From: an uncultured Bacteroides sp. | GTDB lineage: Bacteria > Bacteroidota > Bacteroidia > Bacteroidales > Bacteroidaceae | DNA: 61,715 bases | Direction of reading: 5' to 3' | NCBI GenBank assembly: GCA_947173895.1 | Contig: CAMWGU010000012.1 | Coordinates: 1 to 61,715 of the forward strand | Shown: positions 1-61,715 of the stretch, in pieces | Layout of the letters: the number at the start of each line of letters is the position of its first letter | Numbering within the stretch: position 1 is the first letter of the stretch | The notes under the pieces: generated by a model | Seen by the model: the letters and a program-made list of their open reading frames with translations, nothing else | Told to the model about the DNA's origin: nothing | Databases searched by the model: none | Made by a program: the position numbers and the translations under genes

Positions 1-345
1 TAGGCTCACACGTACGTACGTGCAAAGCACACCATCCCCTCATCAGGTTGCTTCTTCCTCTTCCCCCTTCATTCTTTCATTTTGGGTAAAACCATCTATC
101 AATCAATTGGTTGAAAATGACAGCACATCCCCTCACGCCCCTTTCAACCACCGGTGTGAGTCCTTTCACATCTGCCTTCGGTGGTTTCACCATGCAGCCT
201 TTTGTGTACCGATGAAGGGAGGATGAAAGGGGAATGAAAGGGGAATGAAAGGGGAATGAAAGGATCCGGCGTAGTGTCCTCTCACCCTCGGAATCCCCAT
301 CGGCAGGGCGTTTCGGCGGATAATGAAAGGATGAAAGAAAAAGAA
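1..345 (+). repeat. Dispersed MITE-like repeat, copy 1 (array part cut by window edge)
   Basis: This is the first of three diverged copies of one intergenic repeat. Bases 1-23 are the last unit of a palindromic ACGTACGT-type array. Then comes a shared stretch containing CATCAGGTTGCTTCTTCC, and then a body from about 66 to 345. The body is bounded by imperfect inverted ends, CCTTCATTCTTTCATTTT on the left and the reverse complement of a GATAATGAAAGGATGAAAG-type end on the right. Inside are three to four tandem copies of the 11-mer GGGGAATGAAA (about 226-263). The other copies are at about 25,550-25,935 and, inverted, 61,250-61,636. No transposase is present. The shared sequence is seen directly; calling it a non-autonomous mobile element is inference. 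Confidence 0.75.
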
Positions 346-497
346 GAAGAATCAATATGATGAGGGAATGATGCCATCTGTTTTGGGATGATTGTTTTAA
401 ATGGTTGTATATTAATTGGTTAGAGGTATTTGCCTTGTCGGTGAAATGAGCCGATTAAAATAAAATAATATTTTTCTAAAGAAAAAAGTGAAGTTTA

Positions 498-527
498 GAC
501 TACCCTTTTTTTAATATACGCTGTCTT
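498..527 (+). promoter_or_regulatory. GACTACC-N17-TGTCTT element, site 1 (upstream of susC)
   Basis: GACTACC at 498-504 and TGTCTT at 522-527 are separated by 17 bp, preceded by an A-rich stretch. The same two blocks with the same spacing occur before three other transcription units (17,448, 26,203 and 28,754). The 17 bp gap fits a -35/-10 pair, so an alternative sigma factor promoter is the favoured reading. If so, the susC leader would be about 310 nt. Confidence 0.6.
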
Positions 528-677
528 AGTGGTGGAGTGAGATTTAATAAATCGAAAAAGAATAGAAAAAAGCTGGATGTGAATATGGATTAATTAATAT
601 ATTGTTTAACTTTAAAAAAAAGAATGAAATGCACAACAGGGATGATACAGGTTGAATCAGTAGGAACAGGAAGATGG

Positions 678-775
678 TGGATAAATAAAATCCGAAAGAT
701 GTGTCAGATCTTTCGGATTGAGGTAGCTTTCTTCCGGTTTGCATAGGGAATGCGATAGAAAGCTTTTAAGTGAAT
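678..775 (-). ncRNA. Candidate antisense small RNA in the susC leader (DonS-like layout)
   Basis: On the minus strand a Bacteroidetes -7 element TATCTTTG (complement of 780-787) points away from susC. About 60 nt further on is a perfect 12 bp stem (689-700 with 708-719, 7 nt loop) followed on that strand by a T-rich tail, which looks like an intrinsic terminator. Between them AGCTTTCT and AGAAAGCT (725-732 and 757-764) can form another hairpin. The implied transcript is about 95 nt and antisense to the susC leader. Cis-encoded antisense RNAs beside susC homologues that repress the PUL (DonS family) are described in Bacteroides. Assignment to that family is inference from position and architecture; the -33 element is poor. 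Confidence 0.55.
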
Positions 776-847
776 GATACAAAGATAGTAAAGTCATTTA
801 TTTAAGGCTTGGTTTATTCAAAAATTAATAATCAATTTGATTTATTT

Positions 848-3800
848 ATGAATTACAAAAAGAAGACTTTGTTAACGGTCACTGCTTTATTATGTTTGAA
901 TGCCAGTGTCCTGTCTCAGTCGGTATCTTTAAATCTGAAAAAGATGTCGGTAAAAGAGGCGATGAATGAAGTGAAGGATAAAAGTGGGTATTCGTTTGTC
1001 TATTCGGCAGGGGATATCAATACCAGCAAACAAGTAACGGTAAAGGCCAAACAGCTGGATGAAGCCATTCAGCAGATATTGGACGGCCAGGAAGTGACTT
1101 ACGAAATAAAGGGGAAGAATATTGTTATAAAGAAAATCGTGGTTTCTTCTCCGAAAAATCAAAAGAATCGTAAAATAACAGGTGTGGTAAAAGATGCCGC
1201 AGGTGAGGCCATTATCGGTGCGAATGTGGTTGTGGTAGGTGATAAGACCAAAGGTGTGATTACGGATTTTGATGGAAACTTTACTCTGGATGTGCCTGAA
1301 AATGGCAATATTGAAGTTTCTTATATCGGTTATCTGCCTCAAATAATTTCTGTTAAAGGAAAGACCGATTTTATAGTAAGCCTGAAGGAAGATACCAAAA
1401 CATTGGATGAAGTGGTTGTGATTGGTTATCTTACTCAAAAAAAAGGTTTGCTAACCGGATCAGTAGAAACAATGAAAGTGAGCGAGGAATTGAAGAACTT
1501 GCCTTCCACGGCTGCCGGAGAAATGCTGGTAGGTAAAATCGCAGGTTTGAATGTCGGTGCGGTCAATGCGGTTCCTGGTGCTGAACCGAGTCTTTCTATT
1601 CGTACGGGGTCTTCATGGCGCGGCGGTCAGGAAGTGATGTATGTTATCGATGGTATCGTACGTGGAGCGGGTGATTTCAATAGCTTGAGTCCGAACGAAA
1701 TTGAGGATGTCACTGTTTTGAAAGATGCGGCTTCTGCGGCTGTTTATGGTTCGCGTGCGGCCGGTGGTGTAGTAGTAGTGACCACTAAGAGAGGTGCCAG
1801 TGGTAAACCGACTGTTAATTATTCATATTCATATTCTATAGATAAGCGTACAAAGAACTCGGAGTTGACTTCCGGAGTCGAGACGTATGAATTGTATAAC
1901 CGCATGAATCCCGACCCGAATACCAACTGGACTCAGGACGAGTTGGATATGTTGGCTCAGATTAATGGAGGTTGGGGATACAATCAGTTGGATGCTATTT
2001 GGCAAGATCCGATGAGGCAGCAACACAATATCAGTATCTCGGGAGGTAATGAAAAAGTGAAATATTTTGCCGGCGGTTCATTGATCAAACAACAAGGATT
2101 CATTAAGCCGATGACATACGATAAGTATAATATCCGTTTGAATGTGACGGCTGATGTGACTGATGATTTGCAGATATTTACCGGCTTGGCTTTGTATGAT
2201 AACTATACTGGACACGTAGCTGCAAGTGAAGGTCCGTATAACACTTATCGTAAACTTCGTGTATGGCAGCCTGAACAGCCGGTATATACGGACGGTGGTC
2301 TGCCTATCGATTATGGATGGATTGGTAATGTGGGTGCGTGGGCAACCGGTGCATGTGGTTACGATAAGAGCCAATGGTTGAAGCCGCAGATGGTAGCCAG
2401 TGCCACTTACAAGGCTCCTTTCTTGAAAGGATTGAGTGCTAAAGTGACTTTTTCAAGAAACTGGTCGAATAGTGTCACTAAACTTTTCCGTAAGAAATAT
2501 GATATGATGGTGATGAAGCATTATGGTACGAACAATCACATCATTTCCACTAAGGACGAAGATATCCTGAGTACCCGTCAAAGTACTGATATAGGTAAGG
2601 ATTACATCGAACGTTCTTCTAGTTGGGGAAGCGACAAACAGTTTAACTTCCAGCTGTCATACGATAATACCTTCAACGAGAAACACCATGTAGGTGCTAC
2701 TTTTGTAACCGAGTGGACCGAAAGCGATGGTGCCGGTGTATATGCCGGTCGTGAGACATTTCCCGTTTATCTGAAGGATCAGTTCTGGGCTGCAAGTTCC
2801 AGTAGAGCGGATACTTATGGCGGCGGTGGTACGGATTGGGAGAGCGGACGTATGTCTTATATCGGCCAGTTGACCTATTCGTATGCAGATAAATATTTGT
2901 TGGCTTTCTCTTTCCGTGAAGATGGTTCCATGCAGTTTGCTCCGGGGCATCGTTGGGGATTTTTCCCTGCTATTTCTGGAGGTTGGGTCATTTCAGAAGA
3001 AAACTGGTTCAATAAAGAAGTGGTCAACTATTTGAAATTGCGTGCTTCTTATGGTATCACCGGTGATGACTCGGTCGGTGGATGGCAATGGCAGGAAAGT
3101 TATAACTCCGGTAACAGTGCTTTTTTCGGAGAAAGTGCTTCTAAGAATGTAGGTATCACTTACGGTTCGGTGGTAAATAAGAATTTGACTTGGGAAAAGA
3201 CCAAGAACTTCAATATAGCTGTTGATGCCGGTTTCTATGATCATTGGAATCTGACACTGGAATACTGGAAAAAGTCTACATACGATATCTTGGGTAGCCG
3301 TCAGGTTGCGTTGCCTCCTTCTTTCAGTTTGACTATGCCCGATGAGAATTATGGTAAAGCGGAAGCGCAAGGTTTTGATTTCAGCTTGAAATATAATGGC
3401 AAAGTGAGTGATGTGGAACTTTGGGGTGCTTTGACAGCTTCTTATGGATGGAACAAGTGTATTTTGAGAGACTATGCCGAAAATGCACAGGAAGTGGATA
3501 TTCCGGTAGGTAAATCATTCTCGCGTATTGTGGGATTGGATGCATGGGGGGTGATTCGCAATGAGGACGACTTGGCTCGTTTCAACGCAGAATATCCTAA
3601 TTATACACACAACGGACGTAAGCCGGAACTGGGTATGTTGGTTTATCGTGACCTTTCGGGTCCGGAAGGCAAACCTGACGGTTTGATCGACAGTTGGGAT
3701 AGAATTCAGTTGCGCGACAATAACAATGCTGTCTACACAGGATTGAATTTGGGTGGAAAATGGAAAGGACTGAGTATCGATGCTATGTTCTCAGGGCGTT

Positions 3801-4198
3801 TTGGTGCAGAACAATGGGTGACCGATGTTGCCGGTGGTGTGGAATGGAACCGTATGTGGAGAGATTGGTACACAGATAGCTGGACTCCTGAAAACCCGAA
3901 CGCTTCTTTGCCTCAGCGTATCACTGCCAATGGCTGGGCATCCTACAATGAAACCAGTAGCTTCTGGTTGAAGAAGAACGATTTCCTTCGTATGAAGTAT
4001 CTGACTATCAGCTATGATCTTCCCAAAGGACAATTTTACAATAAGATATTCGATAATATTCGTTTGTTTGCTTCCGGTACCAACCTGTTTGTGTTGAGTG
4101 GATTCAATAAAAAATACTGGGATCCGGAACTGGGTAATAATGGTTCAACCTTCCCGTTGCTTCGTTCATTCTCTTTTGGTATAGATGTTAAATTTTAA
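848..4198 (+). CDS. SusC-like TonB-dependent outer-membrane transporter with STN domain
   Basis: This is the outer-membrane beta-barrel that imports oligosaccharides with the SusD-like lipoprotein encoded just downstream, powered by TonB. I chose ATG 848, not 809, because it gives a clean signal peptide (MNYKKKTLLTV..., cleavage near residue 23). In order, the protein has an STN (secretin/TonB short N-terminal) domain at about 25-90, a carboxypeptidase-D regulatory-like domain at about 105-180, the SusC signature DEVVVIGY at about 187-194, a plug, and a long barrel ending in an aromatic residue (...GIDVKF). Length is about 1116 residues, normal for the STN-bearing class. In this family the STN domain passes a signal to a FecR-type anti-sigma factor and an ECF sigma factor. 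That pair is not in the window, and the first genes to the left are unknown. Confidence 0.96.
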   Translation: MNYKKKTLLTVTALLCLNASVLSQSVSLNLKKMSVKEAMNEVKDKSGYSFVYSAGDINTSKQVTVKAKQLDEAIQQILDGQEVTYEIKGKNIVIKKIVVSSPKNQKNRKITGVVKDAAGEAIIGANVVVVGDKTKGVITDFDGNFTLDVPENGNIEVSYIGYLPQIISVKGKTDFIVSLKEDTKTLDEVVVIGYLTQKKGLLTGSVETMKVSEELKNLPSTAAGEMLVGKIAGLNVGAVNAVPGAEPSLSIRTGSSWRGGQEVMYVIDGIVRGAGDFNSLSPNEIEDVTVLKDAASAAVYGSRAAGGVVVVTTKRGASGKPTVNYSYSYSIDKRTKNSELTSGVETYELYNRMNPDPNTNWTQDELDMLAQINGGWGYNQLDAIWQDPMRQQHNISISGGNEKVKYFAGGSLIKQQGFIKPMTYDKYNIRLNVTADVTDDLQIFTGLALYDNYTGHVAASEGPYNTYRKLRVWQPEQPVYTDGGLPIDYGWIGNVGAWATGACGYDKSQWLKPQMVASATYKAPFLKGLSAKVTFSRNWSNSVTKLFRKKYDMMVMKHYGTNNHIISTKDEDILSTRQSTDIGKDYIERSSSWGSDKQFNFQLSYDNTFNEKHHVGATFVTEWTESDGAGVYAGRETFPVYLKDQFWAASSSRADTYGGGGTDWESGRMSYIGQLTYSYADKYLLAFSFREDGSMQFAPGHRWGFFPAISGGWVISEENWFNKEVVNYLKLRASYGITGDDSVGGWQWQESYNSGNSAFFGESASKNVGITYGSVVNKNLTWEKTKNFNIAVDAGFYDHWNLTLEYWKKSTYDILGSRQVALPPSFSLTMPDENYGKAEAQGFDFSLKYNGKVSDVELWGALTASYGWNKCILRDYAENAQEVDIPVGKSFSRIVGLDAWGVIRNEDDLARFNAEYPNYTHNGRKPELGMLVYRDLSGPEGKPDGLIDSWDRIQLRDNNNAVYTGLNLGGKWKGLSIDAMFSGRFGAEQWVTDVAGGVEWNRMWRDWYTDSWTPENPNASLPQRITANGWASYNETSSFWLKKNDFLRMKYLTISYDLPKGQFYNKIFDNIRLFASGTNLFVLSGFNKKYWDPELGNNGSTFPLLRSFSFGIDVKF

Positions 4199-4217
4199 TT
4201 CGGATTAGTTTATGATC

Positions 4218-6002
4218 ATGAAAAAGAATATATTAGTAGGTTTGTTGTTGTTTCTAGCTTCAAGTTGTAGCTTGGACTATCCGAACAACAGTGTAATTTC
4301 TCCGGATGACGTGTGGAGAGATAAAGTAATGGTGAATGCATTCTTGACCGATATTTATGGACGTATGTTGCCGGGATGGCCGATAGCAGGTAATGGCACC
4401 GATGAGGCGATGGATGCTCCTCGCAGTATGAGTGAGTTTGATTTGGGCCATTTTTCGGTGGCACAAAACGGACAAGGATTGTCGTATGGCAACATTGACC
4501 GTATCAACTTCTTTTTGGACCAGTTGGAACAGACCACTGTGCTGACCGAGACTGAGTATAATCAGATGAAAGGACAAGCTTTGTTTTGGAGAGCATGGGA
4601 CTATTGGGGAAAAGTATGGAATTTGGGTGGTGTGCCTTTGATTCTGCACTTCCAAGATGTCACCAATGTGGAATCCCTGTTCTTGCCGCGTAATAGTACG
4701 TCCGAGTGTGTCGCTCAGATCCTGAAGGATTTGGATGATGCCATTAGTTTGTTGCCAGACACTTGGACAGGAGACAATTACGGACGCATAGATAAAGGTA
4801 TTGCGATGGCTTATAAGGGACGTGTGTTATTGCAATATGCCAGCCCTTTGTTCAATCCTAACCACGACACGGCTCGTTGGCAACAGGCCTATGATGCAAA
4901 CAAGGCGGCTGTCGATTTTTTGAAAGCGCATGGCAAAGGCTTGTACCAAGGTCGGTTTGAAGACATTTGGTATGATGAATTGAACTGTGAGGTGGTAATG
5001 GTCAACCAATATTATTATCCGGATCATGTGTACAGTCAATACATGACTCGTCCGGAGCCGTTGACCAAAGACTATGCAAACTTTAATCAGGCTATTTATC
5101 CGTTGCTGATGGCTTATCCGAAGTTGGATGGTTCGAAATTGGAATTGGACATCAACCGTCTGGCCGTTGATCCGGCCTATAACGAGCAGTTCCTGACTGA
5201 TTTTTATATGGGTCGTGATCCTCGTTTTTATGCTACAATTTTCTGTCCGGGTACAGTGTATCCCACAGAGGAACCGATTGTGAAAGGTATGAGCTATTGG
5301 AATACCTGGAAACAGATTCCTGATCCGGGAACTGGAGAACTGGTTTATCAGTCTATGACTTATGAACAGATAAACAGAGGTGTTGGTAGTAGTAATTCCG
5401 GTTATTTCCAGAAAAAAGGAATCGACAAGTCGTTGGCTGTAGTAAATGTACATGAGGCTGAAACCGACTGGATTGAAATCCGTTTTGCCGAAGTGCTGAT
5501 GAACTATGGTGAGTGTGCCAATGAACTGGGTAAATCCGACGAAGCTCTTGACGTATTGTATCAGATACGTAAGCGTGCCGGTATTCAGGATAGTGGCAGT
5601 GGTAAGTATGGTATTACAGCTACTTCTACCGATGAAATCCGTCAGGCTTATATGGATGAACGCTTTATCGAATTCGCATACGAAGGAAAGCGTCGTACTG
5701 ACTTGCGCCGTTGGAAACGTTATGACATTCTGAACACAATGAAGACCCGTGCATGTTTGTATCCGGTTTTGAAGGATAATAAGAACTTGGAAGGATTTGA
5801 CTGGACCAAGGATATGTATGATCCGGAAGTACGTAAGTTGTTCCGTATGGATTACATTCCAAATGCGGATAACGATGATTATTATACATTTAATCTTCCT
5901 TTGGATCATTGGTTTGCTCCTATCAGCCAAGATAACTTGGATCGTAACTCTTTGTGGGAACAGAACAATGAATGGGGCGGTACATTCGACCCGTTGAAAT
6001 AA
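4218..6002 (+). CDS. SusD-like surface glycan-binding lipoprotein
   Basis: It lies 19 bp after susC in the same operon and should cap the SusC barrel to capture glycan at the cell surface. The lipoprotein signal is clear: a short hydrophobic stretch ending in LASSC with Cys near residue 18. The ATG at 4218 (MKKNIL) fits better than 4212. The SusD/RagB pattern is visible in the helical (TPR-like) N-terminal half, for example QALFWRAWDYW and AMAYKGRVLLQYASP, and in the C-terminal half with EIRFAEVLMNYGECANELG and EFAYEGKRRTDLRRW. Length is about 595 residues, typical of the family. The specific ligand cannot be read from sequence. Confidence 0.95.
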   Translation: MKKNILVGLLLFLASSCSLDYPNNSVISPDDVWRDKVMVNAFLTDIYGRMLPGWPIAGNGTDEAMDAPRSMSEFDLGHFSVAQNGQGLSYGNIDRINFFLDQLEQTTVLTETEYNQMKGQALFWRAWDYWGKVWNLGGVPLILHFQDVTNVESLFLPRNSTSECVAQILKDLDDAISLLPDTWTGDNYGRIDKGIAMAYKGRVLLQYASPLFNPNHDTARWQQAYDANKAAVDFLKAHGKGLYQGRFEDIWYDELNCEVVMVNQYYYPDHVYSQYMTRPEPLTKDYANFNQAIYPLLMAYPKLDGSKLELDINRLAVDPAYNEQFLTDFYMGRDPRFYATIFCPGTVYPTEEPIVKGMSYWNTWKQIPDPGTGELVYQSMTYEQINRGVGSSNSGYFQKKGIDKSLAVVNVHEAETDWIEIRFAEVLMNYGECANELGKSDEALDVLYQIRKRAGIQDSGSGKYGITATSTDEIRQAYMDERFIEFAYEGKRRTDLRRWKRYDILNTMKTRACLYPVLKDNKNLEGFDWTKDMYDPEVRKLFRMDYIPNADNDDYYTFNLPLDHWFAPISQDNLDRNSLWEQNNEWGGTFDPLK

Positions 6003-6026
6003 TCGTGATTTTGTGAGTTGAAAAAG

Positions 6027-6068
6027 AAGGCATACGGATAGTTTGTATGGACCGTATGCCTTTTTTGT
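6027..6068 (+). terminator. Intrinsic terminator after susD
   Basis: A 9 bp perfect stem (GGCATACGG at 6029-6037 with CCGTATGCC at 6052-6060) is followed by TTTTTTG. It sits between susD and the enzyme genes. It would lower enzyme expression relative to susCD, as is common in PULs, because no separate promoter is obvious before 6091. Confidence 0.8.
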
Positions 6069-6090
6069 TTCATTATGATATAGAAAAAAT

Positions 6091-8376
6091 ATGTTTATGA
6101 AGAAGAAAATATTACCATTGATCGCTGCTTGCTCTTTGTTGTATGCTTGCAGTTCAAGCAGTCCCCAGTCTTTTCAAACCGATTATTTCGGTATCGATGT
6201 CGATTCGCGTGGTTATATCACCGGCATGTACAATCTGACGCGCGAGAACCGCAATTTCAGTCCGGCCGACCAACCGTCGCCTTTGCTGTCCTTGTATGAT
6301 GAGGATGTGAAACGCTATTATTATCCGCAAAAGGCCAGCTATGCGGGCGGCAAATACAAGCTGGAGTATGAAAACGGTTCGGTGGCGACCGTGCGGCTGG
6401 AGGAAAAAAATAAATACTTTAAACTGACGCTGGAGGCTTTGGAGCCGCGTGAAGGAATAGACGGAGTGCAGTGGGGAAATTATTATACCAACATCAATAA
6501 TATTCTGGGCGAAATCATCGGCGTGGCCCGCGATACTTCGGTGGCTGTAGGATATGCCATTGGTGCTTTGGCCTTGGACGACAATACGATTGGTGGAGAG
6601 TCTCGCTACACTTCCGAAACAGGTCCTTCGGGCTATATTGCTCATTCGCCCGATCCGGTGAATCATCCGTTGCCGCTTACGCTGCACGAGGGGCAGCAGT
6701 TCACGATGGGGGGCGACGGCATCAATGACGTAGCTTTCTATAACCGCAAGGAGTCGTATTTCCGCATCCTGTACGGACTGGCGGCTTTTGTTGATTGCAA
6801 CGGGCGTATCAATATCCGCTATCATTCGCGCGACCGCCGCAAGGGAAAGATGATTTATTCGCCGGAGGGCAATCCCATTTTCCAAAACAATGAGCCGAAC
6901 CACATGATGAGGCAGGATGTGCCTGGAGTGGATTTCATCGGTTCGTCCATCGCCTTGTGGGGAAGTCCGGACAGCATCGCTTTGACGGACGTGATTCAGG
7001 ACATTGTGCTGAATGAGGGGCTTCCTTATCCTACTTTCCAAGGAAAATGGGTGAAAGATCCGACTTCGTTCATGCCCGACCTGCGCACCTACGGGGGGCT
7101 GATGGACAGCGTGGCCTCGTATGCCAAACAGATGGGGCTGAAAGTGGTGCATACCTACGACCAGCCTTTCCTGCAAGCCGACAGAGGCAACGGTGGATTC
7201 CTGGACGGACCGGACCATGAAAAGAAACGCTATCATTTCACAGACAAGGACTTGTCTACGCGTGAATATGCCGACCTGTTGGCGAAGGACGGATTAATCC
7301 TTGGACGCACCTCTATCTCCAATTCTATGGCACCCGGCACCCGAGATTGCAGCCCGGTTCCTTCGGACAGCATCTGCATCCTTCACCGCCGTTTCCTGAC
7401 GGAGGACCTGAACGAGACGGATACGCTGATTTATATTGATGACCCTACGCATCTGGAAGAAATTGCCTGCTGGGAAGGACATAGCAAGGAACTGAACATG
7501 GTCAAGATAGGCAAGGAACTGATTCATTACCTTGGAGTGACGAAGGAAAAACCCTATCGGCTGCTGAAGGTGACACGCGGTTACTGGAACACCCGCGCTA
7601 CGGCACATGCCAAAGGTGATGCCGTAGATAAACTTCAGCCTGCCGTGGGCGGTGCCTATACCGGGCTGATTCCGAACCTGGAATTGCAGGACGAACTGGC
7701 ATACCACTATGCCAATATCTGCAAGAACAGCGGCTTGGGCATGTTCGACTATGACGGACAGGAGTTCTTTTTCCATACCGGGTTCGGCTGTTACGGGGTA
7801 AAGCGTTTCTTCCGCGAGATGTTTGCCCGGGCAAAGGAATATGGCTTGCCGGACATCCGTTTCACAGGTGCCACGCTGTCGGAAGGTTCCTGGCATTACC
7901 AGAGTATATGGAATGTGGGAGGCGGATTGAACATCTATGATGTGAAGAAGCGTGTATGGGGTAGCACCACCAGCCAGGGAAAAGACTTGCGCGATGTGAC
8001 ATACGCCAACTTCTTTCCTTCTTCATTCGGTGCCAACTTCCCGATTACGGCCGAATCGACTGTGGAAGATTTTGAGCATATCGAGGCTACGGCCGTGGGA
8101 TATGGGGTTACTTATGCCATGACTTTGGGTCAGAAGGACGTAGAGAGCTGCCCGCAGAAGTATGCCATCTTCAACGTCATCCGCACCTGGGAGGAAGCCC
8201 GCCGGGCGAATGCGTTCCCCACTTATATCCGCAAGATGCTGCAAAATCCGGCATTGAGCTGGCACTTGGAAAAGAAGGCGGACAAGGAATGGACGTTGTA
8301 TCAGATGGAGAACGGGCAGAAAGGGCGTTCGTTTGATTTGAAAGCGGATGAGAAAAGTATTTGTTTTGTGCCGTAA
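6091..8376 (+). CDS. Unassigned PUL lipoprotein enzyme, triplicated family, copy A
   Basis: I do not recognise a named family. The protein is about 760 residues and starts with a lipoprotein signal ending LLYAC (ATG 6091 or 6097). Residues about 25-300 look like a beta-sandwich domain. The C-terminal half looks like a TIM-barrel hydrolase, with a conserved acidic signature FDYDGQE near residue 552-558 and LSEGSWHYQS near 594-603. A small beta domain (about 465-520) with K-IG-ELIHY-GV and VTRGYW--RATAHAKGD interrupts the barrel. Homologues at 12,304 and 29,008 share all of these. The Asp and Glu of DYDGQE are the best candidates for catalytic residues. The last 220 bp are almost identical to copy B, unlike the rest. 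A glycoside hydrolase role is inferred from PUL context and architecture only. Confidence 0.75.
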   Translation: MFMKKKILPLIAACSLLYACSSSSPQSFQTDYFGIDVDSRGYITGMYNLTRENRNFSPADQPSPLLSLYDEDVKRYYYPQKASYAGGKYKLEYENGSVATVRLEEKNKYFKLTLEALEPREGIDGVQWGNYYTNINNILGEIIGVARDTSVAVGYAIGALALDDNTIGGESRYTSETGPSGYIAHSPDPVNHPLPLTLHEGQQFTMGGDGINDVAFYNRKESYFRILYGLAAFVDCNGRINIRYHSRDRRKGKMIYSPEGNPIFQNNEPNHMMRQDVPGVDFIGSSIALWGSPDSIALTDVIQDIVLNEGLPYPTFQGKWVKDPTSFMPDLRTYGGLMDSVASYAKQMGLKVVHTYDQPFLQADRGNGGFLDGPDHEKKRYHFTDKDLSTREYADLLAKDGLILGRTSISNSMAPGTRDCSPVPSDSICILHRRFLTEDLNETDTLIYIDDPTHLEEIACWEGHSKELNMVKIGKELIHYLGVTKEKPYRLLKVTRGYWNTRATAHAKGDAVDKLQPAVGGAYTGLIPNLELQDELAYHYANICKNSGLGMFDYDGQEFFFHTGFGCYGVKRFFREMFARAKEYGLPDIRFTGATLSEGSWHYQSIWNVGGGLNIYDVKKRVWGSTTSQGKDLRDVTYANFFPSSFGANFPITAESTVEDFEHIEATAVGYGVTYAMTLGQKDVESCPQKYAIFNVIRTWEEARRANAFPTYIRKMLQNPALSWHLEKKADKEWTLYQMENGQKGRSFDLKADEKSICFVP

Positions 8377-8403
8377 ATTGATTTTTATAAAACTATATAT
8401 AAA

Positions 8404-10920
8404 ATGATGTTTAAGCGAATTGCAAGTGTCGTATTGGCATCCTGTGTGGCAGGATTGGTTTCGGCTGCGTATTCAGGCCGCGTCTTTGTAGATAAAAATG
8501 GGAATAATCAATATGACAAAGGAGAAAGGTTGCTCTTCGGTGTCTCCGTGTCGGATGGACTGCATGTTGTGCAGACAGACAAGGACGGACGGTTCGACTT
8601 GCCCGGCCATGAGAAAGCACGTTTTGTCTTCATAACCCTTCCGAGCGGTTATCGAAGCAATGCGTTTTATCAGCGGATAGACGGGCGGCAATCGGCCTAT
8701 GACTTTGCTTTGCAGCCGGCCAATCCCAAAAGCCTGAAGGCAGACGGGAGCCATCGGTTTATCCATATATCGGACACACATATCGGAGATTATTCTACCC
8801 ACACGGCGGTAGATGGGCATGCGGCCAGTGCGAAGGATTTGCGCGATTATGTGCAGAATGAAGATATAGCCTTTGTGATTCATACCGGCGATGTGTGTCG
8901 GGAGAACTTTGCGGCCTACAAGTCTTTCCTGAACAACGAGAATATGCCCGCTTCGCAAATGTTCAACTGCATCGGTAACCACGATTTAGGTAGCGGTGCG
9001 TATGGAGAGGAGGGGTTTGAAAACTTCTTCGGGCCGGCGTATTACTCTTTTGAAGTGGGCAATGTCCATTATATCGTCACCCCTATGGAGAGAGGCGACG
9101 GGAGACCCGACTTCACGCCGGAGCGTATCGGCCAATGGTTGCAGAACGACTTGAAATATGTGGCGGAAGGCAAACCCGTCATTGCTTTCAACCACAGTGT
9201 GATGACTGCCGACGGCCATTTTAAGTTTGGCAGCCCCGATGCCGGATGGATAGATCTGGCCGATTATAACCTGAAAGCATGGGTGTATGGCCATTGGCAC
9301 CAGCACCGCATGTATCGCTATGACGATTCGGAGGTCTTGATGCTGTGTTCGCCGGGGCAGGCACATGGCACGTTTAATCATACGCCGGCCTCTTTCCGGG
9401 TGCTGACGGTCGACAAGGCGGGCGAACTCTCTTCGGAAATACGGTATCCCTACTTCGATAAAAAGCTGACAATAGCTTCTATCGACAATGGACGTTCGGC
9501 TATGACGGTAGCGGGCAAAGTCCCTCTGTATGTCAACGTTTATTCTTCGGTGTCTCCGGTGGGGAAAGTGACATGCAGTTATTCCTGCCAAGGCAAGAAC
9601 TACTTGGCCGGCCAACTATTAAAGCAGCAGACAGACTTCTGTTGGTGTACCGACCTTGCATTGCCTGCTTTCCTTGCCGGGCAGTTGGTGACTGTAACAG
9701 TGACAGCTACTTTCCAAAACGGAGAGGTGTCACAAGAAAGCAGCACGTTTCGCTATCTGCCCGAAAAGAATATATCGGTAAAACCGGGCGGCGATTGGGC
9801 TAACCTGCTGCAAAATGCGGCACATGTACCGGTCTTGCAAGATACGCTTTCGCCCCACTTGCAATTAGCATGGATACAAAACATCGGTTCCAATATCCTC
9901 TTCTCTTCCCCTATCGTTTATCAGGGAGCTGTCTATGCCGCTTCGATAGATGATAATGGAAAGGGAAAGGCGGCGGTAGTGTGTATGGATATGGCAAGCG
10001 GGAAGGTCAGATGGCGGTATCCGGTACGCCACTCCATACGTAGTTGCATCGCGGTCGAGGATGGATGCGTTTTTGCCCAAGATGTAAACGGATGGTTGTA
10101 TGCGTTAGAGGCATCAACTGGCCAATTGGTTTGGGAAAAGGATTTGGAAATGAACAAACAAGTTCCTTTGGACAATGGGTTGGTCACTGCCGATGGAATT
10201 GTGTATGCCGGAACAGGACATTCGTTGTGTGCTTTACGGGCAAAGAGCGGCGAAACGGTTTGGCGCAACAAGGACTGGGACACTGCACACGGTACAGCTT
10301 CTACCCTTTCTGTGCATAATGGTGTATTGATGGCTCAGACTTTTTGGGAAGCTGCATACGCCAATGATGCTCAAACGGGTAAGAAGTTGTGGGGAAGAGG
10401 CGCGTATGGTTATGGCGGTTCGGCAACCATGATAGGTGATTTGGTTTATTTTACTTCCAATTCCTCTTTGTGTGTAGCCAATGCACGGACAGGAAAGCGG
10501 ATTATTCAGAAAAAGTTCGATTTCCTTATCAATAATCTCTCTGCCCCGTTGGTGACGGACAGTGAAATTATCTTGGCTACCTCTGCCGATGGCGTTATAG
10601 CGGTAGATAGGGAAATGCTAGAGGTGAAATGGCGTTTTAAACCGGGCAAATCACTCATCTATACAGCTCCATCTTTGGACGATCCGGCATCTTCTTTAGA
10701 AGGTAGTCCGGTATGGAGTGGAGAGACAATCTACATAGGTGCTTCGGATGGTGTCTTGTATGCCTTGAACCGTAAGACCGGCAAACTGCAATGGAAACAT
10801 GAGTTCGGTTCTGCTGTGTTGGGCACAGTAGCTGTAAGCGGTAATATGCTGTTCGCGGCTGATTTTGCAGGTAATGTGTATGGATTTGTTGGAGATGAAA
10901 GTTCGACAAAATCAAAATAA
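8404..10920 (+). CDS. Exported metallophosphatase fused to PQQ-like beta-propeller
   Basis: It lies 27 bp after copy A, in the same operon. After a signal peptide (cleavage near SAAYSG) comes a small beta domain, DKNGNNQYDKGERLLFGV, of the metallophosphatase N-terminal type. A calcineurin-like phosphoesterase domain follows at about 115-340 with its metal motifs in order: HISDTHIGD (about 121), HTGDV (about 160), GNHD, FNHS and GHWHQH (about 296-301). The rest (about 480-835) is a PQQ-type propeller with repeated W-y and G-VYA-----G-LYALD-like blades, for example GWLYALEASTGQLVWEKDL. Length of 838 reflects the fusion. It should hydrolyse a phosphate ester or phosphodiester in the periplasm or outside the cell. 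A phosphorylated glycan is possible but not shown. The propeller probably binds or scaffolds; no dehydrogenase motif is evident. Confidence 0.88.
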   Translation: MMFKRIASVVLASCVAGLVSAAYSGRVFVDKNGNNQYDKGERLLFGVSVSDGLHVVQTDKDGRFDLPGHEKARFVFITLPSGYRSNAFYQRIDGRQSAYDFALQPANPKSLKADGSHRFIHISDTHIGDYSTHTAVDGHAASAKDLRDYVQNEDIAFVIHTGDVCRENFAAYKSFLNNENMPASQMFNCIGNHDLGSGAYGEEGFENFFGPAYYSFEVGNVHYIVTPMERGDGRPDFTPERIGQWLQNDLKYVAEGKPVIAFNHSVMTADGHFKFGSPDAGWIDLADYNLKAWVYGHWHQHRMYRYDDSEVLMLCSPGQAHGTFNHTPASFRVLTVDKAGELSSEIRYPYFDKKLTIASIDNGRSAMTVAGKVPLYVNVYSSVSPVGKVTCSYSCQGKNYLAGQLLKQQTDFCWCTDLALPAFLAGQLVTVTVTATFQNGEVSQESSTFRYLPEKNISVKPGGDWANLLQNAAHVPVLQDTLSPHLQLAWIQNIGSNILFSSPIVYQGAVYAASIDDNGKGKAAVVCMDMASGKVRWRYPVRHSIRSCIAVEDGCVFAQDVNGWLYALEASTGQLVWEKDLEMNKQVPLDNGLVTADGIVYAGTGHSLCALRAKSGETVWRNKDWDTAHGTASTLSVHNGVLMAQTFWEAAYANDAQTGKKLWGRGAYGYGGSATMIGDLVYFTSNSSLCVANARTGKRIIQKKFDFLINNLSAPLVTDSEIILATSADGVIAVDREMLEVKWRFKPGKSLIYTAPSLDDPASSLEGSPVWSGETIYIGASDGVLYALNRKTGKLQWKHEFGSAVLGTVAVSGNMLFAADFAGNVYGFVGDESSTKSK

Positions 10921-10927
10921 AATAAAT

Positions 10928-12250
10928 ATGGCGATGAAAAGAAAGATTATTTGTTTATTGTCATTGGAGATTTTGCTCCCTCTTAATTATTTAGGTGCAC
11001 AAGAGTCACGTTTTGGCTTTTGTAATCGGGTGGAGCCTTTCAAGTGGGCAGATAATACACCCGTAGATTGCCCGTTCCCGCAGTCGAAGAAATATTCGGA
11101 AATCGTCTTTACCGGGCGTTATGCCAATTACACGGATGCCGATACGTGGTATCCCAGTTGGGCGGACGATGACTGCATGTATTCGCCTTGGACGGATGGG
11201 TATTTGGTTGAAGGGCATGAGAATGAATTTGTGCCTTTCAGCACATTCAAGGAACAGCATCCGGACTATGCGTGCTATTCGCTTCAATACACTTATAAGG
11301 GGGAGGTTCGGAAGCCGGCAACCGGACAGGCTAAAATCATTGGTGATGATCCGATGAATCTGCAAATAGTCAATCTGGGACGCACCGAGGGAAGTCCGGC
11401 TCCTTATGGTGGCAGGTATCCTGCCGGAAGTTTGGTCTATAATGGGGTTTGGTATTATGGAACTTATTGTTTGACCAACCGCTCGGATAGTAATTGTGGC
11501 GGGGTGGGATGGACACAGTTCGGGCCATTTGTCGGTTTCCGTATCTCCAAAGATAAAGGAAAGACATGGACGGATACGCCTTGTACTCCGGAAAAGCCGC
11601 TTTTCGGTGAAAATCCAAGTGTCGCCCCGGTAAAGATAGGAGCTCCTCATTTTGTGGATTTTGGAAAGAACATGCAGTATTCTCTAGATGGCTATGCCTA
11701 TCTGACCGCCCATGGTGCTACCGATCCGAATGCATGGAATGGTTGGATACAGGGAGATCAGATTTATTTGATTCGGGTAAAGCCGGGTGAGCAAACGATG
11801 AATGATCCGTCGGCCTACGAATTTTATGCCGGTAAGGACAAGAAAGGCAAACCGGTTTGGACGAAGCGATTTTCTGAGATTAAACCTTTGTTGGAATGGC
11901 AAGGACATTTGGGTTGCGTGACGGTGACCTACAATCCGGGATTAAAGAAATATTTGATGTGTATCACCCGTGGGCATCGCAACTCTGCTATGGGGGTAAT
12001 ACCGACAAGTAACCGCTATGATACAATGATTCTTGAGTCGGACCAATTGGATGGGAACTGGAAGTTGTTAAAGTATTTGGATCGTTTTGGCCCGGTGGCT
12101 TATTTTGTGAATATTCCGTCTAAATTTATCTCTAAGGATGGTAAGACCATGTGGCTCTCTTATTCAGCCAACTGGCATGATAAGAATATGCCCGGAAATC
12201 CCGAAGGAAGCTATTATTCGTTTTCGTTACATGAATTTATGGTGGAGTAA
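10928..12250 (+). CDS. Secreted beta-propeller protein, possible glycosidase (unassigned)
   Basis: ATG 10928 (or 10934) is preferred over an upstream in-frame ATG that overlaps the previous gene, because it yields a signal peptide ending LNYLGAQ. The roughly 440-residue mature protein has features of five-bladed propellers of the GH43/sialidase-like type: repeated blade edges such as SKDKGKTWTDTP and SLDGYAYLTAHGA, and single-domain size. Conserved-looking acidic residues occur in TDADTWYPSWADDDC and GWIQGDQIYLIRV. It resembles DUF4185-type propellers, but I cannot place it firmly. It follows the metallophosphatase gene by 7 bp, so the two are co-translated in one operon. The reaction is unknown. 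Confidence 0.7.
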   Translation: MAMKRKIICLLSLEILLPLNYLGAQESRFGFCNRVEPFKWADNTPVDCPFPQSKKYSEIVFTGRYANYTDADTWYPSWADDDCMYSPWTDGYLVEGHENEFVPFSTFKEQHPDYACYSLQYTYKGEVRKPATGQAKIIGDDPMNLQIVNLGRTEGSPAPYGGRYPAGSLVYNGVWYYGTYCLTNRSDSNCGGVGWTQFGPFVGFRISKDKGKTWTDTPCTPEKPLFGENPSVAPVKIGAPHFVDFGKNMQYSLDGYAYLTAHGATDPNAWNGWIQGDQIYLIRVKPGEQTMNDPSAYEFYAGKDKKGKPVWTKRFSEIKPLLEWQGHLGCVTVTYNPGLKKYLMCITRGHRNSAMGVIPTSNRYDTMILESDQLDGNWKLLKYLDRFGPVAYFVNIPSKFISKDGKTMWLSYSANWHDKNMPGNPEGSYYSFSLHEFMVE

Positions 12251-12303
12251 ATATGATGTCGGAATACTTTTTTATAATGAAAGAATAATAAAAGAACAAT
12301 ATC

Positions 12304-14586
12304 ATGAAAAAAATTGCATATTCTTTTGTTGCAGCAGCATTCTTATTATGTAGTTGCAACTCAAATACACAGAATTCATTTCAAACCGATTATTTCAGTA
12401 TCGATGTTGATTCGCGCGGTTATATCACAGGTATGCACAACCTGACGCGTGAGAGTCGTAATTTCAGTCCGGCCGACCGGCCTTCGCCATTGTTGGCATT
12501 GTATGACAGCCATCTGAAGCGTTATTATTATCCGCAAAAGGCCCGTTATGCAGGAGGCAAATACCAATTGGAATATGAAAACGGTTCGGTAGCGACTATA
12601 CGGCTGGAGGAAAAAGACAAATACCTTAAACTGACACTGGAAGATTTGACTTCGCGCGAGGGAATCGATGGTGTGCAGTGGGGAAACTATTATACCAATA
12701 TCAATAATATTTTGGGAGAAATGATTGGCGTGGCGCGCGACACGACAGCTGCCGTATGTTATGCTATCGGGGTATTGGCATTGGATGACAATACGATTGG
12801 TGGTGAATCCCGTTATACCTCAGAGACAGGAGCTGGAGGCTATATCGTCCATACACCCGATCCGGAAAAATATCCGTTGCCTCTGAATCTCCATGCGGGA
12901 GAGAGTTTCTCCGTAGGGGGTGACGGATTCAGCGATGTCGCTTTTTATAACCGGAAAGAGCCGTTTTATCGTTCATTGTATGGCAGTGCGGCCGGAGTAG
13001 ATTGCAACGGGCGCATCAATATCCGCTACCATTCGCGTGACCGTCGCAAGGAAAATACGATTTACACACCGGAAGGGGTTGCACTTGTGAGCGATAAATT
13101 CCGTTACCATCAACAGCGGCAGGCGGTGCCGAGTGTCGATTATATCGGTTCTTCCATCGCCTTGTGGGGAAGCCCGGACAGTACGGCATTGATGGATGTC
13201 ATTCAGACGATAGTCTTGGAAGAGGGGTTGCCTCATCCCACTTTCAATGGGAAATGGGTGAAAGACCCGACTGCTTTCATGCCCGACTTGCAGACATACG
13301 GAAACCTGTATGATAGTATCGCTTCGTATGCCAAACAAATGGGATTGAAGGCGATTAATGCATATGACCAAGGTTTCTTGGTTCCGGATCGGGCCAATGA
13401 GGGTTATCTGGATAGAAAAGACCAGTCACGTAAGACATATCGTTTTTCGGATGGTACCCGTTTGTCGCATCGCGAGTATGCCGACCTGTTGGCTAAGGAT
13501 GGTTTGATTTTGGGACGTACCAATATCACAACCTCTTTGGCTCCCGGTACGAAAGATTGCAGCCCGTTCCCGTCGGACAGCGTATGTGTCTTGAACCGAC
13601 ATTATTTGAGCGAGGATATATCCGAGAGCGATACATTGATTTATGTGGATACTCCGGATTACCTGAACGAATTGATTGCTTCGGAGCAGTTTTGCCCGCT
13701 TAACTTTGTTAAGATTGGGAAGGAGTTGATTCATTTTGCCGGTGTTTCGTCAGAAAAGCCTTATCGGCTGTTGAAAGTGTCGCGCGGATATTGGGGAACC
13801 GTTCCGGCCGCTCATTGCAAAGGAGAGACTGTCGATAAATTGCAGGCAACCACTTGTTGGGGCTATGAGGGACTTATTCCTAATTTAGAGTTGCAGGATG
13901 AGTTTGCACGTTATTATGCAGATGTTGCCGGACGATCCGGATTGGGGCTTTATGATTTCGATGGTCAGGAATTTCTGTTCTTTAACGGAATGGGTGGTTA
14001 TTCGGTTAAGAGGTTTTATCGGACGATGTTCGACCAGGCTACGAAGTTGAATTTACCGGCCGACATCCGGTTTACCGGAGCTGGTTTGAGTGAAGGTTCC
14101 TGGCATTATCAAAGTGTATGGAACGTGGGTGGCGGCAAGAATATCTATGATGTGGATTTGCGTGTCTGGGGAAGCACGACTAGCCAGGGAAAGGATTTGC
14201 GTGATGTGACGTATGCCAACTATTTCCCTTCCAGCTTTGGCGTTAACTTCCCGATTACGGCAACATCTACGGTGGAACAGTATGAACATATAGAAGCTAC
14301 AGCCATAGGGTATGGTGCTACTTATTTCCTGAAGATTGGCCAGGAGGATGTAGAAAGCTGTCCGCTGAAGTATGCCATCTTCAACGTCATCCGCACCTGG
14401 GAGGAAGCCCGACGGGCGAATGCTTTCCCGACTTATATCCGCAAGATGCTGCAAAATCCGGCATTGAGCTGGCGCTTGGAAAAGAAGGCGGACAAGGAAT
14501 GGACGTTATATCGGATGGAGAATGGGCAGAAAGGGCGTTCGTTCGATTTGAGGGCAGATGAAAAGCGTATTTGTTTTGTACCGTAA
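12304..14586 (+). CDS. Unassigned PUL lipoprotein enzyme, triplicated family, copy B
   Basis: This is a close paralogue of the protein at 6091. It has a lipoprotein signal ending LLCSC, the same N-terminal block FQTDYFSIDVDSRGYITGM, the same inserted beta domain (about 465-520), YDFDGQEFLF near residue 549-557, and LSEGSWHYQSVWNVGGG near 594. The Tyr of DYDGQE in copy A is Phe here, as in copy C. About 760 residues. Copies A and B are clearly closer to each other than to copy C at 29,008. The final 220 bp nearly match copy A at nucleotide level while the middle is much more diverged. It follows the propeller gene by 53 bp. The function is inferred to be glycan cleavage; specificity probably differs between copies. 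Confidence 0.75.
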   Translation: MKKIAYSFVAAAFLLCSCNSNTQNSFQTDYFSIDVDSRGYITGMHNLTRESRNFSPADRPSPLLALYDSHLKRYYYPQKARYAGGKYQLEYENGSVATIRLEEKDKYLKLTLEDLTSREGIDGVQWGNYYTNINNILGEMIGVARDTTAAVCYAIGVLALDDNTIGGESRYTSETGAGGYIVHTPDPEKYPLPLNLHAGESFSVGGDGFSDVAFYNRKEPFYRSLYGSAAGVDCNGRINIRYHSRDRRKENTIYTPEGVALVSDKFRYHQQRQAVPSVDYIGSSIALWGSPDSTALMDVIQTIVLEEGLPHPTFNGKWVKDPTAFMPDLQTYGNLYDSIASYAKQMGLKAINAYDQGFLVPDRANEGYLDRKDQSRKTYRFSDGTRLSHREYADLLAKDGLILGRTNITTSLAPGTKDCSPFPSDSVCVLNRHYLSEDISESDTLIYVDTPDYLNELIASEQFCPLNFVKIGKELIHFAGVSSEKPYRLLKVSRGYWGTVPAAHCKGETVDKLQATTCWGYEGLIPNLELQDEFARYYADVAGRSGLGLYDFDGQEFLFFNGMGGYSVKRFYRTMFDQATKLNLPADIRFTGAGLSEGSWHYQSVWNVGGGKNIYDVDLRVWGSTTSQGKDLRDVTYANYFPSSFGVNFPITATSTVEQYEHIEATAIGYGATYFLKIGQEDVESCPLKYAIFNVIRTWEEARRANAFPTYIRKMLQNPALSWRLEKKADKEWTLYRMENGQKGRSFDLRADEKRICFVP

Positions 14587-14640
14587 GTTTATTGTAAGAA
14601 GACTGTAAAAGGAATATTTTAGATATTATGATTGTTTATA

Positions 14641-14810
14641 ATGGAAAGAAAAAAGTTTTTTAAATTATTGAGCTTGTTGTTGGTAGCGTCTTTAACTGGA
14701 TGTATTACATAGAAGAGGGGGATTTGTTGGTTCGTGTGGATGAGGAGGATAATTTTACTTGGGAATATATCGATTATGATTGGGAAAGTAAAATAAGGCC
14801 TCAAGAGTAG
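14641..14810 (+). pseudogene. Frameshifted small lipoprotein remnant
   Basis: ATG 14641 opens a perfect lipoprotein signal, MERKKFFKLLSLLLVAS then LTGC, but a stop follows two codons after the Cys (14,710-14,712). A second frame (14,706-14,810) continues from the same point for 34 codons, containing LLVRVDEEDNFTWEYIDYDW and ending QE-stop. One frameshift would join them into a protein of about 55 residues. It is too short for any PUL enzyme, so an internally deleted, decayed gene is likely. The original family is not recognisable. The region lies between copy B and the GH95 gene. Confidence 0.55.
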
Positions 14811-14853
14811 ATGGAAGGTAACCTCGTTTTTGAGATAAGATAGGATGCTGTAA

Positions 14854-14886
14854 GCAATAGTAATTCATCTGATAAGTAACTATTGC
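14854..14886 (+). terminator. Possible terminator hairpin before GH95 gene
   Basis: GCAATAGT (14854-14861) and ACTATTGC (14879-14886) form an 8 bp stem with a 17 nt loop, followed by TATTTTCT. The T-tract is weak, so termination is only a possibility. Confidence 0.35.
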
Positions 14887-14911
14887 TATTTTCTATAGCG
14901 GTAGCTACTTA

Positions 14912-14919
14912 TATCTTTG
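14912..14919 (+). promoter_or_regulatory. TAnnTTTG -7 element before GH95 gene
   Basis: TATCTTTG matches the Bacteroidetes housekeeping -7 consensus and lies 29 bp before ATG 14949. No convincing -33 TTTG is visible. It would let the GH95 gene be transcribed apart from the GACTACC-type promoters. Confidence 0.45.
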
Positions 14920-14948
14920 TAAGATTAATTTGTATATGTAGTTGAATC

Positions 14949-17231
14949 ATGAAAAAAACAATGATATTGAATGAGAATTTATATAGGAGTGTTTGGGCTT
15001 GTATCCGTATAGTTGTGTTGCTTGGGTTTTCTTTGGAACTATCGGCTGCGCCGTCTTTTCGGGAGGTACAAGCTGATGGCTTGAAGCTGTGGTACACCCG
15101 GCCGGCTACGGACTGGATGACCGAAGCCTTGCCGATAGGGAACGGGCGTATCGGCGCGATGATTTTCGGGGGCATCGGGCAAGATAGTATCCAGTTCAAC
15201 GATAAAACATTGTGGGCAGGAAGCACGGAGTCGAGAGGAGCATTCCAGAACTTCGGGAATATACGGATGGACTTTGGAACGAAAGGTGAGGTTACTTCCT
15301 ACCGGCGGTCGCTGGATATAGAAGAGGCAGTCGCTTCGGTCTGTTACCAACAGGATGGGGTCACTTATCGGAGAGAATATCTGTCCAGTTTTCCCGATGA
15401 TGTGATTGTGGTTCGTTTGTCGGCAGACAAGAAAGGGAAGATTAATTTCTCCATATCTTTGGAAGGGACGCATCTGGGTGAAATCAGAATGGTGAAAGGG
15501 CAGGAAATCAGCCTGTCGGGCAAACTTACGTTGTTGTCTTATGCTGCCCGCCTGCATGTGCAAAACGAAGGTGGTTCGTTGGCTGTGCAAAACGGAAAGA
15601 TCCGGGTGGAAAACGCCGATGCCGCAACCATCGTATTGGGGATGGGAACCAATTTCTCGGCCACCAATCCCTCTTATATCACAGAGGGGGATGCGTGGAA
15701 GAAAGCCATAGACGATGCGGTGTCCGATGCATCGGAAAAGAGTTACAAGGCAATAAGGAAAGCGCATGTCGCTGACTATAGGCAATTGTTCGGCAGAGTT
15801 CGGTTGAGGCTGGGGGAAAAGAGTTCCAATATGCCGACCGATGAATTGTTTGCTGATTATATGAAAGGTACATATCATCCTGTGGCCGATGTCTTGTTTT
15901 TCCAATACGGGCGTTATCTGATGATTGCCTCATCTCGTGACGGATTGGATGTGCCGTCCAACCTCCAAGGATTATGGAACAACAGCAATACGCCGCCTTG
16001 GGAAGGGGATATCCACTCGAACATCAATGTGCAGATGAATTATTGGCCGGCGGAAGTTACCAACTTGGCGGAGTGCCATTGGCCTTTCATTAATTATGTC
16101 TATAATGAATCGCAGACGAACGGGTCGTGGAAGCGGATGGCGCAGGAGCACGGTTGTAGGGGATGGACCATGCGGACGCAAAATAATTTGTTCGGCTATT
16201 CAGACTGGAACTGGAATCGTCCGGCGAATGCCTGGTATTGCATGCACTTGTGGGAAAAATATCGGTTCGAGCCTCAGGCGGATTATCTGGAACGTGTCGC
16301 TTATCCGGTGATGAAGTCGGCTTGTGAGTTTTGGCTGGACCGCCTGGTCAAGGACAAGGATGGACGATGGGTGGCTCCGGAAGAATGGTCGCCTGAGCAC
16401 GGCCCGTGGGAAGACGGCATTGCATACGCACAGCAACTGATAGCCGATTTGTTTGAGAACACGATTGAAGCCGGCAAGCTGCTTGGCACGGACAATGTGT
16501 TCATAAAAGAACTGGAAGCGAAGTATGCTCGGTTGGATAAAGGTCTGCATATCGGCAGCTGGGGACAATTGAAAGAATGGAAACATGCGGAAGACGACCC
16601 GAAGGATACGCACCGCCACTTATCCCATCTGATTGCTTTGTATCCAGGAGATGCGGTGTCTCCATTGACAACGCCGGAGTATGCGGAAGCTATCATCAAG
16701 AGCCTGGATGCTCGTGCCGATGTCGGGATGGGATGGAGCCTGACTTGGAAAATTGCATTAAGGGCTCGGTTGTTTGACGGGGAACGGGCGCACTCGTTGT
16801 TGAAAAAGGCGATGGTGCTGGCCGATGCTTCGCTGGGCAGGTTTGGCGTTTACCCCAATCTGTTGAATGCTTTGCCTTATCAGATTGACGGCAATTTCGG
16901 CGCGACTGCCGGCGTGGCGGAGATGCTGATGCAGAGCCACCGGAACGAACTTCATCTGTTGCCGGCCATTCCTTCCGCATGGGCGGATGGCGAAGTGAGC
17001 GGCTTACGGGGCAGGGGAGGCTTTGAAGTGACGATGGCTTGGCGGAATAAGAAGCTGGTCTCCGCACAAGTAAAGGCTTCGGCTGATCGCGCATGTATGC
17101 TTCGTACGGATGTTCCTTTGAAGGTGCAAAATGCCGCATATCGTTGCGAGAAAGACGCGAACGGTTATTACCTGACCACCTTCCATATAAAGAAAAGCAA
17201 GACGTATCGGGTTGTAGCGGATAACATATAA
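14949..17231 (+). CDS. GH95 family alpha-L-fucosidase or alpha-L-galactosidase
   Basis: A signal peptide (cleavage near ELSAAPSF) is followed by the GH95 N-terminal beta domain beginning WYTRPATDWMTEALPIGNGR, then an (alpha/alpha)6 barrel. The catalytic set of GH95 is visible. Asn358 and Asn360 in NINVQMNYWPAE match the two Asn that activate water in the Bifidobacterium enzyme AfcA. Glu483 in EWSPEHGP matches its general acid. Asp647 in QIDGNFG is also conserved. GH95 enzymes are inverting alpha-L-fucosidases; some act on alpha-L-galactosides, and I cannot separate the two here. At 760 residues it is slightly short for the family. It has its own likely promoter and a strong terminator. Confidence 0.92.
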   Translation: MKKTMILNENLYRSVWACIRIVVLLGFSLELSAAPSFREVQADGLKLWYTRPATDWMTEALPIGNGRIGAMIFGGIGQDSIQFNDKTLWAGSTESRGAFQNFGNIRMDFGTKGEVTSYRRSLDIEEAVASVCYQQDGVTYRREYLSSFPDDVIVVRLSADKKGKINFSISLEGTHLGEIRMVKGQEISLSGKLTLLSYAARLHVQNEGGSLAVQNGKIRVENADAATIVLGMGTNFSATNPSYITEGDAWKKAIDDAVSDASEKSYKAIRKAHVADYRQLFGRVRLRLGEKSSNMPTDELFADYMKGTYHPVADVLFFQYGRYLMIASSRDGLDVPSNLQGLWNNSNTPPWEGDIHSNINVQMNYWPAEVTNLAECHWPFINYVYNESQTNGSWKRMAQEHGCRGWTMRTQNNLFGYSDWNWNRPANAWYCMHLWEKYRFEPQADYLERVAYPVMKSACEFWLDRLVKDKDGRWVAPEEWSPEHGPWEDGIAYAQQLIADLFENTIEAGKLLGTDNVFIKELEAKYARLDKGLHIGSWGQLKEWKHAEDDPKDTHRHLSHLIALYPGDAVSPLTTPEYAEAIIKSLDARADVGMGWSLTWKIALRARLFDGERAHSLLKKAMVLADASLGRFGVYPNLLNALPYQIDGNFGATAGVAEMLMQSHRNELHLLPAIPSAWADGEVSGLRGRGGFEVTMAWRNKKLVSAQVKASADRACMLRTDVPLKVQNAAYRCEKDANGYYLTTFHIKKSKTYRVVADNI

Positions 17232-17300
17232 CGTCAGGTCTCCCTTCACAAGTCGCTAAAACGTTTCCTACAACCATTTGCGATAACATGTCACCCTCAA

Positions 17301-17338
17301 AAAGAAATATCCGTCCGGTTTTGGGCGGATATTTCTTT
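17301..17338 (+). terminator. Strong intrinsic terminator after GH95 gene
   Basis: A long stem pairs AAAGAAATATCCG (17301-17313) with CGGATATTTCTTT (17326-17338); the A-tract and T-tract at its base make it usable on either strand. It separates the GH95 gene from the next regulated unit. Confidence 0.85.
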
Positions 17339-17447
17339 TGGAGGGTTTTCGTCGGTTGGGAAGCAAGTCGCTGTATAATTTGAAGCTGCATAAAACAAAG
17401 GTTGAATGAAAGAATCTTAGTTAATAAATAAAAAAAATGAAGCAACT

Positions 17448-17477
17448 GACTACCTCTATATGAAAATGGTCTGTCTT
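17448..17477 (+). promoter_or_regulatory. GACTACC-N17-TGTCTT element, site 2
   Basis: GACTACC at 17448-17454 and TGTCTT at 17472-17477 have the same 17 bp gap as site 1 and an A-rich stretch just upstream. It lies 39 bp before ATG 17516, a short leader that fits a -35/-10 reading best of the four sites. Confidence 0.62.
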
Positions 17478-17515
17478 AACGGTATGTGTCATATAAACAA
17501 TTAAATTTTTATTCA

Positions 17516-19828
17516 ATGAAACTGAAAACAACCCTTCTTTTATTAAGCTGTAATTGCTTGCTGTATGCACAAAGCAATGTGCTGGATGTCATGGCGCCGA
17601 AGGACACTTCCTTTTTTGCCGGAAAGAAAGAATTGCTTACGGCAGCATGGCATGAACCTTTCAGCTATAGCAGCATAAAGAGCAACCAGGCTCCCCTTGG
17701 CCCTTACATGGGAAATGGAGACGTGGGAGTCGTGGCGTTTACTTCGGACAATAGCCAGACATTAAAAATATCGAAAGTAGATTTTGTTACGGACGGTTGG
17801 ACAGACTGGGCCGGCAGCGGGCCGGCTGCTTTGCCCGTTGGAGGGGTAACTGTCACGGTCAACTCGCCGGTATGTTCGGGCTTTACCACGGTGAACCATC
17901 CCGATCCGTTCGCTTTTTCTTATCAGATGGATCAGTTGAATGCTGAGTTGCGTATGACGACTGCCACTGCTCGGCAGGTGAAGATGACCAGTTGGATGGC
18001 GATGGACGAGAATGTGATTATCACCGAACTGGTGAATCCTTCGGACATGCCGGTCAGCATTTCGGTGGATACGTATGCCGACAGCCGGACGGAGGCGTAT
18101 GCCACAACGGCAGTTACGGATGGGGCAATTGCCCAAGTCACCCGCCGGACAAAGGCAGCGGGTGTACGTTGGATTTGCCAAGCCGGCATATCCACCCAAG
18201 TGATAGGAGCGGAAGTCTATGCACCGCAATGCCTTTCGGACGCGCAAGTTCGCACGGATTTCAAGCTAGGTGTTTCCGACACCGTTTATGTCGCTACCTA
18301 CGTTTCCGGGGGCGGACAAGGCGATGATGCGCAGTTGCCCGTTGCGCTGAAGCGGTTGCGCAGTTTGGATAAGGCAGGCATCGCCCGGCTGAAAAGCGAC
18401 AAGGCAGCCTGGTGGAAAGATATGTGGACCCGCTCGTATGTGGAAACAAACGACTCGTTGCTGAACCGCCACTATTTGTCTTCCATTTACTTGTTGGCTT
18501 CTGCCTATAATCGTCATTCGCCTGTTTGCGGAGGCATGTATGGCGTGTGGAACATGGACGACAAAATGATGTACCATGGGGATATCCACCTTAATTACAA
18601 TAGCCAAGCCGGATTTTACAGTGTGTTCTCGGCCAATCGTCCGGAGATTGCTTTACCTTTTTATAAGACCATCGAACAGCTGATTCCTGAGGGTAAGCGG
18701 CGCGCACAGGAAGAGATGGGCGTGATGCATCCCTCATGGAAAGGGAAGTCTTGCCGGGGATTGCTTTTCCCTGTGGGCGCGTTGGGCATCGGAGTTTTCT
18801 ATAACTACTATTGGCAGCAGACCATGAATGCGCCTTTCAATGTCCCTCTGTTCAGTTGGTATTACGAATATACCGGTGATGTGGACTTCCTGCGTGACAG
18901 GGCTTATCCTTACATCCGGCTTTGCGGTGACTTTTATGAAGACTACATGCAGAAAGAAGCGTATGGCGATTCATACCGCTATACGATTACAACCGGTGGA
19001 CACGAAAATTCCTGGGATTTGAATCCGCCTTCCGATTTGGCTTTCGTGAAACAGACATTCAGCCTGTTGCTCAAGTACAGTAAACTGTTGGGCATAGACA
19101 AGGACCGTCGGAAAAAATGGGACGACATCTTGTCGCATCTTCCGGAATACAAGGTGATAATGCCTACCCAGACGCCTAACCAGGGCCTTCCGGTCTATGC
19201 GAAGAACGAAGCCGGATGGGATTGGCCTAGCCATGCCATACAAATGCATTGTGCATATCCGTGCGAAGTGTTACATTTGCATTCCGATTCCACGGCTTTG
19301 CAGATTGCCCGGAATACATTGTATTATTATCAGGTTTCGCAAAAGGGATTTATCGAGACCATGAATGAATTGGGATTGAGTGCCTTTGTGATGGGGGCGC
19401 GTGTCGGGATGGAACCGGATATATTGGTGGATAACATGAAGGCTCTGATAAAAACGGCCAAGCCTAATTTCCTGATTATTGACGGGCATCATTGCACGGA
19501 GAAGACTACAGTGATAGAGACCGTCAACTCCATGATGCTTCAGACAGTGGAGGATGTCATTCACTTGTTTCCTTGTTGGACTAAGACGCCGGCTTCGTTC
19601 ACCCGGTTGCGGGCTAAAGGCGCTTTTCTTGTTTCGGCTCATTACGATGGGACGACGGTATCCGGACTAGAGATATTTAGTGAAAAAGGCGGAGTGTGCA
19701 AATTGAGCAATCCTTGGAAAGGTAAAACGGTGCGTGTCACCGAGAATGGCAAGGCTGTATCTGTGAAAAAGGAAAAGGAAGTCTTTTCATTCAAGACTCG
19801 GAAAGGATGTGTGTATGTAATTGATTGA
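17516..19828 (+). CDS. GH95-related six-hairpin glycosidase (family not assigned)
   Basis: ATG 17516 (MKLKTTLLLL) is preferred over 17486 because it begins the signal peptide (cleavage near LLYAQ). About 770 residues. The N-terminal half is a beta-sandwich containing GPYMGNGDVGVVAF, the counterpart of the GH95 phrase LPIGNGRIGAMIF. The C-terminal half is an (alpha/alpha)6 barrel with GVWNMDDKMMYHGDIHLN at the place of the GH95 phrase GLWNN-----WEGDIHSN. The motif NYN replaces the GH95 NIN, and GGHENSWD falls near the general-acid region. It therefore looks like a diverged clan member acting on another sugar. It heads a three-gene unit with the LamG protein and GH31. Confidence 0.72.
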   Translation: MKLKTTLLLLSCNCLLYAQSNVLDVMAPKDTSFFAGKKELLTAAWHEPFSYSSIKSNQAPLGPYMGNGDVGVVAFTSDNSQTLKISKVDFVTDGWTDWAGSGPAALPVGGVTVTVNSPVCSGFTTVNHPDPFAFSYQMDQLNAELRMTTATARQVKMTSWMAMDENVIITELVNPSDMPVSISVDTYADSRTEAYATTAVTDGAIAQVTRRTKAAGVRWICQAGISTQVIGAEVYAPQCLSDAQVRTDFKLGVSDTVYVATYVSGGGQGDDAQLPVALKRLRSLDKAGIARLKSDKAAWWKDMWTRSYVETNDSLLNRHYLSSIYLLASAYNRHSPVCGGMYGVWNMDDKMMYHGDIHLNYNSQAGFYSVFSANRPEIALPFYKTIEQLIPEGKRRAQEEMGVMHPSWKGKSCRGLLFPVGALGIGVFYNYYWQQTMNAPFNVPLFSWYYEYTGDVDFLRDRAYPYIRLCGDFYEDYMQKEAYGDSYRYTITTGGHENSWDLNPPSDLAFVKQTFSLLLKYSKLLGIDKDRRKKWDDILSHLPEYKVIMPTQTPNQGLPVYAKNEAGWDWPSHAIQMHCAYPCEVLHLHSDSTALQIARNTLYYYQVSQKGFIETMNELGLSAFVMGARVGMEPDILVDNMKALIKTAKPNFLIIDGHHCTEKTTVIETVNSMMLQTVEDVIHLFPCWTKTPASFTRLRAKGAFLVSAHYDGTTVSGLEIFSEKGGVCKLSNPWKGKTVRVTENGKAVSVKKEKEVFSFKTRKGCVYVID

Positions 19829-19858
19829 TACCATTAATTATTATAATTATAGAAATTT

Positions 19859-22825
19859 ATGAATTTGAGAAAGAAGATTTTGTTGCTGCTGTTGGTAATG
19901 TGGAATTTGTCCGTCACAGCTAAAGTAAAACCTATTGTACACTATAATTTCGGAAGGGTAGGAAATGTCACTTATGCGGTGGCACCCGAAAAGATAATGC
20001 CTGTTTTCGGAAGAGGTGAACTGGTAGTTGTGGGACGGCCTGTTTTTTATGCCGATGCTCCAAGTGACAAGAAACTGAAAGGAGAAGGAGGTATTTTGTT
20101 TAATGGAAACGGTGATGGATATGGTTTGACAGAATCGTTTGGCTCTTCATCTGAAAATCAGGTATTGGAAGTTTGGGCAAAACCTCGAACTGGTGCGGAG
20201 AAAGCAGGTAGTGAACAGGTGTTGCTTGCTCATGGTACAGGCAAGGATGGATATGTGTTTACTCATAAAGGCGGTCATTGGTATCTGACTTTTGGGGGCT
20301 CGAGACGTGTTGAAGTAGGAGAAGTTTCACACAATGCCTGGGTGCATCTGGCTATGGTAGTGGAAGATGGAAAAGGTAGTGTTTGGATGAATGGGAAGGA
20401 GGCCGGTACTTTCAAACCGACTCAAGCAATTGCCCCTTGTTTCTCTCTTGCTATTTCGGAAGATGGGAAAAGTTCTTTTTATGGTGAAGTATATGAGATA
20501 AGGTATAGTACTTTCGCTACCGGTAAGTTCAATCCAGAGACTGATTTCTTATTGGATTATAAAAAGATAAAGGAAGCCGACCGGCAACGTTTGTCCGAAC
20601 GGCGGGAGCTGGTGCGTCAGTTGGAGCTGGAGGGAACCGGTAAGAAAATAGTAACGGAACTGTCTGATGTGCGTCAGGAAAAAGACTGGCTCGTTAACCG
20701 GATTGACGAACCGGCTTGTTTGTTTGTGAAGAAATCGGCAGACGGTATGACTTCACACATCCAGTTGAATAATGGATTGGTTTCACGTACCTTTTATGTA
20801 GGCGAGAATATAGCTTGCGTAGGTTATAAGAATCATTCGAATGAGGCTGAGTTTCTGCGAGCCGTAAAACCGGAAGCACGCGTCTGTATAGATAGTGTGT
20901 GGTACGAGGTAGGCGGACTAAAAGGACAACCGGAATTGTCTTATTTGCTGGACAGCTGGTATGCGGGCATGGAAGCTTCCGACCAGGCTTTTACCTTGGC
21001 GAAGGTGGAGACCGGCCTTCCGCTGAAGCGCTATCCGTGGACACCGAAGTACAATGCCGTGCCTGCCGATTGGCCGGCCAAGGGATTGCGTATGGAAATG
21101 ACGTTCGTGCCGACGGAAAACATGGTGGATGTGAAAGACATAACAGTGAAAGTCAACTATGAGATTTATCAGGGGTTGCCGTTGGTTGCCAAATGGATTG
21201 AGGTGATTAATGAGGGCGAGAAACCTATCTTGCTGAATGATATGGAATGTGAAGTATTGGCGGTCAATCAGGACCAGGTGAAACGTCTTCATGTGGAAAG
21301 TGATTTCTCTTTTGCTTTGGTGAATGCTGACATTGAAGGAAGTGCTTTGATGCATTACGCCGGAACTCCGAAGGCTTATCATGTGGGTAGCTCTACTACT
21401 AAATGGACTGTCGACAAGGAGTATAATACGTGGGCTAGTCATAATCAGGCCGAAGACAAATTCTTGGGATTCCCTCATCACAACTTGCTGCTGAGCAAGC
21501 TGCCCATGGGACCTTATACAAAGGTGGGAAAAGAAACTCCTTTTAAATCGTATATCACTTTTGAATTGCTGCAAGACAGCGACGACCGTGAACGCCAGTC
21601 ACTCGGACACCGGAGGATGTACAAGAAACTGGCTCCGCAAACCACCGAATCGCTGATAGCGGGTGGTATCACTTCGCACGACGAAACAAAGTTGAAAGGG
21701 TTCATTGACCAAATGGCGGAGCTGGGACTGGAACAGTTGGATATTCAGGCATGGCCGGGGGTAAGCCATGATAATCTGGATTCGGCTTACGTGCAGTTGT
21801 GGCACCGAGTGGCCGCGTATGCCAAAGAACGAGGCATCATCATGGGCGGTTATGAATTGCAGGTGGCTTCTCGCGGACGAGGCAAGGAGGTGGATTGTGT
21901 GCATCCCGAAACCGGAAAACCGGGCAGCCTTTTCGGGCAAAGTGTCTGCATTGCCAGCCAATGGAAAGACACGTATTATCCTAAGATGTGGGAATTCTTT
22001 GATAAGACCGGCTTTATGACCTATAATATGGATGGCCCGTATCACGGTGATCCGTGTGCCTCGGCTGTTCATCCTCATCATACAGGCTTGGAAGATTCGC
22101 AATGGCAACAATGGAAAACGCAGGTGGAAGTGATTCATGAATTGCAACGACGGGGGATGTATATTCCTATCCCGGACTGGTATTTCCTGAACGGGCAGAA
22201 TGCTACCGGAATGGGATACAGGGAGGCGAGTGCCAACTTGACCCCGCAGCAACAACTCTTGCTGGGACGCCAGTATATCTACGATGGTACTTGGCATAAG
22301 ATTCCGCCTATGGGATGGATGACTTTGCAGTTGGTTGGCTTTTATACCAACGACCCGCGTGTGGGATTGGAGCCGTTGTGCGAGAATCTGGACCGTTATG
22401 AAACGCAACTGGTGCAGTTCTTGGGAAGCGGTTGCCATCTGACCATCCGTGGAAACCGTTTGTATGACACTCCGGAAACCAAGCGGATGGTTACGAAATG
22501 GATTGACTGGTTCAAGAAATACCGCGACATTCTGACTTCCGACATCATTCACGTCAGTCGTCCCAACGGGCGTGACCTGGATTGCCTGATGCATGTCAAT
22601 CCTTTTATTGACCATAAGGGAATGGTGGTGATTTTCAACCCAACCGAACGGGATATAACTAAGGAAATGAAGTTGCCGTTATATTATACGGGACTGAAAG
22701 GGAAGGCTACTGTTATGGCTGAAGACGGAACAAGGAAAACCTATTCGCTGAATGGGAAGGAAGAACTGGCGTTGCCTGTCTCGGTGAAAGCGGGAGGAAC
22801 GGTATGGTTTCTGATTGAGGAATAA
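19859..22825 (+). CDS. LamG domain plus TIM-barrel glycosidase-like protein
   Basis: 988 residues with a signal peptide ending LSVTAK. Residues about 20-235 form a LamG/concanavalin-type jelly roll (LFNGNGDGYGLTESFG, VLEVWAKPR, AWVHLAMVVEDGKGSVWMNG). A second part (about 290-560) looks like a GH36-type N-terminal beta domain. The part at about 590-880 looks like a clan GH-D or GH31-like barrel, with LDIQAWPGVSHDN, FMTYNMDGPYHGD and IPIPDWYFLNGQN as probable active-site strands; Asp in YNMDG is a candidate nucleophile. A small C-terminal beta domain follows. I cannot assign a CAZy family. The LamG-coding stretch looks more AT-rich than what follows from about 20,570, which suggests a fused domain. 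Confidence 0.7.
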   Translation: MNLRKKILLLLLVMWNLSVTAKVKPIVHYNFGRVGNVTYAVAPEKIMPVFGRGELVVVGRPVFYADAPSDKKLKGEGGILFNGNGDGYGLTESFGSSSENQVLEVWAKPRTGAEKAGSEQVLLAHGTGKDGYVFTHKGGHWYLTFGGSRRVEVGEVSHNAWVHLAMVVEDGKGSVWMNGKEAGTFKPTQAIAPCFSLAISEDGKSSFYGEVYEIRYSTFATGKFNPETDFLLDYKKIKEADRQRLSERRELVRQLELEGTGKKIVTELSDVRQEKDWLVNRIDEPACLFVKKSADGMTSHIQLNNGLVSRTFYVGENIACVGYKNHSNEAEFLRAVKPEARVCIDSVWYEVGGLKGQPELSYLLDSWYAGMEASDQAFTLAKVETGLPLKRYPWTPKYNAVPADWPAKGLRMEMTFVPTENMVDVKDITVKVNYEIYQGLPLVAKWIEVINEGEKPILLNDMECEVLAVNQDQVKRLHVESDFSFALVNADIEGSALMHYAGTPKAYHVGSSTTKWTVDKEYNTWASHNQAEDKFLGFPHHNLLLSKLPMGPYTKVGKETPFKSYITFELLQDSDDRERQSLGHRRMYKKLAPQTTESLIAGGITSHDETKLKGFIDQMAELGLEQLDIQAWPGVSHDNLDSAYVQLWHRVAAYAKERGIIMGGYELQVASRGRGKEVDCVHPETGKPGSLFGQSVCIASQWKDTYYPKMWEFFDKTGFMTYNMDGPYHGDPCASAVHPHHTGLEDSQWQQWKTQVEVIHELQRRGMYIPIPDWYFLNGQNATGMGYREASANLTPQQQLLLGRQYIYDGTWHKIPPMGWMTLQLVGFYTNDPRVGLEPLCENLDRYETQLVQFLGSGCHLTIRGNRLYDTPETKRMVTKWIDWFKKYRDILTSDIIHVSRPNGRDLDCLMHVNPFIDHKGMVVIFNPTERDITKEMKLPLYYTGLKGKATVMAEDGTRKTYSLNGKEELALPVSVKAGGTVWFLIEE

Positions 22826-22857
22826 TGATTGCATATTATACTAGCGACAAAAAATAA

Positions 22858-25233
22858 ATGAGTATGAATCTGAGGAATACGATTAAAACAATGCTTCTGT
22901 CTCTTGCCCTGGTGGCAGGAACAGGGGCATACGGCCAGTGTTATCAGAAAACAGGCCAGGGAATCAAGGCTGTGGCTTGTGGTATGGATGTCGAATTACA
23001 GTTCTATGCGCCGGAAATAGTACGGATAATCAAACAGCCCGGTAATACGGAAAGAACAAAAGGAAGCTTTGCGGTGGTCAAGACACCCGAGATGACTAAG
23101 TTTGTGGCCGAAGAACGGGAAGGCCGGATATGGCTGGAGACCGATAGCCTGGCAATTACGCTGGACTTGCAGACCGGAAAGATAGCCTATGCCGACCGGA
23201 AGGGGAACCTCTTGCTGGAAGAGAAGGAGTATGGCACCCAGTTCACACCGGTGGAATATGGAGAAGATAAGACGTATCTGGTCCGCCAGGCTTTTAGGTT
23301 GGAGGAAGGAGAAGCTGTGTATGGATTGGGGCAACACCAGAAGGGGAAAATGAACCAGCGCAACCAAATGGTGCATTTGCGTCAGACGAACACCGAGATT
23401 GCCATTCCCTACATACAGTCCATCAAAGGGTATGGCTTGTACTGGGATAATTACTCGCCTACTACCTTTACGGACAACCCGATGGAGACGGCTTTCGACT
23501 CTCAATACGGAGAGTGTGCCGATTATTATTTCATGTATGGTGGCAGTGCCGGCAATGTCTTGAAATGCATGCGTGAACTGACGGGGCAGGTTCAGATGAA
23601 TGCCTTGTGGACCTATGGGTTCTGGCAGTCGAGGGAGCGCTATCAAAGCCAGGAAGAAATGCTGGATGTGGTCAGGAAATACCGTAAGTTGCAGGTACCC
23701 CTTGATGGCATTGTGCAGGACTGGCAGTATTGGGGAGTCGATCCGCTTACCTGGAATGCGGTGGAGTTTGGCAATCCGCTTTTCCCCGACCCGAAGAAAA
23801 TGGTTGACGAGGTGCACGGCATGAATGCGCACATCGCCATTTCTATATGGCCTTCTTTCGGCAAGAGTACAGCCATCCACAAGGAATTGAAAGAGAAAGG
23901 TGCCTTGCTCGATTTCAAGACCTATCCCGAACAGGCGGAGGTATATGATGTGTTCCGTCCCGAAGCACGTGAGATTTATTGGAAATACATTCATAAGAAT
24001 ATGTTTTCCATCGGCATAGACGGATGGTGGCTGGATGCTACCGAACCGGAGTTCTCGGACAAGGACGAGAAACTGAACCAAAAGACGTATGCAGGGACGT
24101 ACCGGAAAGTATACAATGCCTTTCCTATCGTATCCGTGGGAAGCGTGTATGAGCACCAGCGTGCGGTTTCTTCCGATAAGCGTGTGTTTATTCTTACCCG
24201 TTCGGCATTTGCCGGGCAGCAGCGTTACGGGGCAAACTCCTGGTCGGGAGACATACAGGCCACTTGGGAGGTATTGCGCAAGCAAATTTCTGCCGGGCTG
24301 AACTTTTCCGTGTGTGGCATCCCTTATTGGAATACCGATATAGGCGGTTTCATCACGTGGAACTCGTACAGAGAAGGGGTGCAGGACCCTGCTTACAGGG
24401 AATTGTATGTCCGGTGGACACAGTTCGGGGCGTTTACTCCCATGATGCGCTCTCACGGGACGAATACGCCGCGCGAAATATACCAGTTTGGTGAAAAGGG
24501 TTCATGGGAATTCGATGCGTTGGAGAAATACATCAACTTGCGCTATCGTATGTTGCCTTACCTTTACTCCACCGCCTGGGGAGTGAGCCGAGACGGGGAT
24601 ACGTTTATGCGTCCTTTGTTTATGGATTTCCCTCATGATGTCCGGGTGCGTGATTTGGACGATCAATACATGTTCGGACGGTCGTTGATGGTAGCTCCGG
24701 TGACGGAGCCCATGTATGTGGACCGCGACAAGAAGGTGAACCTGAAGGATATAAAGTCCAGACAGGTTTATCTGCCTTCCGGAAGCGAATGGGTTGATTT
24801 CTGGACTGGAGAAAAATGGCAAGGAGGGCAAACCGTCGGCAAGGAAGCTCCTATTGACGTGATGCCGATTTATGTCAAGGCCGGAAGCATTCTTCCTGTC
24901 GGGCCTAAAGTGCAATATGCTACCGAAAAGAAATGGGACAAGCTGGAACTTCGTATCTATCCCGGAGCAGATGGTGAGTTCGTGTTGTATGAAGATGAGA
25001 ACGATAATTATAATTACGAGAAAGGACTTTATTCTACCATTACTTTCAAATGGGACAACCGGAAGAGGGTGCTTGACATAAGCGACCGGACAGGAAAGTT
25101 CCCGGGCATGTTGGACAAGAGGGTTTTCACCATCGTGCTGGTAGAAAAAGGACATGGTGTGGGAGACTGCTCCACGGTTAAGGCAAACAAGGCCGTTGCT
25201 TACCATGGTAAACAGCTGCGGGTAAAATTATAA
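22858..25233 (+). CDS. GH31 family alpha-glycosidase
   Basis: This is a GH31 retaining alpha-glycosidase. After the signal peptide (cleavage near GTGAYG) come an N-terminal beta domain, a short PA-like beta region with AVYGLGQHQKG, the barrel, and C-terminal beta domains with FVLYEDENDNYNYEKG. Asp393 in GWWLDATEPEF is the nucleophile. Asp465 in SWSGDIQATW is the acid/base. RSHGTNTPREIYQFG also fits the family. Length of about 790 is normal. GH31 covers alpha-xylosidase, alpha-glucosidase, alpha-galactosidase and others, and the subfamily cannot be settled here. It ends the unit begun at 17,516 and is followed by a terminator. Confidence 0.93.
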   Translation: MSMNLRNTIKTMLLSLALVAGTGAYGQCYQKTGQGIKAVACGMDVELQFYAPEIVRIIKQPGNTERTKGSFAVVKTPEMTKFVAEEREGRIWLETDSLAITLDLQTGKIAYADRKGNLLLEEKEYGTQFTPVEYGEDKTYLVRQAFRLEEGEAVYGLGQHQKGKMNQRNQMVHLRQTNTEIAIPYIQSIKGYGLYWDNYSPTTFTDNPMETAFDSQYGECADYYFMYGGSAGNVLKCMRELTGQVQMNALWTYGFWQSRERYQSQEEMLDVVRKYRKLQVPLDGIVQDWQYWGVDPLTWNAVEFGNPLFPDPKKMVDEVHGMNAHIAISIWPSFGKSTAIHKELKEKGALLDFKTYPEQAEVYDVFRPEAREIYWKYIHKNMFSIGIDGWWLDATEPEFSDKDEKLNQKTYAGTYRKVYNAFPIVSVGSVYEHQRAVSSDKRVFILTRSAFAGQQRYGANSWSGDIQATWEVLRKQISAGLNFSVCGIPYWNTDIGGFITWNSYREGVQDPAYRELYVRWTQFGAFTPMMRSHGTNTPREIYQFGEKGSWEFDALEKYINLRYRMLPYLYSTAWGVSRDGDTFMRPLFMDFPHDVRVRDLDDQYMFGRSLMVAPVTEPMYVDRDKKVNLKDIKSRQVYLPSGSEWVDFWTGEKWQGGQTVGKEAPIDVMPIYVKAGSILPVGPKVQYATEKKWDKLELRIYPGADGEFVLYEDENDNYNYEKGLYSTITFKWDNRKRVLDISDRTGKFPGMLDKRVFTIVLVEKGHGVGDCSTVKANKAVAYHGKQLRVKL

Positions 25234-25315
25234 CAGAAGGCCGGTCGACTAAGTCAAAGGAGCAAAATGAAAATGACTGCTCCGAAAAATTATAGACTGT
25301 TCTTGCAAGATCAAA

Positions 25316-25352
25316 AGGAGTCGTATTGATTAATAATGCGACTCTTTTTTTG
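25316..25352 (+). terminator. Intrinsic terminator after GH31 gene
   Basis: GAGTCGTATT (25318-25327) pairs with AATGCGACTC (25335-25344), followed by seven or more T. A weaker hairpin (GGAGCA at 25259 with TGCTCC at 25278) precedes it. Confidence 0.85.
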
Positions 25353-25443
25353 TAGTATGCTCGGCATGAGTATTAGGGGTCGGCGGATATTTCAGGTTGT
25401 TAGTATTTCCTTAGTATGGCTATCGGGAATCACGGAACATGCC

Positions 25444-25532
25444 GGCCTGTGCATCGGAACATAGCAGGCTTGTTCGCCGCACAAGCTTGGCCTGTTCGTT
25501 GCACAAGCCCGGTCTGTTCGCCGTATGACAGA
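25444..25532. repeat. Four-unit 22 bp array, GC-rich type
   Basis: Four consecutive units of 23, 22, 22 and 22 bp begin GGCCTGT, GGCTTGT, GGCCTGT and GGTCTGT. Units 2 and 3 contain imperfect inverted arms such as GCTTGT and ACAAGC, with centres 22 bp apart (near 25,477 and 25,499). The sequence is unrelated to the next array, but the unit number and spacing are the same. Confidence 0.65.
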
Positions 25533-25549
25533 TTTCGTTTGTCGTAAAA

Positions 25550-25637
25550 ACACGTACGTATGTGTGGGCTTGTACATACGTACGTATAGGCTTACACATA
25601 CGTATGTATAGGCTTACACGTACGTACGTGCAGAGGA
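25550..25637. repeat. Four-unit 22 bp palindrome array, ACGTAC type
   Basis: Four palindromes of the form ACACRTACGTAYGTGT are joined by the spacer TAGGCTT or a near match. Their centres fall at 25557.5, 25579.5, 25601.5 and 25623.5, exactly 22 bp apart. The array abuts repeat copy 2 and matches the array beside copy 3 at 61,549-61,636. Confidence 0.85.
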
Positions 25638-25935
25638 CATCGCCCCCTCATCAGGTTGCTTCTTCCCCTTCTCCTTTCATCCTTTCATTTTTGGTGAAAT
25701 CTATTGTCAATCAGTTGTTTAAAAATGACAGGGCATCCCCTCACGACCCTTTCAGCCATGCTGCCCGGCTCCTTTCACATCTGCCTTCAGCAGTTTCAGC
25801 CATGCTGCTTTTGTGTGCGAATGAAAGGAGGCTGAAAGGAGAATGAAGGGACCCGACGGAGTGTCCTATCGCCCTCGGCTCCCCCATCAATAGGGCGTTT
25901 TGGCAACTAATGAAAGGATGAATGGAAAAGCAGAA
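25638..25935 (+). repeat. Dispersed MITE-like repeat, copy 2
   Basis: The body matches copy 1 across its length. The left end contains TCCTTTCATCCTTTCATT (about 25,670) and the right end AATGAAAGGATGAATGGA (about 25,909), an imperfect inverted repeat. Between them are the shared CCTTTCACATCTGCCTTCAG and AATGAAAGGAGGCTGAAAGG. It lies in the gap between the GH31 terminator and promoter site 3. Bases 25,936 to 26,190 hold nothing I can name. Confidence 0.75.
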
Positions 25936-26202
25936 TTACATCAATGCTGTATCTTGTGTGAAGGGGTAGTTATGCAAGAAAATGTAGTTTTCGGACAATG
26001 TCGGACCGGAAGACGATGGTAATAGGAATACAGATGCCACCGGTTGCGATGTCCTTATGATTATATCGGACTGACGTAATATTACTGCTCTGAAATATCC
26101 GCTTCCCCTTCAGAGAGCTAAGACGTAAATTTCGTCAATGATTGAAGAAATATTTGCATTTATCTGCTTTTGGGTTAATAAAGTTAAAAAAAATAAGCTA
26201 TC

Positions 26203-26232
26203 GACTACCTTTGAATGAAAATTTTCTGTCTT
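26203..26232 (+). promoter_or_regulatory. GACTACC-N17-TGTCTT element, site 3
   Basis: GACTACC at 26203-26209 and TGTCTT at 26227-26232, again with a 17 bp gap and an A-rich stretch upstream. It lies about 190 bp before the DUF5703 gene, implying a leader near 180 nt in which I see no clear structure. Confidence 0.6.
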
Positions 26233-26420
26233 GGTGGCAATAGGACTTGTGTGTATTCGGAATTAGTATAATGACTGTATTTTGAAACTTGTCAATGTGT
26301 GTATAGATTAATCATCGTGTAAAATGTTGTTAGTTAAAGTGTTTGTTTATTAGATAGGTAATGTTTTTTTAGGGGTAAAAAGATTGTTTGAAAGGGATAA
26401 CAGGTTGATAAGTGAATTAT

Positions 26421-28685
26421 ATGAAATTGAAAATGCGTATGCAAAATAAAATGTTACTGGGGGCTATAGGGTTATTGTTATGCAACCTTTCACTTTTTGC
26501 CCAATCCGAAGCCGTAAATAAGTATGCTGTGGAATGGAATCAGTTTTCAAAAAATGCTTCCGAGTCATTCCCTATTGGTAATGGAGAAGTGGGAGCGAAT
26601 GTGTGGCTGGAAGAGAATGGAAATTTAGTATGCTATATATCCCATACGGATGCGTGGTCGGAAAATTCGTCGTTATATAAGTTAGGCCGGATCAGGCTCT
26701 CTTTCTTTCCGGCATTGCAGAAAGAAGGGCTTTCGGTTCGTCAATTTCTAAATCTGGAAGAAGGAAAGATAGAAATGCGGCTTACCGATGGCAAGGAACA
26801 TGTGTCGTTGGATTTTTGGGTGGATAGTGAATCGCCTGTTATTTATGTAAAGGGTACTTCCAGTTATCCGGTTCATGTGACGGCTTCTTCTGAAATATGG
26901 CGTACACAGGCACGGTTGATACCGGCTCGGGAAAGACATTTCGCGCTGCAAGGCTGTAAAGTGGATTCATTGCTTACGGAATATGCCGACGTAGTGGAAG
27001 ACAGGAACGATCATTTGATTGTTTACCATCGCAATGAACATTCTATTTATCCATTTACGCTGGATTTGCAGCATTTGTCGGGAGAAGGAAGCAAGGGGGA
27101 TCCCTTTATGAATCGTACAATGGGATATGCAATATCGGGAGAGAACTTTGTAAAGCAGACGCCGACCAGCATCTGTTCTCGTACGGAAGTCAAGGAGTTT
27201 GGTTTGAAAGTAGCTGCTCATGTGGAACAGACGGAAACCGCGCAGGAGTGGATAGATCATATCGAAAAAATGGTCGGTAAGGCTCCCGGATTTGATGAGG
27301 CTGCTCGGCGGACGGCTGTATGGTGGAAGAACTATTGGAATAAGAGCTATATAATAGTACAAACGCCGGATGAAGCAAAAGGAGATAAGATAACTCAGGC
27401 CTATATTCTGCAAAGTTGGATGGCTGCTTGTGGTGGAAGAGGAAATTATCCAATCAAGTTCAATGGATCTATTTTCACGGTTGATCCTGTTTTTACGGAT
27501 GCAAGCCGGAACTATAATCCGGATTTCCGTTTGTGGGGACCTGACTATTGGTGGCAAAACACTCGTTTGATTTATCATCCGATGCTTAAAAGCGGCGATT
27601 TTGAGATGATGCGGGTTTTGTTCCGTCATTTCTACTCCAACTTGCCGATGCTGAAACAGAATGCAAAGGTTTTGTTCGGAGCAGACGGGGCGGTGAATCC
27701 GGAGACGTCTACGATTTTTGGAACGTTTGTGAATCATGATTATGGTTGGGAACGTATCGGTCGGGAAGCGGAAATGATAGAAAATCCATACGTTCGTTAT
27801 TATTGGAGCTCGGGCTTGGAGATAGTGGGGATGATGTGCGATTATTATCATTATACATCGGATAAGGCATTTGCCAATGACACGTTGTTGCCTATGGCGC
27901 GTGAAATATTGAAATTTTATACTTCATTCTTCCCTCGTGATGAACGGGGCAAAATACTGATCACTCCGGCGCATTCTCTTGAAATGTATTGGGATGATGT
28001 GAAGAATGATTTACCCAATGTGGCCGGTCTGCATTATGTTGTGAAAGCTTTATTAGGCTTGCCTGACGATTGTGGCACACGGGAGGACCGTAGTAGCTGG
28101 AAGACTCTGCTTGGCTTGTTGCCCGATATTCCTATGAGGGAAGTGGATGGAAAAATATTGTTCTCGCCGGCAGAAGTATATGATGCTACAAAATCAAACA
28201 ATCAGGAGAATCCGGAATTGTATGCGGTATTTCCTTTTGCATTATGTCATATCGCCACACGGGATTGTGCGGCCGGCATTCGTACTTATGAGAGCAGAAA
28301 AATTCGTAATACCGTAGGATGGACACAGGATGGACAGCAAGCCGCTCGGTTAGGATTGACGGAAGAGGCTGCCGCCAACTTGTGGGCAAAAGTTCAAAAC
28401 AGTCATATTAATCATCGTTTCCCGGCTTACTGGGGACCCAATTTCGACTGGACTCCCGATCAGAATCACGGAGGTAATCTTTTGTTGACTTTGCAAGAGA
28501 TGGTGTTGCAGGTGTATGACCGATCGGTTTATTTATTGCCTGCTTTTCCAAAAGACTGGAATGTGTCTTTCAAATTGTATGTTCCCGGAAACAATACGAT
28601 AACCGGAATATATCAGGATGGTAAATGGGTGAAAAAGCCTTCATTACAGGAAAAAACAAATCTGAAAATACACATGAAACGATAG
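26421..28685 (+). CDS. DUF5703 N-terminal domain plus six-hairpin glycosidase barrel
   Basis: ATG 26421 is used; the frame extends upstream only through a GTG at 26412. The signal peptide ends near SLFAQ. Residues about 25-300 match the DUF5703 pattern: NASESFPIGNGEVGANVWLEE, YISHTDAWSENSSLYKLGR. The C-terminal half is an (alpha/alpha)6 barrel with RYYWSSGLEIVGMMC, ITPAHSLEMYWDD and TRDCAAGIRTYESRKIRNT. This layout puts it with the GH95/GH65-like superfamily. The His/Glu in PAHSLEMYWDD lie near where GH95 has its acid, but the assignment is tentative. It stands alone between promoter sites 3 and 4. Confidence 0.8.
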   Translation: MKLKMRMQNKMLLGAIGLLLCNLSLFAQSEAVNKYAVEWNQFSKNASESFPIGNGEVGANVWLEENGNLVCYISHTDAWSENSSLYKLGRIRLSFFPALQKEGLSVRQFLNLEEGKIEMRLTDGKEHVSLDFWVDSESPVIYVKGTSSYPVHVTASSEIWRTQARLIPARERHFALQGCKVDSLLTEYADVVEDRNDHLIVYHRNEHSIYPFTLDLQHLSGEGSKGDPFMNRTMGYAISGENFVKQTPTSICSRTEVKEFGLKVAAHVEQTETAQEWIDHIEKMVGKAPGFDEAARRTAVWWKNYWNKSYIIVQTPDEAKGDKITQAYILQSWMAACGGRGNYPIKFNGSIFTVDPVFTDASRNYNPDFRLWGPDYWWQNTRLIYHPMLKSGDFEMMRVLFRHFYSNLPMLKQNAKVLFGADGAVNPETSTIFGTFVNHDYGWERIGREAEMIENPYVRYYWSSGLEIVGMMCDYYHYTSDKAFANDTLLPMAREILKFYTSFFPRDERGKILITPAHSLEMYWDDVKNDLPNVAGLHYVVKALLGLPDDCGTREDRSSWKTLLGLLPDIPMREVDGKILFSPAEVYDATKSNNQENPELYAVFPFALCHIATRDCAAGIRTYESRKIRNTVGWTQDGQQAARLGLTEEAAANLWAKVQNSHINHRFPAYWGPNFDWTPDQNHGGNLLLTLQEMVLQVYDRSVYLLPAFPKDWNVSFKLYVPGNNTITGIYQDGKWVKKPSLQEKTNLKIHMKR

Positions 28686-28753
28686 AATACCATAACGTTT
28701 TTCTTCCTTATTAGATGAAAAATGGCTACTTGGAATAAAAAAGAGAGGGTTCA

Positions 28754-28783
28754 GACTACCCTTTCATCTTGATTTATTGTCTA
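28754..28783 (+). promoter_or_regulatory. GACTACC-N17-TGTCTA element, site 4
   Basis: GACTACC at 28754-28760 and TGTCTA at 28778-28783; the gap is again 17 bp. It precedes the seven-gene unit that starts at 29,008, with an inferred leader of about 220 nt. The 322 bp gap between genes otherwise shows only AT-rich sequence. Confidence 0.58.
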
Positions 28784-29007
28784 TATTGCGAAATGGGTAA
28801 TGAAAGGATAACATGAGTAAGAATAAACCATTGTGAAATGGGAGATCGCTTAAAGAAGCTTTTTTAAAATTGAATGAAATATTGTTTGCTGTTGATTTTT
28901 TGAATGTGTTAGTTGTTGAAAGGATTGTTTTTTTATAAGGTAAAAGATTGTTTTTATATTTATGGATGATTTCTTTGGGAGTAGTAAAATTATAAATTAG
29001 AGATAAA

Positions 29008-31311
29008 ATGAAACAGACAGGAAAATGTTGGCTTGGGTGCCATAAGAAAAACATCTTCTTTATACTGTTCTCCTTATTATTGGTAGGATGTACGGCAGAA
29101 CAGTCTTGGAATTTTAAGACAAACTATTTTAGTATTGATGTGAACGGAAAAGGGTATATCACCAGTATGAAAAATATTACGGTGATTCCTAATCACGAAT
29201 TCAGTCCGTCTGATAAGCCTTCGCCGCTACTGTCCTTGTATGATAGCAAGAGAAAAGAATATTATTATCCTCGACAGGCGCGTTTTGATAAGAATACGCA
29301 TTTGATTACCCTTGATTTTTCCAACGGATCGGTGGCTCAAGTACAATTGCTTCCTAATGATAAATACCTGAAACTTTCATTGGTGAGTTTGGAATCTCGT
29401 AATGGCATAGATGCTATTCAATGGGGATCGTATTATACTAACATCACCAATCTGTTGGGTGAAATTATCGGGGTGGCGCGTGACACGAGCGATGTGGTGA
29501 ACTATAGCATCGGTATGCTAGCTTTGGATGACAATACATTAGGCGGTACTCCCGATATCGAGGGAGATGCTGCTCCTTTTCAATATATTATCCATACTCC
29601 TGATGCCCAGCGTTTTCCTTTGCCGGATAGCTTGCATGAAGGGCAAGTCTTTACATTGGGTGGAGACGGAATCAGTGATGTCGCTTTTTATGCTAATAAA
29701 GAGCCTTATTATCGTATTATGTATGGTAATGCAGCCATGGTGGACAGTTTGGGACGTATCTTTTTGAATTACCAATCGCGTGATCGTTCCAACCCTCGTC
29801 AAGTGTATTATTCACTGATACCCAATATGCCGGCTAATGTTCCTAACCACATTGATGTGGAACCGTTGCCTGGAGTGGATTACATCGGCTCTTCCGTTGC
29901 TTTGTGGGGAAGTCCGGACAGTACGGCACTGATGGATGTGATTCAAAATATAGTGCTTTCCGAAGACTTGCCTTATCCGACAATCAACGGAAAATGGATA
30001 AAGGACCCTGCAGCTTATTCTCCTGATGTGATGACTAGTGGCCGTCAGTATGATAGCATCATTTCTTACACTAAGAAGATGGGGCTTCCTGCCATTCATG
30101 CTTACGATCAGGGCTTCTTGCGTCCTAACCGGGCCAATGGAGGTTATTTGGATGGAAAGAATCAGTCCGAGAAACCTTTCCGGTTTCGGAATGGCAATAA
30201 GTCACATCGCGAATATGCTGACATGGTGGAGGCTGAAGGGTTGATGTTGGGACGTGTATGCATCACCAACTCATTGGCTCAGGGTACTCAGGATGTGAGT
30301 CCTGTGCCTAGCGATAGTTTGTGTTATCAGCAAAAGCGGATTCTTGTGAAAGATATTACTCCGGAAGATACAGTAATCGTTATTGATGATCCTACCTATA
30401 TGGAAGAAATTGCCAGTTGGGAAGGACATTGCGAGAATTTGAATATGATAAAGATAGGCAAAGAACTGATTCATTATGTGGGTGTTTCGGAAACTGCTCC
30501 TTATACGTTGAAACACGTGACAAGAGGTTATTGGGGAACCAAAGCCCAGTCTCATCAGGCAAACGATACGGTGTATAAACTGCAAGTAACTATAAACTAT
30601 GGCTATGAGGGAATTATACCTAACATGGCCCTTCAGGATGAAATAGCCAAATACTATGCCGAAGTGGCTAAATATAGTGGATTGACTTTGTATGACTTTG
30701 ACGGGCAAGAATTCTTGTTTAATAATGGTCACGGGTATTACTCGGCCAAGCGTTTCTTCCGTAAAATGTTCGATCGTGCCAAGGAATTGGGGATACCGTA
30801 TATCCGTTTTTCGGGCGCTACTTTGTCCGAAGGATCCTGGCATTACCAAAGTGTATGGAATGTGGGAGGCGGCCGTAACTTATATAATGTGGATACCCGT
30901 GAATGGGGAAGCACTACCAGTCAGGGAAAAGACTTGCGTGACGTGACTTACTCGAACTATTATCCGGTGTCGTTTGGAGGAAATTTTGCAGTCAAAGATA
31001 CTTCTTTTGTGGCTCAGTATGAACATATCGAAGCTATTTCGGCAGGTTACGGAGCGACATATTTCCTGTCTATCAATCAGGAAGATGTGGAAAAATGTCC
31101 GCAAAAAGAACAGATATTTAAAACAATTCGTACTTGGGAAGAAGCACGCAGAGCCAATGCTTTCCCACGCAATATAAAGAAATTGCTGATGAATCCTGCT
31201 TATGACTGGACCTTGGAAGCCGGATCGGATGGAAATAGCTGGATGTTGTATCAGTTGGTAGATGGTAAGAAATCGAAAGTCTATCTGTTAAAACGAGCTG
31301 TAGGATATTAA
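29008..31311 (+). CDS. Unassigned PUL lipoprotein enzyme, triplicated family, copy C
   Basis: The third member of the family seen at 6091 and 12,304, and the most diverged. The lipoprotein signal ends LLLVGC, preceded by an unusually long N-terminal stretch (MKQTGKCWLGCHKKN). The shared blocks are FKTNYFSIDVNGKGYITSM, the inserted beta domain with IGKELIHYVGVSE and VTRGYWGTKAQSHQANDTV, YDFDGQEFLF near residue 560, LSEGSWHYQSVWNVGGG, and IRTWEEARRANAFP near the end. Length is 767. It is the first gene of the 29.0-43.4 kb unit, and GH92 follows by 15 bp. AT content is visibly higher than in copies A and B, so it probably diverged separately rather than by recent duplication. Confidence 0.75.
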   Translation: MKQTGKCWLGCHKKNIFFILFSLLLVGCTAEQSWNFKTNYFSIDVNGKGYITSMKNITVIPNHEFSPSDKPSPLLSLYDSKRKEYYYPRQARFDKNTHLITLDFSNGSVAQVQLLPNDKYLKLSLVSLESRNGIDAIQWGSYYTNITNLLGEIIGVARDTSDVVNYSIGMLALDDNTLGGTPDIEGDAAPFQYIIHTPDAQRFPLPDSLHEGQVFTLGGDGISDVAFYANKEPYYRIMYGNAAMVDSLGRIFLNYQSRDRSNPRQVYYSLIPNMPANVPNHIDVEPLPGVDYIGSSVALWGSPDSTALMDVIQNIVLSEDLPYPTINGKWIKDPAAYSPDVMTSGRQYDSIISYTKKMGLPAIHAYDQGFLRPNRANGGYLDGKNQSEKPFRFRNGNKSHREYADMVEAEGLMLGRVCITNSLAQGTQDVSPVPSDSLCYQQKRILVKDITPEDTVIVIDDPTYMEEIASWEGHCENLNMIKIGKELIHYVGVSETAPYTLKHVTRGYWGTKAQSHQANDTVYKLQVTINYGYEGIIPNMALQDEIAKYYAEVAKYSGLTLYDFDGQEFLFNNGHGYYSAKRFFRKMFDRAKELGIPYIRFSGATLSEGSWHYQSVWNVGGGRNLYNVDTREWGSTTSQGKDLRDVTYSNYYPVSFGGNFAVKDTSFVAQYEHIEAISAGYGATYFLSINQEDVEKCPQKEQIFKTIRTWEEARRANAFPRNIKKLLMNPAYDWTLEAGSDGNSWMLYQLVDGKKSKVYLLKRAVGY

Positions 31312-31326
31312 ATAAGGAATGAGAAA

Positions 31327-33588
31327 ATGAAACATACGTTTTTTTTTAGTATTTATATGTGTTTATGCTTGATGCTGGCTGCCTGTGGAAAAGCGCCAGC
31401 ATCTGGCAATTATATAGGTTCGGTCAATAAATTTGTTGGGACTGGAGGAGATGGAAGAGTGACTCCGGTAGCATCTGTTCCTTTTGGAATGATGCAATTG
31501 GGAGCCGATACACGACCTTTTGGTGCCGGATATCATTATAATGATTCCACTATTTTGGGCTTCAGCCATTTGCACAAGAGTGGCGGAGGATGTGCGGATT
31601 TCTTAGATATTCTTTTCATGCCTTTACCGAAAGGTTTGGTAATGGATACGGTACGGGAGATTCGTTCCCGTCAATTTCAGTCTTCTTTCAGCCATGAAAA
31701 CGAGGAGGCCCTTCCCGGATATTATAAGGTGGATTTGTATGACGGCAATGTGTCGGTCGAACTTACTGCTTCTCGTCGGTGTGGCATACAGCGTTATACT
31801 TATCGGGATGCCGAGAGCATACCGGTTTTGATAGACTTGGAATATGGTTCGCAATGTGCGTGTACCATTCAGCCGGAACACGATGTGGATACGGTTTATT
31901 CTTCTTTTATAGAACAAGTGGACGATTATACGGTGCGTGGGTATCGAAAGTCCAATGGATGGGCTTATCATCAGCAGGTTTATTTTTATACTACTTTCTC
32001 CAGTCCGATCCGTTCTGCTGTGTTTTACGTAGATGATTGCTCAGTAGAGGGAAGAAAATCTGTTTGTGGAGAAAATGTGAAATTGTTGTTGGACTTTGAA
32101 AATCGTGACGACGAATTGGTGGTGAAGACAGCGATTTCAGGAGTGGACATGGAAGGTGCTTACCGAAACTGGCTGGCCGAAGTCGATGGGAATGATTTTG
32201 AAAAGGTACGGTTGGAAGCTGGGATGAGTTGGGAGAAACTTTTATCACAGATAGAAATACGTACCTCTGATTCGAAAAAAAAGGAATTGTTTTATACATC
32301 TCTGCATAATGTTATGCTTTATCCTATGCTTTTTTCAGATGTGGACTATCGTTTCAGGGGACCTGACGAACAGGTACATCAGACTGACGGGTTCGATTAT
32401 TATGGTGCGGTAATCGGTCTGTGGGATACATTTCGGGCTGCTTGTCCGTTGACGGCTGTTTTACATCCTGACGTGATGCTGGATTATGTGAAAACTGCAT
32501 TGGAACACGATAAATATGCGGGTCAGCTTCCTATATGGACATTGTCGGGGATGGAAACATATCAAATGATTGGAATACATTCCATGCCGCTGATAACCAA
32601 TTGTTTTATGAATGGTATTACGGACTTTGATGTCAAACAGGCATTGGAGGCGATGGTGCATTCAGCCATGAAAGATACTTGTGGTTATTCGATGGGGTAC
32701 TTTGTAGGATTGGAAAATTATAAGAAATACGGCTATGTGCCTTGTGATTTAGAAATGGAAGCTACTGCCCGTACATTAGAGTATGCTTTTGATGATGAGG
32801 CGATAGCTTGTTTTGCGTCACTGATAGGTGAAGAGGAAACGGCGGCTGTTTTCCGTCAGCGAGCCCAAAATTATTGTAATGTTATTGATCCGGCGACTTG
32901 TTTGGCCAGGGGAAGGGACAGTAAAGGTGGATGGCGTACTCCTTTTCACCCTTTGCGCTCGGAACACCGTAAGGACGATTATTGTGAGGGAAATGCTTGG
33001 CAGTGGACTTTCTTTGTACCTCATGATGTAGAAGGGCTTGCCAGAATAATGGGAGGAAAGCAAAATTTGGAAGCTCGACTGGACTCTCTTTTCTTGATGT
33101 CGTCCGTTTTGCAGGGAGAAAATGTTTCTGGAGATATTTCGGGCTTGATAGGTCAGTATGCTCATGGTAATGAGCCGGGACATCATACTATTTATATGTA
33201 TAATAAGGTAGGGGTACCTCATAAGACACAGCATTATGTACATCAGGTAATGAATACCTTGTATGACAACACCCCTGATGGTATTTGCGGTAATGAGGAT
33301 ACCGGACAGATGAGTGCATGGTATGTGTTCAGTGCATTGGGATTCTACCCCATGAATCCGGTTTCGGGCCAATACGAACTGGGAACTCCTTCTTTTGAGG
33401 AGGCGGTTATTCATTTACCTTCTGGAAAGGACTTCAAAATCAGGGCCGAAGGGCTTTCTGATCAGAATTGTCTAGTGGAAAGTGTATCGTTGAACGGAGT
33501 GAAATTGGAGCGGACATATATCACATTTCAGGAGTTGTTGGAAGGTGGGGAACTGGTGTTTGAGATGAAGAATACTTCAAAATATTGA
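31327..33588 (+). CDS. GH92 family alpha-mannosidase, lipoprotein
   Basis: GH92 enzymes are calcium-dependent inverting exo-alpha-mannosidases. The lipobox is LMLAAC near residue 20. The N-terminal beta domain begins YIGSVNKFVGTGGDGRVTPVASV, and the (alpha/alpha)6 barrel holds the family hallmarks. Glu554 in CEGNAWQWTFFVPHD corresponds to the general acid. Asp658 in GNEDTGQMSAWYVFSALGF is in the catalytic base motif. GNEPGHHTIYMYN is also present. At about 753 residues the length is normal. Linkage preference cannot be read. A second, different GH92 is encoded at 41,113 in the same operon. Confidence 0.95.
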   Translation: MKHTFFFSIYMCLCLMLAACGKAPASGNYIGSVNKFVGTGGDGRVTPVASVPFGMMQLGADTRPFGAGYHYNDSTILGFSHLHKSGGGCADFLDILFMPLPKGLVMDTVREIRSRQFQSSFSHENEEALPGYYKVDLYDGNVSVELTASRRCGIQRYTYRDAESIPVLIDLEYGSQCACTIQPEHDVDTVYSSFIEQVDDYTVRGYRKSNGWAYHQQVYFYTTFSSPIRSAVFYVDDCSVEGRKSVCGENVKLLLDFENRDDELVVKTAISGVDMEGAYRNWLAEVDGNDFEKVRLEAGMSWEKLLSQIEIRTSDSKKKELFYTSLHNVMLYPMLFSDVDYRFRGPDEQVHQTDGFDYYGAVIGLWDTFRAACPLTAVLHPDVMLDYVKTALEHDKYAGQLPIWTLSGMETYQMIGIHSMPLITNCFMNGITDFDVKQALEAMVHSAMKDTCGYSMGYFVGLENYKKYGYVPCDLEMEATARTLEYAFDDEAIACFASLIGEEETAAVFRQRAQNYCNVIDPATCLARGRDSKGGWRTPFHPLRSEHRKDDYCEGNAWQWTFFVPHDVEGLARIMGGKQNLEARLDSLFLMSSVLQGENVSGDISGLIGQYAHGNEPGHHTIYMYNKVGVPHKTQHYVHQVMNTLYDNTPDGICGNEDTGQMSAWYVFSALGFYPMNPVSGQYELGTPSFEEAVIHLPSGKDFKIRAEGLSDQNCLVESVSLNGVKLERTYITFQELLEGGELVFEMKNTSKY

Positions 33589-33609
33589 AAAATAAAGGAT
33601 TCTAATATT

Positions 33610-34252
33610 ATGAGACGAACGGTTTTATGTAGAATAGGTATCTGTCTGTTGACTATTTGTTTAGTGGCTGATGTGTATGTCAGATTGAAAGACTTAGCTG
33701 AAAAAGGATGCTTATCCGATAAGGTGGAGGCAAGAATGTTGAATCCGGTTTCTCCTCCTAGACTGTATATTGCTGATCCTGAGGTAAGACAGATGCCGGA
33801 TGATCGTGAGAATACATGGTGCTCTAATTCTTATCACGTTTTATCTACTTCCGATCTTGTACATTGGGATGTAGAGTAGTGTGATGATAACGGTGCGTAG
33901 GCCCGAACATGATATTCCGGTGGAATATTTGTCGGGGATAAGGGACGGTGATTATGCTTACTGGAAGTATTTTGACTTTACGAATGCGAATGTTGACCGG
34001 TTTGTTTGCAAGACTTGGGGTAAAAATACGGCTGCTACAATTGAAATCCGATTGGATGCTCCTGACGGAGAATTGATCGGTAGTTGTGAATTGGATGAAA
34101 TGGATGGAGAGGTAGCCTATGGGATTCATAAGACGACCGTGAACCTTGTTACGGGAAAACATGCGGTAGTGTTGGTTTTTAAAAGTAAATCGTCTGACAA
34201 TGCATCGCAAAATTTGATGAATTTGGAATGGTTTATGTTTGAAAGTAAATAA
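33610..34252 (+). pseudogene. Decayed GH43-CBM6 gene with most of the catalytic domain deleted
   Basis: The first frame (33,610-33,879, 89 residues) starts with a signal-like segment. It then has YIADPEVRQM and SYHVLSTSDLVHWDVE, which are the opening of a GH43 propeller, and stops. A second frame (33,881-34,252, 123 residues) runs from ITVRRPEHDIPVEYLSGIRDG through a CBM6-like beta-sandwich (AYWKYFDF, TIEIRLDAPDGELIGSCEL, TGKHAVVLVFKS) to NLEWFMFESK. Around 250 residues of catalytic domain are missing, and the two parts are in different frames. It sits 21 bp after the GH92 gene and 9 bp before the next one, so the operon spacing of the former gene is kept. Confidence 0.75.
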
Positions 34253-34261
34253 AAGAATAGG

Positions 34262-36517
34262 ATGAGAAAAAGTTTCTTTCAATTTTTGTTTTTAATAGCT
34301 TTAGGCGTTTCGGCTTCAGCTCAAAACAGGGAATATCATGTTTCATTGAACCATGGTAATGATACGAATGAAGGTTCTGTAGACAAACCTTTTAAGACTA
34401 TTTCAGCAGCAGCGCAGGTTGCAATGCCAGGTGATGTTATTACTGTTCACGAAGGAATTTATCGGGAACGGGTGGCACCTCCACGTGGGGGAACTTCTGA
34501 CAAGAAGAGAATCGTTTATCGGGCAGCCGATAATGAAACAGTTGTTATTACAGGATCAGAATCTGTAAAAGGGTGGAGGAAAGCACAGCATAATACATGG
34601 AAACTGACTCTTCCGAATTCTTTTTTTGGTGAATCGAATCCGTTTGACGAGCAGATTTATGGTAGTTGGTATCGGGGAAAGGGAAGGCCGAATCACACAG
34701 GAAGTGTATACTTGGATGGTAGAAGGATACGGGAGACTTTCAGCAAGTGTGAAGTGCTGGCTCCGGCAGGCGAGCAGTTATATTGGTATGCAGAAGCCGA
34801 TGGAAACGGAGGATCTGTATTGATGAATTTTGAATGGATCCACCCTTCCAAAGGAGAACTGATGACTTCTATGCAGGCTTCTGTTCAAGGAGGGGATCAG
34901 TCGGTGTGCATATCCGTTGTTGAACGTTGGCCGTTTGGTTATCTGAAGGATGGTTCTGTGATGTATTTTGATCAAGTTGATTTTGGAGAATCTTCGGATA
35001 CACTGTATTTTCAGGCAGCTACGCTGGCAAAAGGAGGTATGGTGGAGATGAATTTGGACGCTCCTGATGGAGAACTGTTGGGGACAGCTATGGTCACTAA
35101 TACAGGAGATTGGGAGCGGTTTGCTGTATTCCCTTTAGTAATGAAACGGCCGCTTTCGGGAAAGCATACGGTTTGCTTTACTTTGAAAGCACCAGCACAG
35201 AAAATGAAGGGAGAGACGACAATATGGGCGCAGTTTCCTGAGGGAACAGATCCCAATGAGGCATCGGTGGAGATAGCAGTGCGGTCCCAAGTCTTTTATC
35301 CGGACAAGACAGGGATAGACTATATAACTGTAAAGGGATTTATATTGGAGAACGCGGCTACCAATTGGGCACCTCCTTCGGCCGAACAGCCCGGATTGAT
35401 TGGCCCACGCTGGGCCAAAGGTTGGATTATTGAGAACAATGTCATTCGTAATTCCCGTTGTTCCGGCATTTCATTGGGTCGTCCTACTTTCGGCCATGCG
35501 CATCATTATCAGAAGTTACCTCCTCGCATTTATGCAGAACCTGACGGCGGACAGACGATATGTCAATTGGAGGATTATTTTGAAAACGCTTCGTGGACAA
35601 AAGAAGAGGCGGGATTTCATGTGATACGCAATAACCGGATTTATGAATGTGGACAAGCTGGAATCGTGGGATGTAGTGGAGGAGCATTTAGCTTGATTGA
35701 AGGAAATGAAATACATGATATTTGTTTGGATGAGACTTTTGAAGGGGATGAAATGGCGGGTATTAAACTACATTTCGCTAATGATGCGGTTTTGAGGAAT
35801 AATCATATTTATCGTACGATCCGTGGATTGTGGTTAGACTGGGGATCTCAGGGAGTTCAGGTGACGGGTAATCTGTTTCATGACAATGAAACTCAGGAAG
35901 ATATTTTTGTAGAAGTGTGTCATGGCCCAATTCTTATAGCTAACAATATCCTATTGTCACGCCATTCGTTGAATTTGTCACAAGGTATTGCGTGCGTTCA
36001 CAATCTGATTGGTGGAGCTATTACGGGTGGGAAAGACCGTTGTGCCGGAGGACGTTTGACATTCTTTTATGAACCTCATGGAACCGTTTCTGTCGGCAAG
36101 GCTCCGAACGTGGGAGGCGATTTGCAGTGGTATAATAATTTGTTGACGGGGCGTGCTTCGTTCGATAACTGGGACGAGCCTACTCTTCCTATTCGGTATG
36201 ATGGCAATGTTTTGTCCGATTCATCTGTCAATTCCAAAGTGAAATTGACACAGAAGCCTGATGGATGGTATTTGTCTATGGAGGTGGATACTGATTGGCA
36301 GGGGGCGGAAAAACGTAAATTGGTGAATACTGCTACTTTAGGAAAAGCTGTCACACCAGATCAGGCTTTTACTAATCCGGATGGTAGCTTGCTGAAAATC
36401 AATATGGATTATCGAGGAATAAAACGAAATGTAGGCAATCCTTTTCCCGGTCCTTTCGAAGTGAAGAAAGCCGGAAGTCATGAATGGAGAGTATGGCCGG
36501 TAGAGAGTAGAAGATAA
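34262..36517 (+). CDS. Parallel beta-helix glycan enzyme with CBM6-like insert (possibly GH141-like)
   Basis: The signal peptide ends VSASAQ. The mature protein begins EYHVSLNHGNDTNEGSVDKPF and DVITVHEGIYRERVAPPRGG, the usual start of right-handed parallel beta-helix polysaccharide enzymes. Residues about 190-325 are a CBM6-like insert (MVEMNLDAPDGELLGTAMV, SGKHTVCFTLK), similar in wording to the CBM6 piece of the decayed gene just upstream. The helix then resumes with short coils (WIIENNVIRNSRCSGISLG, FHVIRNNRIYECGQAGIVG). Length is 751. The best guess is a GH141-like or related glycosidase; a lyase is also possible. Family membership is unproven. Confidence 0.72.
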   Translation: MRKSFFQFLFLIALGVSASAQNREYHVSLNHGNDTNEGSVDKPFKTISAAAQVAMPGDVITVHEGIYRERVAPPRGGTSDKKRIVYRAADNETVVITGSESVKGWRKAQHNTWKLTLPNSFFGESNPFDEQIYGSWYRGKGRPNHTGSVYLDGRRIRETFSKCEVLAPAGEQLYWYAEADGNGGSVLMNFEWIHPSKGELMTSMQASVQGGDQSVCISVVERWPFGYLKDGSVMYFDQVDFGESSDTLYFQAATLAKGGMVEMNLDAPDGELLGTAMVTNTGDWERFAVFPLVMKRPLSGKHTVCFTLKAPAQKMKGETTIWAQFPEGTDPNEASVEIAVRSQVFYPDKTGIDYITVKGFILENAATNWAPPSAEQPGLIGPRWAKGWIIENNVIRNSRCSGISLGRPTFGHAHHYQKLPPRIYAEPDGGQTICQLEDYFENASWTKEEAGFHVIRNNRIYECGQAGIVGCSGGAFSLIEGNEIHDICLDETFEGDEMAGIKLHFANDAVLRNNHIYRTIRGLWLDWGSQGVQVTGNLFHDNETQEDIFVEVCHGPILIANNILLSRHSLNLSQGIACVHNLIGGAITGGKDRCAGGRLTFFYEPHGTVSVGKAPNVGGDLQWYNNLLTGRASFDNWDEPTLPIRYDGNVLSDSSVNSKVKLTQKPDGWYLSMEVDTDWQGAEKRKLVNTATLGKAVTPDQAFTNPDGSLLKINMDYRGIKRNVGNPFPGPFEVKKAGSHEWRVWPVESRR

Positions 36518-36549
36518 TGTTGTGAATGTGAGTCATATATAGTATAACA

Positions 36550-39069
36550 ATGAAAAGAATTCTGTGTATATTTGTTGGAGTGTTGTCATTGACTTGTGTT
36601 TTGGCACAAGGACATCGGGGAGAGGTGTCTTTTGACTGGAATTGGTTGTTTTTCCGTTATGGATTACAGGCGGACGGTTCAAGAATTCCGGAACCGGAAT
36701 CTCCTGAACACTATTCGTTTGACGATTCGGGATGGCGGCAATTGGATCTGCCTCACGATTGGGGTATTGAAGGACCGTTTCGTACTGATTTGGAAGGATT
36801 CACCGGGAAATTGCCATGGCGAGGAATCGGATGGTATCGTAAACATTTCAATATTCCAGCTGGGGATAAGGGAAAACAATATTATCTGGATTTCGATGGT
36901 GCCATGGCAAATGCGGAAATCTGGTTGAATGGGAAAAAAGTAGGTGGAAGGCCTTATGGCTATATTTCATTTCGGGTAGATTTGACTCCGTATGTTCGTT
37001 GGGGAGAGGAAAATGTGGTGGCAGTTCGGTTAGATACGGAAAAGCTCGGTTCTCGTTGGTATCCGGGAGCAGGAATATATAGACATGTGAGACTGGTGGT
37101 GTCAAATCCTGTGCATGTGGCGCAATGGGGAGTATTTGTAACTACTCCGCAGATAACGGATGAGGAAGGGGTGGCTTGTGTTCATGTGAAAATTCAAAAT
37201 AAGTATTCGGAAGAAAAAGAATGTAGTTATACTGTGGATATTTATGAATTGGATGAAAATGATGTGCCGGGAAAGAGAGTGACAACTTCTAAGAGAAGGA
37301 ATCTTTCTTTGTCTTCGGGCGGTTTCGGGTTGGATAGTGTTCTTTTAAAAGTAAGCTCTCCTAAGCGGTGGAGTCTGGAGCATACAAACCGTTATCTGGC
37401 ATCGGTAAAAGTATATAAAAAAAAGAAATTGATTGATGTATATGATGCTACTTTCGGATTCCGAACCATTCAGTTTACTCATGATAATGGCTTTTTGCTG
37501 AATGGAAAGCGGGTACAGATCAATGGGACCTGCAACCATCACGATCTGGGAGCATTGGGGACTGCGGTGCATACGGCAGCTTTAAAAAGACAGTTGCTGA
37601 TATTGAAAAGTATGGGGTGTAATGCTTTACGCACTTCACACAATCCACCGACTCCAGAGTTGCTGACCTTGGCTGATAAATTGGGCTTTTTGGTAATGGA
37701 TGAAGCTTTTGATTGTTGGAGAGCAGGAAAAAAGGAACATGATTACGCTTCTTTGTTCAATGAATGGCATGAACGGGATATCGAATCCTTGGTGTGCAGA
37801 GATCGTAACCATCCTTCTGTCATTTTATGGAGTACAGGAAACGAAGTAGAGGAGCAATACCATCCGGAGTCGGGAGTGGCCAGACATCTAACCGAAGTAG
37901 TACATCGGTTTGACAAAACACGTCCGGTCACTTTTGGAGCGTCTTATCCTAGTAAATCGGCTGTAAACGGAACCGAACTGCAAGTGGATGTGCATGGCAT
38001 GAATTATGCTGCCGGAGTATATGGTGGGCCTCATTTTTATGGGGAATTCCTGAGCAAGGAAGGACACGAGCATCTGTCGGGCTATTCTAGTGAAAGCAGT
38101 TCTACCATGAGTTCTAGAGGGGAATATTTTCCTCGTAAGTTCCAAGTTTCGTCTTATGATCTGAATGAACCCGGATGGGGGGGATTGCCTGATCTGGAAT
38201 TTGCGGCGTTGGATCGTTATCCCGGAATATGTGGCGAGTTTGTTTGGACCGGGTTCGATTATCTGGGAGAGCCTACTCCTTATAACAGCGATAATAGTGT
38301 GTTGCTGAATCATGCGGCGGCTTTGAGCAAAGAAGAGCTGGAACAGCAAAGAAAGGCTTTGGAAGATATAGAAAAGAATCGACCGACTTCTCGGAGCAGT
38401 TATTTCGGCATAGTGGACTTGGCCGGTTTCCCTAAAGACCGTTTTTATCTTTATCAATCTCGTTGGTTGCCCGATGTACCGATGGTACATATTCTGCCTC
38501 ATTGGAATTTTCCAGACAGGGTGGGGCAGGTGACTCCGGTGTTTGTCTATACTTCCGGAGATGAGGTTGAATTGTTTTTAAATGGAAAGTCTTTGGGAAA
38601 GAAGAAAAAAAAGGCTTATGAATATCGTTTGAGATGGGATGATGTGGTTTATCAGCCCGGCGAATTGAAAGCGGTTGCTTACAAACAGGGACAAAAATGG
38701 GCCGAGGCAGAAGTGAGGACAACGGGAAAAGCGGTAAAACTGAGGTTGGTTCCTGATAAGACTTTCATCAAAGCGGATGGTGAGGATCTAGTGTTTGTCA
38801 GAGTTTCTTTCTTGGATGAACGTGGAAACGAAGTGCCTACAGCCGAGAATCGCATTTCCTGCACACTTTCGGGAGCAGGAAGAATTGTGGCTACCGACAA
38901 TGGAGACCCTACTTGCCTGATTCCTTTTTCCGAAACGGTTCGTCCGGCTTTTAACGGTTTATATTTGGCTATATTGAAAGCTCAAAGAGGGCAGAAAGGT
39001 TCGTTGCATTTTGTGGCGGAGGCCGAAGGGTTTGAAAAAGAGGAACTGGAGATACAAATAGAAAAATGA
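36550..39069 (+). CDS. GH2 family beta-glycosidase with DUF4982 domain
   Basis: This is a retaining exo-beta-glycosidase, most often beta-galactosidase in this architecture. After a signal peptide (ending CVLAQ) come the GH2 sugar-binding domain (FDDSGWRQLDLPHDW, GIGWYRKHF), an immunoglobulin-like domain, and the TIM barrel with NALRTSHNPP. Glu432 in WSTGNEVEEQY is the acid/base. Glu563 in ICGEFVWTGFDYLGEP is the nucleophile. A DUF4982 domain (about 640-730, FVYTSGDEVELFLNGKSLG) and a C-terminal Ig-like domain (about 732-839) follow. Length is 839 residues. Specificity for galactose against glucuronic acid or mannose is not fixed by these motifs. Confidence 0.92.
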   Translation: MKRILCIFVGVLSLTCVLAQGHRGEVSFDWNWLFFRYGLQADGSRIPEPESPEHYSFDDSGWRQLDLPHDWGIEGPFRTDLEGFTGKLPWRGIGWYRKHFNIPAGDKGKQYYLDFDGAMANAEIWLNGKKVGGRPYGYISFRVDLTPYVRWGEENVVAVRLDTEKLGSRWYPGAGIYRHVRLVVSNPVHVAQWGVFVTTPQITDEEGVACVHVKIQNKYSEEKECSYTVDIYELDENDVPGKRVTTSKRRNLSLSSGGFGLDSVLLKVSSPKRWSLEHTNRYLASVKVYKKKKLIDVYDATFGFRTIQFTHDNGFLLNGKRVQINGTCNHHDLGALGTAVHTAALKRQLLILKSMGCNALRTSHNPPTPELLTLADKLGFLVMDEAFDCWRAGKKEHDYASLFNEWHERDIESLVCRDRNHPSVILWSTGNEVEEQYHPESGVARHLTEVVHRFDKTRPVTFGASYPSKSAVNGTELQVDVHGMNYAAGVYGGPHFYGEFLSKEGHEHLSGYSSESSSTMSSRGEYFPRKFQVSSYDLNEPGWGGLPDLEFAALDRYPGICGEFVWTGFDYLGEPTPYNSDNSVLLNHAAALSKEELEQQRKALEDIEKNRPTSRSSYFGIVDLAGFPKDRFYLYQSRWLPDVPMVHILPHWNFPDRVGQVTPVFVYTSGDEVELFLNGKSLGKKKKKAYEYRLRWDDVVYQPGELKAVAYKQGQKWAEAEVRTTGKAVKLRLVPDKTFIKADGEDLVFVRVSFLDERGNEVPTAENRISCTLSGAGRIVATDNGDPTCLIPFSETVRPAFNGLYLAILKAQRGQKGSLHFVAEAEGFEKEELEIQIEK

Positions 39070-39089
39070 TATAAAAATAAGAAATAACT

Positions 39090-41084
39090 ATGAGATTGTT
39101 TTTTAAAAGAAGTTTGTTGTGCTGTTGCTTGATAGTGTGTTCTATGGTAAGTTATGCACAGACGAATAAAGAAGTGACGAAAGTCTATGTGCTTTTCAAG
39201 ACTCATCTGGATGTGGGATTTACCGATTTAAGTTCTGTCGTAACACAGCGTTACATGAACGAATTTATTCCTAAAGCATTGGAAGTGTCTGAAAAATTGA
39301 GAGCAGATCATTCCGGTGAAAGATATGTATGGACAACGGGATCCTGGCTGATTTGGAAATACTTACATCAGGCTTCTTCAGACGAAGTGAAACGCTTGGA
39401 ACAGGCTTTGCGTCAGGGAGATATTGTGTGGAATGCTGTTCCTTATACGGTCGAGTCGGAGACAATGAATCGCGATTTATTCGAGACTAATTTACTCTTG
39501 TCGCAAAAGCTGGATCAGATGTATGGTAAGAAAACGGTGGCTGCCAAGATGACGGATGTGCCCGGACATACACGGAGTATTATCTCGCCCATGCACGAGG
39601 CAGGTATCTATTTTCTGCATGTTGGGGTGAACCCGGCTTCTCCCATTCCGAATGTTCCGGCTTATTGTCGTTGGAAGAATGAGGATGGAAGAGAGTTGAT
39701 TCTGGCTTATCAGCAGGATTATGGTACGGAGAATCTGCTTCCTGGAGGAAAGATTGCTGTATCTGTCAATTTTACGGGAGACAATCATGGGCCTCATAGT
39801 TATGAGAGAGTGAAAGAAATCTATGCGGACTTGCGAAAACGCTATCCAAACGCACAGTTGGTAGGGGCATCATTCAATGAAATAGCCCATGAACTGATGA
39901 ATATGAAGGAGACACTTCCCGTAGTAACGTCTGAAATAGGTGACACATGGATTTACGGATATGGAAGCTCACCGATCCGGATGGCCAAGTTCAGGAAGTT
40001 GTCTTCGTTGTTTTCTCAATGGATATGCGATAAAAAAATAGATAAGAATAGCGATGAGGCTTTGGATTTTGCAGTGGAACTGGGACTGATAGCAGAACAT
40101 ACACAGGGTATGGATATCAAGACTCATCTCCGCAATTGGGATAAATATGATATGGACCTCTTCTTGGCCGCTAGGGCTTCTGAGCCTTTCCGAAAAGTGG
40201 AACAGTCATGGAAGGAGATAGATGAATATATCGACCGCGCCATTGCATATTTGCCGAAAGCGTTGCAGGAAGAAGCACGGACCGAGATGAGGCGGATAGA
40301 TCATCCGGAGGTATATACGCTTTCGTCTGGAATCCAACAACATCAGGAAACTCCCTGGCAACTGGATTTGCTGGATGGAGGGCTGCAAGTGGACGGAATC
40401 TATTATCAGATGTTTGATAGCAAGGACTATGATCAATACCTGGACCGTTATTTGCGGGCAAGGTATGGATGGGCTTTGGACGATATTGGCAAGACGGGCT
40501 TGGACCGTTCGAAGGCGGTCAGTGTTTCTTTGCATGCACAAGAAACCGCCCGGATGGTGAAGAAAGAACGCAAAGGAACACGCATTGTCTCCGACCTGGT
40601 ATTTCTACAACACGAAGGCGTGGATGTACGAGTGTATCCGGAAAAGATGCAGGTTAACTCTCTGCTGTATAAGAATCGCAAGAAAGCCGAGATAGAACTG
40701 ACCATTCTTCAAAAACCGGCGGTTCGCCTGCCTGAAGCTTACTGGATTTCGTTCCGTGCCGATCATATTCTTTCTATAGTGGCGGAAAAGATAGGGGAGA
40801 GAGTGGACCTGCTGGATGTGGTGGAGAAAGGAAATCGGCAGATGCACGGTATTGACCGTTATGTGGATTTGAAAACAACTTCCGGAACAATCCGTATATG
40901 GAGCGAGGCGGCATTTCTTGTCAATGTGGGAGAAGCCCGCGGACTGGCCTATTCGACAACCTGTCCTGACAAGGAGGGAGGTATTCATTTCAATCTGAGC
41001 AACAATTTATGGGGTACTAATTTTGCCATGTGGAATGAAGGTTCGCTGACTTTCCGTTTCACGGTAGAGAAGGTAGTACACTGA
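39090..41084 (+). CDS. DUF5054 protein, GH38-like alpha-mannosidase fold
   Basis: 664 residues with a signal peptide ending MVSYAQ. The N-terminal domain has the GH38-type metal motif His39-x-Asp41 in FKTHLDVGFTD. GH38-like phrases follow: YVWTTGSWLIWKYL, EAGIYFLHVGVNPASP and RRYPNAQLVGASFNEIA-type strands, then HTQGMDIKTHLRNW, which could supply a metal or acid ligand. A C-terminal beta-sandwich completes it. This matches the uncharacterised DUF5054 family. It lies between GH2 and GH92 genes (20 and 28 bp gaps), which supports a role in removing alpha-linked mannose-like sugars. Activity has to be inferred. Confidence 0.82.
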   Translation: MRLFFKRSLLCCCLIVCSMVSYAQTNKEVTKVYVLFKTHLDVGFTDLSSVVTQRYMNEFIPKALEVSEKLRADHSGERYVWTTGSWLIWKYLHQASSDEVKRLEQALRQGDIVWNAVPYTVESETMNRDLFETNLLLSQKLDQMYGKKTVAAKMTDVPGHTRSIISPMHEAGIYFLHVGVNPASPIPNVPAYCRWKNEDGRELILAYQQDYGTENLLPGGKIAVSVNFTGDNHGPHSYERVKEIYADLRKRYPNAQLVGASFNEIAHELMNMKETLPVVTSEIGDTWIYGYGSSPIRMAKFRKLSSLFSQWICDKKIDKNSDEALDFAVELGLIAEHTQGMDIKTHLRNWDKYDMDLFLAARASEPFRKVEQSWKEIDEYIDRAIAYLPKALQEEARTEMRRIDHPEVYTLSSGIQQHQETPWQLDLLDGGLQVDGIYYQMFDSKDYDQYLDRYLRARYGWALDDIGKTGLDRSKAVSVSLHAQETARMVKKERKGTRIVSDLVFLQHEGVDVRVYPEKMQVNSLLYKNRKKAEIELTILQKPAVRLPEAYWISFRADHILSIVAEKIGERVDLLDVVEKGNRQMHGIDRYVDLKTTSGTIRIWSEAAFLVNVGEARGLAYSTTCPDKEGGIHFNLSNNLWGTNFAMWNEGSLTFRFTVEKVVH

Positions 41085-41112
41085 ATATGAAAGGGAAAAA
41101 GGATTATAGCGT

Positions 41113-43443
41113 ATGAAAAAAACAGGAATAATGCTGATTATGGCTGGGGTGCTCTCGGCATTCCTGTCCGCACAAGGGCAGGCGAAAGATATTGTAGACT
41201 ATGTGAATCCGCTTATCGGAGCTTCCACTTCGGCAAAGGCGGGGAAGAGCGGACACGGATTGGGAAAGACTTTCCCAGGACCAGCCACTCCGTTTGGTTT
41301 GGTCCAACTCAGTCCGGATACCCGGACTGGGGGTGACAACGGTCCGGGCTATTCATGGCATCATCCCACTATCGAGGGATTTAGTTTTGTACACATGAGC
41401 GGCATTGGATGGTATGGCGATTTCGGCAATTTTCTGGTAACGCCTACGGTTGGGGCTTTGCATACCTACGTGGGCGATGAGAAGAAACTCGAGTCGGGGT
41501 ACCGCTCATCCTTCTCGCACGACACTGAAGTGGCGGAAGTCGGTTACTATGCCGTCACACTGGACGATTACCGGGTGAGGGTGGAACTTACTTCAAGCCG
41601 CCGGGCAGGGATGATGCGAATGACTTATCCCGAAAAAGACACCGCACGTATCAATATTGATTTGGCCCGCCGGATCGGAGGGTCGGCCACCGAGCAATAC
41701 GTAAAGGTGGTGGACGACACGACGATAGAAGGATGGATGCGCTGTACCTCGAAAGATGGAGGATGGGGAAATGGCGAGGGAAATGTGAATTACACCGTGT
41801 ATTTTTACTGCCAGTTCAGCAAGCCGCTGACTCAGTATGGCGTGTGGAGCGCCAAATTGCCGGAAGGAATGGATCATGTAGACTTGCATACGCTGAATGA
41901 TGAAACTTACCGTCAATCCGTGCAACAGGCTGAGGTGATGCGAGGATGTAGGGAATACCAAGGTAGGCATTTGGGATTCTTCACCGAATTTCCCACCAAA
42001 GAGGGAGAACAGGTGTTGCTGAAAGCAGGCATCTCGTTTGTCAGCATGGAGGGAGCCCGCCGGAACTTGGAGAATGACATCAATCATTGGAGCTTTGAGA
42101 CTGTCCGTGAGAACAGCCGGGCTGCCTGGCGTGAAGCGTTGGGGCGTATGGAGGTGCAAGGAACGGAGCGTGACAAGACCATCTTCTATACTGCGCTTTA
42201 CCACACGATGATAGACCCGCGCGATGTGTCGGATGTGGACGGAAACTATGTGGGAGGAAACGGAAAGATTCTTCAGAACAAACAGTATGTGTATCGGTCC
42301 ATTTTTAGTGGATGGGACGTTTTTCGCAGTCAGTTCCCTTTACAGACCATCCTTAATCCGCGTATGGTGAACGATGAGATCAATTCGTTGATCAGTCTGG
42401 CCACCGTCAGCGGGAAGAACTATTTCCCTCGTTGGGAGATTATGAATTCCTATTCCGGCTGTATGCTGGGCAATCCGGCCGTGTCGGTGCTGGTCGATGC
42501 TTACCGGAAAGGCATCCGCGAATGGGATGTGGAAACCGGTTATCGTTTCTGCGAGAACTCTGTAGAGCGTTTTGGAAACGGGACGCTGGGCTATACGCCG
42601 ATGGACATCTCGCGCACGTTGGAGTATGCTTATTCTGATTGGTGCGTGTCCGAGTTTGCCCGGGCGTTGGGAAAAACCGACAAGTATAAGGCCTACAGAA
42701 GTCGTTCGTTGAATTATAAGAATATATGGAACGACAGCATCCGTTGGTTTTGCGGACGGAGGGATGACGGCCGTTTCGGCGAATGGCGCGGCGAGACTGT
42801 GCAGGATCATTATTGCACAGAGTCGAACCCGTTGCAGCAAGGATGGTTTGTGCCCCACGATGTCTATGGATTCATGCGTTTGTTGGGCAAGGAAGCCTTT
42901 GTGGAGAAGCTGACTGCATTCTTTGACCGTTCGTCGGAAGATTTCCTGTGGAACGATTATTACAACCATCCCAATGAGCCGGTGCATCATGTTCCTTTCC
43001 TGTTTCCTTATACGGGCCATGCGTGGCTTACCCAGAAGTGGACCCGGAAGATTTGTGCTCAGGCTTATGGCACCGATGTGCTGGGGCTTTGTGGCAATGA
43101 AGATGTGGGGCAGATGAGTGCCTGGTATGTGCTGGCTTCGGCCGGTTTCCATCCGGTTTGTCCGGGCGACAATGTGTATATTCTGACTTCTCCGGTTTTT
43201 GATGAAGTCACGATCCGTTTGGATGCTGATTTCTACAAGGGGAAGACATTTGTGGTGAAAGCCCGTAACAATTCTCCTAAAGCGGTTTATATCCAGTCTG
43301 CCCGACTGAATGGAAAACCGCTCGACCGTGCGTGGATTACCCACGATGAAATAGTGAATGGCGGAACATTGGAACTGGAAATGGGAACGGAGCCTAATAA
43401 GAAGTTCGGCAAACACCGCTTGCCTCCTGCCGCTTTGCGCTGA
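41113..43443 (+). CDS. GH92 family alpha-mannosidase, second copy
   Basis: Signal peptide ending LSAQGQA, so it is periplasmic rather than lipid-anchored, unlike the GH92 at 31,327. The start of the beta domain, DYVNPLIGASTSAKAGKSGHG, and the GNEDVGQMSAWYVLASAGF motif with Asp664 identify GH92. The general-acid motif is altered in context: Glu570 in CTESNPLQQGWFVPHD where the other copy has CEGNAWQWTFFVPHD. NHPNEPVHHVPFLFPYTG replaces GNEPGHHTIYMYN. These differences suggest a different linkage or substituent at the same kind of sugar. 776 residues. Last gene of the PUL, followed by a strong terminator. Confidence 0.94.
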   Translation: MKKTGIMLIMAGVLSAFLSAQGQAKDIVDYVNPLIGASTSAKAGKSGHGLGKTFPGPATPFGLVQLSPDTRTGGDNGPGYSWHHPTIEGFSFVHMSGIGWYGDFGNFLVTPTVGALHTYVGDEKKLESGYRSSFSHDTEVAEVGYYAVTLDDYRVRVELTSSRRAGMMRMTYPEKDTARINIDLARRIGGSATEQYVKVVDDTTIEGWMRCTSKDGGWGNGEGNVNYTVYFYCQFSKPLTQYGVWSAKLPEGMDHVDLHTLNDETYRQSVQQAEVMRGCREYQGRHLGFFTEFPTKEGEQVLLKAGISFVSMEGARRNLENDINHWSFETVRENSRAAWREALGRMEVQGTERDKTIFYTALYHTMIDPRDVSDVDGNYVGGNGKILQNKQYVYRSIFSGWDVFRSQFPLQTILNPRMVNDEINSLISLATVSGKNYFPRWEIMNSYSGCMLGNPAVSVLVDAYRKGIREWDVETGYRFCENSVERFGNGTLGYTPMDISRTLEYAYSDWCVSEFARALGKTDKYKAYRSRSLNYKNIWNDSIRWFCGRRDDGRFGEWRGETVQDHYCTESNPLQQGWFVPHDVYGFMRLLGKEAFVEKLTAFFDRSSEDFLWNDYYNHPNEPVHHVPFLFPYTGHAWLTQKWTRKICAQAYGTDVLGLCGNEDVGQMSAWYVLASAGFHPVCPGDNVYILTSPVFDEVTIRLDADFYKGKTFVVKARNNSPKAVYIQSARLNGKPLDRAWITHDEIVNGGTLELEMGTEPNKKFGKHRLPPAALR

Positions 43444-43463
43444 TAAATATTTTCCTACACAGT

Positions 43464-43518
43464 CACCTGTCTTTGAAAGCGACGATGAACAATTCGTTGT
43501 CAAAGGCAGGTGTTTTTT
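43464..43518 (+). terminator. Terminator at the end of the PUL
   Basis: CACCTG-T-CTTTGA pairs with TCAAAG-G-CAGGTG around a 20 nt loop and is followed by seven T. It closes the 29.0-43.4 kb operon. Confidence 0.85.
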
Positions 43519-43717
43519 TGGTAACTCACGGTCCGGCATCCGAGTGTCGTGGCATTATCCTCATTTCCATCGCCTTAAGCGCAAGAAAACCGGATGAAAC
43601 AGCAGTTTCCTTGAAGAATTGTTGAATGCAGAGTGAAGTAAGCCATGTAATAGCAAGCTATCATATGGATATAAGCATGATAAGTAATGCGTTGTTTCGG
43701 CCTTATATTCGGTTTGT

Positions 43718-43807
43718 GTTCACCACGTTCGTGGTTAAATTTAACCACCTGTGTGGTTAATATTAGTCACGTATGTGGTTAGGCTTAACCACAGCTGTGG
43801 TGAACGA
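43718..43807. repeat. Four-unit 22 bp palindrome array, ACCAC/GTGGT type
   Basis: Four palindromes have centres at 43728.5, 43750.5, 43772.5 and 43794.5, exactly 22 bp apart: ACCACGTTCGTGGT, TTAACCACCTGTGTGGTTAA, a weaker CACGTATGTG, and ACCACAGCTGTGGT. The spacer before the last is AGGCTT, the same as in the ACGTAC arrays. It lies in the gap between the PUL and the aminotransferase; the rest of the 560 bp gap shows nothing else clear. Confidence 0.75.
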
Positions 43808-43969
43808 ATGTCAGAAGGTGAGAGGCAGGAAAGGAAGCAGAATGCCCGGCAAACACATCGGTATGAAAACGGGATGCTTGCACAGATAAACTGCCGAGGA
43901 TACCAATGAGGTGGCGGTTTTAATTTGCTGTTCTGTGCGGGTTTCGTATGAATTGTCGGTAAGAATCCG

Positions 43970-43977
43970 TATATTTG
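43970..43977 (+). promoter_or_regulatory. TAnnTTTG -7 element before aminotransferase gene
   Basis: TATATTTG matches the Bacteroidetes -7 consensus and lies 28 bp before ATG 44006. Confidence 0.6.
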
Positions 43978-44005
43978 GACGATAATTTTAAAATATGGTC
44001 AAAGA

Positions 44006-45181
44006 ATGAAATACGATTTTGATAAAGTGATAGACCGCAGTGGTACGGCTGCTGAGAAATTGGAGGGGCTGAATCAGATATGGGGACGTACTGATTTGAT
44101 TCCTTTATGGGTGGCTGATATGGATTTTGCTACAGCTCCTTTCGTGATGGAAGCTATACGCAAGCGTTGCGAGAATGAGGTGCTGGGCTATACCGGCAAG
44201 CCGGACAGTTATTATGCAGCTATTGTCGATTGGGTGGGAAAGCGTTATGATATGACAGTGGCGAAGGAGATGATTCATTTTGTTCCGGGCATTGTTCCGG
44301 GCATTGGCATGGCAATGAACTGCTTTACCCGGAAAGGGGATAAGGTGATGATTCAGCCTCCTGTTTATCATCCTTTTTCGTGGCTTACTACTCGTAATGA
44401 GCGTGTTTTGGTGGCCAACCCGCTGAAGTGGGAAAACGGCATGTACCGGATGGACAAAGAGGCTTTCCGCAGACAGATTAAAGGTTGCAAACTGTTCATT
44501 TTGTGTAATCCTCATAACCCCGGTGGAGTGGTATGGACCGAAGAAGAGCTCCGGATGGTCGCCGATGTATGTTATGATGAAAAGGTGCTGGTCTTTTCAG
44601 ATGAAATTCATGCGGACTTGACTTTGCCTCCGCGCAAGCACCGGCCTTTTGCTGCCATCAGCGAGAAGGCCAGAATGAATTCCGTCACCTTCATGTCGCC
44701 CAGCAAAGCGTTCAATATGCCGGGTTTGTCGGCTTCTCATGCGATTATTTTCAATGAAGAACTGCGCAATCGGTTCCGCGCTTATATAGATGCGGGTGAG
44801 TTGGATATGGGGCATGTGTTTGCTTTCTTGTCGGTTGAGGCTGCTTACAGCCATGGCACCGAATGGCTGGACCAATGTCTGGCATATATTCAGGGAAACA
44901 TTGATTTTGTGGATGAATTTCTGAAAAGACATGCGCCTAAAATCAAGGTTGTCAGGCCCGAAGCCTCGTACTTGGTGTGGCTGGACTGCCGTGAATTGGG
45001 TATGAGCCAAGAAGCCTTGAATGATTTCTTTGTAGACAAGGCGCGTCTGGCACTGAATGATGGTGCGATGTTCGGCAAAGAGGGGACCGGCTTTATGAGA
45101 CTGAACGTGGCGAGTCCCCGATGCGTTATAGAAAAGGCTATGGGGCAATTGGCTGAGGCATATCGGATTATGGAGGGCTGA
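44006..45181 (+). CDS. PLP-dependent aminotransferase, MalY/PatB family (putative C-S beta-lyase)
   Basis: 391 residues, cytoplasmic, fold type I. The family starts with the typical YDFDKVIDRSGTAAEK-W-like stretch and IPLWVADMDFATAPFVMEAI. The PLP motifs are visible: NPHNPGGVVW (cofactor phosphate and Asn), FSDEIHADL with the Asp that contacts the pyridine nitrogen, and Lys234 in SPSKAFNMPG as the Schiff-base lysine. Members of the MalY/PatB group usually act as cystathionine beta-lyases; some are aminotransferases. It has its own promoter and is a monocistronic gene convergent with the AI-2E-family gene. It is not part of the PUL. Confidence 0.92.
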   Translation: MKYDFDKVIDRSGTAAEKLEGLNQIWGRTDLIPLWVADMDFATAPFVMEAIRKRCENEVLGYTGKPDSYYAAIVDWVGKRYDMTVAKEMIHFVPGIVPGIGMAMNCFTRKGDKVMIQPPVYHPFSWLTTRNERVLVANPLKWENGMYRMDKEAFRRQIKGCKLFILCNPHNPGGVVWTEEELRMVADVCYDEKVLVFSDEIHADLTLPPRKHRPFAAISEKARMNSVTFMSPSKAFNMPGLSASHAIIFNEELRNRFRAYIDAGELDMGHVFAFLSVEAAYSHGTEWLDQCLAYIQGNIDFVDEFLKRHAPKIKVVRPEASYLVWLDCRELGMSQEALNDFFVDKARLALNDGAMFGKEGTGFMRLNVASPRCVIEKAMGQLAEAYRIMEG

Positions 45182-45222
45182 TATGCCTGCCTGTGTGTGT
45201 TATGTTTTCATCCGGTTCGTTC

Positions 45223-46224
45223 TTATTTCAAGTATTGTGTCTTGAAGATGTTTACGCATAGCATGAAGATGGATAGCAGCAGGGGGCCGAAAATGACTCC
45301 CATGAAGCCGAATAAGGACAGTCCGACCACTACACCGAAAATGGTGATGAGCGGGTGGGTATCGGCCATTTTCTTTTGCAGGATGAAACGGATGAGGTTG
45401 TCGACATTGGTCACAATGAGCGCGCAGTAAAGCAACAGGCCGATGGCATGTGTCCATTCTCCCGAAAGGGCCAGATAGGCGGCTAGCGGAAGCCATACCA
45501 AGGTTGTCCCTATGATGGGGATAACTGTGGCAAAGCAGGTGAAGAATCCGAACAGCAACGCGCTGGGCACTCCAAACAGATAGTATCCTAAAGTGGCTAT
45601 TCCTCCTTGGATGACTGCCAGCAGCGGAATGCCGATGGCATTGCTCCTGACTATCCGGTTGATTTCTTTCAGGACGTGCTGTTTGTTTTCATCGCTGAAT
45701 GGCAATAGGTCGTAGATGTATTTTTCCATCCGGGTACCTCCGATCAGCATGGAGTAGAGAATGAAAACCAACACGAAGGCGTTGACGGCGAAACTGCTGA
45801 TGCTTCCCATCAGAAACTGTCCGATGATGGGAAGGATGGATGCTACGGATGAGATGTTTTCTGCACTGAACAGGTCGTATCCTGTTTGTGCATGAAGTTG
45901 GGATGCCAGATCGGTTATCGTATGTACAAAGCCGGTTGTATCTACATTGATGGTCTGTAGTTTATTGATCAGTAGCCAGACGGCCAGGGCCAGGGGTACT
46001 AAGAAACACAGGATGGCTTCTATTAGCAGCAGAATGGCTGTGACACTTTTCCGTATATGCTTTTGGGTGGTGAGATATAGCATTTGTTTTCTTACCATAA
46101 TATAAATGGTGCATGCTCCCAAAATGCCTCCCATGAAGGGCGATATTTTTAGAAAAAGAATCAGCCCTAATCCTAATATGATGATAATCAGGGAATATTT
46201 CCAGTATTGTTCTTTTATGTTCAT
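45223..46224 (-). CDS. AI-2E family transporter-like membrane protein
   Basis: 333 residues with about seven to eight hydrophobic segments: a first pair near residues 10-55, one near 65-90, and a C-terminal group (LFGVPSALLFGFFTCFATVIPIIGTTLVWLPLAAYLAL, LVIFGVVVGLSLFGFMGVIFGPLLLS). The PIIGTTLVWLP and FGFMGVIFGPLL phrases are hallmarks of the AI-2E/UPF0118 (PerM-like) family. Family members have been linked to autoinducer-2 export or Na+/H+ antiport; the substrate here is unknown. A very strong hairpin ends just before its start codon. It is the last gene after GH84 and TPR on this strand. Confidence 0.9.
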   Translation of the reverse strand: MNIKEQYWKYSLIIIILGLGLILFLKISPFMGGILGACTIYIMVRKQMLYLTTQKHIRKSVTAILLLIEAILCFLVPLALAVWLLINKLQTINVDTTGFVHTITDLASQLHAQTGYDLFSAENISSVASILPIIGQFLMGSISSFAVNAFVLVFILYSMLIGGTRMEKYIYDLLPFSDENKQHVLKEINRIVRSNAIGIPLLAVIQGGIATLGYYLFGVPSALLFGFFTCFATVIPIIGTTLVWLPLAAYLALSGEWTHAIGLLLYCALIVTNVDNLIRFILQKKMADTHPLITIFGVVVGLSLFGFMGVIFGPLLLSIFMLCVNIFKTQYLK

Positions 46225-46225
46225 A

Positions 46226-46267
46226 CGTTTTATTGTTTATCTGGTCATGCCGGATAAACAATAAAAC
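46226..46267 (-). terminator. Long perfect hairpin between TPR and AI-2E genes
   Basis: CGTTTTATTGTTTATC pairs with GATAAACAATAAAACG, giving a stem of 16 bp or more with a short loop. The minus-strand stem ends one base before the ATG of the AI-2E gene (46,224), so the entire ribosome-binding region lies in the stem. It may be a terminator or a translation-blocking structure. Confidence 0.65.
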
Positions 46268-46288
46268 GAAGTGGAATGTTCTCGGTTC

Positions 46289-47239
46289 TCAGAACGGAAC
46301 ATTTCGGTTCATGTTTTCATAATTGTTGTATTGTCCGCTGATGTTTGCTTCGCTTTCGGGAGCTAGTTCGATGGCTTTTTTCATATCTTCTACAGAGCCG
46401 TTTTTGTCTCCCTTCAGCAGTTTGATGCGTCCCCGTTCGTGGTAGGCCCGGGCAAAGCTTGGATTGATTTCGATGGCTTCTTCGTATACTGCCAGTGCTT
46501 TGTCCAGGTCTTTGTTCGTCAAATACAGTTCTCCCAACAAAAGGTAGGCTTTTTCGTTGAACGGATTGAGCGTAAGCACTTGGTTGAAGCATTCTTGGGC
46601 TTGGTTTGGCTCGCCTGTAGCGGCCAGGATTTCTCCTTTCAACAGCAGGGCCTGCTCGTCGTCCGGATTCAGGGTGAGCAGTATTTGTATATCTTCGGCG
46701 GCGTCTTTTGCCTGTTTCATGTTCCAAAGTACTTCGGCGCGCAGTTGATAGGCTTCGGCGTAATCTTCTTTTAGGACTATGGCTTTGGTCAGCATGGCAA
46801 TGGCGCCGATTTCATCTTTCATGCCGATTGCTGCTTTGGCTGTCAGATAGAAAGCGAGCGGATTTTTATTGTCCAGGGCCAGTGCTTTCCGACAGGCGTT
46901 ATTCATGCCTTCATAGTTTTCTTGCATGTAACAGATGCCTGCCAGTGACAGGAGTGTGTCTGTTTGTTCCGGGTCTTTGCCAACTATGCGGTTCAGAGCG
47001 GTGCGGGCATCGTCCAGGCGGTTTGCCTGAGTGTATGTGGTGGCCAGCAGGCCGAGGGTTTCCGGCTCGTCATTGATGGCGGCTGCTTCTTCAAAGCATT
47101 TAATGGCGTATGTCAGTTTGCCCATGCGTTGGGCGCGAATGCCGTCATATTTTAATATCTCGAAATTCTTTTTTTTGTTCTTCTCTTTTTCGGTTTCGGA
47201 GTTGCTGTTTCTGCCGAATAAGGATTTAAATAAGCCCAT
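46289..47239 (-). CDS. Tetratricopeptide repeat protein
   Basis: 316 residues without a signal peptide. A basic, low-complexity start (SETEKEKNKKKNFEIL) is followed by about seven to eight 34-residue TPR units with the usual W/L-G-Y-A-F-A-P pattern, for example LTYAIKCFEEAAAINDEPE, AKAAIGMKDEIGAIAMLTKA and AVYEEAIEINPSFARAYHER. TPR proteins mediate protein contacts; no enzyme domain is present. It lies 14 bp after the GH84 gene on the same strand, so the two are probably co-transcribed. The partner is unknown. Confidence 0.92.
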   Translation of the reverse strand: MGLFKSLFGRNSNSETEKEKNKKKNFEILKYDGIRAQRMGKLTYAIKCFEEAAAINDEPETLGLLATTYTQANRLDDARTALNRIVGKDPEQTDTLLSLAGICYMQENYEGMNNACRKALALDNKNPLAFYLTAKAAIGMKDEIGAIAMLTKAIVLKEDYAEAYQLRAEVLWNMKQAKDAAEDIQILLTLNPDDEQALLLKGEILAATGEPNQAQECFNQVLTLNPFNEKAYLLLGELYLTNKDLDKALAVYEEAIEINPSFARAYHERGRIKLLKGDKNGSVEDMKKAIELAPESEANISGQYNNYENMNRNVPF

Positions 47240-47253
47240 AATGTATAATCGTT

Positions 47254-49467
47254 TTATTTGTCTATTGCTATAATGAATCTTCTTAGGTAGATTTCTTGTT
47301 CTTGATTTTGGGTATTGGTGAACCGCACTGCTTTTATCGGTTTCTTTTGCAGGTCGACAACCAGTCTGTTCTTTTCTTGTTTGAAATCTGTTTTTTCCCA
47401 GTCTGTTCCGTTTTCGGATGTTTCAAGTGTTCCCCAAACGGCTGCTTCGGGTTTACCCAAATCCATATCAATGTATTTACCGGGATAAACCTGATCCAAT
47501 TCGATTGTCAACGAACCTTGGGCGGGCCATTTGATTACTTCCAATGCCGGAGATACTTGAATGCGGTTTGTCTTTACCTGTAAGGGTAAATTCTTTATTT
47601 GGCTGATGTCACTGATTAATTTGTGTGGCATGTAGTCGGTTGCTGCATTAAGTTGTGTATGGTGCTTCCGGTTATAGCATTGTGTGACGGTAGTAAAAGT
47701 CTGGTCTATCAGTGGTTTGATTACTTTTCCGGCGGTCTTTACTCCGGGTTGGTACGGATTCTGGTTGTAGGTCTGGTCTGTTTGGAACATTTGTTGTTGC
47801 AAAGCCTTTACGTGTTTGTATTTTCGTATGAACAGAGCCTGGTCGTTGTTGTGATATGCTTTGACCATTGCCATCACTTCTTGTCCGGTTTCGCCCAGCA
47901 GTTTGAACTGATACAGCCAGGGCATTATCTCTGTGACAATCGGATTCTTGTCGGCATGTGCCACCAAAATGTCGCTTGATTCAATCATCTTGCAGAATGT
48001 TTCTTCCAGGGTTGAGTAATCTTTGTCATCATAAATCTGGCTTTTTATATATGTATCAGTAAATCGCTGAGCTACAGGCTGAAGTTCTACAGACTCTTCT
48101 CGGCGATATCTGTGTCCATTAGGGCCTAAGTCGGAGTTGTGTGCAGCAAAGAATTCTAATTCGGCAGCGGCTTCGGGCAATATATTCGCGATAGCGTCTT
48201 TCCAGGTCTTTTCGCTATTGTATTGCATGGGGTTCCATGCGTAGGATGCTACGCTGTAAATGGCTATTTTCGAGGCTTCCGCATGTTCCATCGGGTTGGT
48301 GACGAATCCGGACATCTGATGGGCTATCTGTGTATCGTTTCCATACACCGGTCCCATGAGCAAATGGTCGCGCACATAGTCGGATACTGGGAAATTCCAC
48401 CATATATAGGCAGGGCGTTTGATCCGTTCGTTTATCCACTCGATGCCTTCTTGGGTGATGTCGGAGATCACACGGTCTCCTGTCCACATGATTTGTATGG
48501 ATGGGTTCAGTTTGTCTCCCAATGTGGTGAGGTATCCTTTGGATGGATCGGACCAGCTTTTATTATATTCTGTGGGGCACATGATGAGTGGAGTAACATC
48601 CGGTTTGCTTTTTACAAAGTGTTCGTCTATGTAGTTCAGCAGCTCTGCCTGTTTGACGGGATTGGTGCCTTCGCCTGATATGTCGTCGAAAAAGACGGCA
48701 AAGGAACGGACTCCAAGTTGGTACATATTTTCGAATTTCTTCAGTAATAGGTCGCGGTCTTCCTGATTCCATCGGATGTCTTGTCCCGGATGGATGGCCC
48801 AAACAAAATCGACTTCGTGCGCTTGGGCTACTTTCACTAATTCTTGTAATTGTGCTGCTTCTTGTGCCGGATAGGGCAGGCGCCAGTTGGGCGAACTATG
48901 GTAGGGATCGTCTTTTGGACCATATATATATGTGTTTATTTTGTTTTCGCCATAGAAGCGCAGTTGGCGTAGACGGGCTTCATGGCTCCAAGGAGTTCCG
49001 TAGAATCCTTCTACGACACCGCGGTAGCGTATGGACGGATAGTCTTGTATTTCTACCACAGGCAGTTGGTTGTCTTTGAGCAATTGTTTCAATGTTTGCA
49101 AGGCGTAATAGGTTCCGCGTTCATCATTTCCCGCCAGAACTATTTCTTTGTCATTGATGGACAGATAATAACCTTCTTTTTGCTTGGGAATTTGGCGTGC
49201 AAACTTACGGATGGCTTTGTCTTCTTTCTCTCCGATATAGATGCGTATTTTGGCTTGATTGGCTTGTTTGCCGTTTAAAAGTTCTTTTAGTTCTTTGACG
49301 GCATGAAGATTGGCATCCTGTTCTCCTGAAATCAGGTAAGTTTCGGGTAGCGCGATCAGCTTGTCAGAAACAATGGCTTGTTGGGGAGTAGGCTGAATGT
49401 TTGTATATTGCGCATGGATATGTGTTCCGGCAAGCAGATAAATACAGGTTAAAAACAGTTTTTTCAT
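47254..49467 (-). CDS. GH84 family beta-N-acetylglucosaminidase (O-GlcNAcase-like)
   Basis: This exo-acting hexosaminidase removes beta-linked GlcNAc by substrate-assisted catalysis. The signal peptide ends GTHIHAQ. A GH20b-type N-terminal domain is followed by the barrel opening RYRGVVEGFYGTPWSHEAR, and then a helical C-terminal region and a beta-sandwich module. The catalytic pair is Asp261-Asp262 in AVFFDDISGEG, which matches the two adjacent Asp of the characterised B. thetaiotaomicron enzyme. 737 residues is the usual length. It stands apart from the PUL, with its own -7 element upstream, and is followed by the TPR gene. Confidence 0.95.
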   Translation of the reverse strand: MKKLFLTCIYLLAGTHIHAQYTNIQPTPQQAIVSDKLIALPETYLISGEQDANLHAVKELKELLNGKQANQAKIRIYIGEKEDKAIRKFARQIPKQKEGYYLSINDKEIVLAGNDERGTYYALQTLKQLLKDNQLPVVEIQDYPSIRYRGVVEGFYGTPWSHEARLRQLRFYGENKINTYIYGPKDDPYHSSPNWRLPYPAQEAAQLQELVKVAQAHEVDFVWAIHPGQDIRWNQEDRDLLLKKFENMYQLGVRSFAVFFDDISGEGTNPVKQAELLNYIDEHFVKSKPDVTPLIMCPTEYNKSWSDPSKGYLTTLGDKLNPSIQIMWTGDRVISDITQEGIEWINERIKRPAYIWWNFPVSDYVRDHLLMGPVYGNDTQIAHQMSGFVTNPMEHAEASKIAIYSVASYAWNPMQYNSEKTWKDAIANILPEAAAELEFFAAHNSDLGPNGHRYRREESVELQPVAQRFTDTYIKSQIYDDKDYSTLEETFCKMIESSDILVAHADKNPIVTEIMPWLYQFKLLGETGQEVMAMVKAYHNNDQALFIRKYKHVKALQQQMFQTDQTYNQNPYQPGVKTAGKVIKPLIDQTFTTVTQCYNRKHHTQLNAATDYMPHKLISDISQIKNLPLQVKTNRIQVSPALEVIKWPAQGSLTIELDQVYPGKYIDMDLGKPEAAVWGTLETSENGTDWEKTDFKQEKNRLVVDLQKKPIKAVRFTNTQNQEQEIYLRRFIIAIDK

Positions 49468-49502
49468 GATAATTATTGATATGAAATTAGTTAATTTGAA
49501 GG

Positions 49503-49510
49503 CAAAGATA
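49503..49510 (-). promoter_or_regulatory. TAnnTTTG -7 element before GH84 gene
   Basis: On the minus strand the sequence reads TATCTTTG, 36 bp before the GH84 start codon. Confidence 0.55.
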
Positions 49511-49555
49511 ATGAAATGTGTAATAAATGAAGAATGAAAAATAAAAAAAGCCCTG

Positions 49556-51451
49556 TCACACCGAAAGAATTCCGTCTTTCAGATGAATTGCCTCTTCTTC
49601 CAATAGATAGGATAACACTTGGTTGGCCTTGGCTTTGTCTCCATTTATTTTGTCTAGTAAAAGGTATACGGGCAGTGATTCGTTCTTTAATAATGACAGA
49701 AGTTGTTCTTCCAAATTTTGGAATTCACCTGTGCGGAGTCCTGAATTGTGTTTGCTTAGGCATACATCGCATTGTCCGCAATTGTGCTCGTTCTTTTCTC
49801 CAAAATATCTGAGAAGCATTCGGCTGCGGCATTTGTTGTCGGCGGTGGTATATTCTATCATGGCCTTGATTCGGGCAGTATAGCTTTCTTTTCTGTCTTC
49901 GTAGATTTCTCGGGTGATGACAAGCCGGTCTTTCTCCTGCCGTTCGCGGGTATATATAATGTAAGGTGTCTTTTTTCGGGGGATGTAGTGTACGATATGT
50001 TTGCGGTTCAGTGACAGCAGGATTTCATAGATTTGTTGTCGGCTTAATCCAGAACGGAGTGCCAGCAAGTCTTCATTGATGTAGGCATAATCGGTGAACA
50101 ATCCTGTGTAGGAACGTAAAATGATGTTGATCAGTTTTTCTGTGTCCATATCATTTTCGCGTAGCTTGTAAAGTTCGTCACGCCGCATGGTGAAAATGAT
50201 GCGTGATGCGTTGTCTTGTTCATCTGTATATTCCAGATAGCCGGCGCGGGTTAAAATTTTCAGCGCGCTGTCTGCTTGTATAGGAAAATGTTTGAAATTA
50301 TGGCAGAATTCTTCTAGATTGAAAGCGAAAGTGCATCCTATGCCGTCTCCCATGGCCATTTGGAAAAAGTAATTGATGTCTTCGTATACTTTCCGGATAT
50401 AGTTTTTATCAGGGAAAGTGTCGCTGATGCGTTTGGTCAGGTTTGTTTTGTCACTTTTGGCATATAGCAGGACTGCGTATGCTTTTTGCCCGTCACGTCC
50501 GGCTCGGCCTGCTTCCTGAAAATAGGCTTCGGGAGAATCGGGTGTATCTATGTGGATGACGATGCGTACGTCTGGTTTGTCAATGCCCATGCCAAAAGCG
50601 TTAGTGGCTACCATGACGCGACTTTCACCGGTGAGCCAACTTTTTTGGCGTTGGTCTTTTATGTCGTTATTCAGTCCGGCGTGATAAAAAGTGGCGGTTA
50701 TGTTGTTATTGACCAGTAGCTCGGCTACTTCGCGTGTACGTTTTCTGTTGCGGGTATAGACAATGGCACAGCCTGATACGCTGTTCAGAATATGTAATAG
50801 TTCTGTTTGCTTGTTTTCGGTGTGTCGTACAATATAGGCCAGATTCTTTCTTTCAAAACTCATTCTGAAAATTTGGCTGTCTTTTCTGAAGTTCAGTTTT
50901 GTCTGTATGTCTTTTACAACTTCTGGAGTGGCGGTTGCTGTCAGTGCTAATACGGGTGTATGGGGAAGAAGTTCGCGTATCTCTGCTATTTTCAGATACG
51001 CAGGGCGGAAATCGTATCCCCATTGGGAGATGCAATGTGATTCGTCTACTGTAATTATGTTTATTTTCATGCTCCGCAGTTTGTTCCGAAATATTTCGGT
51101 ATCCAGCCGTTCCGGAGAAATATAAAGAAATTTGTAATCACCAAAGATGCAGTTTTCCAGTGCAATGATGATTTCTTCGCGTGTCATGCCGGAATATACG
51201 GCCAATGCCTTGATTCCTCGTTCGCGTAAATTGCGTACCTGATCTTTCATCAATGCGATGAGCGGGGTGATGACTAAACATAATCCTGGTTGTGCCAAGG
51301 CAGGTACTTGAAATGTTATAGATTTTCCTCCTCCGGTAGGCATCAATCCCAGCGTATCGTGGCCGTTTCCTATGCTTTCGATAATGTCTTTCTGTATACC
51401 TCGGAAATCATCGTATCTCCAATATTTTTTTAATATTTCTTTATAGGGCAT
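49556..51451 (-). CDS. recQ: RecQ family ATP-dependent DNA helicase
   Basis: 3'-5' DNA helicase of recombination and repair. ATG 51451 (MPYKEILKKYW) is preferred to the upstream ATG 51463. In order: motif 0 (DDFRGIQKDIIES), Walker A (MPTGGGKSITF), DESH box (VDESHCISQWGYDFRP), motif VI (QEAGRAGRDGQ), then a zinc-binding domain with CRSRMLLRYFGE and CGQCDVC. About 630 residues, similar to short RecQ forms; the C-terminal HRDC domain is not apparent. It is downstream of recJ, the exonuclease that works with RecQ in the RecF pathway, separated by a REP-like inverted repeat. Confidence 0.95.
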   Translation of the reverse strand: MPYKEILKKYWRYDDFRGIQKDIIESIGNGHDTLGLMPTGGGKSITFQVPALAQPGLCLVITPLIALMKDQVRNLRERGIKALAVYSGMTREEIIIALENCIFGDYKFLYISPERLDTEIFRNKLRSMKINIITVDESHCISQWGYDFRPAYLKIAEIRELLPHTPVLALTATATPEVVKDIQTKLNFRKDSQIFRMSFERKNLAYIVRHTENKQTELLHILNSVSGCAIVYTRNRKRTREVAELLVNNNITATFYHAGLNNDIKDQRQKSWLTGESRVMVATNAFGMGIDKPDVRIVIHIDTPDSPEAYFQEAGRAGRDGQKAYAVLLYAKSDKTNLTKRISDTFPDKNYIRKVYEDINYFFQMAMGDGIGCTFAFNLEEFCHNFKHFPIQADSALKILTRAGYLEYTDEQDNASRIIFTMRRDELYKLRENDMDTEKLINIILRSYTGLFTDYAYINEDLLALRSGLSRQQIYEILLSLNRKHIVHYIPRKKTPYIIYTRERQEKDRLVITREIYEDRKESYTARIKAMIEYTTADNKCRSRMLLRYFGEKNEHNCGQCDVCLSKHNSGLRTGEFQNLEEQLLSLLKNESLPVYLLLDKINGDKAKANQVLSYLLEEEAIHLKDGILSV

Positions 51452-51473
51452 GATAAGGAGCAAACAGGATGTT

Positions 51474-51555
51474 TTGTCATTCTGGACAGAACGAAGAATT
51501 TGTGGGAATATGGGAAACTATGTTTCGGTATTCTTCGTTCTGTTCAAAATGACAA
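51474..51555. repeat. REP-like inverted repeat between recJ and recQ
   Basis: A 26 bp arm (51474-51499, containing CAGAACGAAGAAT) pairs with 51530-51555 (containing ATTCTTCGTTCTG) with a few mismatches. The wording GTCATTCT--ACAGAACGAAGAAT resembles short interspersed repeats common in Bacteroidetes and other phyla. It could also serve as a bidirectional terminator. Confidence 0.65.
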
Positions 51556-51573
51556 GATAGAATTAAGTTATTT

Positions 51574-53295
51574 TTATTCTTCACTAGGTTTTATGTCCTC
51601 TATTTGCAATTGTACCTCACCACGTTTGTGCGTGTTTTCTTCGATGGTATAGCAAATGTCGAACGAACGTTTGGTCTTGATGTAGCGTGCCTGAGAGCTT
51701 TGTCCGAAGGCAATGCCGTTCATCACATTGTTTGATTTGTTGTCCACTAATTCCAGTTTGATATGTTCTTGGTCGCGGCCCACTACTTTGCTGGTTCCAT
51801 AATCATATACGTTGTGGGTGCAAAAAATTGGTTTGTGGTTGTCTGGACCGAAAGGGTTGAACTTTTTCAGGTCGGCATGGAATTTAGGGGTGATGTCTCG
51901 AAAATCAATCTCAGCATCAATGTCTATGACAGCACTGGTTTGTTCGGGAAGAATATGTTCTGTGACGTATGCTTCAAAACGGCGTGTGAATTCTTCTACA
52001 TTTTCCACTTTCATGGACAATCCTGCCGCATACGTGTGCCCTCCAAAGTTTTCCAACAAATCACGACAATGTTCGATGGCTTTGTATACATCAAATCCTG
52101 AAACAGAGCGGGCGGATCCTGTTGCTAAGTTATCGGTACGTGTCAATACGACTGCCGGACGATAATAGATTTCGGTCAGGCGTGATGCTACAATTCCGAT
52201 GACTCCTTTGTGCCATGCTTCATTATAAATGACGATAGAACGACGGTCTGCCAGTTCTTCCAGCCGTTCTACAATCCGGTTTGCTTCTTCGGTCATGGTT
52301 TTATCCAAGTCCTTGCGCGTTTCATTGTATTGATTGATTTGATTGGCTTTTTCTAGTGCAGACGAAAAATCTTTCTCTATGAGTAGTTCTACTGCTTCTT
52401 TTCCGTTTTGTATGCGTCCGGATGCGTTGATGCGTGGACCAATTTTGAATACGATATCTCCTACTGTAATTTCTTTATCGGATAATCCACATACGTCAAT
52501 AATAGCTTTCAGCCCTACACTGGGGTTGGAATTCAATTGCTTTAATCCGTGATGTGTCAACACACGGTTTTCTCCCATGATAGGTACGATGTCTGATGCT
52601 ACACTGACAGCAACTAAATCCAATAAAGGAGTCAGTTGGTGAAATTCGATGCCGTTGTTCAGTGCAAAAGCTTGCATGAATTTGAATCCTACGCCACATC
52701 CCGAAAGGTGATCATAAGGATACAGATTGTCTATACGTTTGGCATTCAGAATGGCTACAGCCGGTGGCAATACGTCATCAGGTACATGATGGTCGCAAAT
52801 GATGAAATCAATGCCTTTTTCTTTCGCATAGGCAATTTCATCTACGGCCTTGATGCCGCAGTCCAACACGATGATGAGTTTTACTCCTGTTTCGTAAGCA
52901 TAATTCACCCCTTTTACTGATACTCCATATCCTTCGTTATATCGGTCGGGAATATAGTAATCAATGTTCGAATAGAACTGTTGGAGAAATTTGTACACCA
53001 ATGCTACGGCTGTTGTACCGTCTACATCATAATCCCCATAAACCATTATACGTTCCTTTCTGCCCATAGCTTGGTTGAGCCGTTCTACAGCGATGTTCAT
53101 ATCCTTCATCAGGAATGGGTCGTGCAGTTCGTTAAGCTGGGGGCGGAAAAACCGTTTAGCCTCTGCTGCTGAAGTTATGCCTCTTTCCAGCAACAGTTTA
53201 CAAAGAATCGGGCTGATTCCAGTTTCCTTTGCTAGGGCTTTGGCTGCTTCTGTATGTTCTTGGCTTGGAGGTTGATAATTCCATTTGTGATTCAT
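51574..53295 (-). CDS. recJ: Single-stranded-DNA-specific exonuclease RecJ
   Basis: 5'-3' ssDNA exonuclease of the DHH superfamily. ATG 53295 (MNHKWNYQPPS) is used; the open frame extends 40 codons upstream, but that part overlaps the neighbouring terminator and is unlike RecJ. The motifs are visible in order: YGDYDVDGTTAVAL, CDHHVPDD, LSGCGVGFKFMQ, GPRINASGRIQNG (the DHHA1-preceding part), FGGHTYAAG, then an OB-fold C-terminus. About 574 residues is normal. Followed after a hairpin by recQ. A near-match to the -7 element (TAACTTTA) lies about 80 bp upstream. Confidence 0.96.
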   Translation of the reverse strand: MNHKWNYQPPSQEHTEAAKALAKETGISPILCKLLLERGITSAAEAKRFFRPQLNELHDPFLMKDMNIAVERLNQAMGRKERIMVYGDYDVDGTTAVALVYKFLQQFYSNIDYYIPDRYNEGYGVSVKGVNYAYETGVKLIIVLDCGIKAVDEIAYAKEKGIDFIICDHHVPDDVLPPAVAILNAKRIDNLYPYDHLSGCGVGFKFMQAFALNNGIEFHQLTPLLDLVAVSVASDIVPIMGENRVLTHHGLKQLNSNPSVGLKAIIDVCGLSDKEITVGDIVFKIGPRINASGRIQNGKEAVELLIEKDFSSALEKANQINQYNETRKDLDKTMTEEANRIVERLEELADRRSIVIYNEAWHKGVIGIVASRLTEIYYRPAVVLTRTDNLATGSARSVSGFDVYKAIEHCRDLLENFGGHTYAAGLSMKVENVEEFTRRFEAYVTEHILPEQTSAVIDIDAEIDFRDITPKFHADLKKFNPFGPDNHKPIFCTHNVYDYGTSKVVGRDQEHIKLELVDNKSNNVMNGIAFGQSSQARYIKTKRSFDICYTIEENTHKRGEVQLQIEDIKPSEE

Positions 53296-53395
53296 TTTAT
53301 ATATTGTTTTTTCTTTTTTCTGCTCTCGGTGGCATGGCTCAACTGTTTTGAGGCTATACCTGCCCAATTGAATCGTAAAGTTAGGAAAAAACCAA

Positions 53396-53438
53396 TAAAA
53401 AACCGCTAATTCCATCTTAATTTTATGGAATTAGCGGT
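53396..53438 (-). terminator. Terminator after C1 aminopeptidase gene
   Basis: A perfect 14 bp stem (53402-53415 with 53425-53438, ACCGCTAATTCCAT and its complement) is followed on the minus strand by TTTTTT. Confidence 0.9.
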
Positions 53439-53459
53439 AAAATGTTGTGTGATAGTAGA

Positions 53460-54671
53460 TTATTTGATGCCTAATTTCTTTGCAATTTCTTTAGGAAGTG
53501 CATTCTTATTGACTACAATATTCATGGTTTTGTAGCGGACGAATGCTTTCGATGCATACCATAAACCTTCGTATTTACCAGCTTTTCCCCAAGAGTTCTT
53601 TACCATATAGTATTCATTTCCTTCTTGGTCTTTAGCTATACCATAGATTAACATGCCATGGTCATCGGTAGTTTCCCAGTTGTCGTATGCTTCCTGGCGT
53701 TCTTCTTGTGTACACCATTTCTGAGGTTGTGGCTTGGTATTCAGTTTCTTTTCCTCCGGTTTCATTTTCAACCAGTGTGCCATGTCCGAGCCACTCAGTT
53801 CTTGTATCTTTTCTGTATCGGGCATAACGGCTATACCATCGCGTGTAAAGCCTTGTTCGCTGACATCAGATCCCCATGCTATCGGATAACCGTTGTTGAT
53901 TGCATTGTCAAACACTTGCATGAATTCATCGATAGGAAGATTGTATGATTGTCCCCATCGCCAATTGTCTTGAATTTCAAGAACAAACGGTTCATAGAAT
54001 GGATGGTGAGTGTATGAAGTGAGTGAAATGTAATCATTCGGATTCAGTCCGGTTGATTCAAAGAATGAATGGGGGGTGTATTCTTTTCCTTTATAAGTGA
54101 ATTTTTCGGGACATTCGCCTAAGTAAATATCATGGATGGATTTGATGGCTTTCTTCCACAACGGATTATGTTCCTTATCTGTTTGAAGCTTACGCAAGTT
54201 GCCTTTGGCTATTGCGGCCACTACCGCGTTTGATACAGCTGTAAGCTCTGTATGATTGCTCAGAGTGTCGCCATACATCACACCCGGACGCATCACTTCT
54301 TCGGGCACCAGACCGAATTTTTTCATGCCATAGATTACATCATAGAATGATCCTCCTTGTGAGAAAGATACATCTCCATGAGTGCGCACTGCAGCATCTG
54401 CACGGTCCAGATAAGTTTGATGTACGATATACATTTCAGAAAAATCGTATTCTCCTTTTCCCATACGAAGCAACTCTGATTCCAAAAATGCCATACTGGA
54501 GTAGCACCAGCATGTACCGGCACGACTTTGGTTCTTGATAGAAGTAATGGGTAGTTCTTTTACTGTAGTAAATATAAACCCTTCTTCTTTTGGTTCTTCT
54601 TTAGGAGCATTTTGTGCAAGAAGGTTCATGCTGCATAAACCTAATGTTGCTAATAGTGTAAATCTTTTCAT
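53460..54671 (-). CDS. Exported C1 family aminopeptidase (bleomycin hydrolase-like)
   Basis: A papain-family cysteine peptidase of the bleomycin hydrolase/PepC type. Gln48, Cys54 in NQSRAGTCWCYSSMAFLESE, His in TTDDHGMLIYGIA and Asn in MVKNSWGKAG make up the catalytic set. A signal peptide (ending NLLAQ) places it in the periplasm, whereas classic PepC is cytoplasmic. 403 residues. It lies 31 bp downstream of the Xaa-Pro aminopeptidase gene, which suggests a two-gene peptide-degrading operon closed by a strong terminator. Confidence 0.93.
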   Translation of the reverse strand: MKRFTLLATLGLCSMNLLAQNAPKEEPKEEGFIFTTVKELPITSIKNQSRAGTCWCYSSMAFLESELLRMGKGEYDFSEMYIVHQTYLDRADAAVRTHGDVSFSQGGSFYDVIYGMKKFGLVPEEVMRPGVMYGDTLSNHTELTAVSNAVVAAIAKGNLRKLQTDKEHNPLWKKAIKSIHDIYLGECPEKFTYKGKEYTPHSFFESTGLNPNDYISLTSYTHHPFYEPFVLEIQDNWRWGQSYNLPIDEFMQVFDNAINNGYPIAWGSDVSEQGFTRDGIAVMPDTEKIQELSGSDMAHWLKMKPEEKKLNTKPQPQKWCTQEERQEAYDNWETTDDHGMLIYGIAKDQEGNEYYMVKNSWGKAGKYEGLWYASKAFVRYKTMNIVVNKNALPKEIAKKLGIK

Positions 54672-54702
54672 TTTTGTTTAATGTAATAGTGTGTTTATTA
54701 AA

Positions 54703-56094
54703 TTATTCATTCATTATTGCTTCTACTTCTTCGATCGTGATAGGGATGCGTTTTTCGCCTGTGAAGCGTGAGCCTTCCGAGGTTATTAGAATGTCGTCTT
54801 CCAAACGGATACCTCCAAAGTCTTTGAACTTTTCAATCGCATCAAAGTTTAAGAATTCTGTATGAGTCTTTTCGGCTTTCCATTTGTCTATCAGTGCAGG
54901 AATGAAATAGCAACCGGGTTCGTCTGTGATTACAAAGCCTTCTTGCAAACGTCGTCCCATGCGTAAAGAAGACAGCCCGAATTGTGAGGACGGACGTGTT
55001 TCATCATCATATCCTACGTAGATTTGTCCCAAATCTTCCATGTCGTGCACATCCAGTCCCATCATGTGTCCTAATCCATGAGGTAGGAACAGGGCATGTG
55101 CGCCTACGGCTACAGCCTCTTCTACATCCCCTTTCATAAGTCCTAAATCCTTTAATCCTTGTGCCAAAACTTTGCAGACTTCCAGATGCACAGACATATA
55201 GGTTATGCCCGGACGAGTAATCTCTAGGGCTTTGTCGTGGCAAGCTAAAACAATGTTATATATGTCTTTTTGTCGTCCCTCGAATTTGCCTCCTACGGGG
55301 ATTGTACGGGTATGGTCGGAACAATAGTTGGTAATTCTTTCTGCGCCGGCATCTGTCAGCATCATGCGTCCGATTTCCAGTATGTGGCTATGGTCATGGT
55401 TGTGTAGTGTTTCTCCGTGCTGGGTCAGGATAGTGGCAAATGAAGTCATGCTGCCATACGAGGCGGCAATGCCGTCCAATACTCCGGCAATATATTGTTC
55501 TTTCACACCTGGTTTGCAAAGACGCATGGCTGTGGTATGCATTTCGTAGCCAATGTTGCATGCCAAGTCTATTTCTTTTATCTCGCAAGCTTCTTTCACA
55601 GAACGTAAATCGACTACCGCTTTGATCAGTTCGATGGATGCGTATTGCTTCACTATGGAGGAACGTATTCCTGTCAAATCTTCCAGCAACAACATATTGT
55701 CGAACCGGTAGGGGGGAAGAAAATGAATTTTTCTACCTTGGGCGATGGCTCGTCCTACTACTTCTTTTAGTTGTGTAAACGGGAAACTTTTCTGAATACC
55801 TATTTGGGCGGCCAATTCTTTGATACTGGGTTGGGGACCCATCCAAATGATGTCATCCATGTCTACATCATTTCCAAAGAAATAATCTTCTCCAGCTTCA
55901 ATATCCATTACGCCTGCATATCCAGGGTGGGAGTGACCGAAAAAATAGAGGAATGAACTATCCTGGCGGAATTTATATGTGTTATCTGGGTAGTTTGCCG
56001 GAGCTTCATTGTTACCTAATATAAGGATTATGCCATTTTGCACTTTGTCTCTAAGTGCCTGACGGCGTTTTTGATAAGTTGTAGAATCAAACAT
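54703..56094 (-). CDS. pepP: Xaa-Pro aminopeptidase, M24B family
   Basis: Cleaves the N-terminal residue before proline. It has a creatinase-like N-terminal domain (about 1-170) and an M24 pita-bread domain. The metal ligands of the family are recognisable: Asp in TDAGAERITNYCSDHTRT (two Asp), His in HGLGHMMGLDVHD, Glu in VITDEPGCYFIP and Glu in GIRLEDDILIT. 463 residues, cytoplasmic, no signal peptide. The promoter region is shared with the divergent patatin gene. Cytoplasmic and exported peptidases are thus transcribed together. Confidence 0.95.
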   Translation of the reverse strand: MFDSTTYQKRRQALRDKVQNGIILILGNNEAPANYPDNTYKFRQDSSFLYFFGHSHPGYAGVMDIEAGEDYFFGNDVDMDDIIWMGPQPSIKELAAQIGIQKSFPFTQLKEVVGRAIAQGRKIHFLPPYRFDNMLLLEDLTGIRSSIVKQYASIELIKAVVDLRSVKEACEIKEIDLACNIGYEMHTTAMRLCKPGVKEQYIAGVLDGIAASYGSMTSFATILTQHGETLHNHDHSHILEIGRMMLTDAGAERITNYCSDHTRTIPVGGKFEGRQKDIYNIVLACHDKALEITRPGITYMSVHLEVCKVLAQGLKDLGLMKGDVEEAVAVGAHALFLPHGLGHMMGLDVHDMEDLGQIYVGYDDETRPSSQFGLSSLRMGRRLQEGFVITDEPGCYFIPALIDKWKAEKTHTEFLNFDAIEKFKDFGGIRLEDDILITSEGSRFTGEKRIPITIEEVEAIMNE

Positions 56095-56139
56095 GATTAA
56101 CGCTCTTTTAATTTAGAATTCTATTTTACTATTTTGCAA

Positions 56140-56147
56140 ATGTAGCA
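56140..56147 (-). promoter_or_regulatory. TAnnTTTG -7 element for pepP
   Basis: The minus-strand sequence reads TACATTTG, 45 bp before the pepP start, in the divergent region. Confidence 0.55.
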
Positions 56148-56188
56148 ATTAAAATTCAAAAAAATGCGTAGAAATACAATGAAAAAGA

Positions 56189-56196
56189 TAACTTTG
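56189..56196 (+). promoter_or_regulatory. TAnnTTTG -7 element for patatin gene
   Basis: TAACTTTG lies 38 bp before ATG 56235. Together with the pepP element it makes a compact divergent promoter. Confidence 0.6.
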
Positions 56197-56234
56197 CGAA
56201 GAACTTTTCCTATAGAAGGATTGTTTTTAGTGAA

Positions 56235-57092
56235 ATGATGGAAATAGACGAAAAAACAGGGCTGGTGTTAGAAGGGGGCGGAATGCGCGGAGTGTTCACC
56301 TGCGGTGTACTCGACTATATGATGGATCATGCTGTTTGGTTTTCATACGGGGTCGGGGTATCTGCGGGGGCGTGCAATGGTCTGTCCTATATGTCCCGTC
56401 AGCGTGGCAGAGCTAAATTCAGTAATATTGATTTGCTGGATAAATATCATTATATAGGTATCAAGCATTTGTGGCGTAAGCATAGTATCCTTGATCAAGA
56501 ATTGCTTTATGAACATTTTCCTAAAGAAATTCTTCCTTATGATTATAAAACGTATGCCGAGAATCCGGCGCGTTTTGAGATGGTGACTACTCATTGTGTG
56601 ACGGGCAGGGCATGTTATTTGGAAGAAAAATATGATCCTTGCCGTATTATTGCTATCGTTAAAGCTTCCAGCAGTTTGCCTTATGTTTGTCCTATTGCTT
56701 ATGTGGATGGTGAACCGATGCTTGACGGAGGAATTGTAGATTCAATTCCTATATTGCATTCTATCGAGCAGGGATATGATAAGAATGTGGTGGTGCTTAC
56801 GCGTAACCGGGGCTACCGCAAAAAGGGGAAAGATATAAAAATCCCTCATTTCATCTATAAAAAATATCCTCGTTTGCGGGTAGCTTTAAGTAAACGTTGT
56901 CGTATTTACAATGAGCAACTTGATTTAGTGGAACAATTGGAAGATGAGGGTAGAATTGTAGTGATTCGTCCTGAGAAACCGATGGAAGTGGATCGTATTG
57001 AAACTGATACGAAGAAACTGACAGATTTATATGAGGAGGGGTATGCCTGTGCTAGAAAAGCATTCAAAGAAAAACTGCTACTTTGGAAATAA
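56235..57092 (+). CDS. Patatin-like phospholipase (YjjU-type)
   Basis: A serine-aspartate dyad acyl hydrolase acting on lipid esters. The oxyanion loop LVLEGGGMRGVFTCGVLD, the nucleophile elbow GVSAG with Ser43, and the Asp motif MLDGGIVDSIPI are all present. 285 residues, no signal peptide, so cytoplasmic or membrane-associated. The start may be 56235 or 56238. Monocistronic, divergent from pepP, convergent with rny. The substrate is unknown. The following 300 bp gap shows only the rny terminator. Confidence 0.92.
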   Translation: MMEIDEKTGLVLEGGGMRGVFTCGVLDYMMDHAVWFSYGVGVSAGACNGLSYMSRQRGRAKFSNIDLLDKYHYIGIKHLWRKHSILDQELLYEHFPKEILPYDYKTYAENPARFEMVTTHCVTGRACYLEEKYDPCRIIAIVKASSSLPYVCPIAYVDGEPMLDGGIVDSIPILHSIEQGYDKNVVVLTRNRGYRKKGKDIKIPHFIYKKYPRLRVALSKRCRIYNEQLDLVEQLEDEGRIVVIRPEKPMEVDRIETDTKKLTDLYEEGYACARKAFKEKLLLWK

Positions 57093-57324
57093 ACTTTCAT
57101 CGAGGGGGAGTTTAGCTTGTTGATCCTTGACTGTGATAATGGTTTCGTCTAAAACTGATGCTTTGATGGAGGTGTAGCTATTTTATAATTTCCATCGCTT
57201 TCTTGTAGTGCGAAGGAATATGTTTGATTGTTTGGGTAGTGTAATTGGGTACTTGCAATTTCTCAGTCTTTTAAAGGGATAGAATTTAGTTTGTACGATC
57301 TGTGGAAATGTTGGAATATAAACT

Positions 57325-57357
57325 AAAAAATCCCTCCTTACTTTGGGTAAAGAGGGA
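57325..57357 (-). terminator. Terminator after rny
   Basis: TCCCTC at 57331-57336 pairs with GAGGGA at 57352-57357, with a further TTAC/GTAA inner stem. On the minus strand TTTTTT follows. The rest of 57,093-57,392 shows nothing recognisable. Confidence 0.85.
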
Positions 57358-57392
57358 TTATAAGTGAATTGTTTATTTTTCGATTCTTATTT

Positions 57393-58928
57393 TTATTTGG
57401 CAAAGCTGACTGCACGTGTTTCGCGAATAACCGTGATCTTTACTTGTCCCGGATAGGTCATTTCATCTTGAATTTTCTTTGCTATCTCGTTAGACAGGTT
57501 TTCAGTCTGTTTGTCGTCAATCTTATCGGCACCCACAATGACACGCAGTTCGCGACCGGCTTGGATGGCGTATGTTTTTGTTACGCCCGGATAAGACATG
57601 GCCAACTGCTCTAAATCATTCAAGCGTTTGATATAAGCTTCTACAATTTCACGTCGTGCGCCTGGGCGTGCACCTGAGATAGCGTCGCATACCTGTACGA
57701 TCGGAGCCAGCAGACTGGTCATCTCTGTTTCATCGTGATGTGCGCCAATGGCATTACAGATGTCTGGTTTCTCTTTATATTTTTCGGCGATTTTCATACC
57801 GAGCAATGCGTGTGGCAATTCCGGCTCTTCATCGGGCACTTTACCAATGTCGTGCAACAATCCGGCACGTTTGGCTTTTTTAGGATTTAATCCCAGCTCT
57901 GAAGCCATTACAGCACATAGGTTGGCTGTTTCGCGTGCGTGTTGCAGTAGATTCTGGCCGTACGAGGAGCGATACTTCATTTTACCAATGATGCGGATCA
58001 GTTCCGGATGCAGGCCGTGAATACCTAGGTCGATCGTGGTCCGTTTACCTGTTTCGATAATTTCTTCTTCTACTTGTTTGCGCACCTTGGTCACCACTTC
58101 TTCGATACGTGCCGGGTGGATACGTCCGTCCGTCACAAGTTGATGCAAAGCCAAACGGGCGATTTCACGGCGTACGGGGTCGAATGCCGAGAGTACAATA
58201 GCTTCCGGAGTATCGTCTACAACGATTTCCACACCGGTTGCGGCTTCCAGTGCCCGTATGTTGCGTCCTTCGCGTCCGATAATGCGTCCTTTGATTTCAT
58301 CCGATTCGATATGGAATACGGTGACCGAATTTTCGATAGCTGTTTCGGTTGCCACTCGTTGGATGGACTGGATGACAATGCGTTTTGCTTCTTTGTTTGC
58401 TGTTAGCTTGGCGTCATCCATGATGTCGTTAATATAGGAAGCGGCTTGGGTTTTTGCTTCTTCTTTCAGTGATTCCACCAAACGTTCTTTGGCTTCTTCG
58501 GCCGACAGGCCAGACAAAGCTTCTAATTTTTCACGTTCTTGCATTTGTAACTTGTCCAGTTCTTCCTTTTTCTTGTCTACAATGGCAATTTGCGCTTCCA
58601 GATTTTCTTTGATGGCTTCCGCTTCCGTGCGCTTGCGCTGAACCTCTTCTTGTTTTTGATTCAGCATCAACTCACGTTGTTTCAATTTGTTTTCGGCTTG
58701 CTGGATTTTCTGGTTGCGTAGAGCTACTTCCTTTTCCAAATCGGCCTTTTTGTTTAGAAACTTCTCTTTTAGTTCTAAGAGTTTGTTTTTCTTAATCACT
58801 TCTGCTTCGGTCTGTGCTTCTTTGATGATGATATCATACTTTGATTTCAGTCCATATCTGAAAAATATGTATGACAGACCACCACCTATGGCGAAACACA
58901 CAATTGCTATTATTACCGTTGTTATCAT
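57393..58928 (-). CDS. rny: Ribonuclease Y
   Basis: Membrane-anchored endoribonuclease that starts mRNA decay. ATG 58928 ([16 protein letters not shown]) gives the expected 511 residues and puts the transmembrane helix at the very N-terminus; the upstream ATG 58961 lies inside a hairpin. The order is a membrane anchor (about 1-25), a long coiled coil (about 30-190), a KH domain with [18 protein letters not shown], and an HD domain with [18 protein letters not shown] and GAHHDE. A terminator-like hairpin lies between it and zapA. Confidence 0.97.
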
Positions 58929-58949
58929 TGTTATTAATTTATATATAAA

Positions 58950-59006
58950 TAAAAAACGCACAACCTATCTATAAAGAACTCTTCTCTTAATAGTATAGTT
59001 GTGCGT
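58950..59006 (-). terminator. Terminator or attenuator hairpin between zapA and rny
   Basis: ACGCACAAC (58956-58964) pairs with GTTGTGCGT (58998-59006) with an imperfect inner stem. On the minus strand it is followed by a run of six T. It ends the zapA transcript, yet lies only about 25 bp before the rny start codon. Confidence 0.75.
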
Positions 59007-59032
59007 GAATTTCCTTATTGTTTTCTAATGTC

Positions 59033-59326
59033 TTATTCTTTATTACTGATTTGTTTTTCAAGTTCTTCGGTTAACTCTTGTAATTTTTCCAAATAGGGCA
59101 CAGTGTCGTTCCTGTCCTTGATGGATATGTTTTCAAAAGCCAACTCCAGCGAAACCATTGCCCAATGCCTTGCGGGGCTAAGGTTAGGCCATTCGCTGCG
59201 ATACTTATTTAATTTATTGTTAATCTGTTTGGCAGCATCCCGATATAATTGTTCATCTTCGCGACGAATGTTTAGCGGGTATCGTTCGTTGTCAATCAGT
59301 AAATGTATCTTCATCATATCGTCCAT
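59033..59326 (-). CDS. zapA: Cell division protein ZapA
   Basis: A small FtsZ-binding protein that stabilises the Z ring. 97 residues with a beta-hairpin N-terminal head (KIHLLIDNERYPLNIRREDE), a long helix (YRDAAKQINNKLNKYRSEW) and a C-terminal coiled coil (VPYLEKLQELTEELEKQ), all as in ZapA. An alternative start two to three codons later (MMKIHL) is possible. It is downstream of a coiled-coil gene by 28 bp, and the two form one transcript. Confidence 0.9.
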   Translation of the reverse strand: MDDMMKIHLLIDNERYPLNIRREDEQLYRDAAKQINNKLNKYRSEWPNLSPARHWAMVSLELAFENISIKDRNDTVPYLEKLQELTEELEKQISNKE

Positions 59327-59354
59327 AATACTTCGTTTTATTGTGTCAGTTTCT

Positions 59355-59648
59355 TTATTCGTTTAATAAAGCGATGCATTTGTCGACTTCACGCACAAGC
59401 CTTGACAATCGTTGTTTAGTATCGCTGATGTCTTTGTCATGGATACTGATTGTTCGGGCTATTTTTAAATTGGTGTACATTGCTTCTAATTCTTTTCGGC
59501 TATTTTCTAATCGGTTTATTTCAACTTCCTTTTCAAGGAGAAGTTGCTTTAGCTGAGCATTTTCCTGTTTTAACTCATTATATAAATACATAAAATGCCT
59601 CAGTCTTGCTTCGAAAGTTCCTAATAGCTTTTTATCTTCTTCAGTCAT
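59355..59648 (-). CDS. Short coiled-coil protein, possible ZapB-like division factor
   Basis: ATG 59648 (MTEEDKKLLGTFEAR) is used; the upstream extension would run across the promoter. The product is about 97 residues and almost wholly helical, with a heptad coiled coil from about 20 to 65 (LYNELKQENAQLKQLLLEKE, INRLENSRKELEAMY). No enzyme motif. Its place directly before zapA suggests a division-related partner analogous to ZapB; that role is inference. Confidence 0.8.
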   Translation of the reverse strand: MTEEDKKLLGTFEARLRHFMYLYNELKQENAQLKQLLLEKEVEINRLENSRKELEAMYTNLKIARTISIHDKDISDTKQRLSRLVREVDKCIALLNE

Positions 59649-59667
59649 TTTACACCAAAATTGTACA

Positions 59668-59675
59668 CAAATATA
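59668..59675 (-). promoter_or_regulatory. TAnnTTTG -7 element for the zapA operon
   Basis: The minus-strand sequence reads TATATTTG, 19 bp before the start codon of the coiled-coil gene, implying a very short leader. Confidence 0.55.
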
Positions 59676-59819
59676 AAGGATTGGAAGCAAACACGAAAAT
59701 ATTTCGTCCTAAATTTATCGTTTATCATTAAAAAAACTTTTTTAATGCCTTTGTTAGCTGTTTTTCCTGTGTTTGCCCGGATGTAATTTTTTTTACAGTA
59801 TGTGCCTGTTCGAGAGTAT

Positions 59820-60182
59820 TTATCGCTTTAATGTTTTATAGGATAAGATATGACGGGTGATGCCGGTGGCAATGATCAAGAGCAGGATTCTTGTCCAAGT
59901 ATAGGGAACTGTCCAGATGGCGCAATAGCTTAAGGTGATCCATATTAATGATACGGAAATGATCTTGGCGTGTAAAGGTATTGCTTTATGCTCGTGGAAA
60001 TTGCGGATGTAGCTTCCTAGGTATTTTTGTCGGATGAGCCAATGATATAGGCGCGGTGAACCGCGGAAATACATGGCGGCTGTTAGTAATAAAAAGGGGG
60101 TGGTAGGCAGTAAGGGAAGAAATATGCCGATAATGCCTAGTATGAGTGATATTGTTCCTACAACTGTATATAGTGCTTTCAT
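59820..60182 (-). CDS. DUF454 family inner-membrane protein (YbaN-like)
   Basis: 120 residues with three to four hydrophobic helices: GTISLILGIIGIFLPLLPTT, FLLLTAAMYFRGS, and two near the C-terminus. The pattern G-IG-FLPLLPTTPFLLL followed by F-RGSPRLYHWL is the DUF454 signature. The function of the family is not established. Its promoter -7 element ends only about 5 bp before the ATG. The 130 bp downstream gap contains an AT-only palindrome (59726-59747) and no clear terminator. Confidence 0.88.
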   Translation of the reverse strand: MKALYTVVGTISLILGIIGIFLPLLPTTPFLLLTAAMYFRGSPRLYHWLIRQKYLGSYIRNFHEHKAIPLHAKIISVSLIWITLSYCAIWTVPYTWTRILLLIIATGITRHILSYKTLKR

Positions 60183-60187
60183 ATATG

Positions 60188-60195
60188 CAAATATA
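60188..60195 (-). promoter_or_regulatory. TAnnTTTG -7 element for DUF454 gene
   Basis: The minus-strand sequence reads TATATTTG and ends about 5 bp before the start codon, so the transcript would be nearly leaderless. Confidence 0.5.
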
Positions 60196-60251
60196 GATCA
60201 AAAAACGAAAAAATGCTGTGCTCTTTATTATATTATTTTTTTTTTATGCTG

Positions 60252-60259
60252 TATCTTTG
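60252..60259 (+). promoter_or_regulatory. TAnnTTTG -7 element for queD-queE
   Basis: TATCTTTG lies 59 bp before ATG 60319. The leader contains a short inverted repeat, ACACC and GGTGT (about 60,270-60,291), too small to call as a riboswitch. Confidence 0.6.
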
Positions 60260-60318
60260 CGCCCTATAACACCGAGGTGACATTAGGTGTGAATTCTTTC
60301 TTATTATAATTGAATGTT

Positions 60319-60651
60319 ATGTATACAGTAATTAAACGGATGGAAATTTCAGCTTCCCATAGCTTGAAGCTGTCATATAGAAGTAAATGTGAGAATTTGC
60401 ATGGTCACAATTGGATAATTACCGTTTATTGCCGGTCTGCGGTATTGAATGAGGATGGTATGGTTGTTGATTTTACGCATATCAAGGAGGCGGTGATGGG
60501 GCGTTTGGATCATCGGAACCTGAATGAGATAATTCCTTTTAACCCGACTGCCGAAAATATGGCGCATTGGGTGTGCGAACAAATCCCCACTTGTTTTAAA
60601 GTAGAAGTCCGCGAGTCGGAAGGAAACACCGTAATTTATGAGAAAGATTAA
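60319..60651 (+). CDS. queD: 6-carboxy-5,6,7,8-tetrahydropterin synthase
   Basis: Second step of queuosine precursor synthesis, converting dihydroneopterin triphosphate to carboxytetrahydropterin. ATG 60319 is used; an in-frame TTG at 60310 is unlikely. The zinc ligands His14, His28 and His30 (ASHSL, LHGHNW) and Cys24 of the active site (RSKCENLHGH) are visible, as is the C-terminal Glu motif VEVRESEGNTVIY. 110 residues, normal. Its stop overlaps queE by 14 bp, so the two are translationally coupled. Confidence 0.95.
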   Translation: MYTVIKRMEISASHSLKLSYRSKCENLHGHNWIITVYCRSAVLNEDGMVVDFTHIKEAVMGRLDHRNLNEIIPFNPTAENMAHWVCEQIPTCFKVEVRESEGNTVIYEKD

Positions 60652-61183
60652 TGAAATATTTTATAGTCTGCAAGGAGAAGGTTTCCATACTGGAACGCCG
60701 GCCGTTTTTGTCCGCTTTTCCGGATGTAATCTGAAATGTCCTTTTTGTGATACTCAACACGAGGTGGGGACATGGATGAGTGATGAGGAGATAGTGGCGG
60801 AAGTGGTGAAGTATGCTATGGCAATGGTGGTTTTGACAGGAGGAGAGCCAGGGCTGTGGATTGACGGTTCGTTGGTCGATGCGTTGCATCGGGAAGGGAA
60901 ATATGTTTGTATTGAAACAAACGGTACTTGTGCTCTGCCTGAAAATATAGATTGGGTGACCTGTTCTCCTAAAGAGGGGGCAACGGTAAAGCTGGGTCGT
61001 ATGGATGAGGTGAAAGTGGTATATGTGGGGCAGGATGTTTCTCCTTATTTGGATTTGCCCGCCTGTCATTATTTTCTGCAACCTTGTTCCTGCTCTAATA
61101 CGGAAGCCGTGGTATCTTACATTTTATGTCATCCCCAATGGAGGTTGAGTCTGCAAACTCATAAGCTTTTGCAAATTCCTTAA
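60638..61183 (+). CDS. queE: 7-carboxy-7-deazaguanine synthase (radical SAM)
   Basis: Third step of the queuosine pathway, making 7-carboxy-7-deazaguanine from carboxytetrahydropterin. The radical SAM cluster motif is Cys30-x3-Cys34-x2-Cys37 in FSGCNLKCPFCDT. MVVLTGGEPGL is the SAM-binding glycine motif. The start IFYSLQGEGFHTGTPAVFVR is typical of QueE. 181 residues, on the short side but complete. It overlaps queD. The other queuosine genes are not in the window. Confidence 0.95.
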   Translation: MRKINEIFYSLQGEGFHTGTPAVFVRFSGCNLKCPFCDTQHEVGTWMSDEEIVAEVVKYAMAMVVLTGGEPGLWIDGSLVDALHREGKYVCIETNGTCALPENIDWVTCSPKEGATVKLGRMDEVKVVYVGQDVSPYLDLPACHYFLQPCSCSNTEAVVSYILCHPQWRLSLQTHKLLQIP

Positions 61184-61199
61184 TGGGATAGAGTTTCAT

Positions 61200-61548
61200 C
61201 TTCCTTTCATTCTTCTCCGTGTTACCATTGTCTTCTGGTCTGGTTCTGCTTTCTCCTTCATCCTTTCATTGGTCGCTGAAACGCCCTGTTGATGGGGAGA
61301 GCGGGCTGTGAAAGTACATTCCGTAGGCTCCCTTCATCCTCCTTTCATCCTCTCTTCATTGGCACACAAAGGCGGCATGGCTGAAATTGCTGAAGGCAGA
61401 TGTGAAAGGACCCGGACGGTGTGACTGAAAGGGTGGTGAGGGGATGTCCTGTCATTTTTAACCGGCTGATTTATAATTGGTTTTGCTAATAATGAAAGGG
61501 TGAAGGGAGAAAAGGAAGGAGCAACTTGATGAGGGAGGGAAGTCTTCT
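61200..61548 (-). repeat. Dispersed MITE-like repeat, copy 3 (inverted)
   Basis: The reverse complement matches copies 1 and 2: CCTTTCACATCTGCCTTCAG, CATCAAGTTGCTCCTTCC and the TCCTTCATCCTTTCATT-type end near 61,256 with its inverted partner at about 61,490-61,515. It is opposite in orientation to the other two and lies beside queE rather than the PUL. Confidence 0.75.
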
Positions 61549-61636
61549 GCACGTACGTACGTACGTGTGAGCCTATACATACGTATGTGTAGGTCTACAC
61601 GTACGTATGTACAAGCCTACACATACGTACGTGTTT
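61549..61636. repeat. Four-unit palindrome array beside copy 3
   Basis: Palindromes of the ACACRTACGTAYGTGT type have centres at 61582.5, 61604.5 and 61626.5 (22 bp apart). A fourth near 61558.5 is 24 bp away because it carries one extra ACGT. The spacers are AGGTCT, AAGCCT and GAGCCT, complements of the TAGGCTT spacer. The last 80 bp of the window show no further feature. Confidence 0.8.
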
Positions 61637-61715
61637 TTACAACAAGACGGGGTCTGTTACAGGCTCACCCGATAATCATTGGGGGTATGCATAAATCTTA
61701 GCCAGTCTAAAGAGG

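Follow-up and report, generated by a model that had tools for sequence, protein, structure and literature searches.

The question raised by this locus, a contig of an uncultured Bacteroides sp. analysed here over its whole 61,715 nucleotides (the window), is how four separate PUL transcription units could be switched on together. Control of PULs by ECF sigma factors and FecR proteins is already known, and ECF sigma/anti-sigma pairs govern many PULs. Prediction of ECF promoters for PULs is described as challenging and in need of start-site data (PMC3878776), and PMC7366714 notes that, in 2020, none of the ECF sigmas of B. thetaiotaomicron had a known motif. The original prediction, made from the letters of the window, was that two short blocks, GACTACC and TGTCTW, form the promoter of a dedicated sigma factor which joins the units into one regulon. 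Our analysis leads to much the same answer: the element is very probably the promoter of a FecI-like ECF sigma factor. The likeliest candidate is the sigma encoded on contig C65 of the same genome, which would be held by the adjoining FecR and would activate the four PUL units (Table 1).

Table 1. Features of the window; leader lengths are counted to the start codon chosen in this analysis, and bits are scores with the junction-built matrix.
Feature	Position	Strand	Description
Site 1	498..527	+	GACTACC-N17-TGTCTT, before susC-susD unit, 320-nt leader, 22.8 bits
Site 2	17448..17477	+	before GH95-like/LamG/GH31 unit, 38-nt leader, 18.6 bits
Site 3	26203..26232	+	before DUF5703/GH95-like gene, 188-nt leader, 18.6 bits
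Site 4	28754..28783	+	before GH92/GH2 unit, 224-nt leader, 20.5 bits
susC leader	528..847	+	perfect 11-bp hairpin at 690-718
SusC-like TonB-dependent transporter (unit 1)	848..4198	+	STN domain (residues 48-96), carboxypeptidase-regulatory-like domain, plug
SusD-like protein (unit 1)	4212..6002	+	domain search
Rest of unit 1, five genes	6091..17231	+	761-aa unknown, metallophosphatase/PQQ propeller, DUF4185-like (below cut-off), 760-aa unknown, GH95
Unit 2	17516..25233	+	GH95-like, LamG-type protein, GH31
Unit 3	26421..28685	+	DUF5703 + GH95-like
Unit 4	29008..43443	+	unknown, GH92, GH120-insertion/CBM6/beta-helix, GH2, DUF5054, GH92

A pattern search of the window reproduced the four predicted positions as exact matches to GACTACC-N17-TGTCTW, all on the forward strand and with block starts 24 bp apart in 4/4. 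Each lies in the gap preceding a PUL unit, 38-320 nt upstream of the start codon taken, and has an A-run of 6-8 within the 30 nt before it, in line with the A-rich stretch noticed at the outset. The absence of a site before the core genes was also borne out, no match of comparable score being found before the genes from 44006 on. The whole genome (3.26 Mb, 143 contigs) contains seven exact copies, the four of the window and three elsewhere (C2:25438, C2:38876 on the reverse strand and C11:268). When the spacer was varied from N5 to N30, eight exact matches were obtained, seven with N17, one with N10 and none with any other spacing, against 12 for the reversed control across all 26 spacings; the predicted 17-bp gap is thus a fixed property of the element in this genome. 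Looser matches are background, so the intact element alone stands out: at up to three mismatches the window gives 23 matches vs 17.4 expected, which is background, and at up to two mismatches the genome gives 104, fewer than the 212 of the reversed-pattern control. The nine single-mismatch matches in the genome were rejected as further sites in general, since six of them fall within ORFs; the other three (on C65, C7:33931 and C20:17097) are outside main ORFs and keep CTACCC. By eye, site 2 and C2:25438, and likewise C2:38876 and C11:268, may be duplicate copies.

Three of the usual traits of an ECF promoter are present, namely two conserved blocks with fixed spacing, a GTC/CGT-like -10 block (TGTCTW in the window and YGYCTW at the junction sites described below) and a copy of the element at the locus of the sigma itself. 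A fourth, the AAC-type -35 block, is absent, the conserved core being CTACC; AAC in the -35 element is described in PMC8103513 as a hallmark of early-studied ECFs which was later not required. In addition, the four site-bearing gaps contain no housekeeping pair (TTG-N-TANNTTTG, at -33/-7) and only a single lone TANNTTTG, which overlaps site 3. A housekeeping promoter in these gaps was rejected on this ground, and the finding also favours a dedicated sigma factor. Over 14500-34400, scans for sigma-70 promoters (40 vs 36.2) and for terminators (18 vs 16.5) stayed at the level of shuffled sequence. Judging from gene order, each unit would be a single transcript. Two more gaps among the PUL genes are without a site, 14587-14948 (best score 2.9) and 33589-34261 (best score 6.3). 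By eye, the former holds a lipoprotein-like start broken by stops among the genes of unit 1, and the latter a GH43-type start separated by stops from a CBM6-like end, as of a decayed PUL gene within unit 4. Rfam gave no match at gathering score in the window, including the susC leader.

The window itself supplies no candidate for a reader of the element, as no sigma factor, HTCS or SusR was found among the 28 window proteins scanned, but a candidate pair is encoded elsewhere in the genome. Near the end of contig C65, an ECF sigma gene (17874-18476; sigma-70 r2 and r4 domains) is followed by a FecR anti-sigma gene (FecR and FecR_C domains), and between them, at C65:18496, lies a single-mismatch copy of the element, TACTACCC...TGTCTT. 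Relatives were sought in 151 genomes of the family (the present one among them), a subset of a larger group. The C65 sigma has a homologue (E of 1e-30 or better) in 14 of the 151, again with this genome counted. Among the 150 other genomes, the exact motif (with Y after CC) has one match in each of seven. Two of these (G018 and G055) are directly behind C65-like sigma genes that a separate protein search had found (57% and 52% identity), and a third, in G027, lies between genes, that genome also encoding a sigma homologue; the remaining four are within ORFs, G062 being the one genome among them that likewise has a homologue. The sigma gene of G018 (L111) has an internal stop, yet its junction promoter is an exact match.

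The position between sigma and anti-sigma genes recurred throughout the junctions examined in this clade. The element is present at 10/10 sigma-FecR junctions examined (C65, C4, IMSAGC_004, G055, G018, G080, G062, G097, G210 and G503), with N17 in nine and N18 in one, 10-45 nt upstream of the first ATG, and Pfam finds FecR and FecR_C domains in the protein that follows at all ten. In 500 rounds of shuffling, a mean of 0.008 and a maximum of one of the ten junctions carried the element; the pattern used for this count was formulated after the sites had been seen. The longest FecR ORF at C4 and G210 already opens upstream of the last base of the element, and the position 'between' depends there on taking the next ATG as the start, and in G055 the element overlaps the sigma stop codon. 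Two clade members without a same-strand downstream FecR (G027 and G136) and a second G097 copy are outside the count of ten. All ten sites have C after CTACC, where window sites 2 and 3 have T. Of four more distant sigmas (39-40% identical), two, G022 and G087, show the element with N18, G048 has by eye a shifted CGTCAT, and G069 has no same-strand FecR downstream. As for the other FecR pairs of the genome itself, C34 has no junction match, the match at the C29 junction (GCCTGCC...CGCCTT, N18, beginning before the sigma stop) is loose and was taken as chance, and C71 and C14 were inspected by eye only.

A matrix was then built from eight of the junction sites, none of them in the window, leaving out G062, which is near-identical to G080, and G503, which has N18. 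It ranks the four window sites above everything else there, the next score being 13.5, and 200 shuffled windows gave a mean of 0.02 matches at >=18.5 bits and a best score of 19.6. This test is independent of the window sequences, though several of the eight sites were first noticed by resembling them: C65, C4, G018 and G055 surfaced as matches to the window motif and IMSAGC_004 through its PUL and the motif, and G080, G097 and G210 were reached through the sigma alone.

The tie between sigma and PUL is clearest in Bacteroidaceae bacterium IMSAGC_004, where a single 54-kb contig (28) carries CACTACCC...TGTCTT between a sigma and a FecR gene and, 12.7 kb on, GACTACCC...TGTCAT, with one mismatch (L053:6194), before susC and susD. 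A third, weaker site (GACTACCC...TGCCAT, 16.7 bits) follows 12.6 kb beyond. Across the whole of that genome, matches with one mismatch at most do not exceed background (16 vs 20 for the reversed control); three of the 16, including the sole intact one, are on contig 28. Its SusC, SusD and two following proteins are 63%, 64%, 89% and 75% identical to those of the window, the next protein of the row matching C105 (75%) instead. Moreover, the susC leader is 66% identical to its IMSAGC_004 counterpart (L053:6224-6552; 209/317 aligned bases), where the hairpin recurs with one mismatch. Compared with the 17 sigmas and 10 FecRs of the present genome, the IMSAGC_004 pair is nearest to that of C65 (sigma 58.6%, FecR 62.3%), followed by that of C4 (49% and 46%). 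Since the pair linked to the orthologous PUL is closest to C65, the C65 sigma is likely to be the source for the window PUL, to judge from these identities, the two being on separate contigs in this genome. C65 stops 165 bp past fecR, and the window, with its susC, starts at a contig end 497 bp before site 1, so that in this assembly a putative linkage of the two meets contig ends on both sides.

Synteny elsewhere was less helpful. The Parabacteroides SusC orthologues adjoin ECF-FecR pairs of another clade, and assignment of the sigma by this route failed, as those pairs are about 28-31% identical to C65 and the four junctions tested are without the element. A related set on C105, FecR-SusC-SusD (L144, L042), has a SusC about 54% and a SusD 64% identical to those of the window and a FecR 77% identical to the FecR on C85, and a matrix scan of C105:5000-9673 gave no high-scoring site.

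The predicted regulon is not confined to the window. The pattern CTACCY-N16-YGTCTW has 11 matches in this genome vs five for the reversed control. Besides the four window sites and the junctions of C65 and C4, these comprise two on C2, one on C11, C7:33931 and C20:17097. C2:38876 and C11:268 are upstream of DUF1573 genes (L010:3698-4770 and L011:418-1209), and C2:25438 has no clear intact gene of the same strand nearby. C7:33931 precedes an open frame, 632 aa or longer, for which Pfam, NCBIfam and PDB gave no match. About 700 bp past C20:17097, beyond a copy of the repeat described below, a protein is encoded that weakly matches chitobiose phosphorylase (E=0.0018). A fulvocin C-related protein (NF033852) adjoins one of the element-led DUF1573 genes. 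As to the original prediction, the motif is rare, with seven exact copies in the genome, and the grouping of the four window units is supported; in addition, the regulon would reach beyond PUL genes, as 2/7 exact copies precede DUF1573 genes.

Because the element is common to the four PUL units and to related sigma/inhibitor junctions, one sigma most likely switches them all on. Which one is less certain, because the sigma on contig C4 (47-48% identical to that of C65) has a similar site at its own FecR junction, CACTACCC-N16-CGTCTT, and C4, or C65 and C4 together, might read the element, giving two FecR pathways with one promoter code. We consider this rather unlikely: TGTC is found at the C65 site and at all window sites and CGTC at C4, and the PUL-linked IMSAGC_004 pair, as described above, is nearer to C65 than to C4 in both of its proteins.

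Other readings would do away with the sigma factor altogether. The blocks could be the operator of a hybrid two-component (AraC-type) regulator, a SusR-like protein or a repressor, as many PULs are under such control and the motifs predicted for these regulators likewise consist of two blocks with a long spacer (PMC3878776). Those motifs, however, are described there as direct repeats, whereas GACTACC and TGTCTW do not repeat each other in either direct or inverted orientation. The 28 scanned window proteins offer no regulator of this kind, though one may lie further upstream, as the contig begins 497 bp before site 1. The location of the element at sigma/anti-sigma junctions also speaks against an operator, and an HTCS/SusR operator was rejected as very unlikely because the blocks are unlike each other and no such gene is among the scanned proteins. 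It is still harder to believe that the element is simply carried by a repeat and has no regulatory role. A family of ~350-bp repeats does have copies ahead of sites 1 and 3, and others near C2:25438 and C20:17097, but its distance to the element varies (about 150 bp at site 1 and 268 bp at site 3), sites 2 and 4 showed no copy next to them, and sigma-fecR junctions in other genomes have the element as well; the unequal distances led us to reject this reading. The repeats themselves (window 1-348, 25609-25935 and 61244-61575) have CGTACGTACGTG-like ends and internal inverted similarity, and the copy at the window start is 69-86% identical to aligned copies, which also occur on C2, C7, C20 and C57.

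A promoter of the C65 sigma factor is therefore preferred over these readings, and the prediction that a dedicated sigma unites the units draws its support from the junction copies, the STN-type SusC and the conservation of the element upstream of orthologous SusC. The mechanism may be pictured as follows. GACTACC, with its core CTACC, would serve as the -35 and TGTCTW as the -10 element of a promoter bound by the FecI-like sigma, which the neighbouring FecR would restrain. Import of an inducing glycan through the SusC of unit 1, whose STN domain is well recognizable (PF07660, E=2.3e-12), would be signalled by that domain to FecR. The sigma thus freed would let RNA polymerase start at the four PUL promoters, at the distant copies and at the one that separates the sigma gene from fecR. 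The sigma gene itself would be transcribed from its own promoter, as a housekeeping-type pair, TTG-N17..23-TANNTTTG, is present within 150 bp upstream of the sigma gene in four of nine cases examined (C65, IMSAGC_004, G210 and G503; shuffles, mean 0.2 and maximum 3) and was not found within that distance in the other five. This pair resembles the housekeeping promoter form described for Bacteroides (PMC7366714). With a housekeeping pair before the sigma gene and the element before fecR, in those four the sigma looks housekeeping-driven and the anti-sigma ECF-driven, so the sigma would raise its own inhibitor, a negative feedback, along with the importer and hydrolases of the dispersed units. 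The suggested design is unlike the positive autoregulation reported for most ECF operons in PMC8103513.

The proposed system resembles FecI/FecR/FecA, both of E. coli fec and of Bacteroides ECF-sigma/anti-sigma PULs, in its ECF sigma, its FecR with FecR_C and its STN-bearing TonB-dependent transporter. Transcription of fecIR in E. coli is stated not to be autoregulated (PMC9249621), whereas here the element lies at the junction of the sigma gene with fecR and also precedes several separate units. In the HasI/HasS system as outlined in the same paper (PMC9249621), the sigma raises its anti-sigma, hasS, and hasI is not autoregulated, which is similar, but that system serves haem uptake and the present one a multi-promoter glycan PUL. 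PUL24 of B. thetaiotaomicron, with BT1877/BT1876, likewise has sigma-linked 5' ends before separate PUL genes, one of them 291 nt before the susC homologue and without housekeeping consensus (compare the 320-nt leader here), but the section on it (PMC11501099) states no promoter motif. An ECF-type -10 box with CGT is described for another member of the Bacteroidota, Flavobacterium psychrophilum (the SM6 motif, compared here by its description), tied to type IX secretion genes rather than PULs (PMC9723704). Finally, SigW-1 of B. thetaiotaomicron is a remote ECF sigma controlling part of PUL59, as here, but it belongs to ECF251, and the account in PMC12596196 places a TGTT element near -10, with a motif that did not reach significance. 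The literature searched, in which the ECF reclassification paper and the bulk of subscription titles are missing, showed no such motif for this sigma clade. The kind of system is already known; what is new is the promoter code, where it sits (at the junction of sigma and anti-sigma genes) and how it has spread to separate units.

For the Bacteroidales more widely, a further reading, on which we are evenly divided, is that a clade of FecI-like sigma factors has a common code, CTACC-N17/18-YGTCTW, between sigma and anti-sigma genes, with the housekeeping polymerase serving the sigma gene and the sigma in turn serving the genes of its inhibitor and importer. Both in this genome and in IMSAGC_004 the promoter would have been copied to separate units, parting the PUL from its sigma and, in the former, drawing in DUF1573 operons. 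If the cognate promoter is legible at the sigma/anti-sigma junction in this way, regulons could be called from sequence alone, and each would come with a concrete motif to test.
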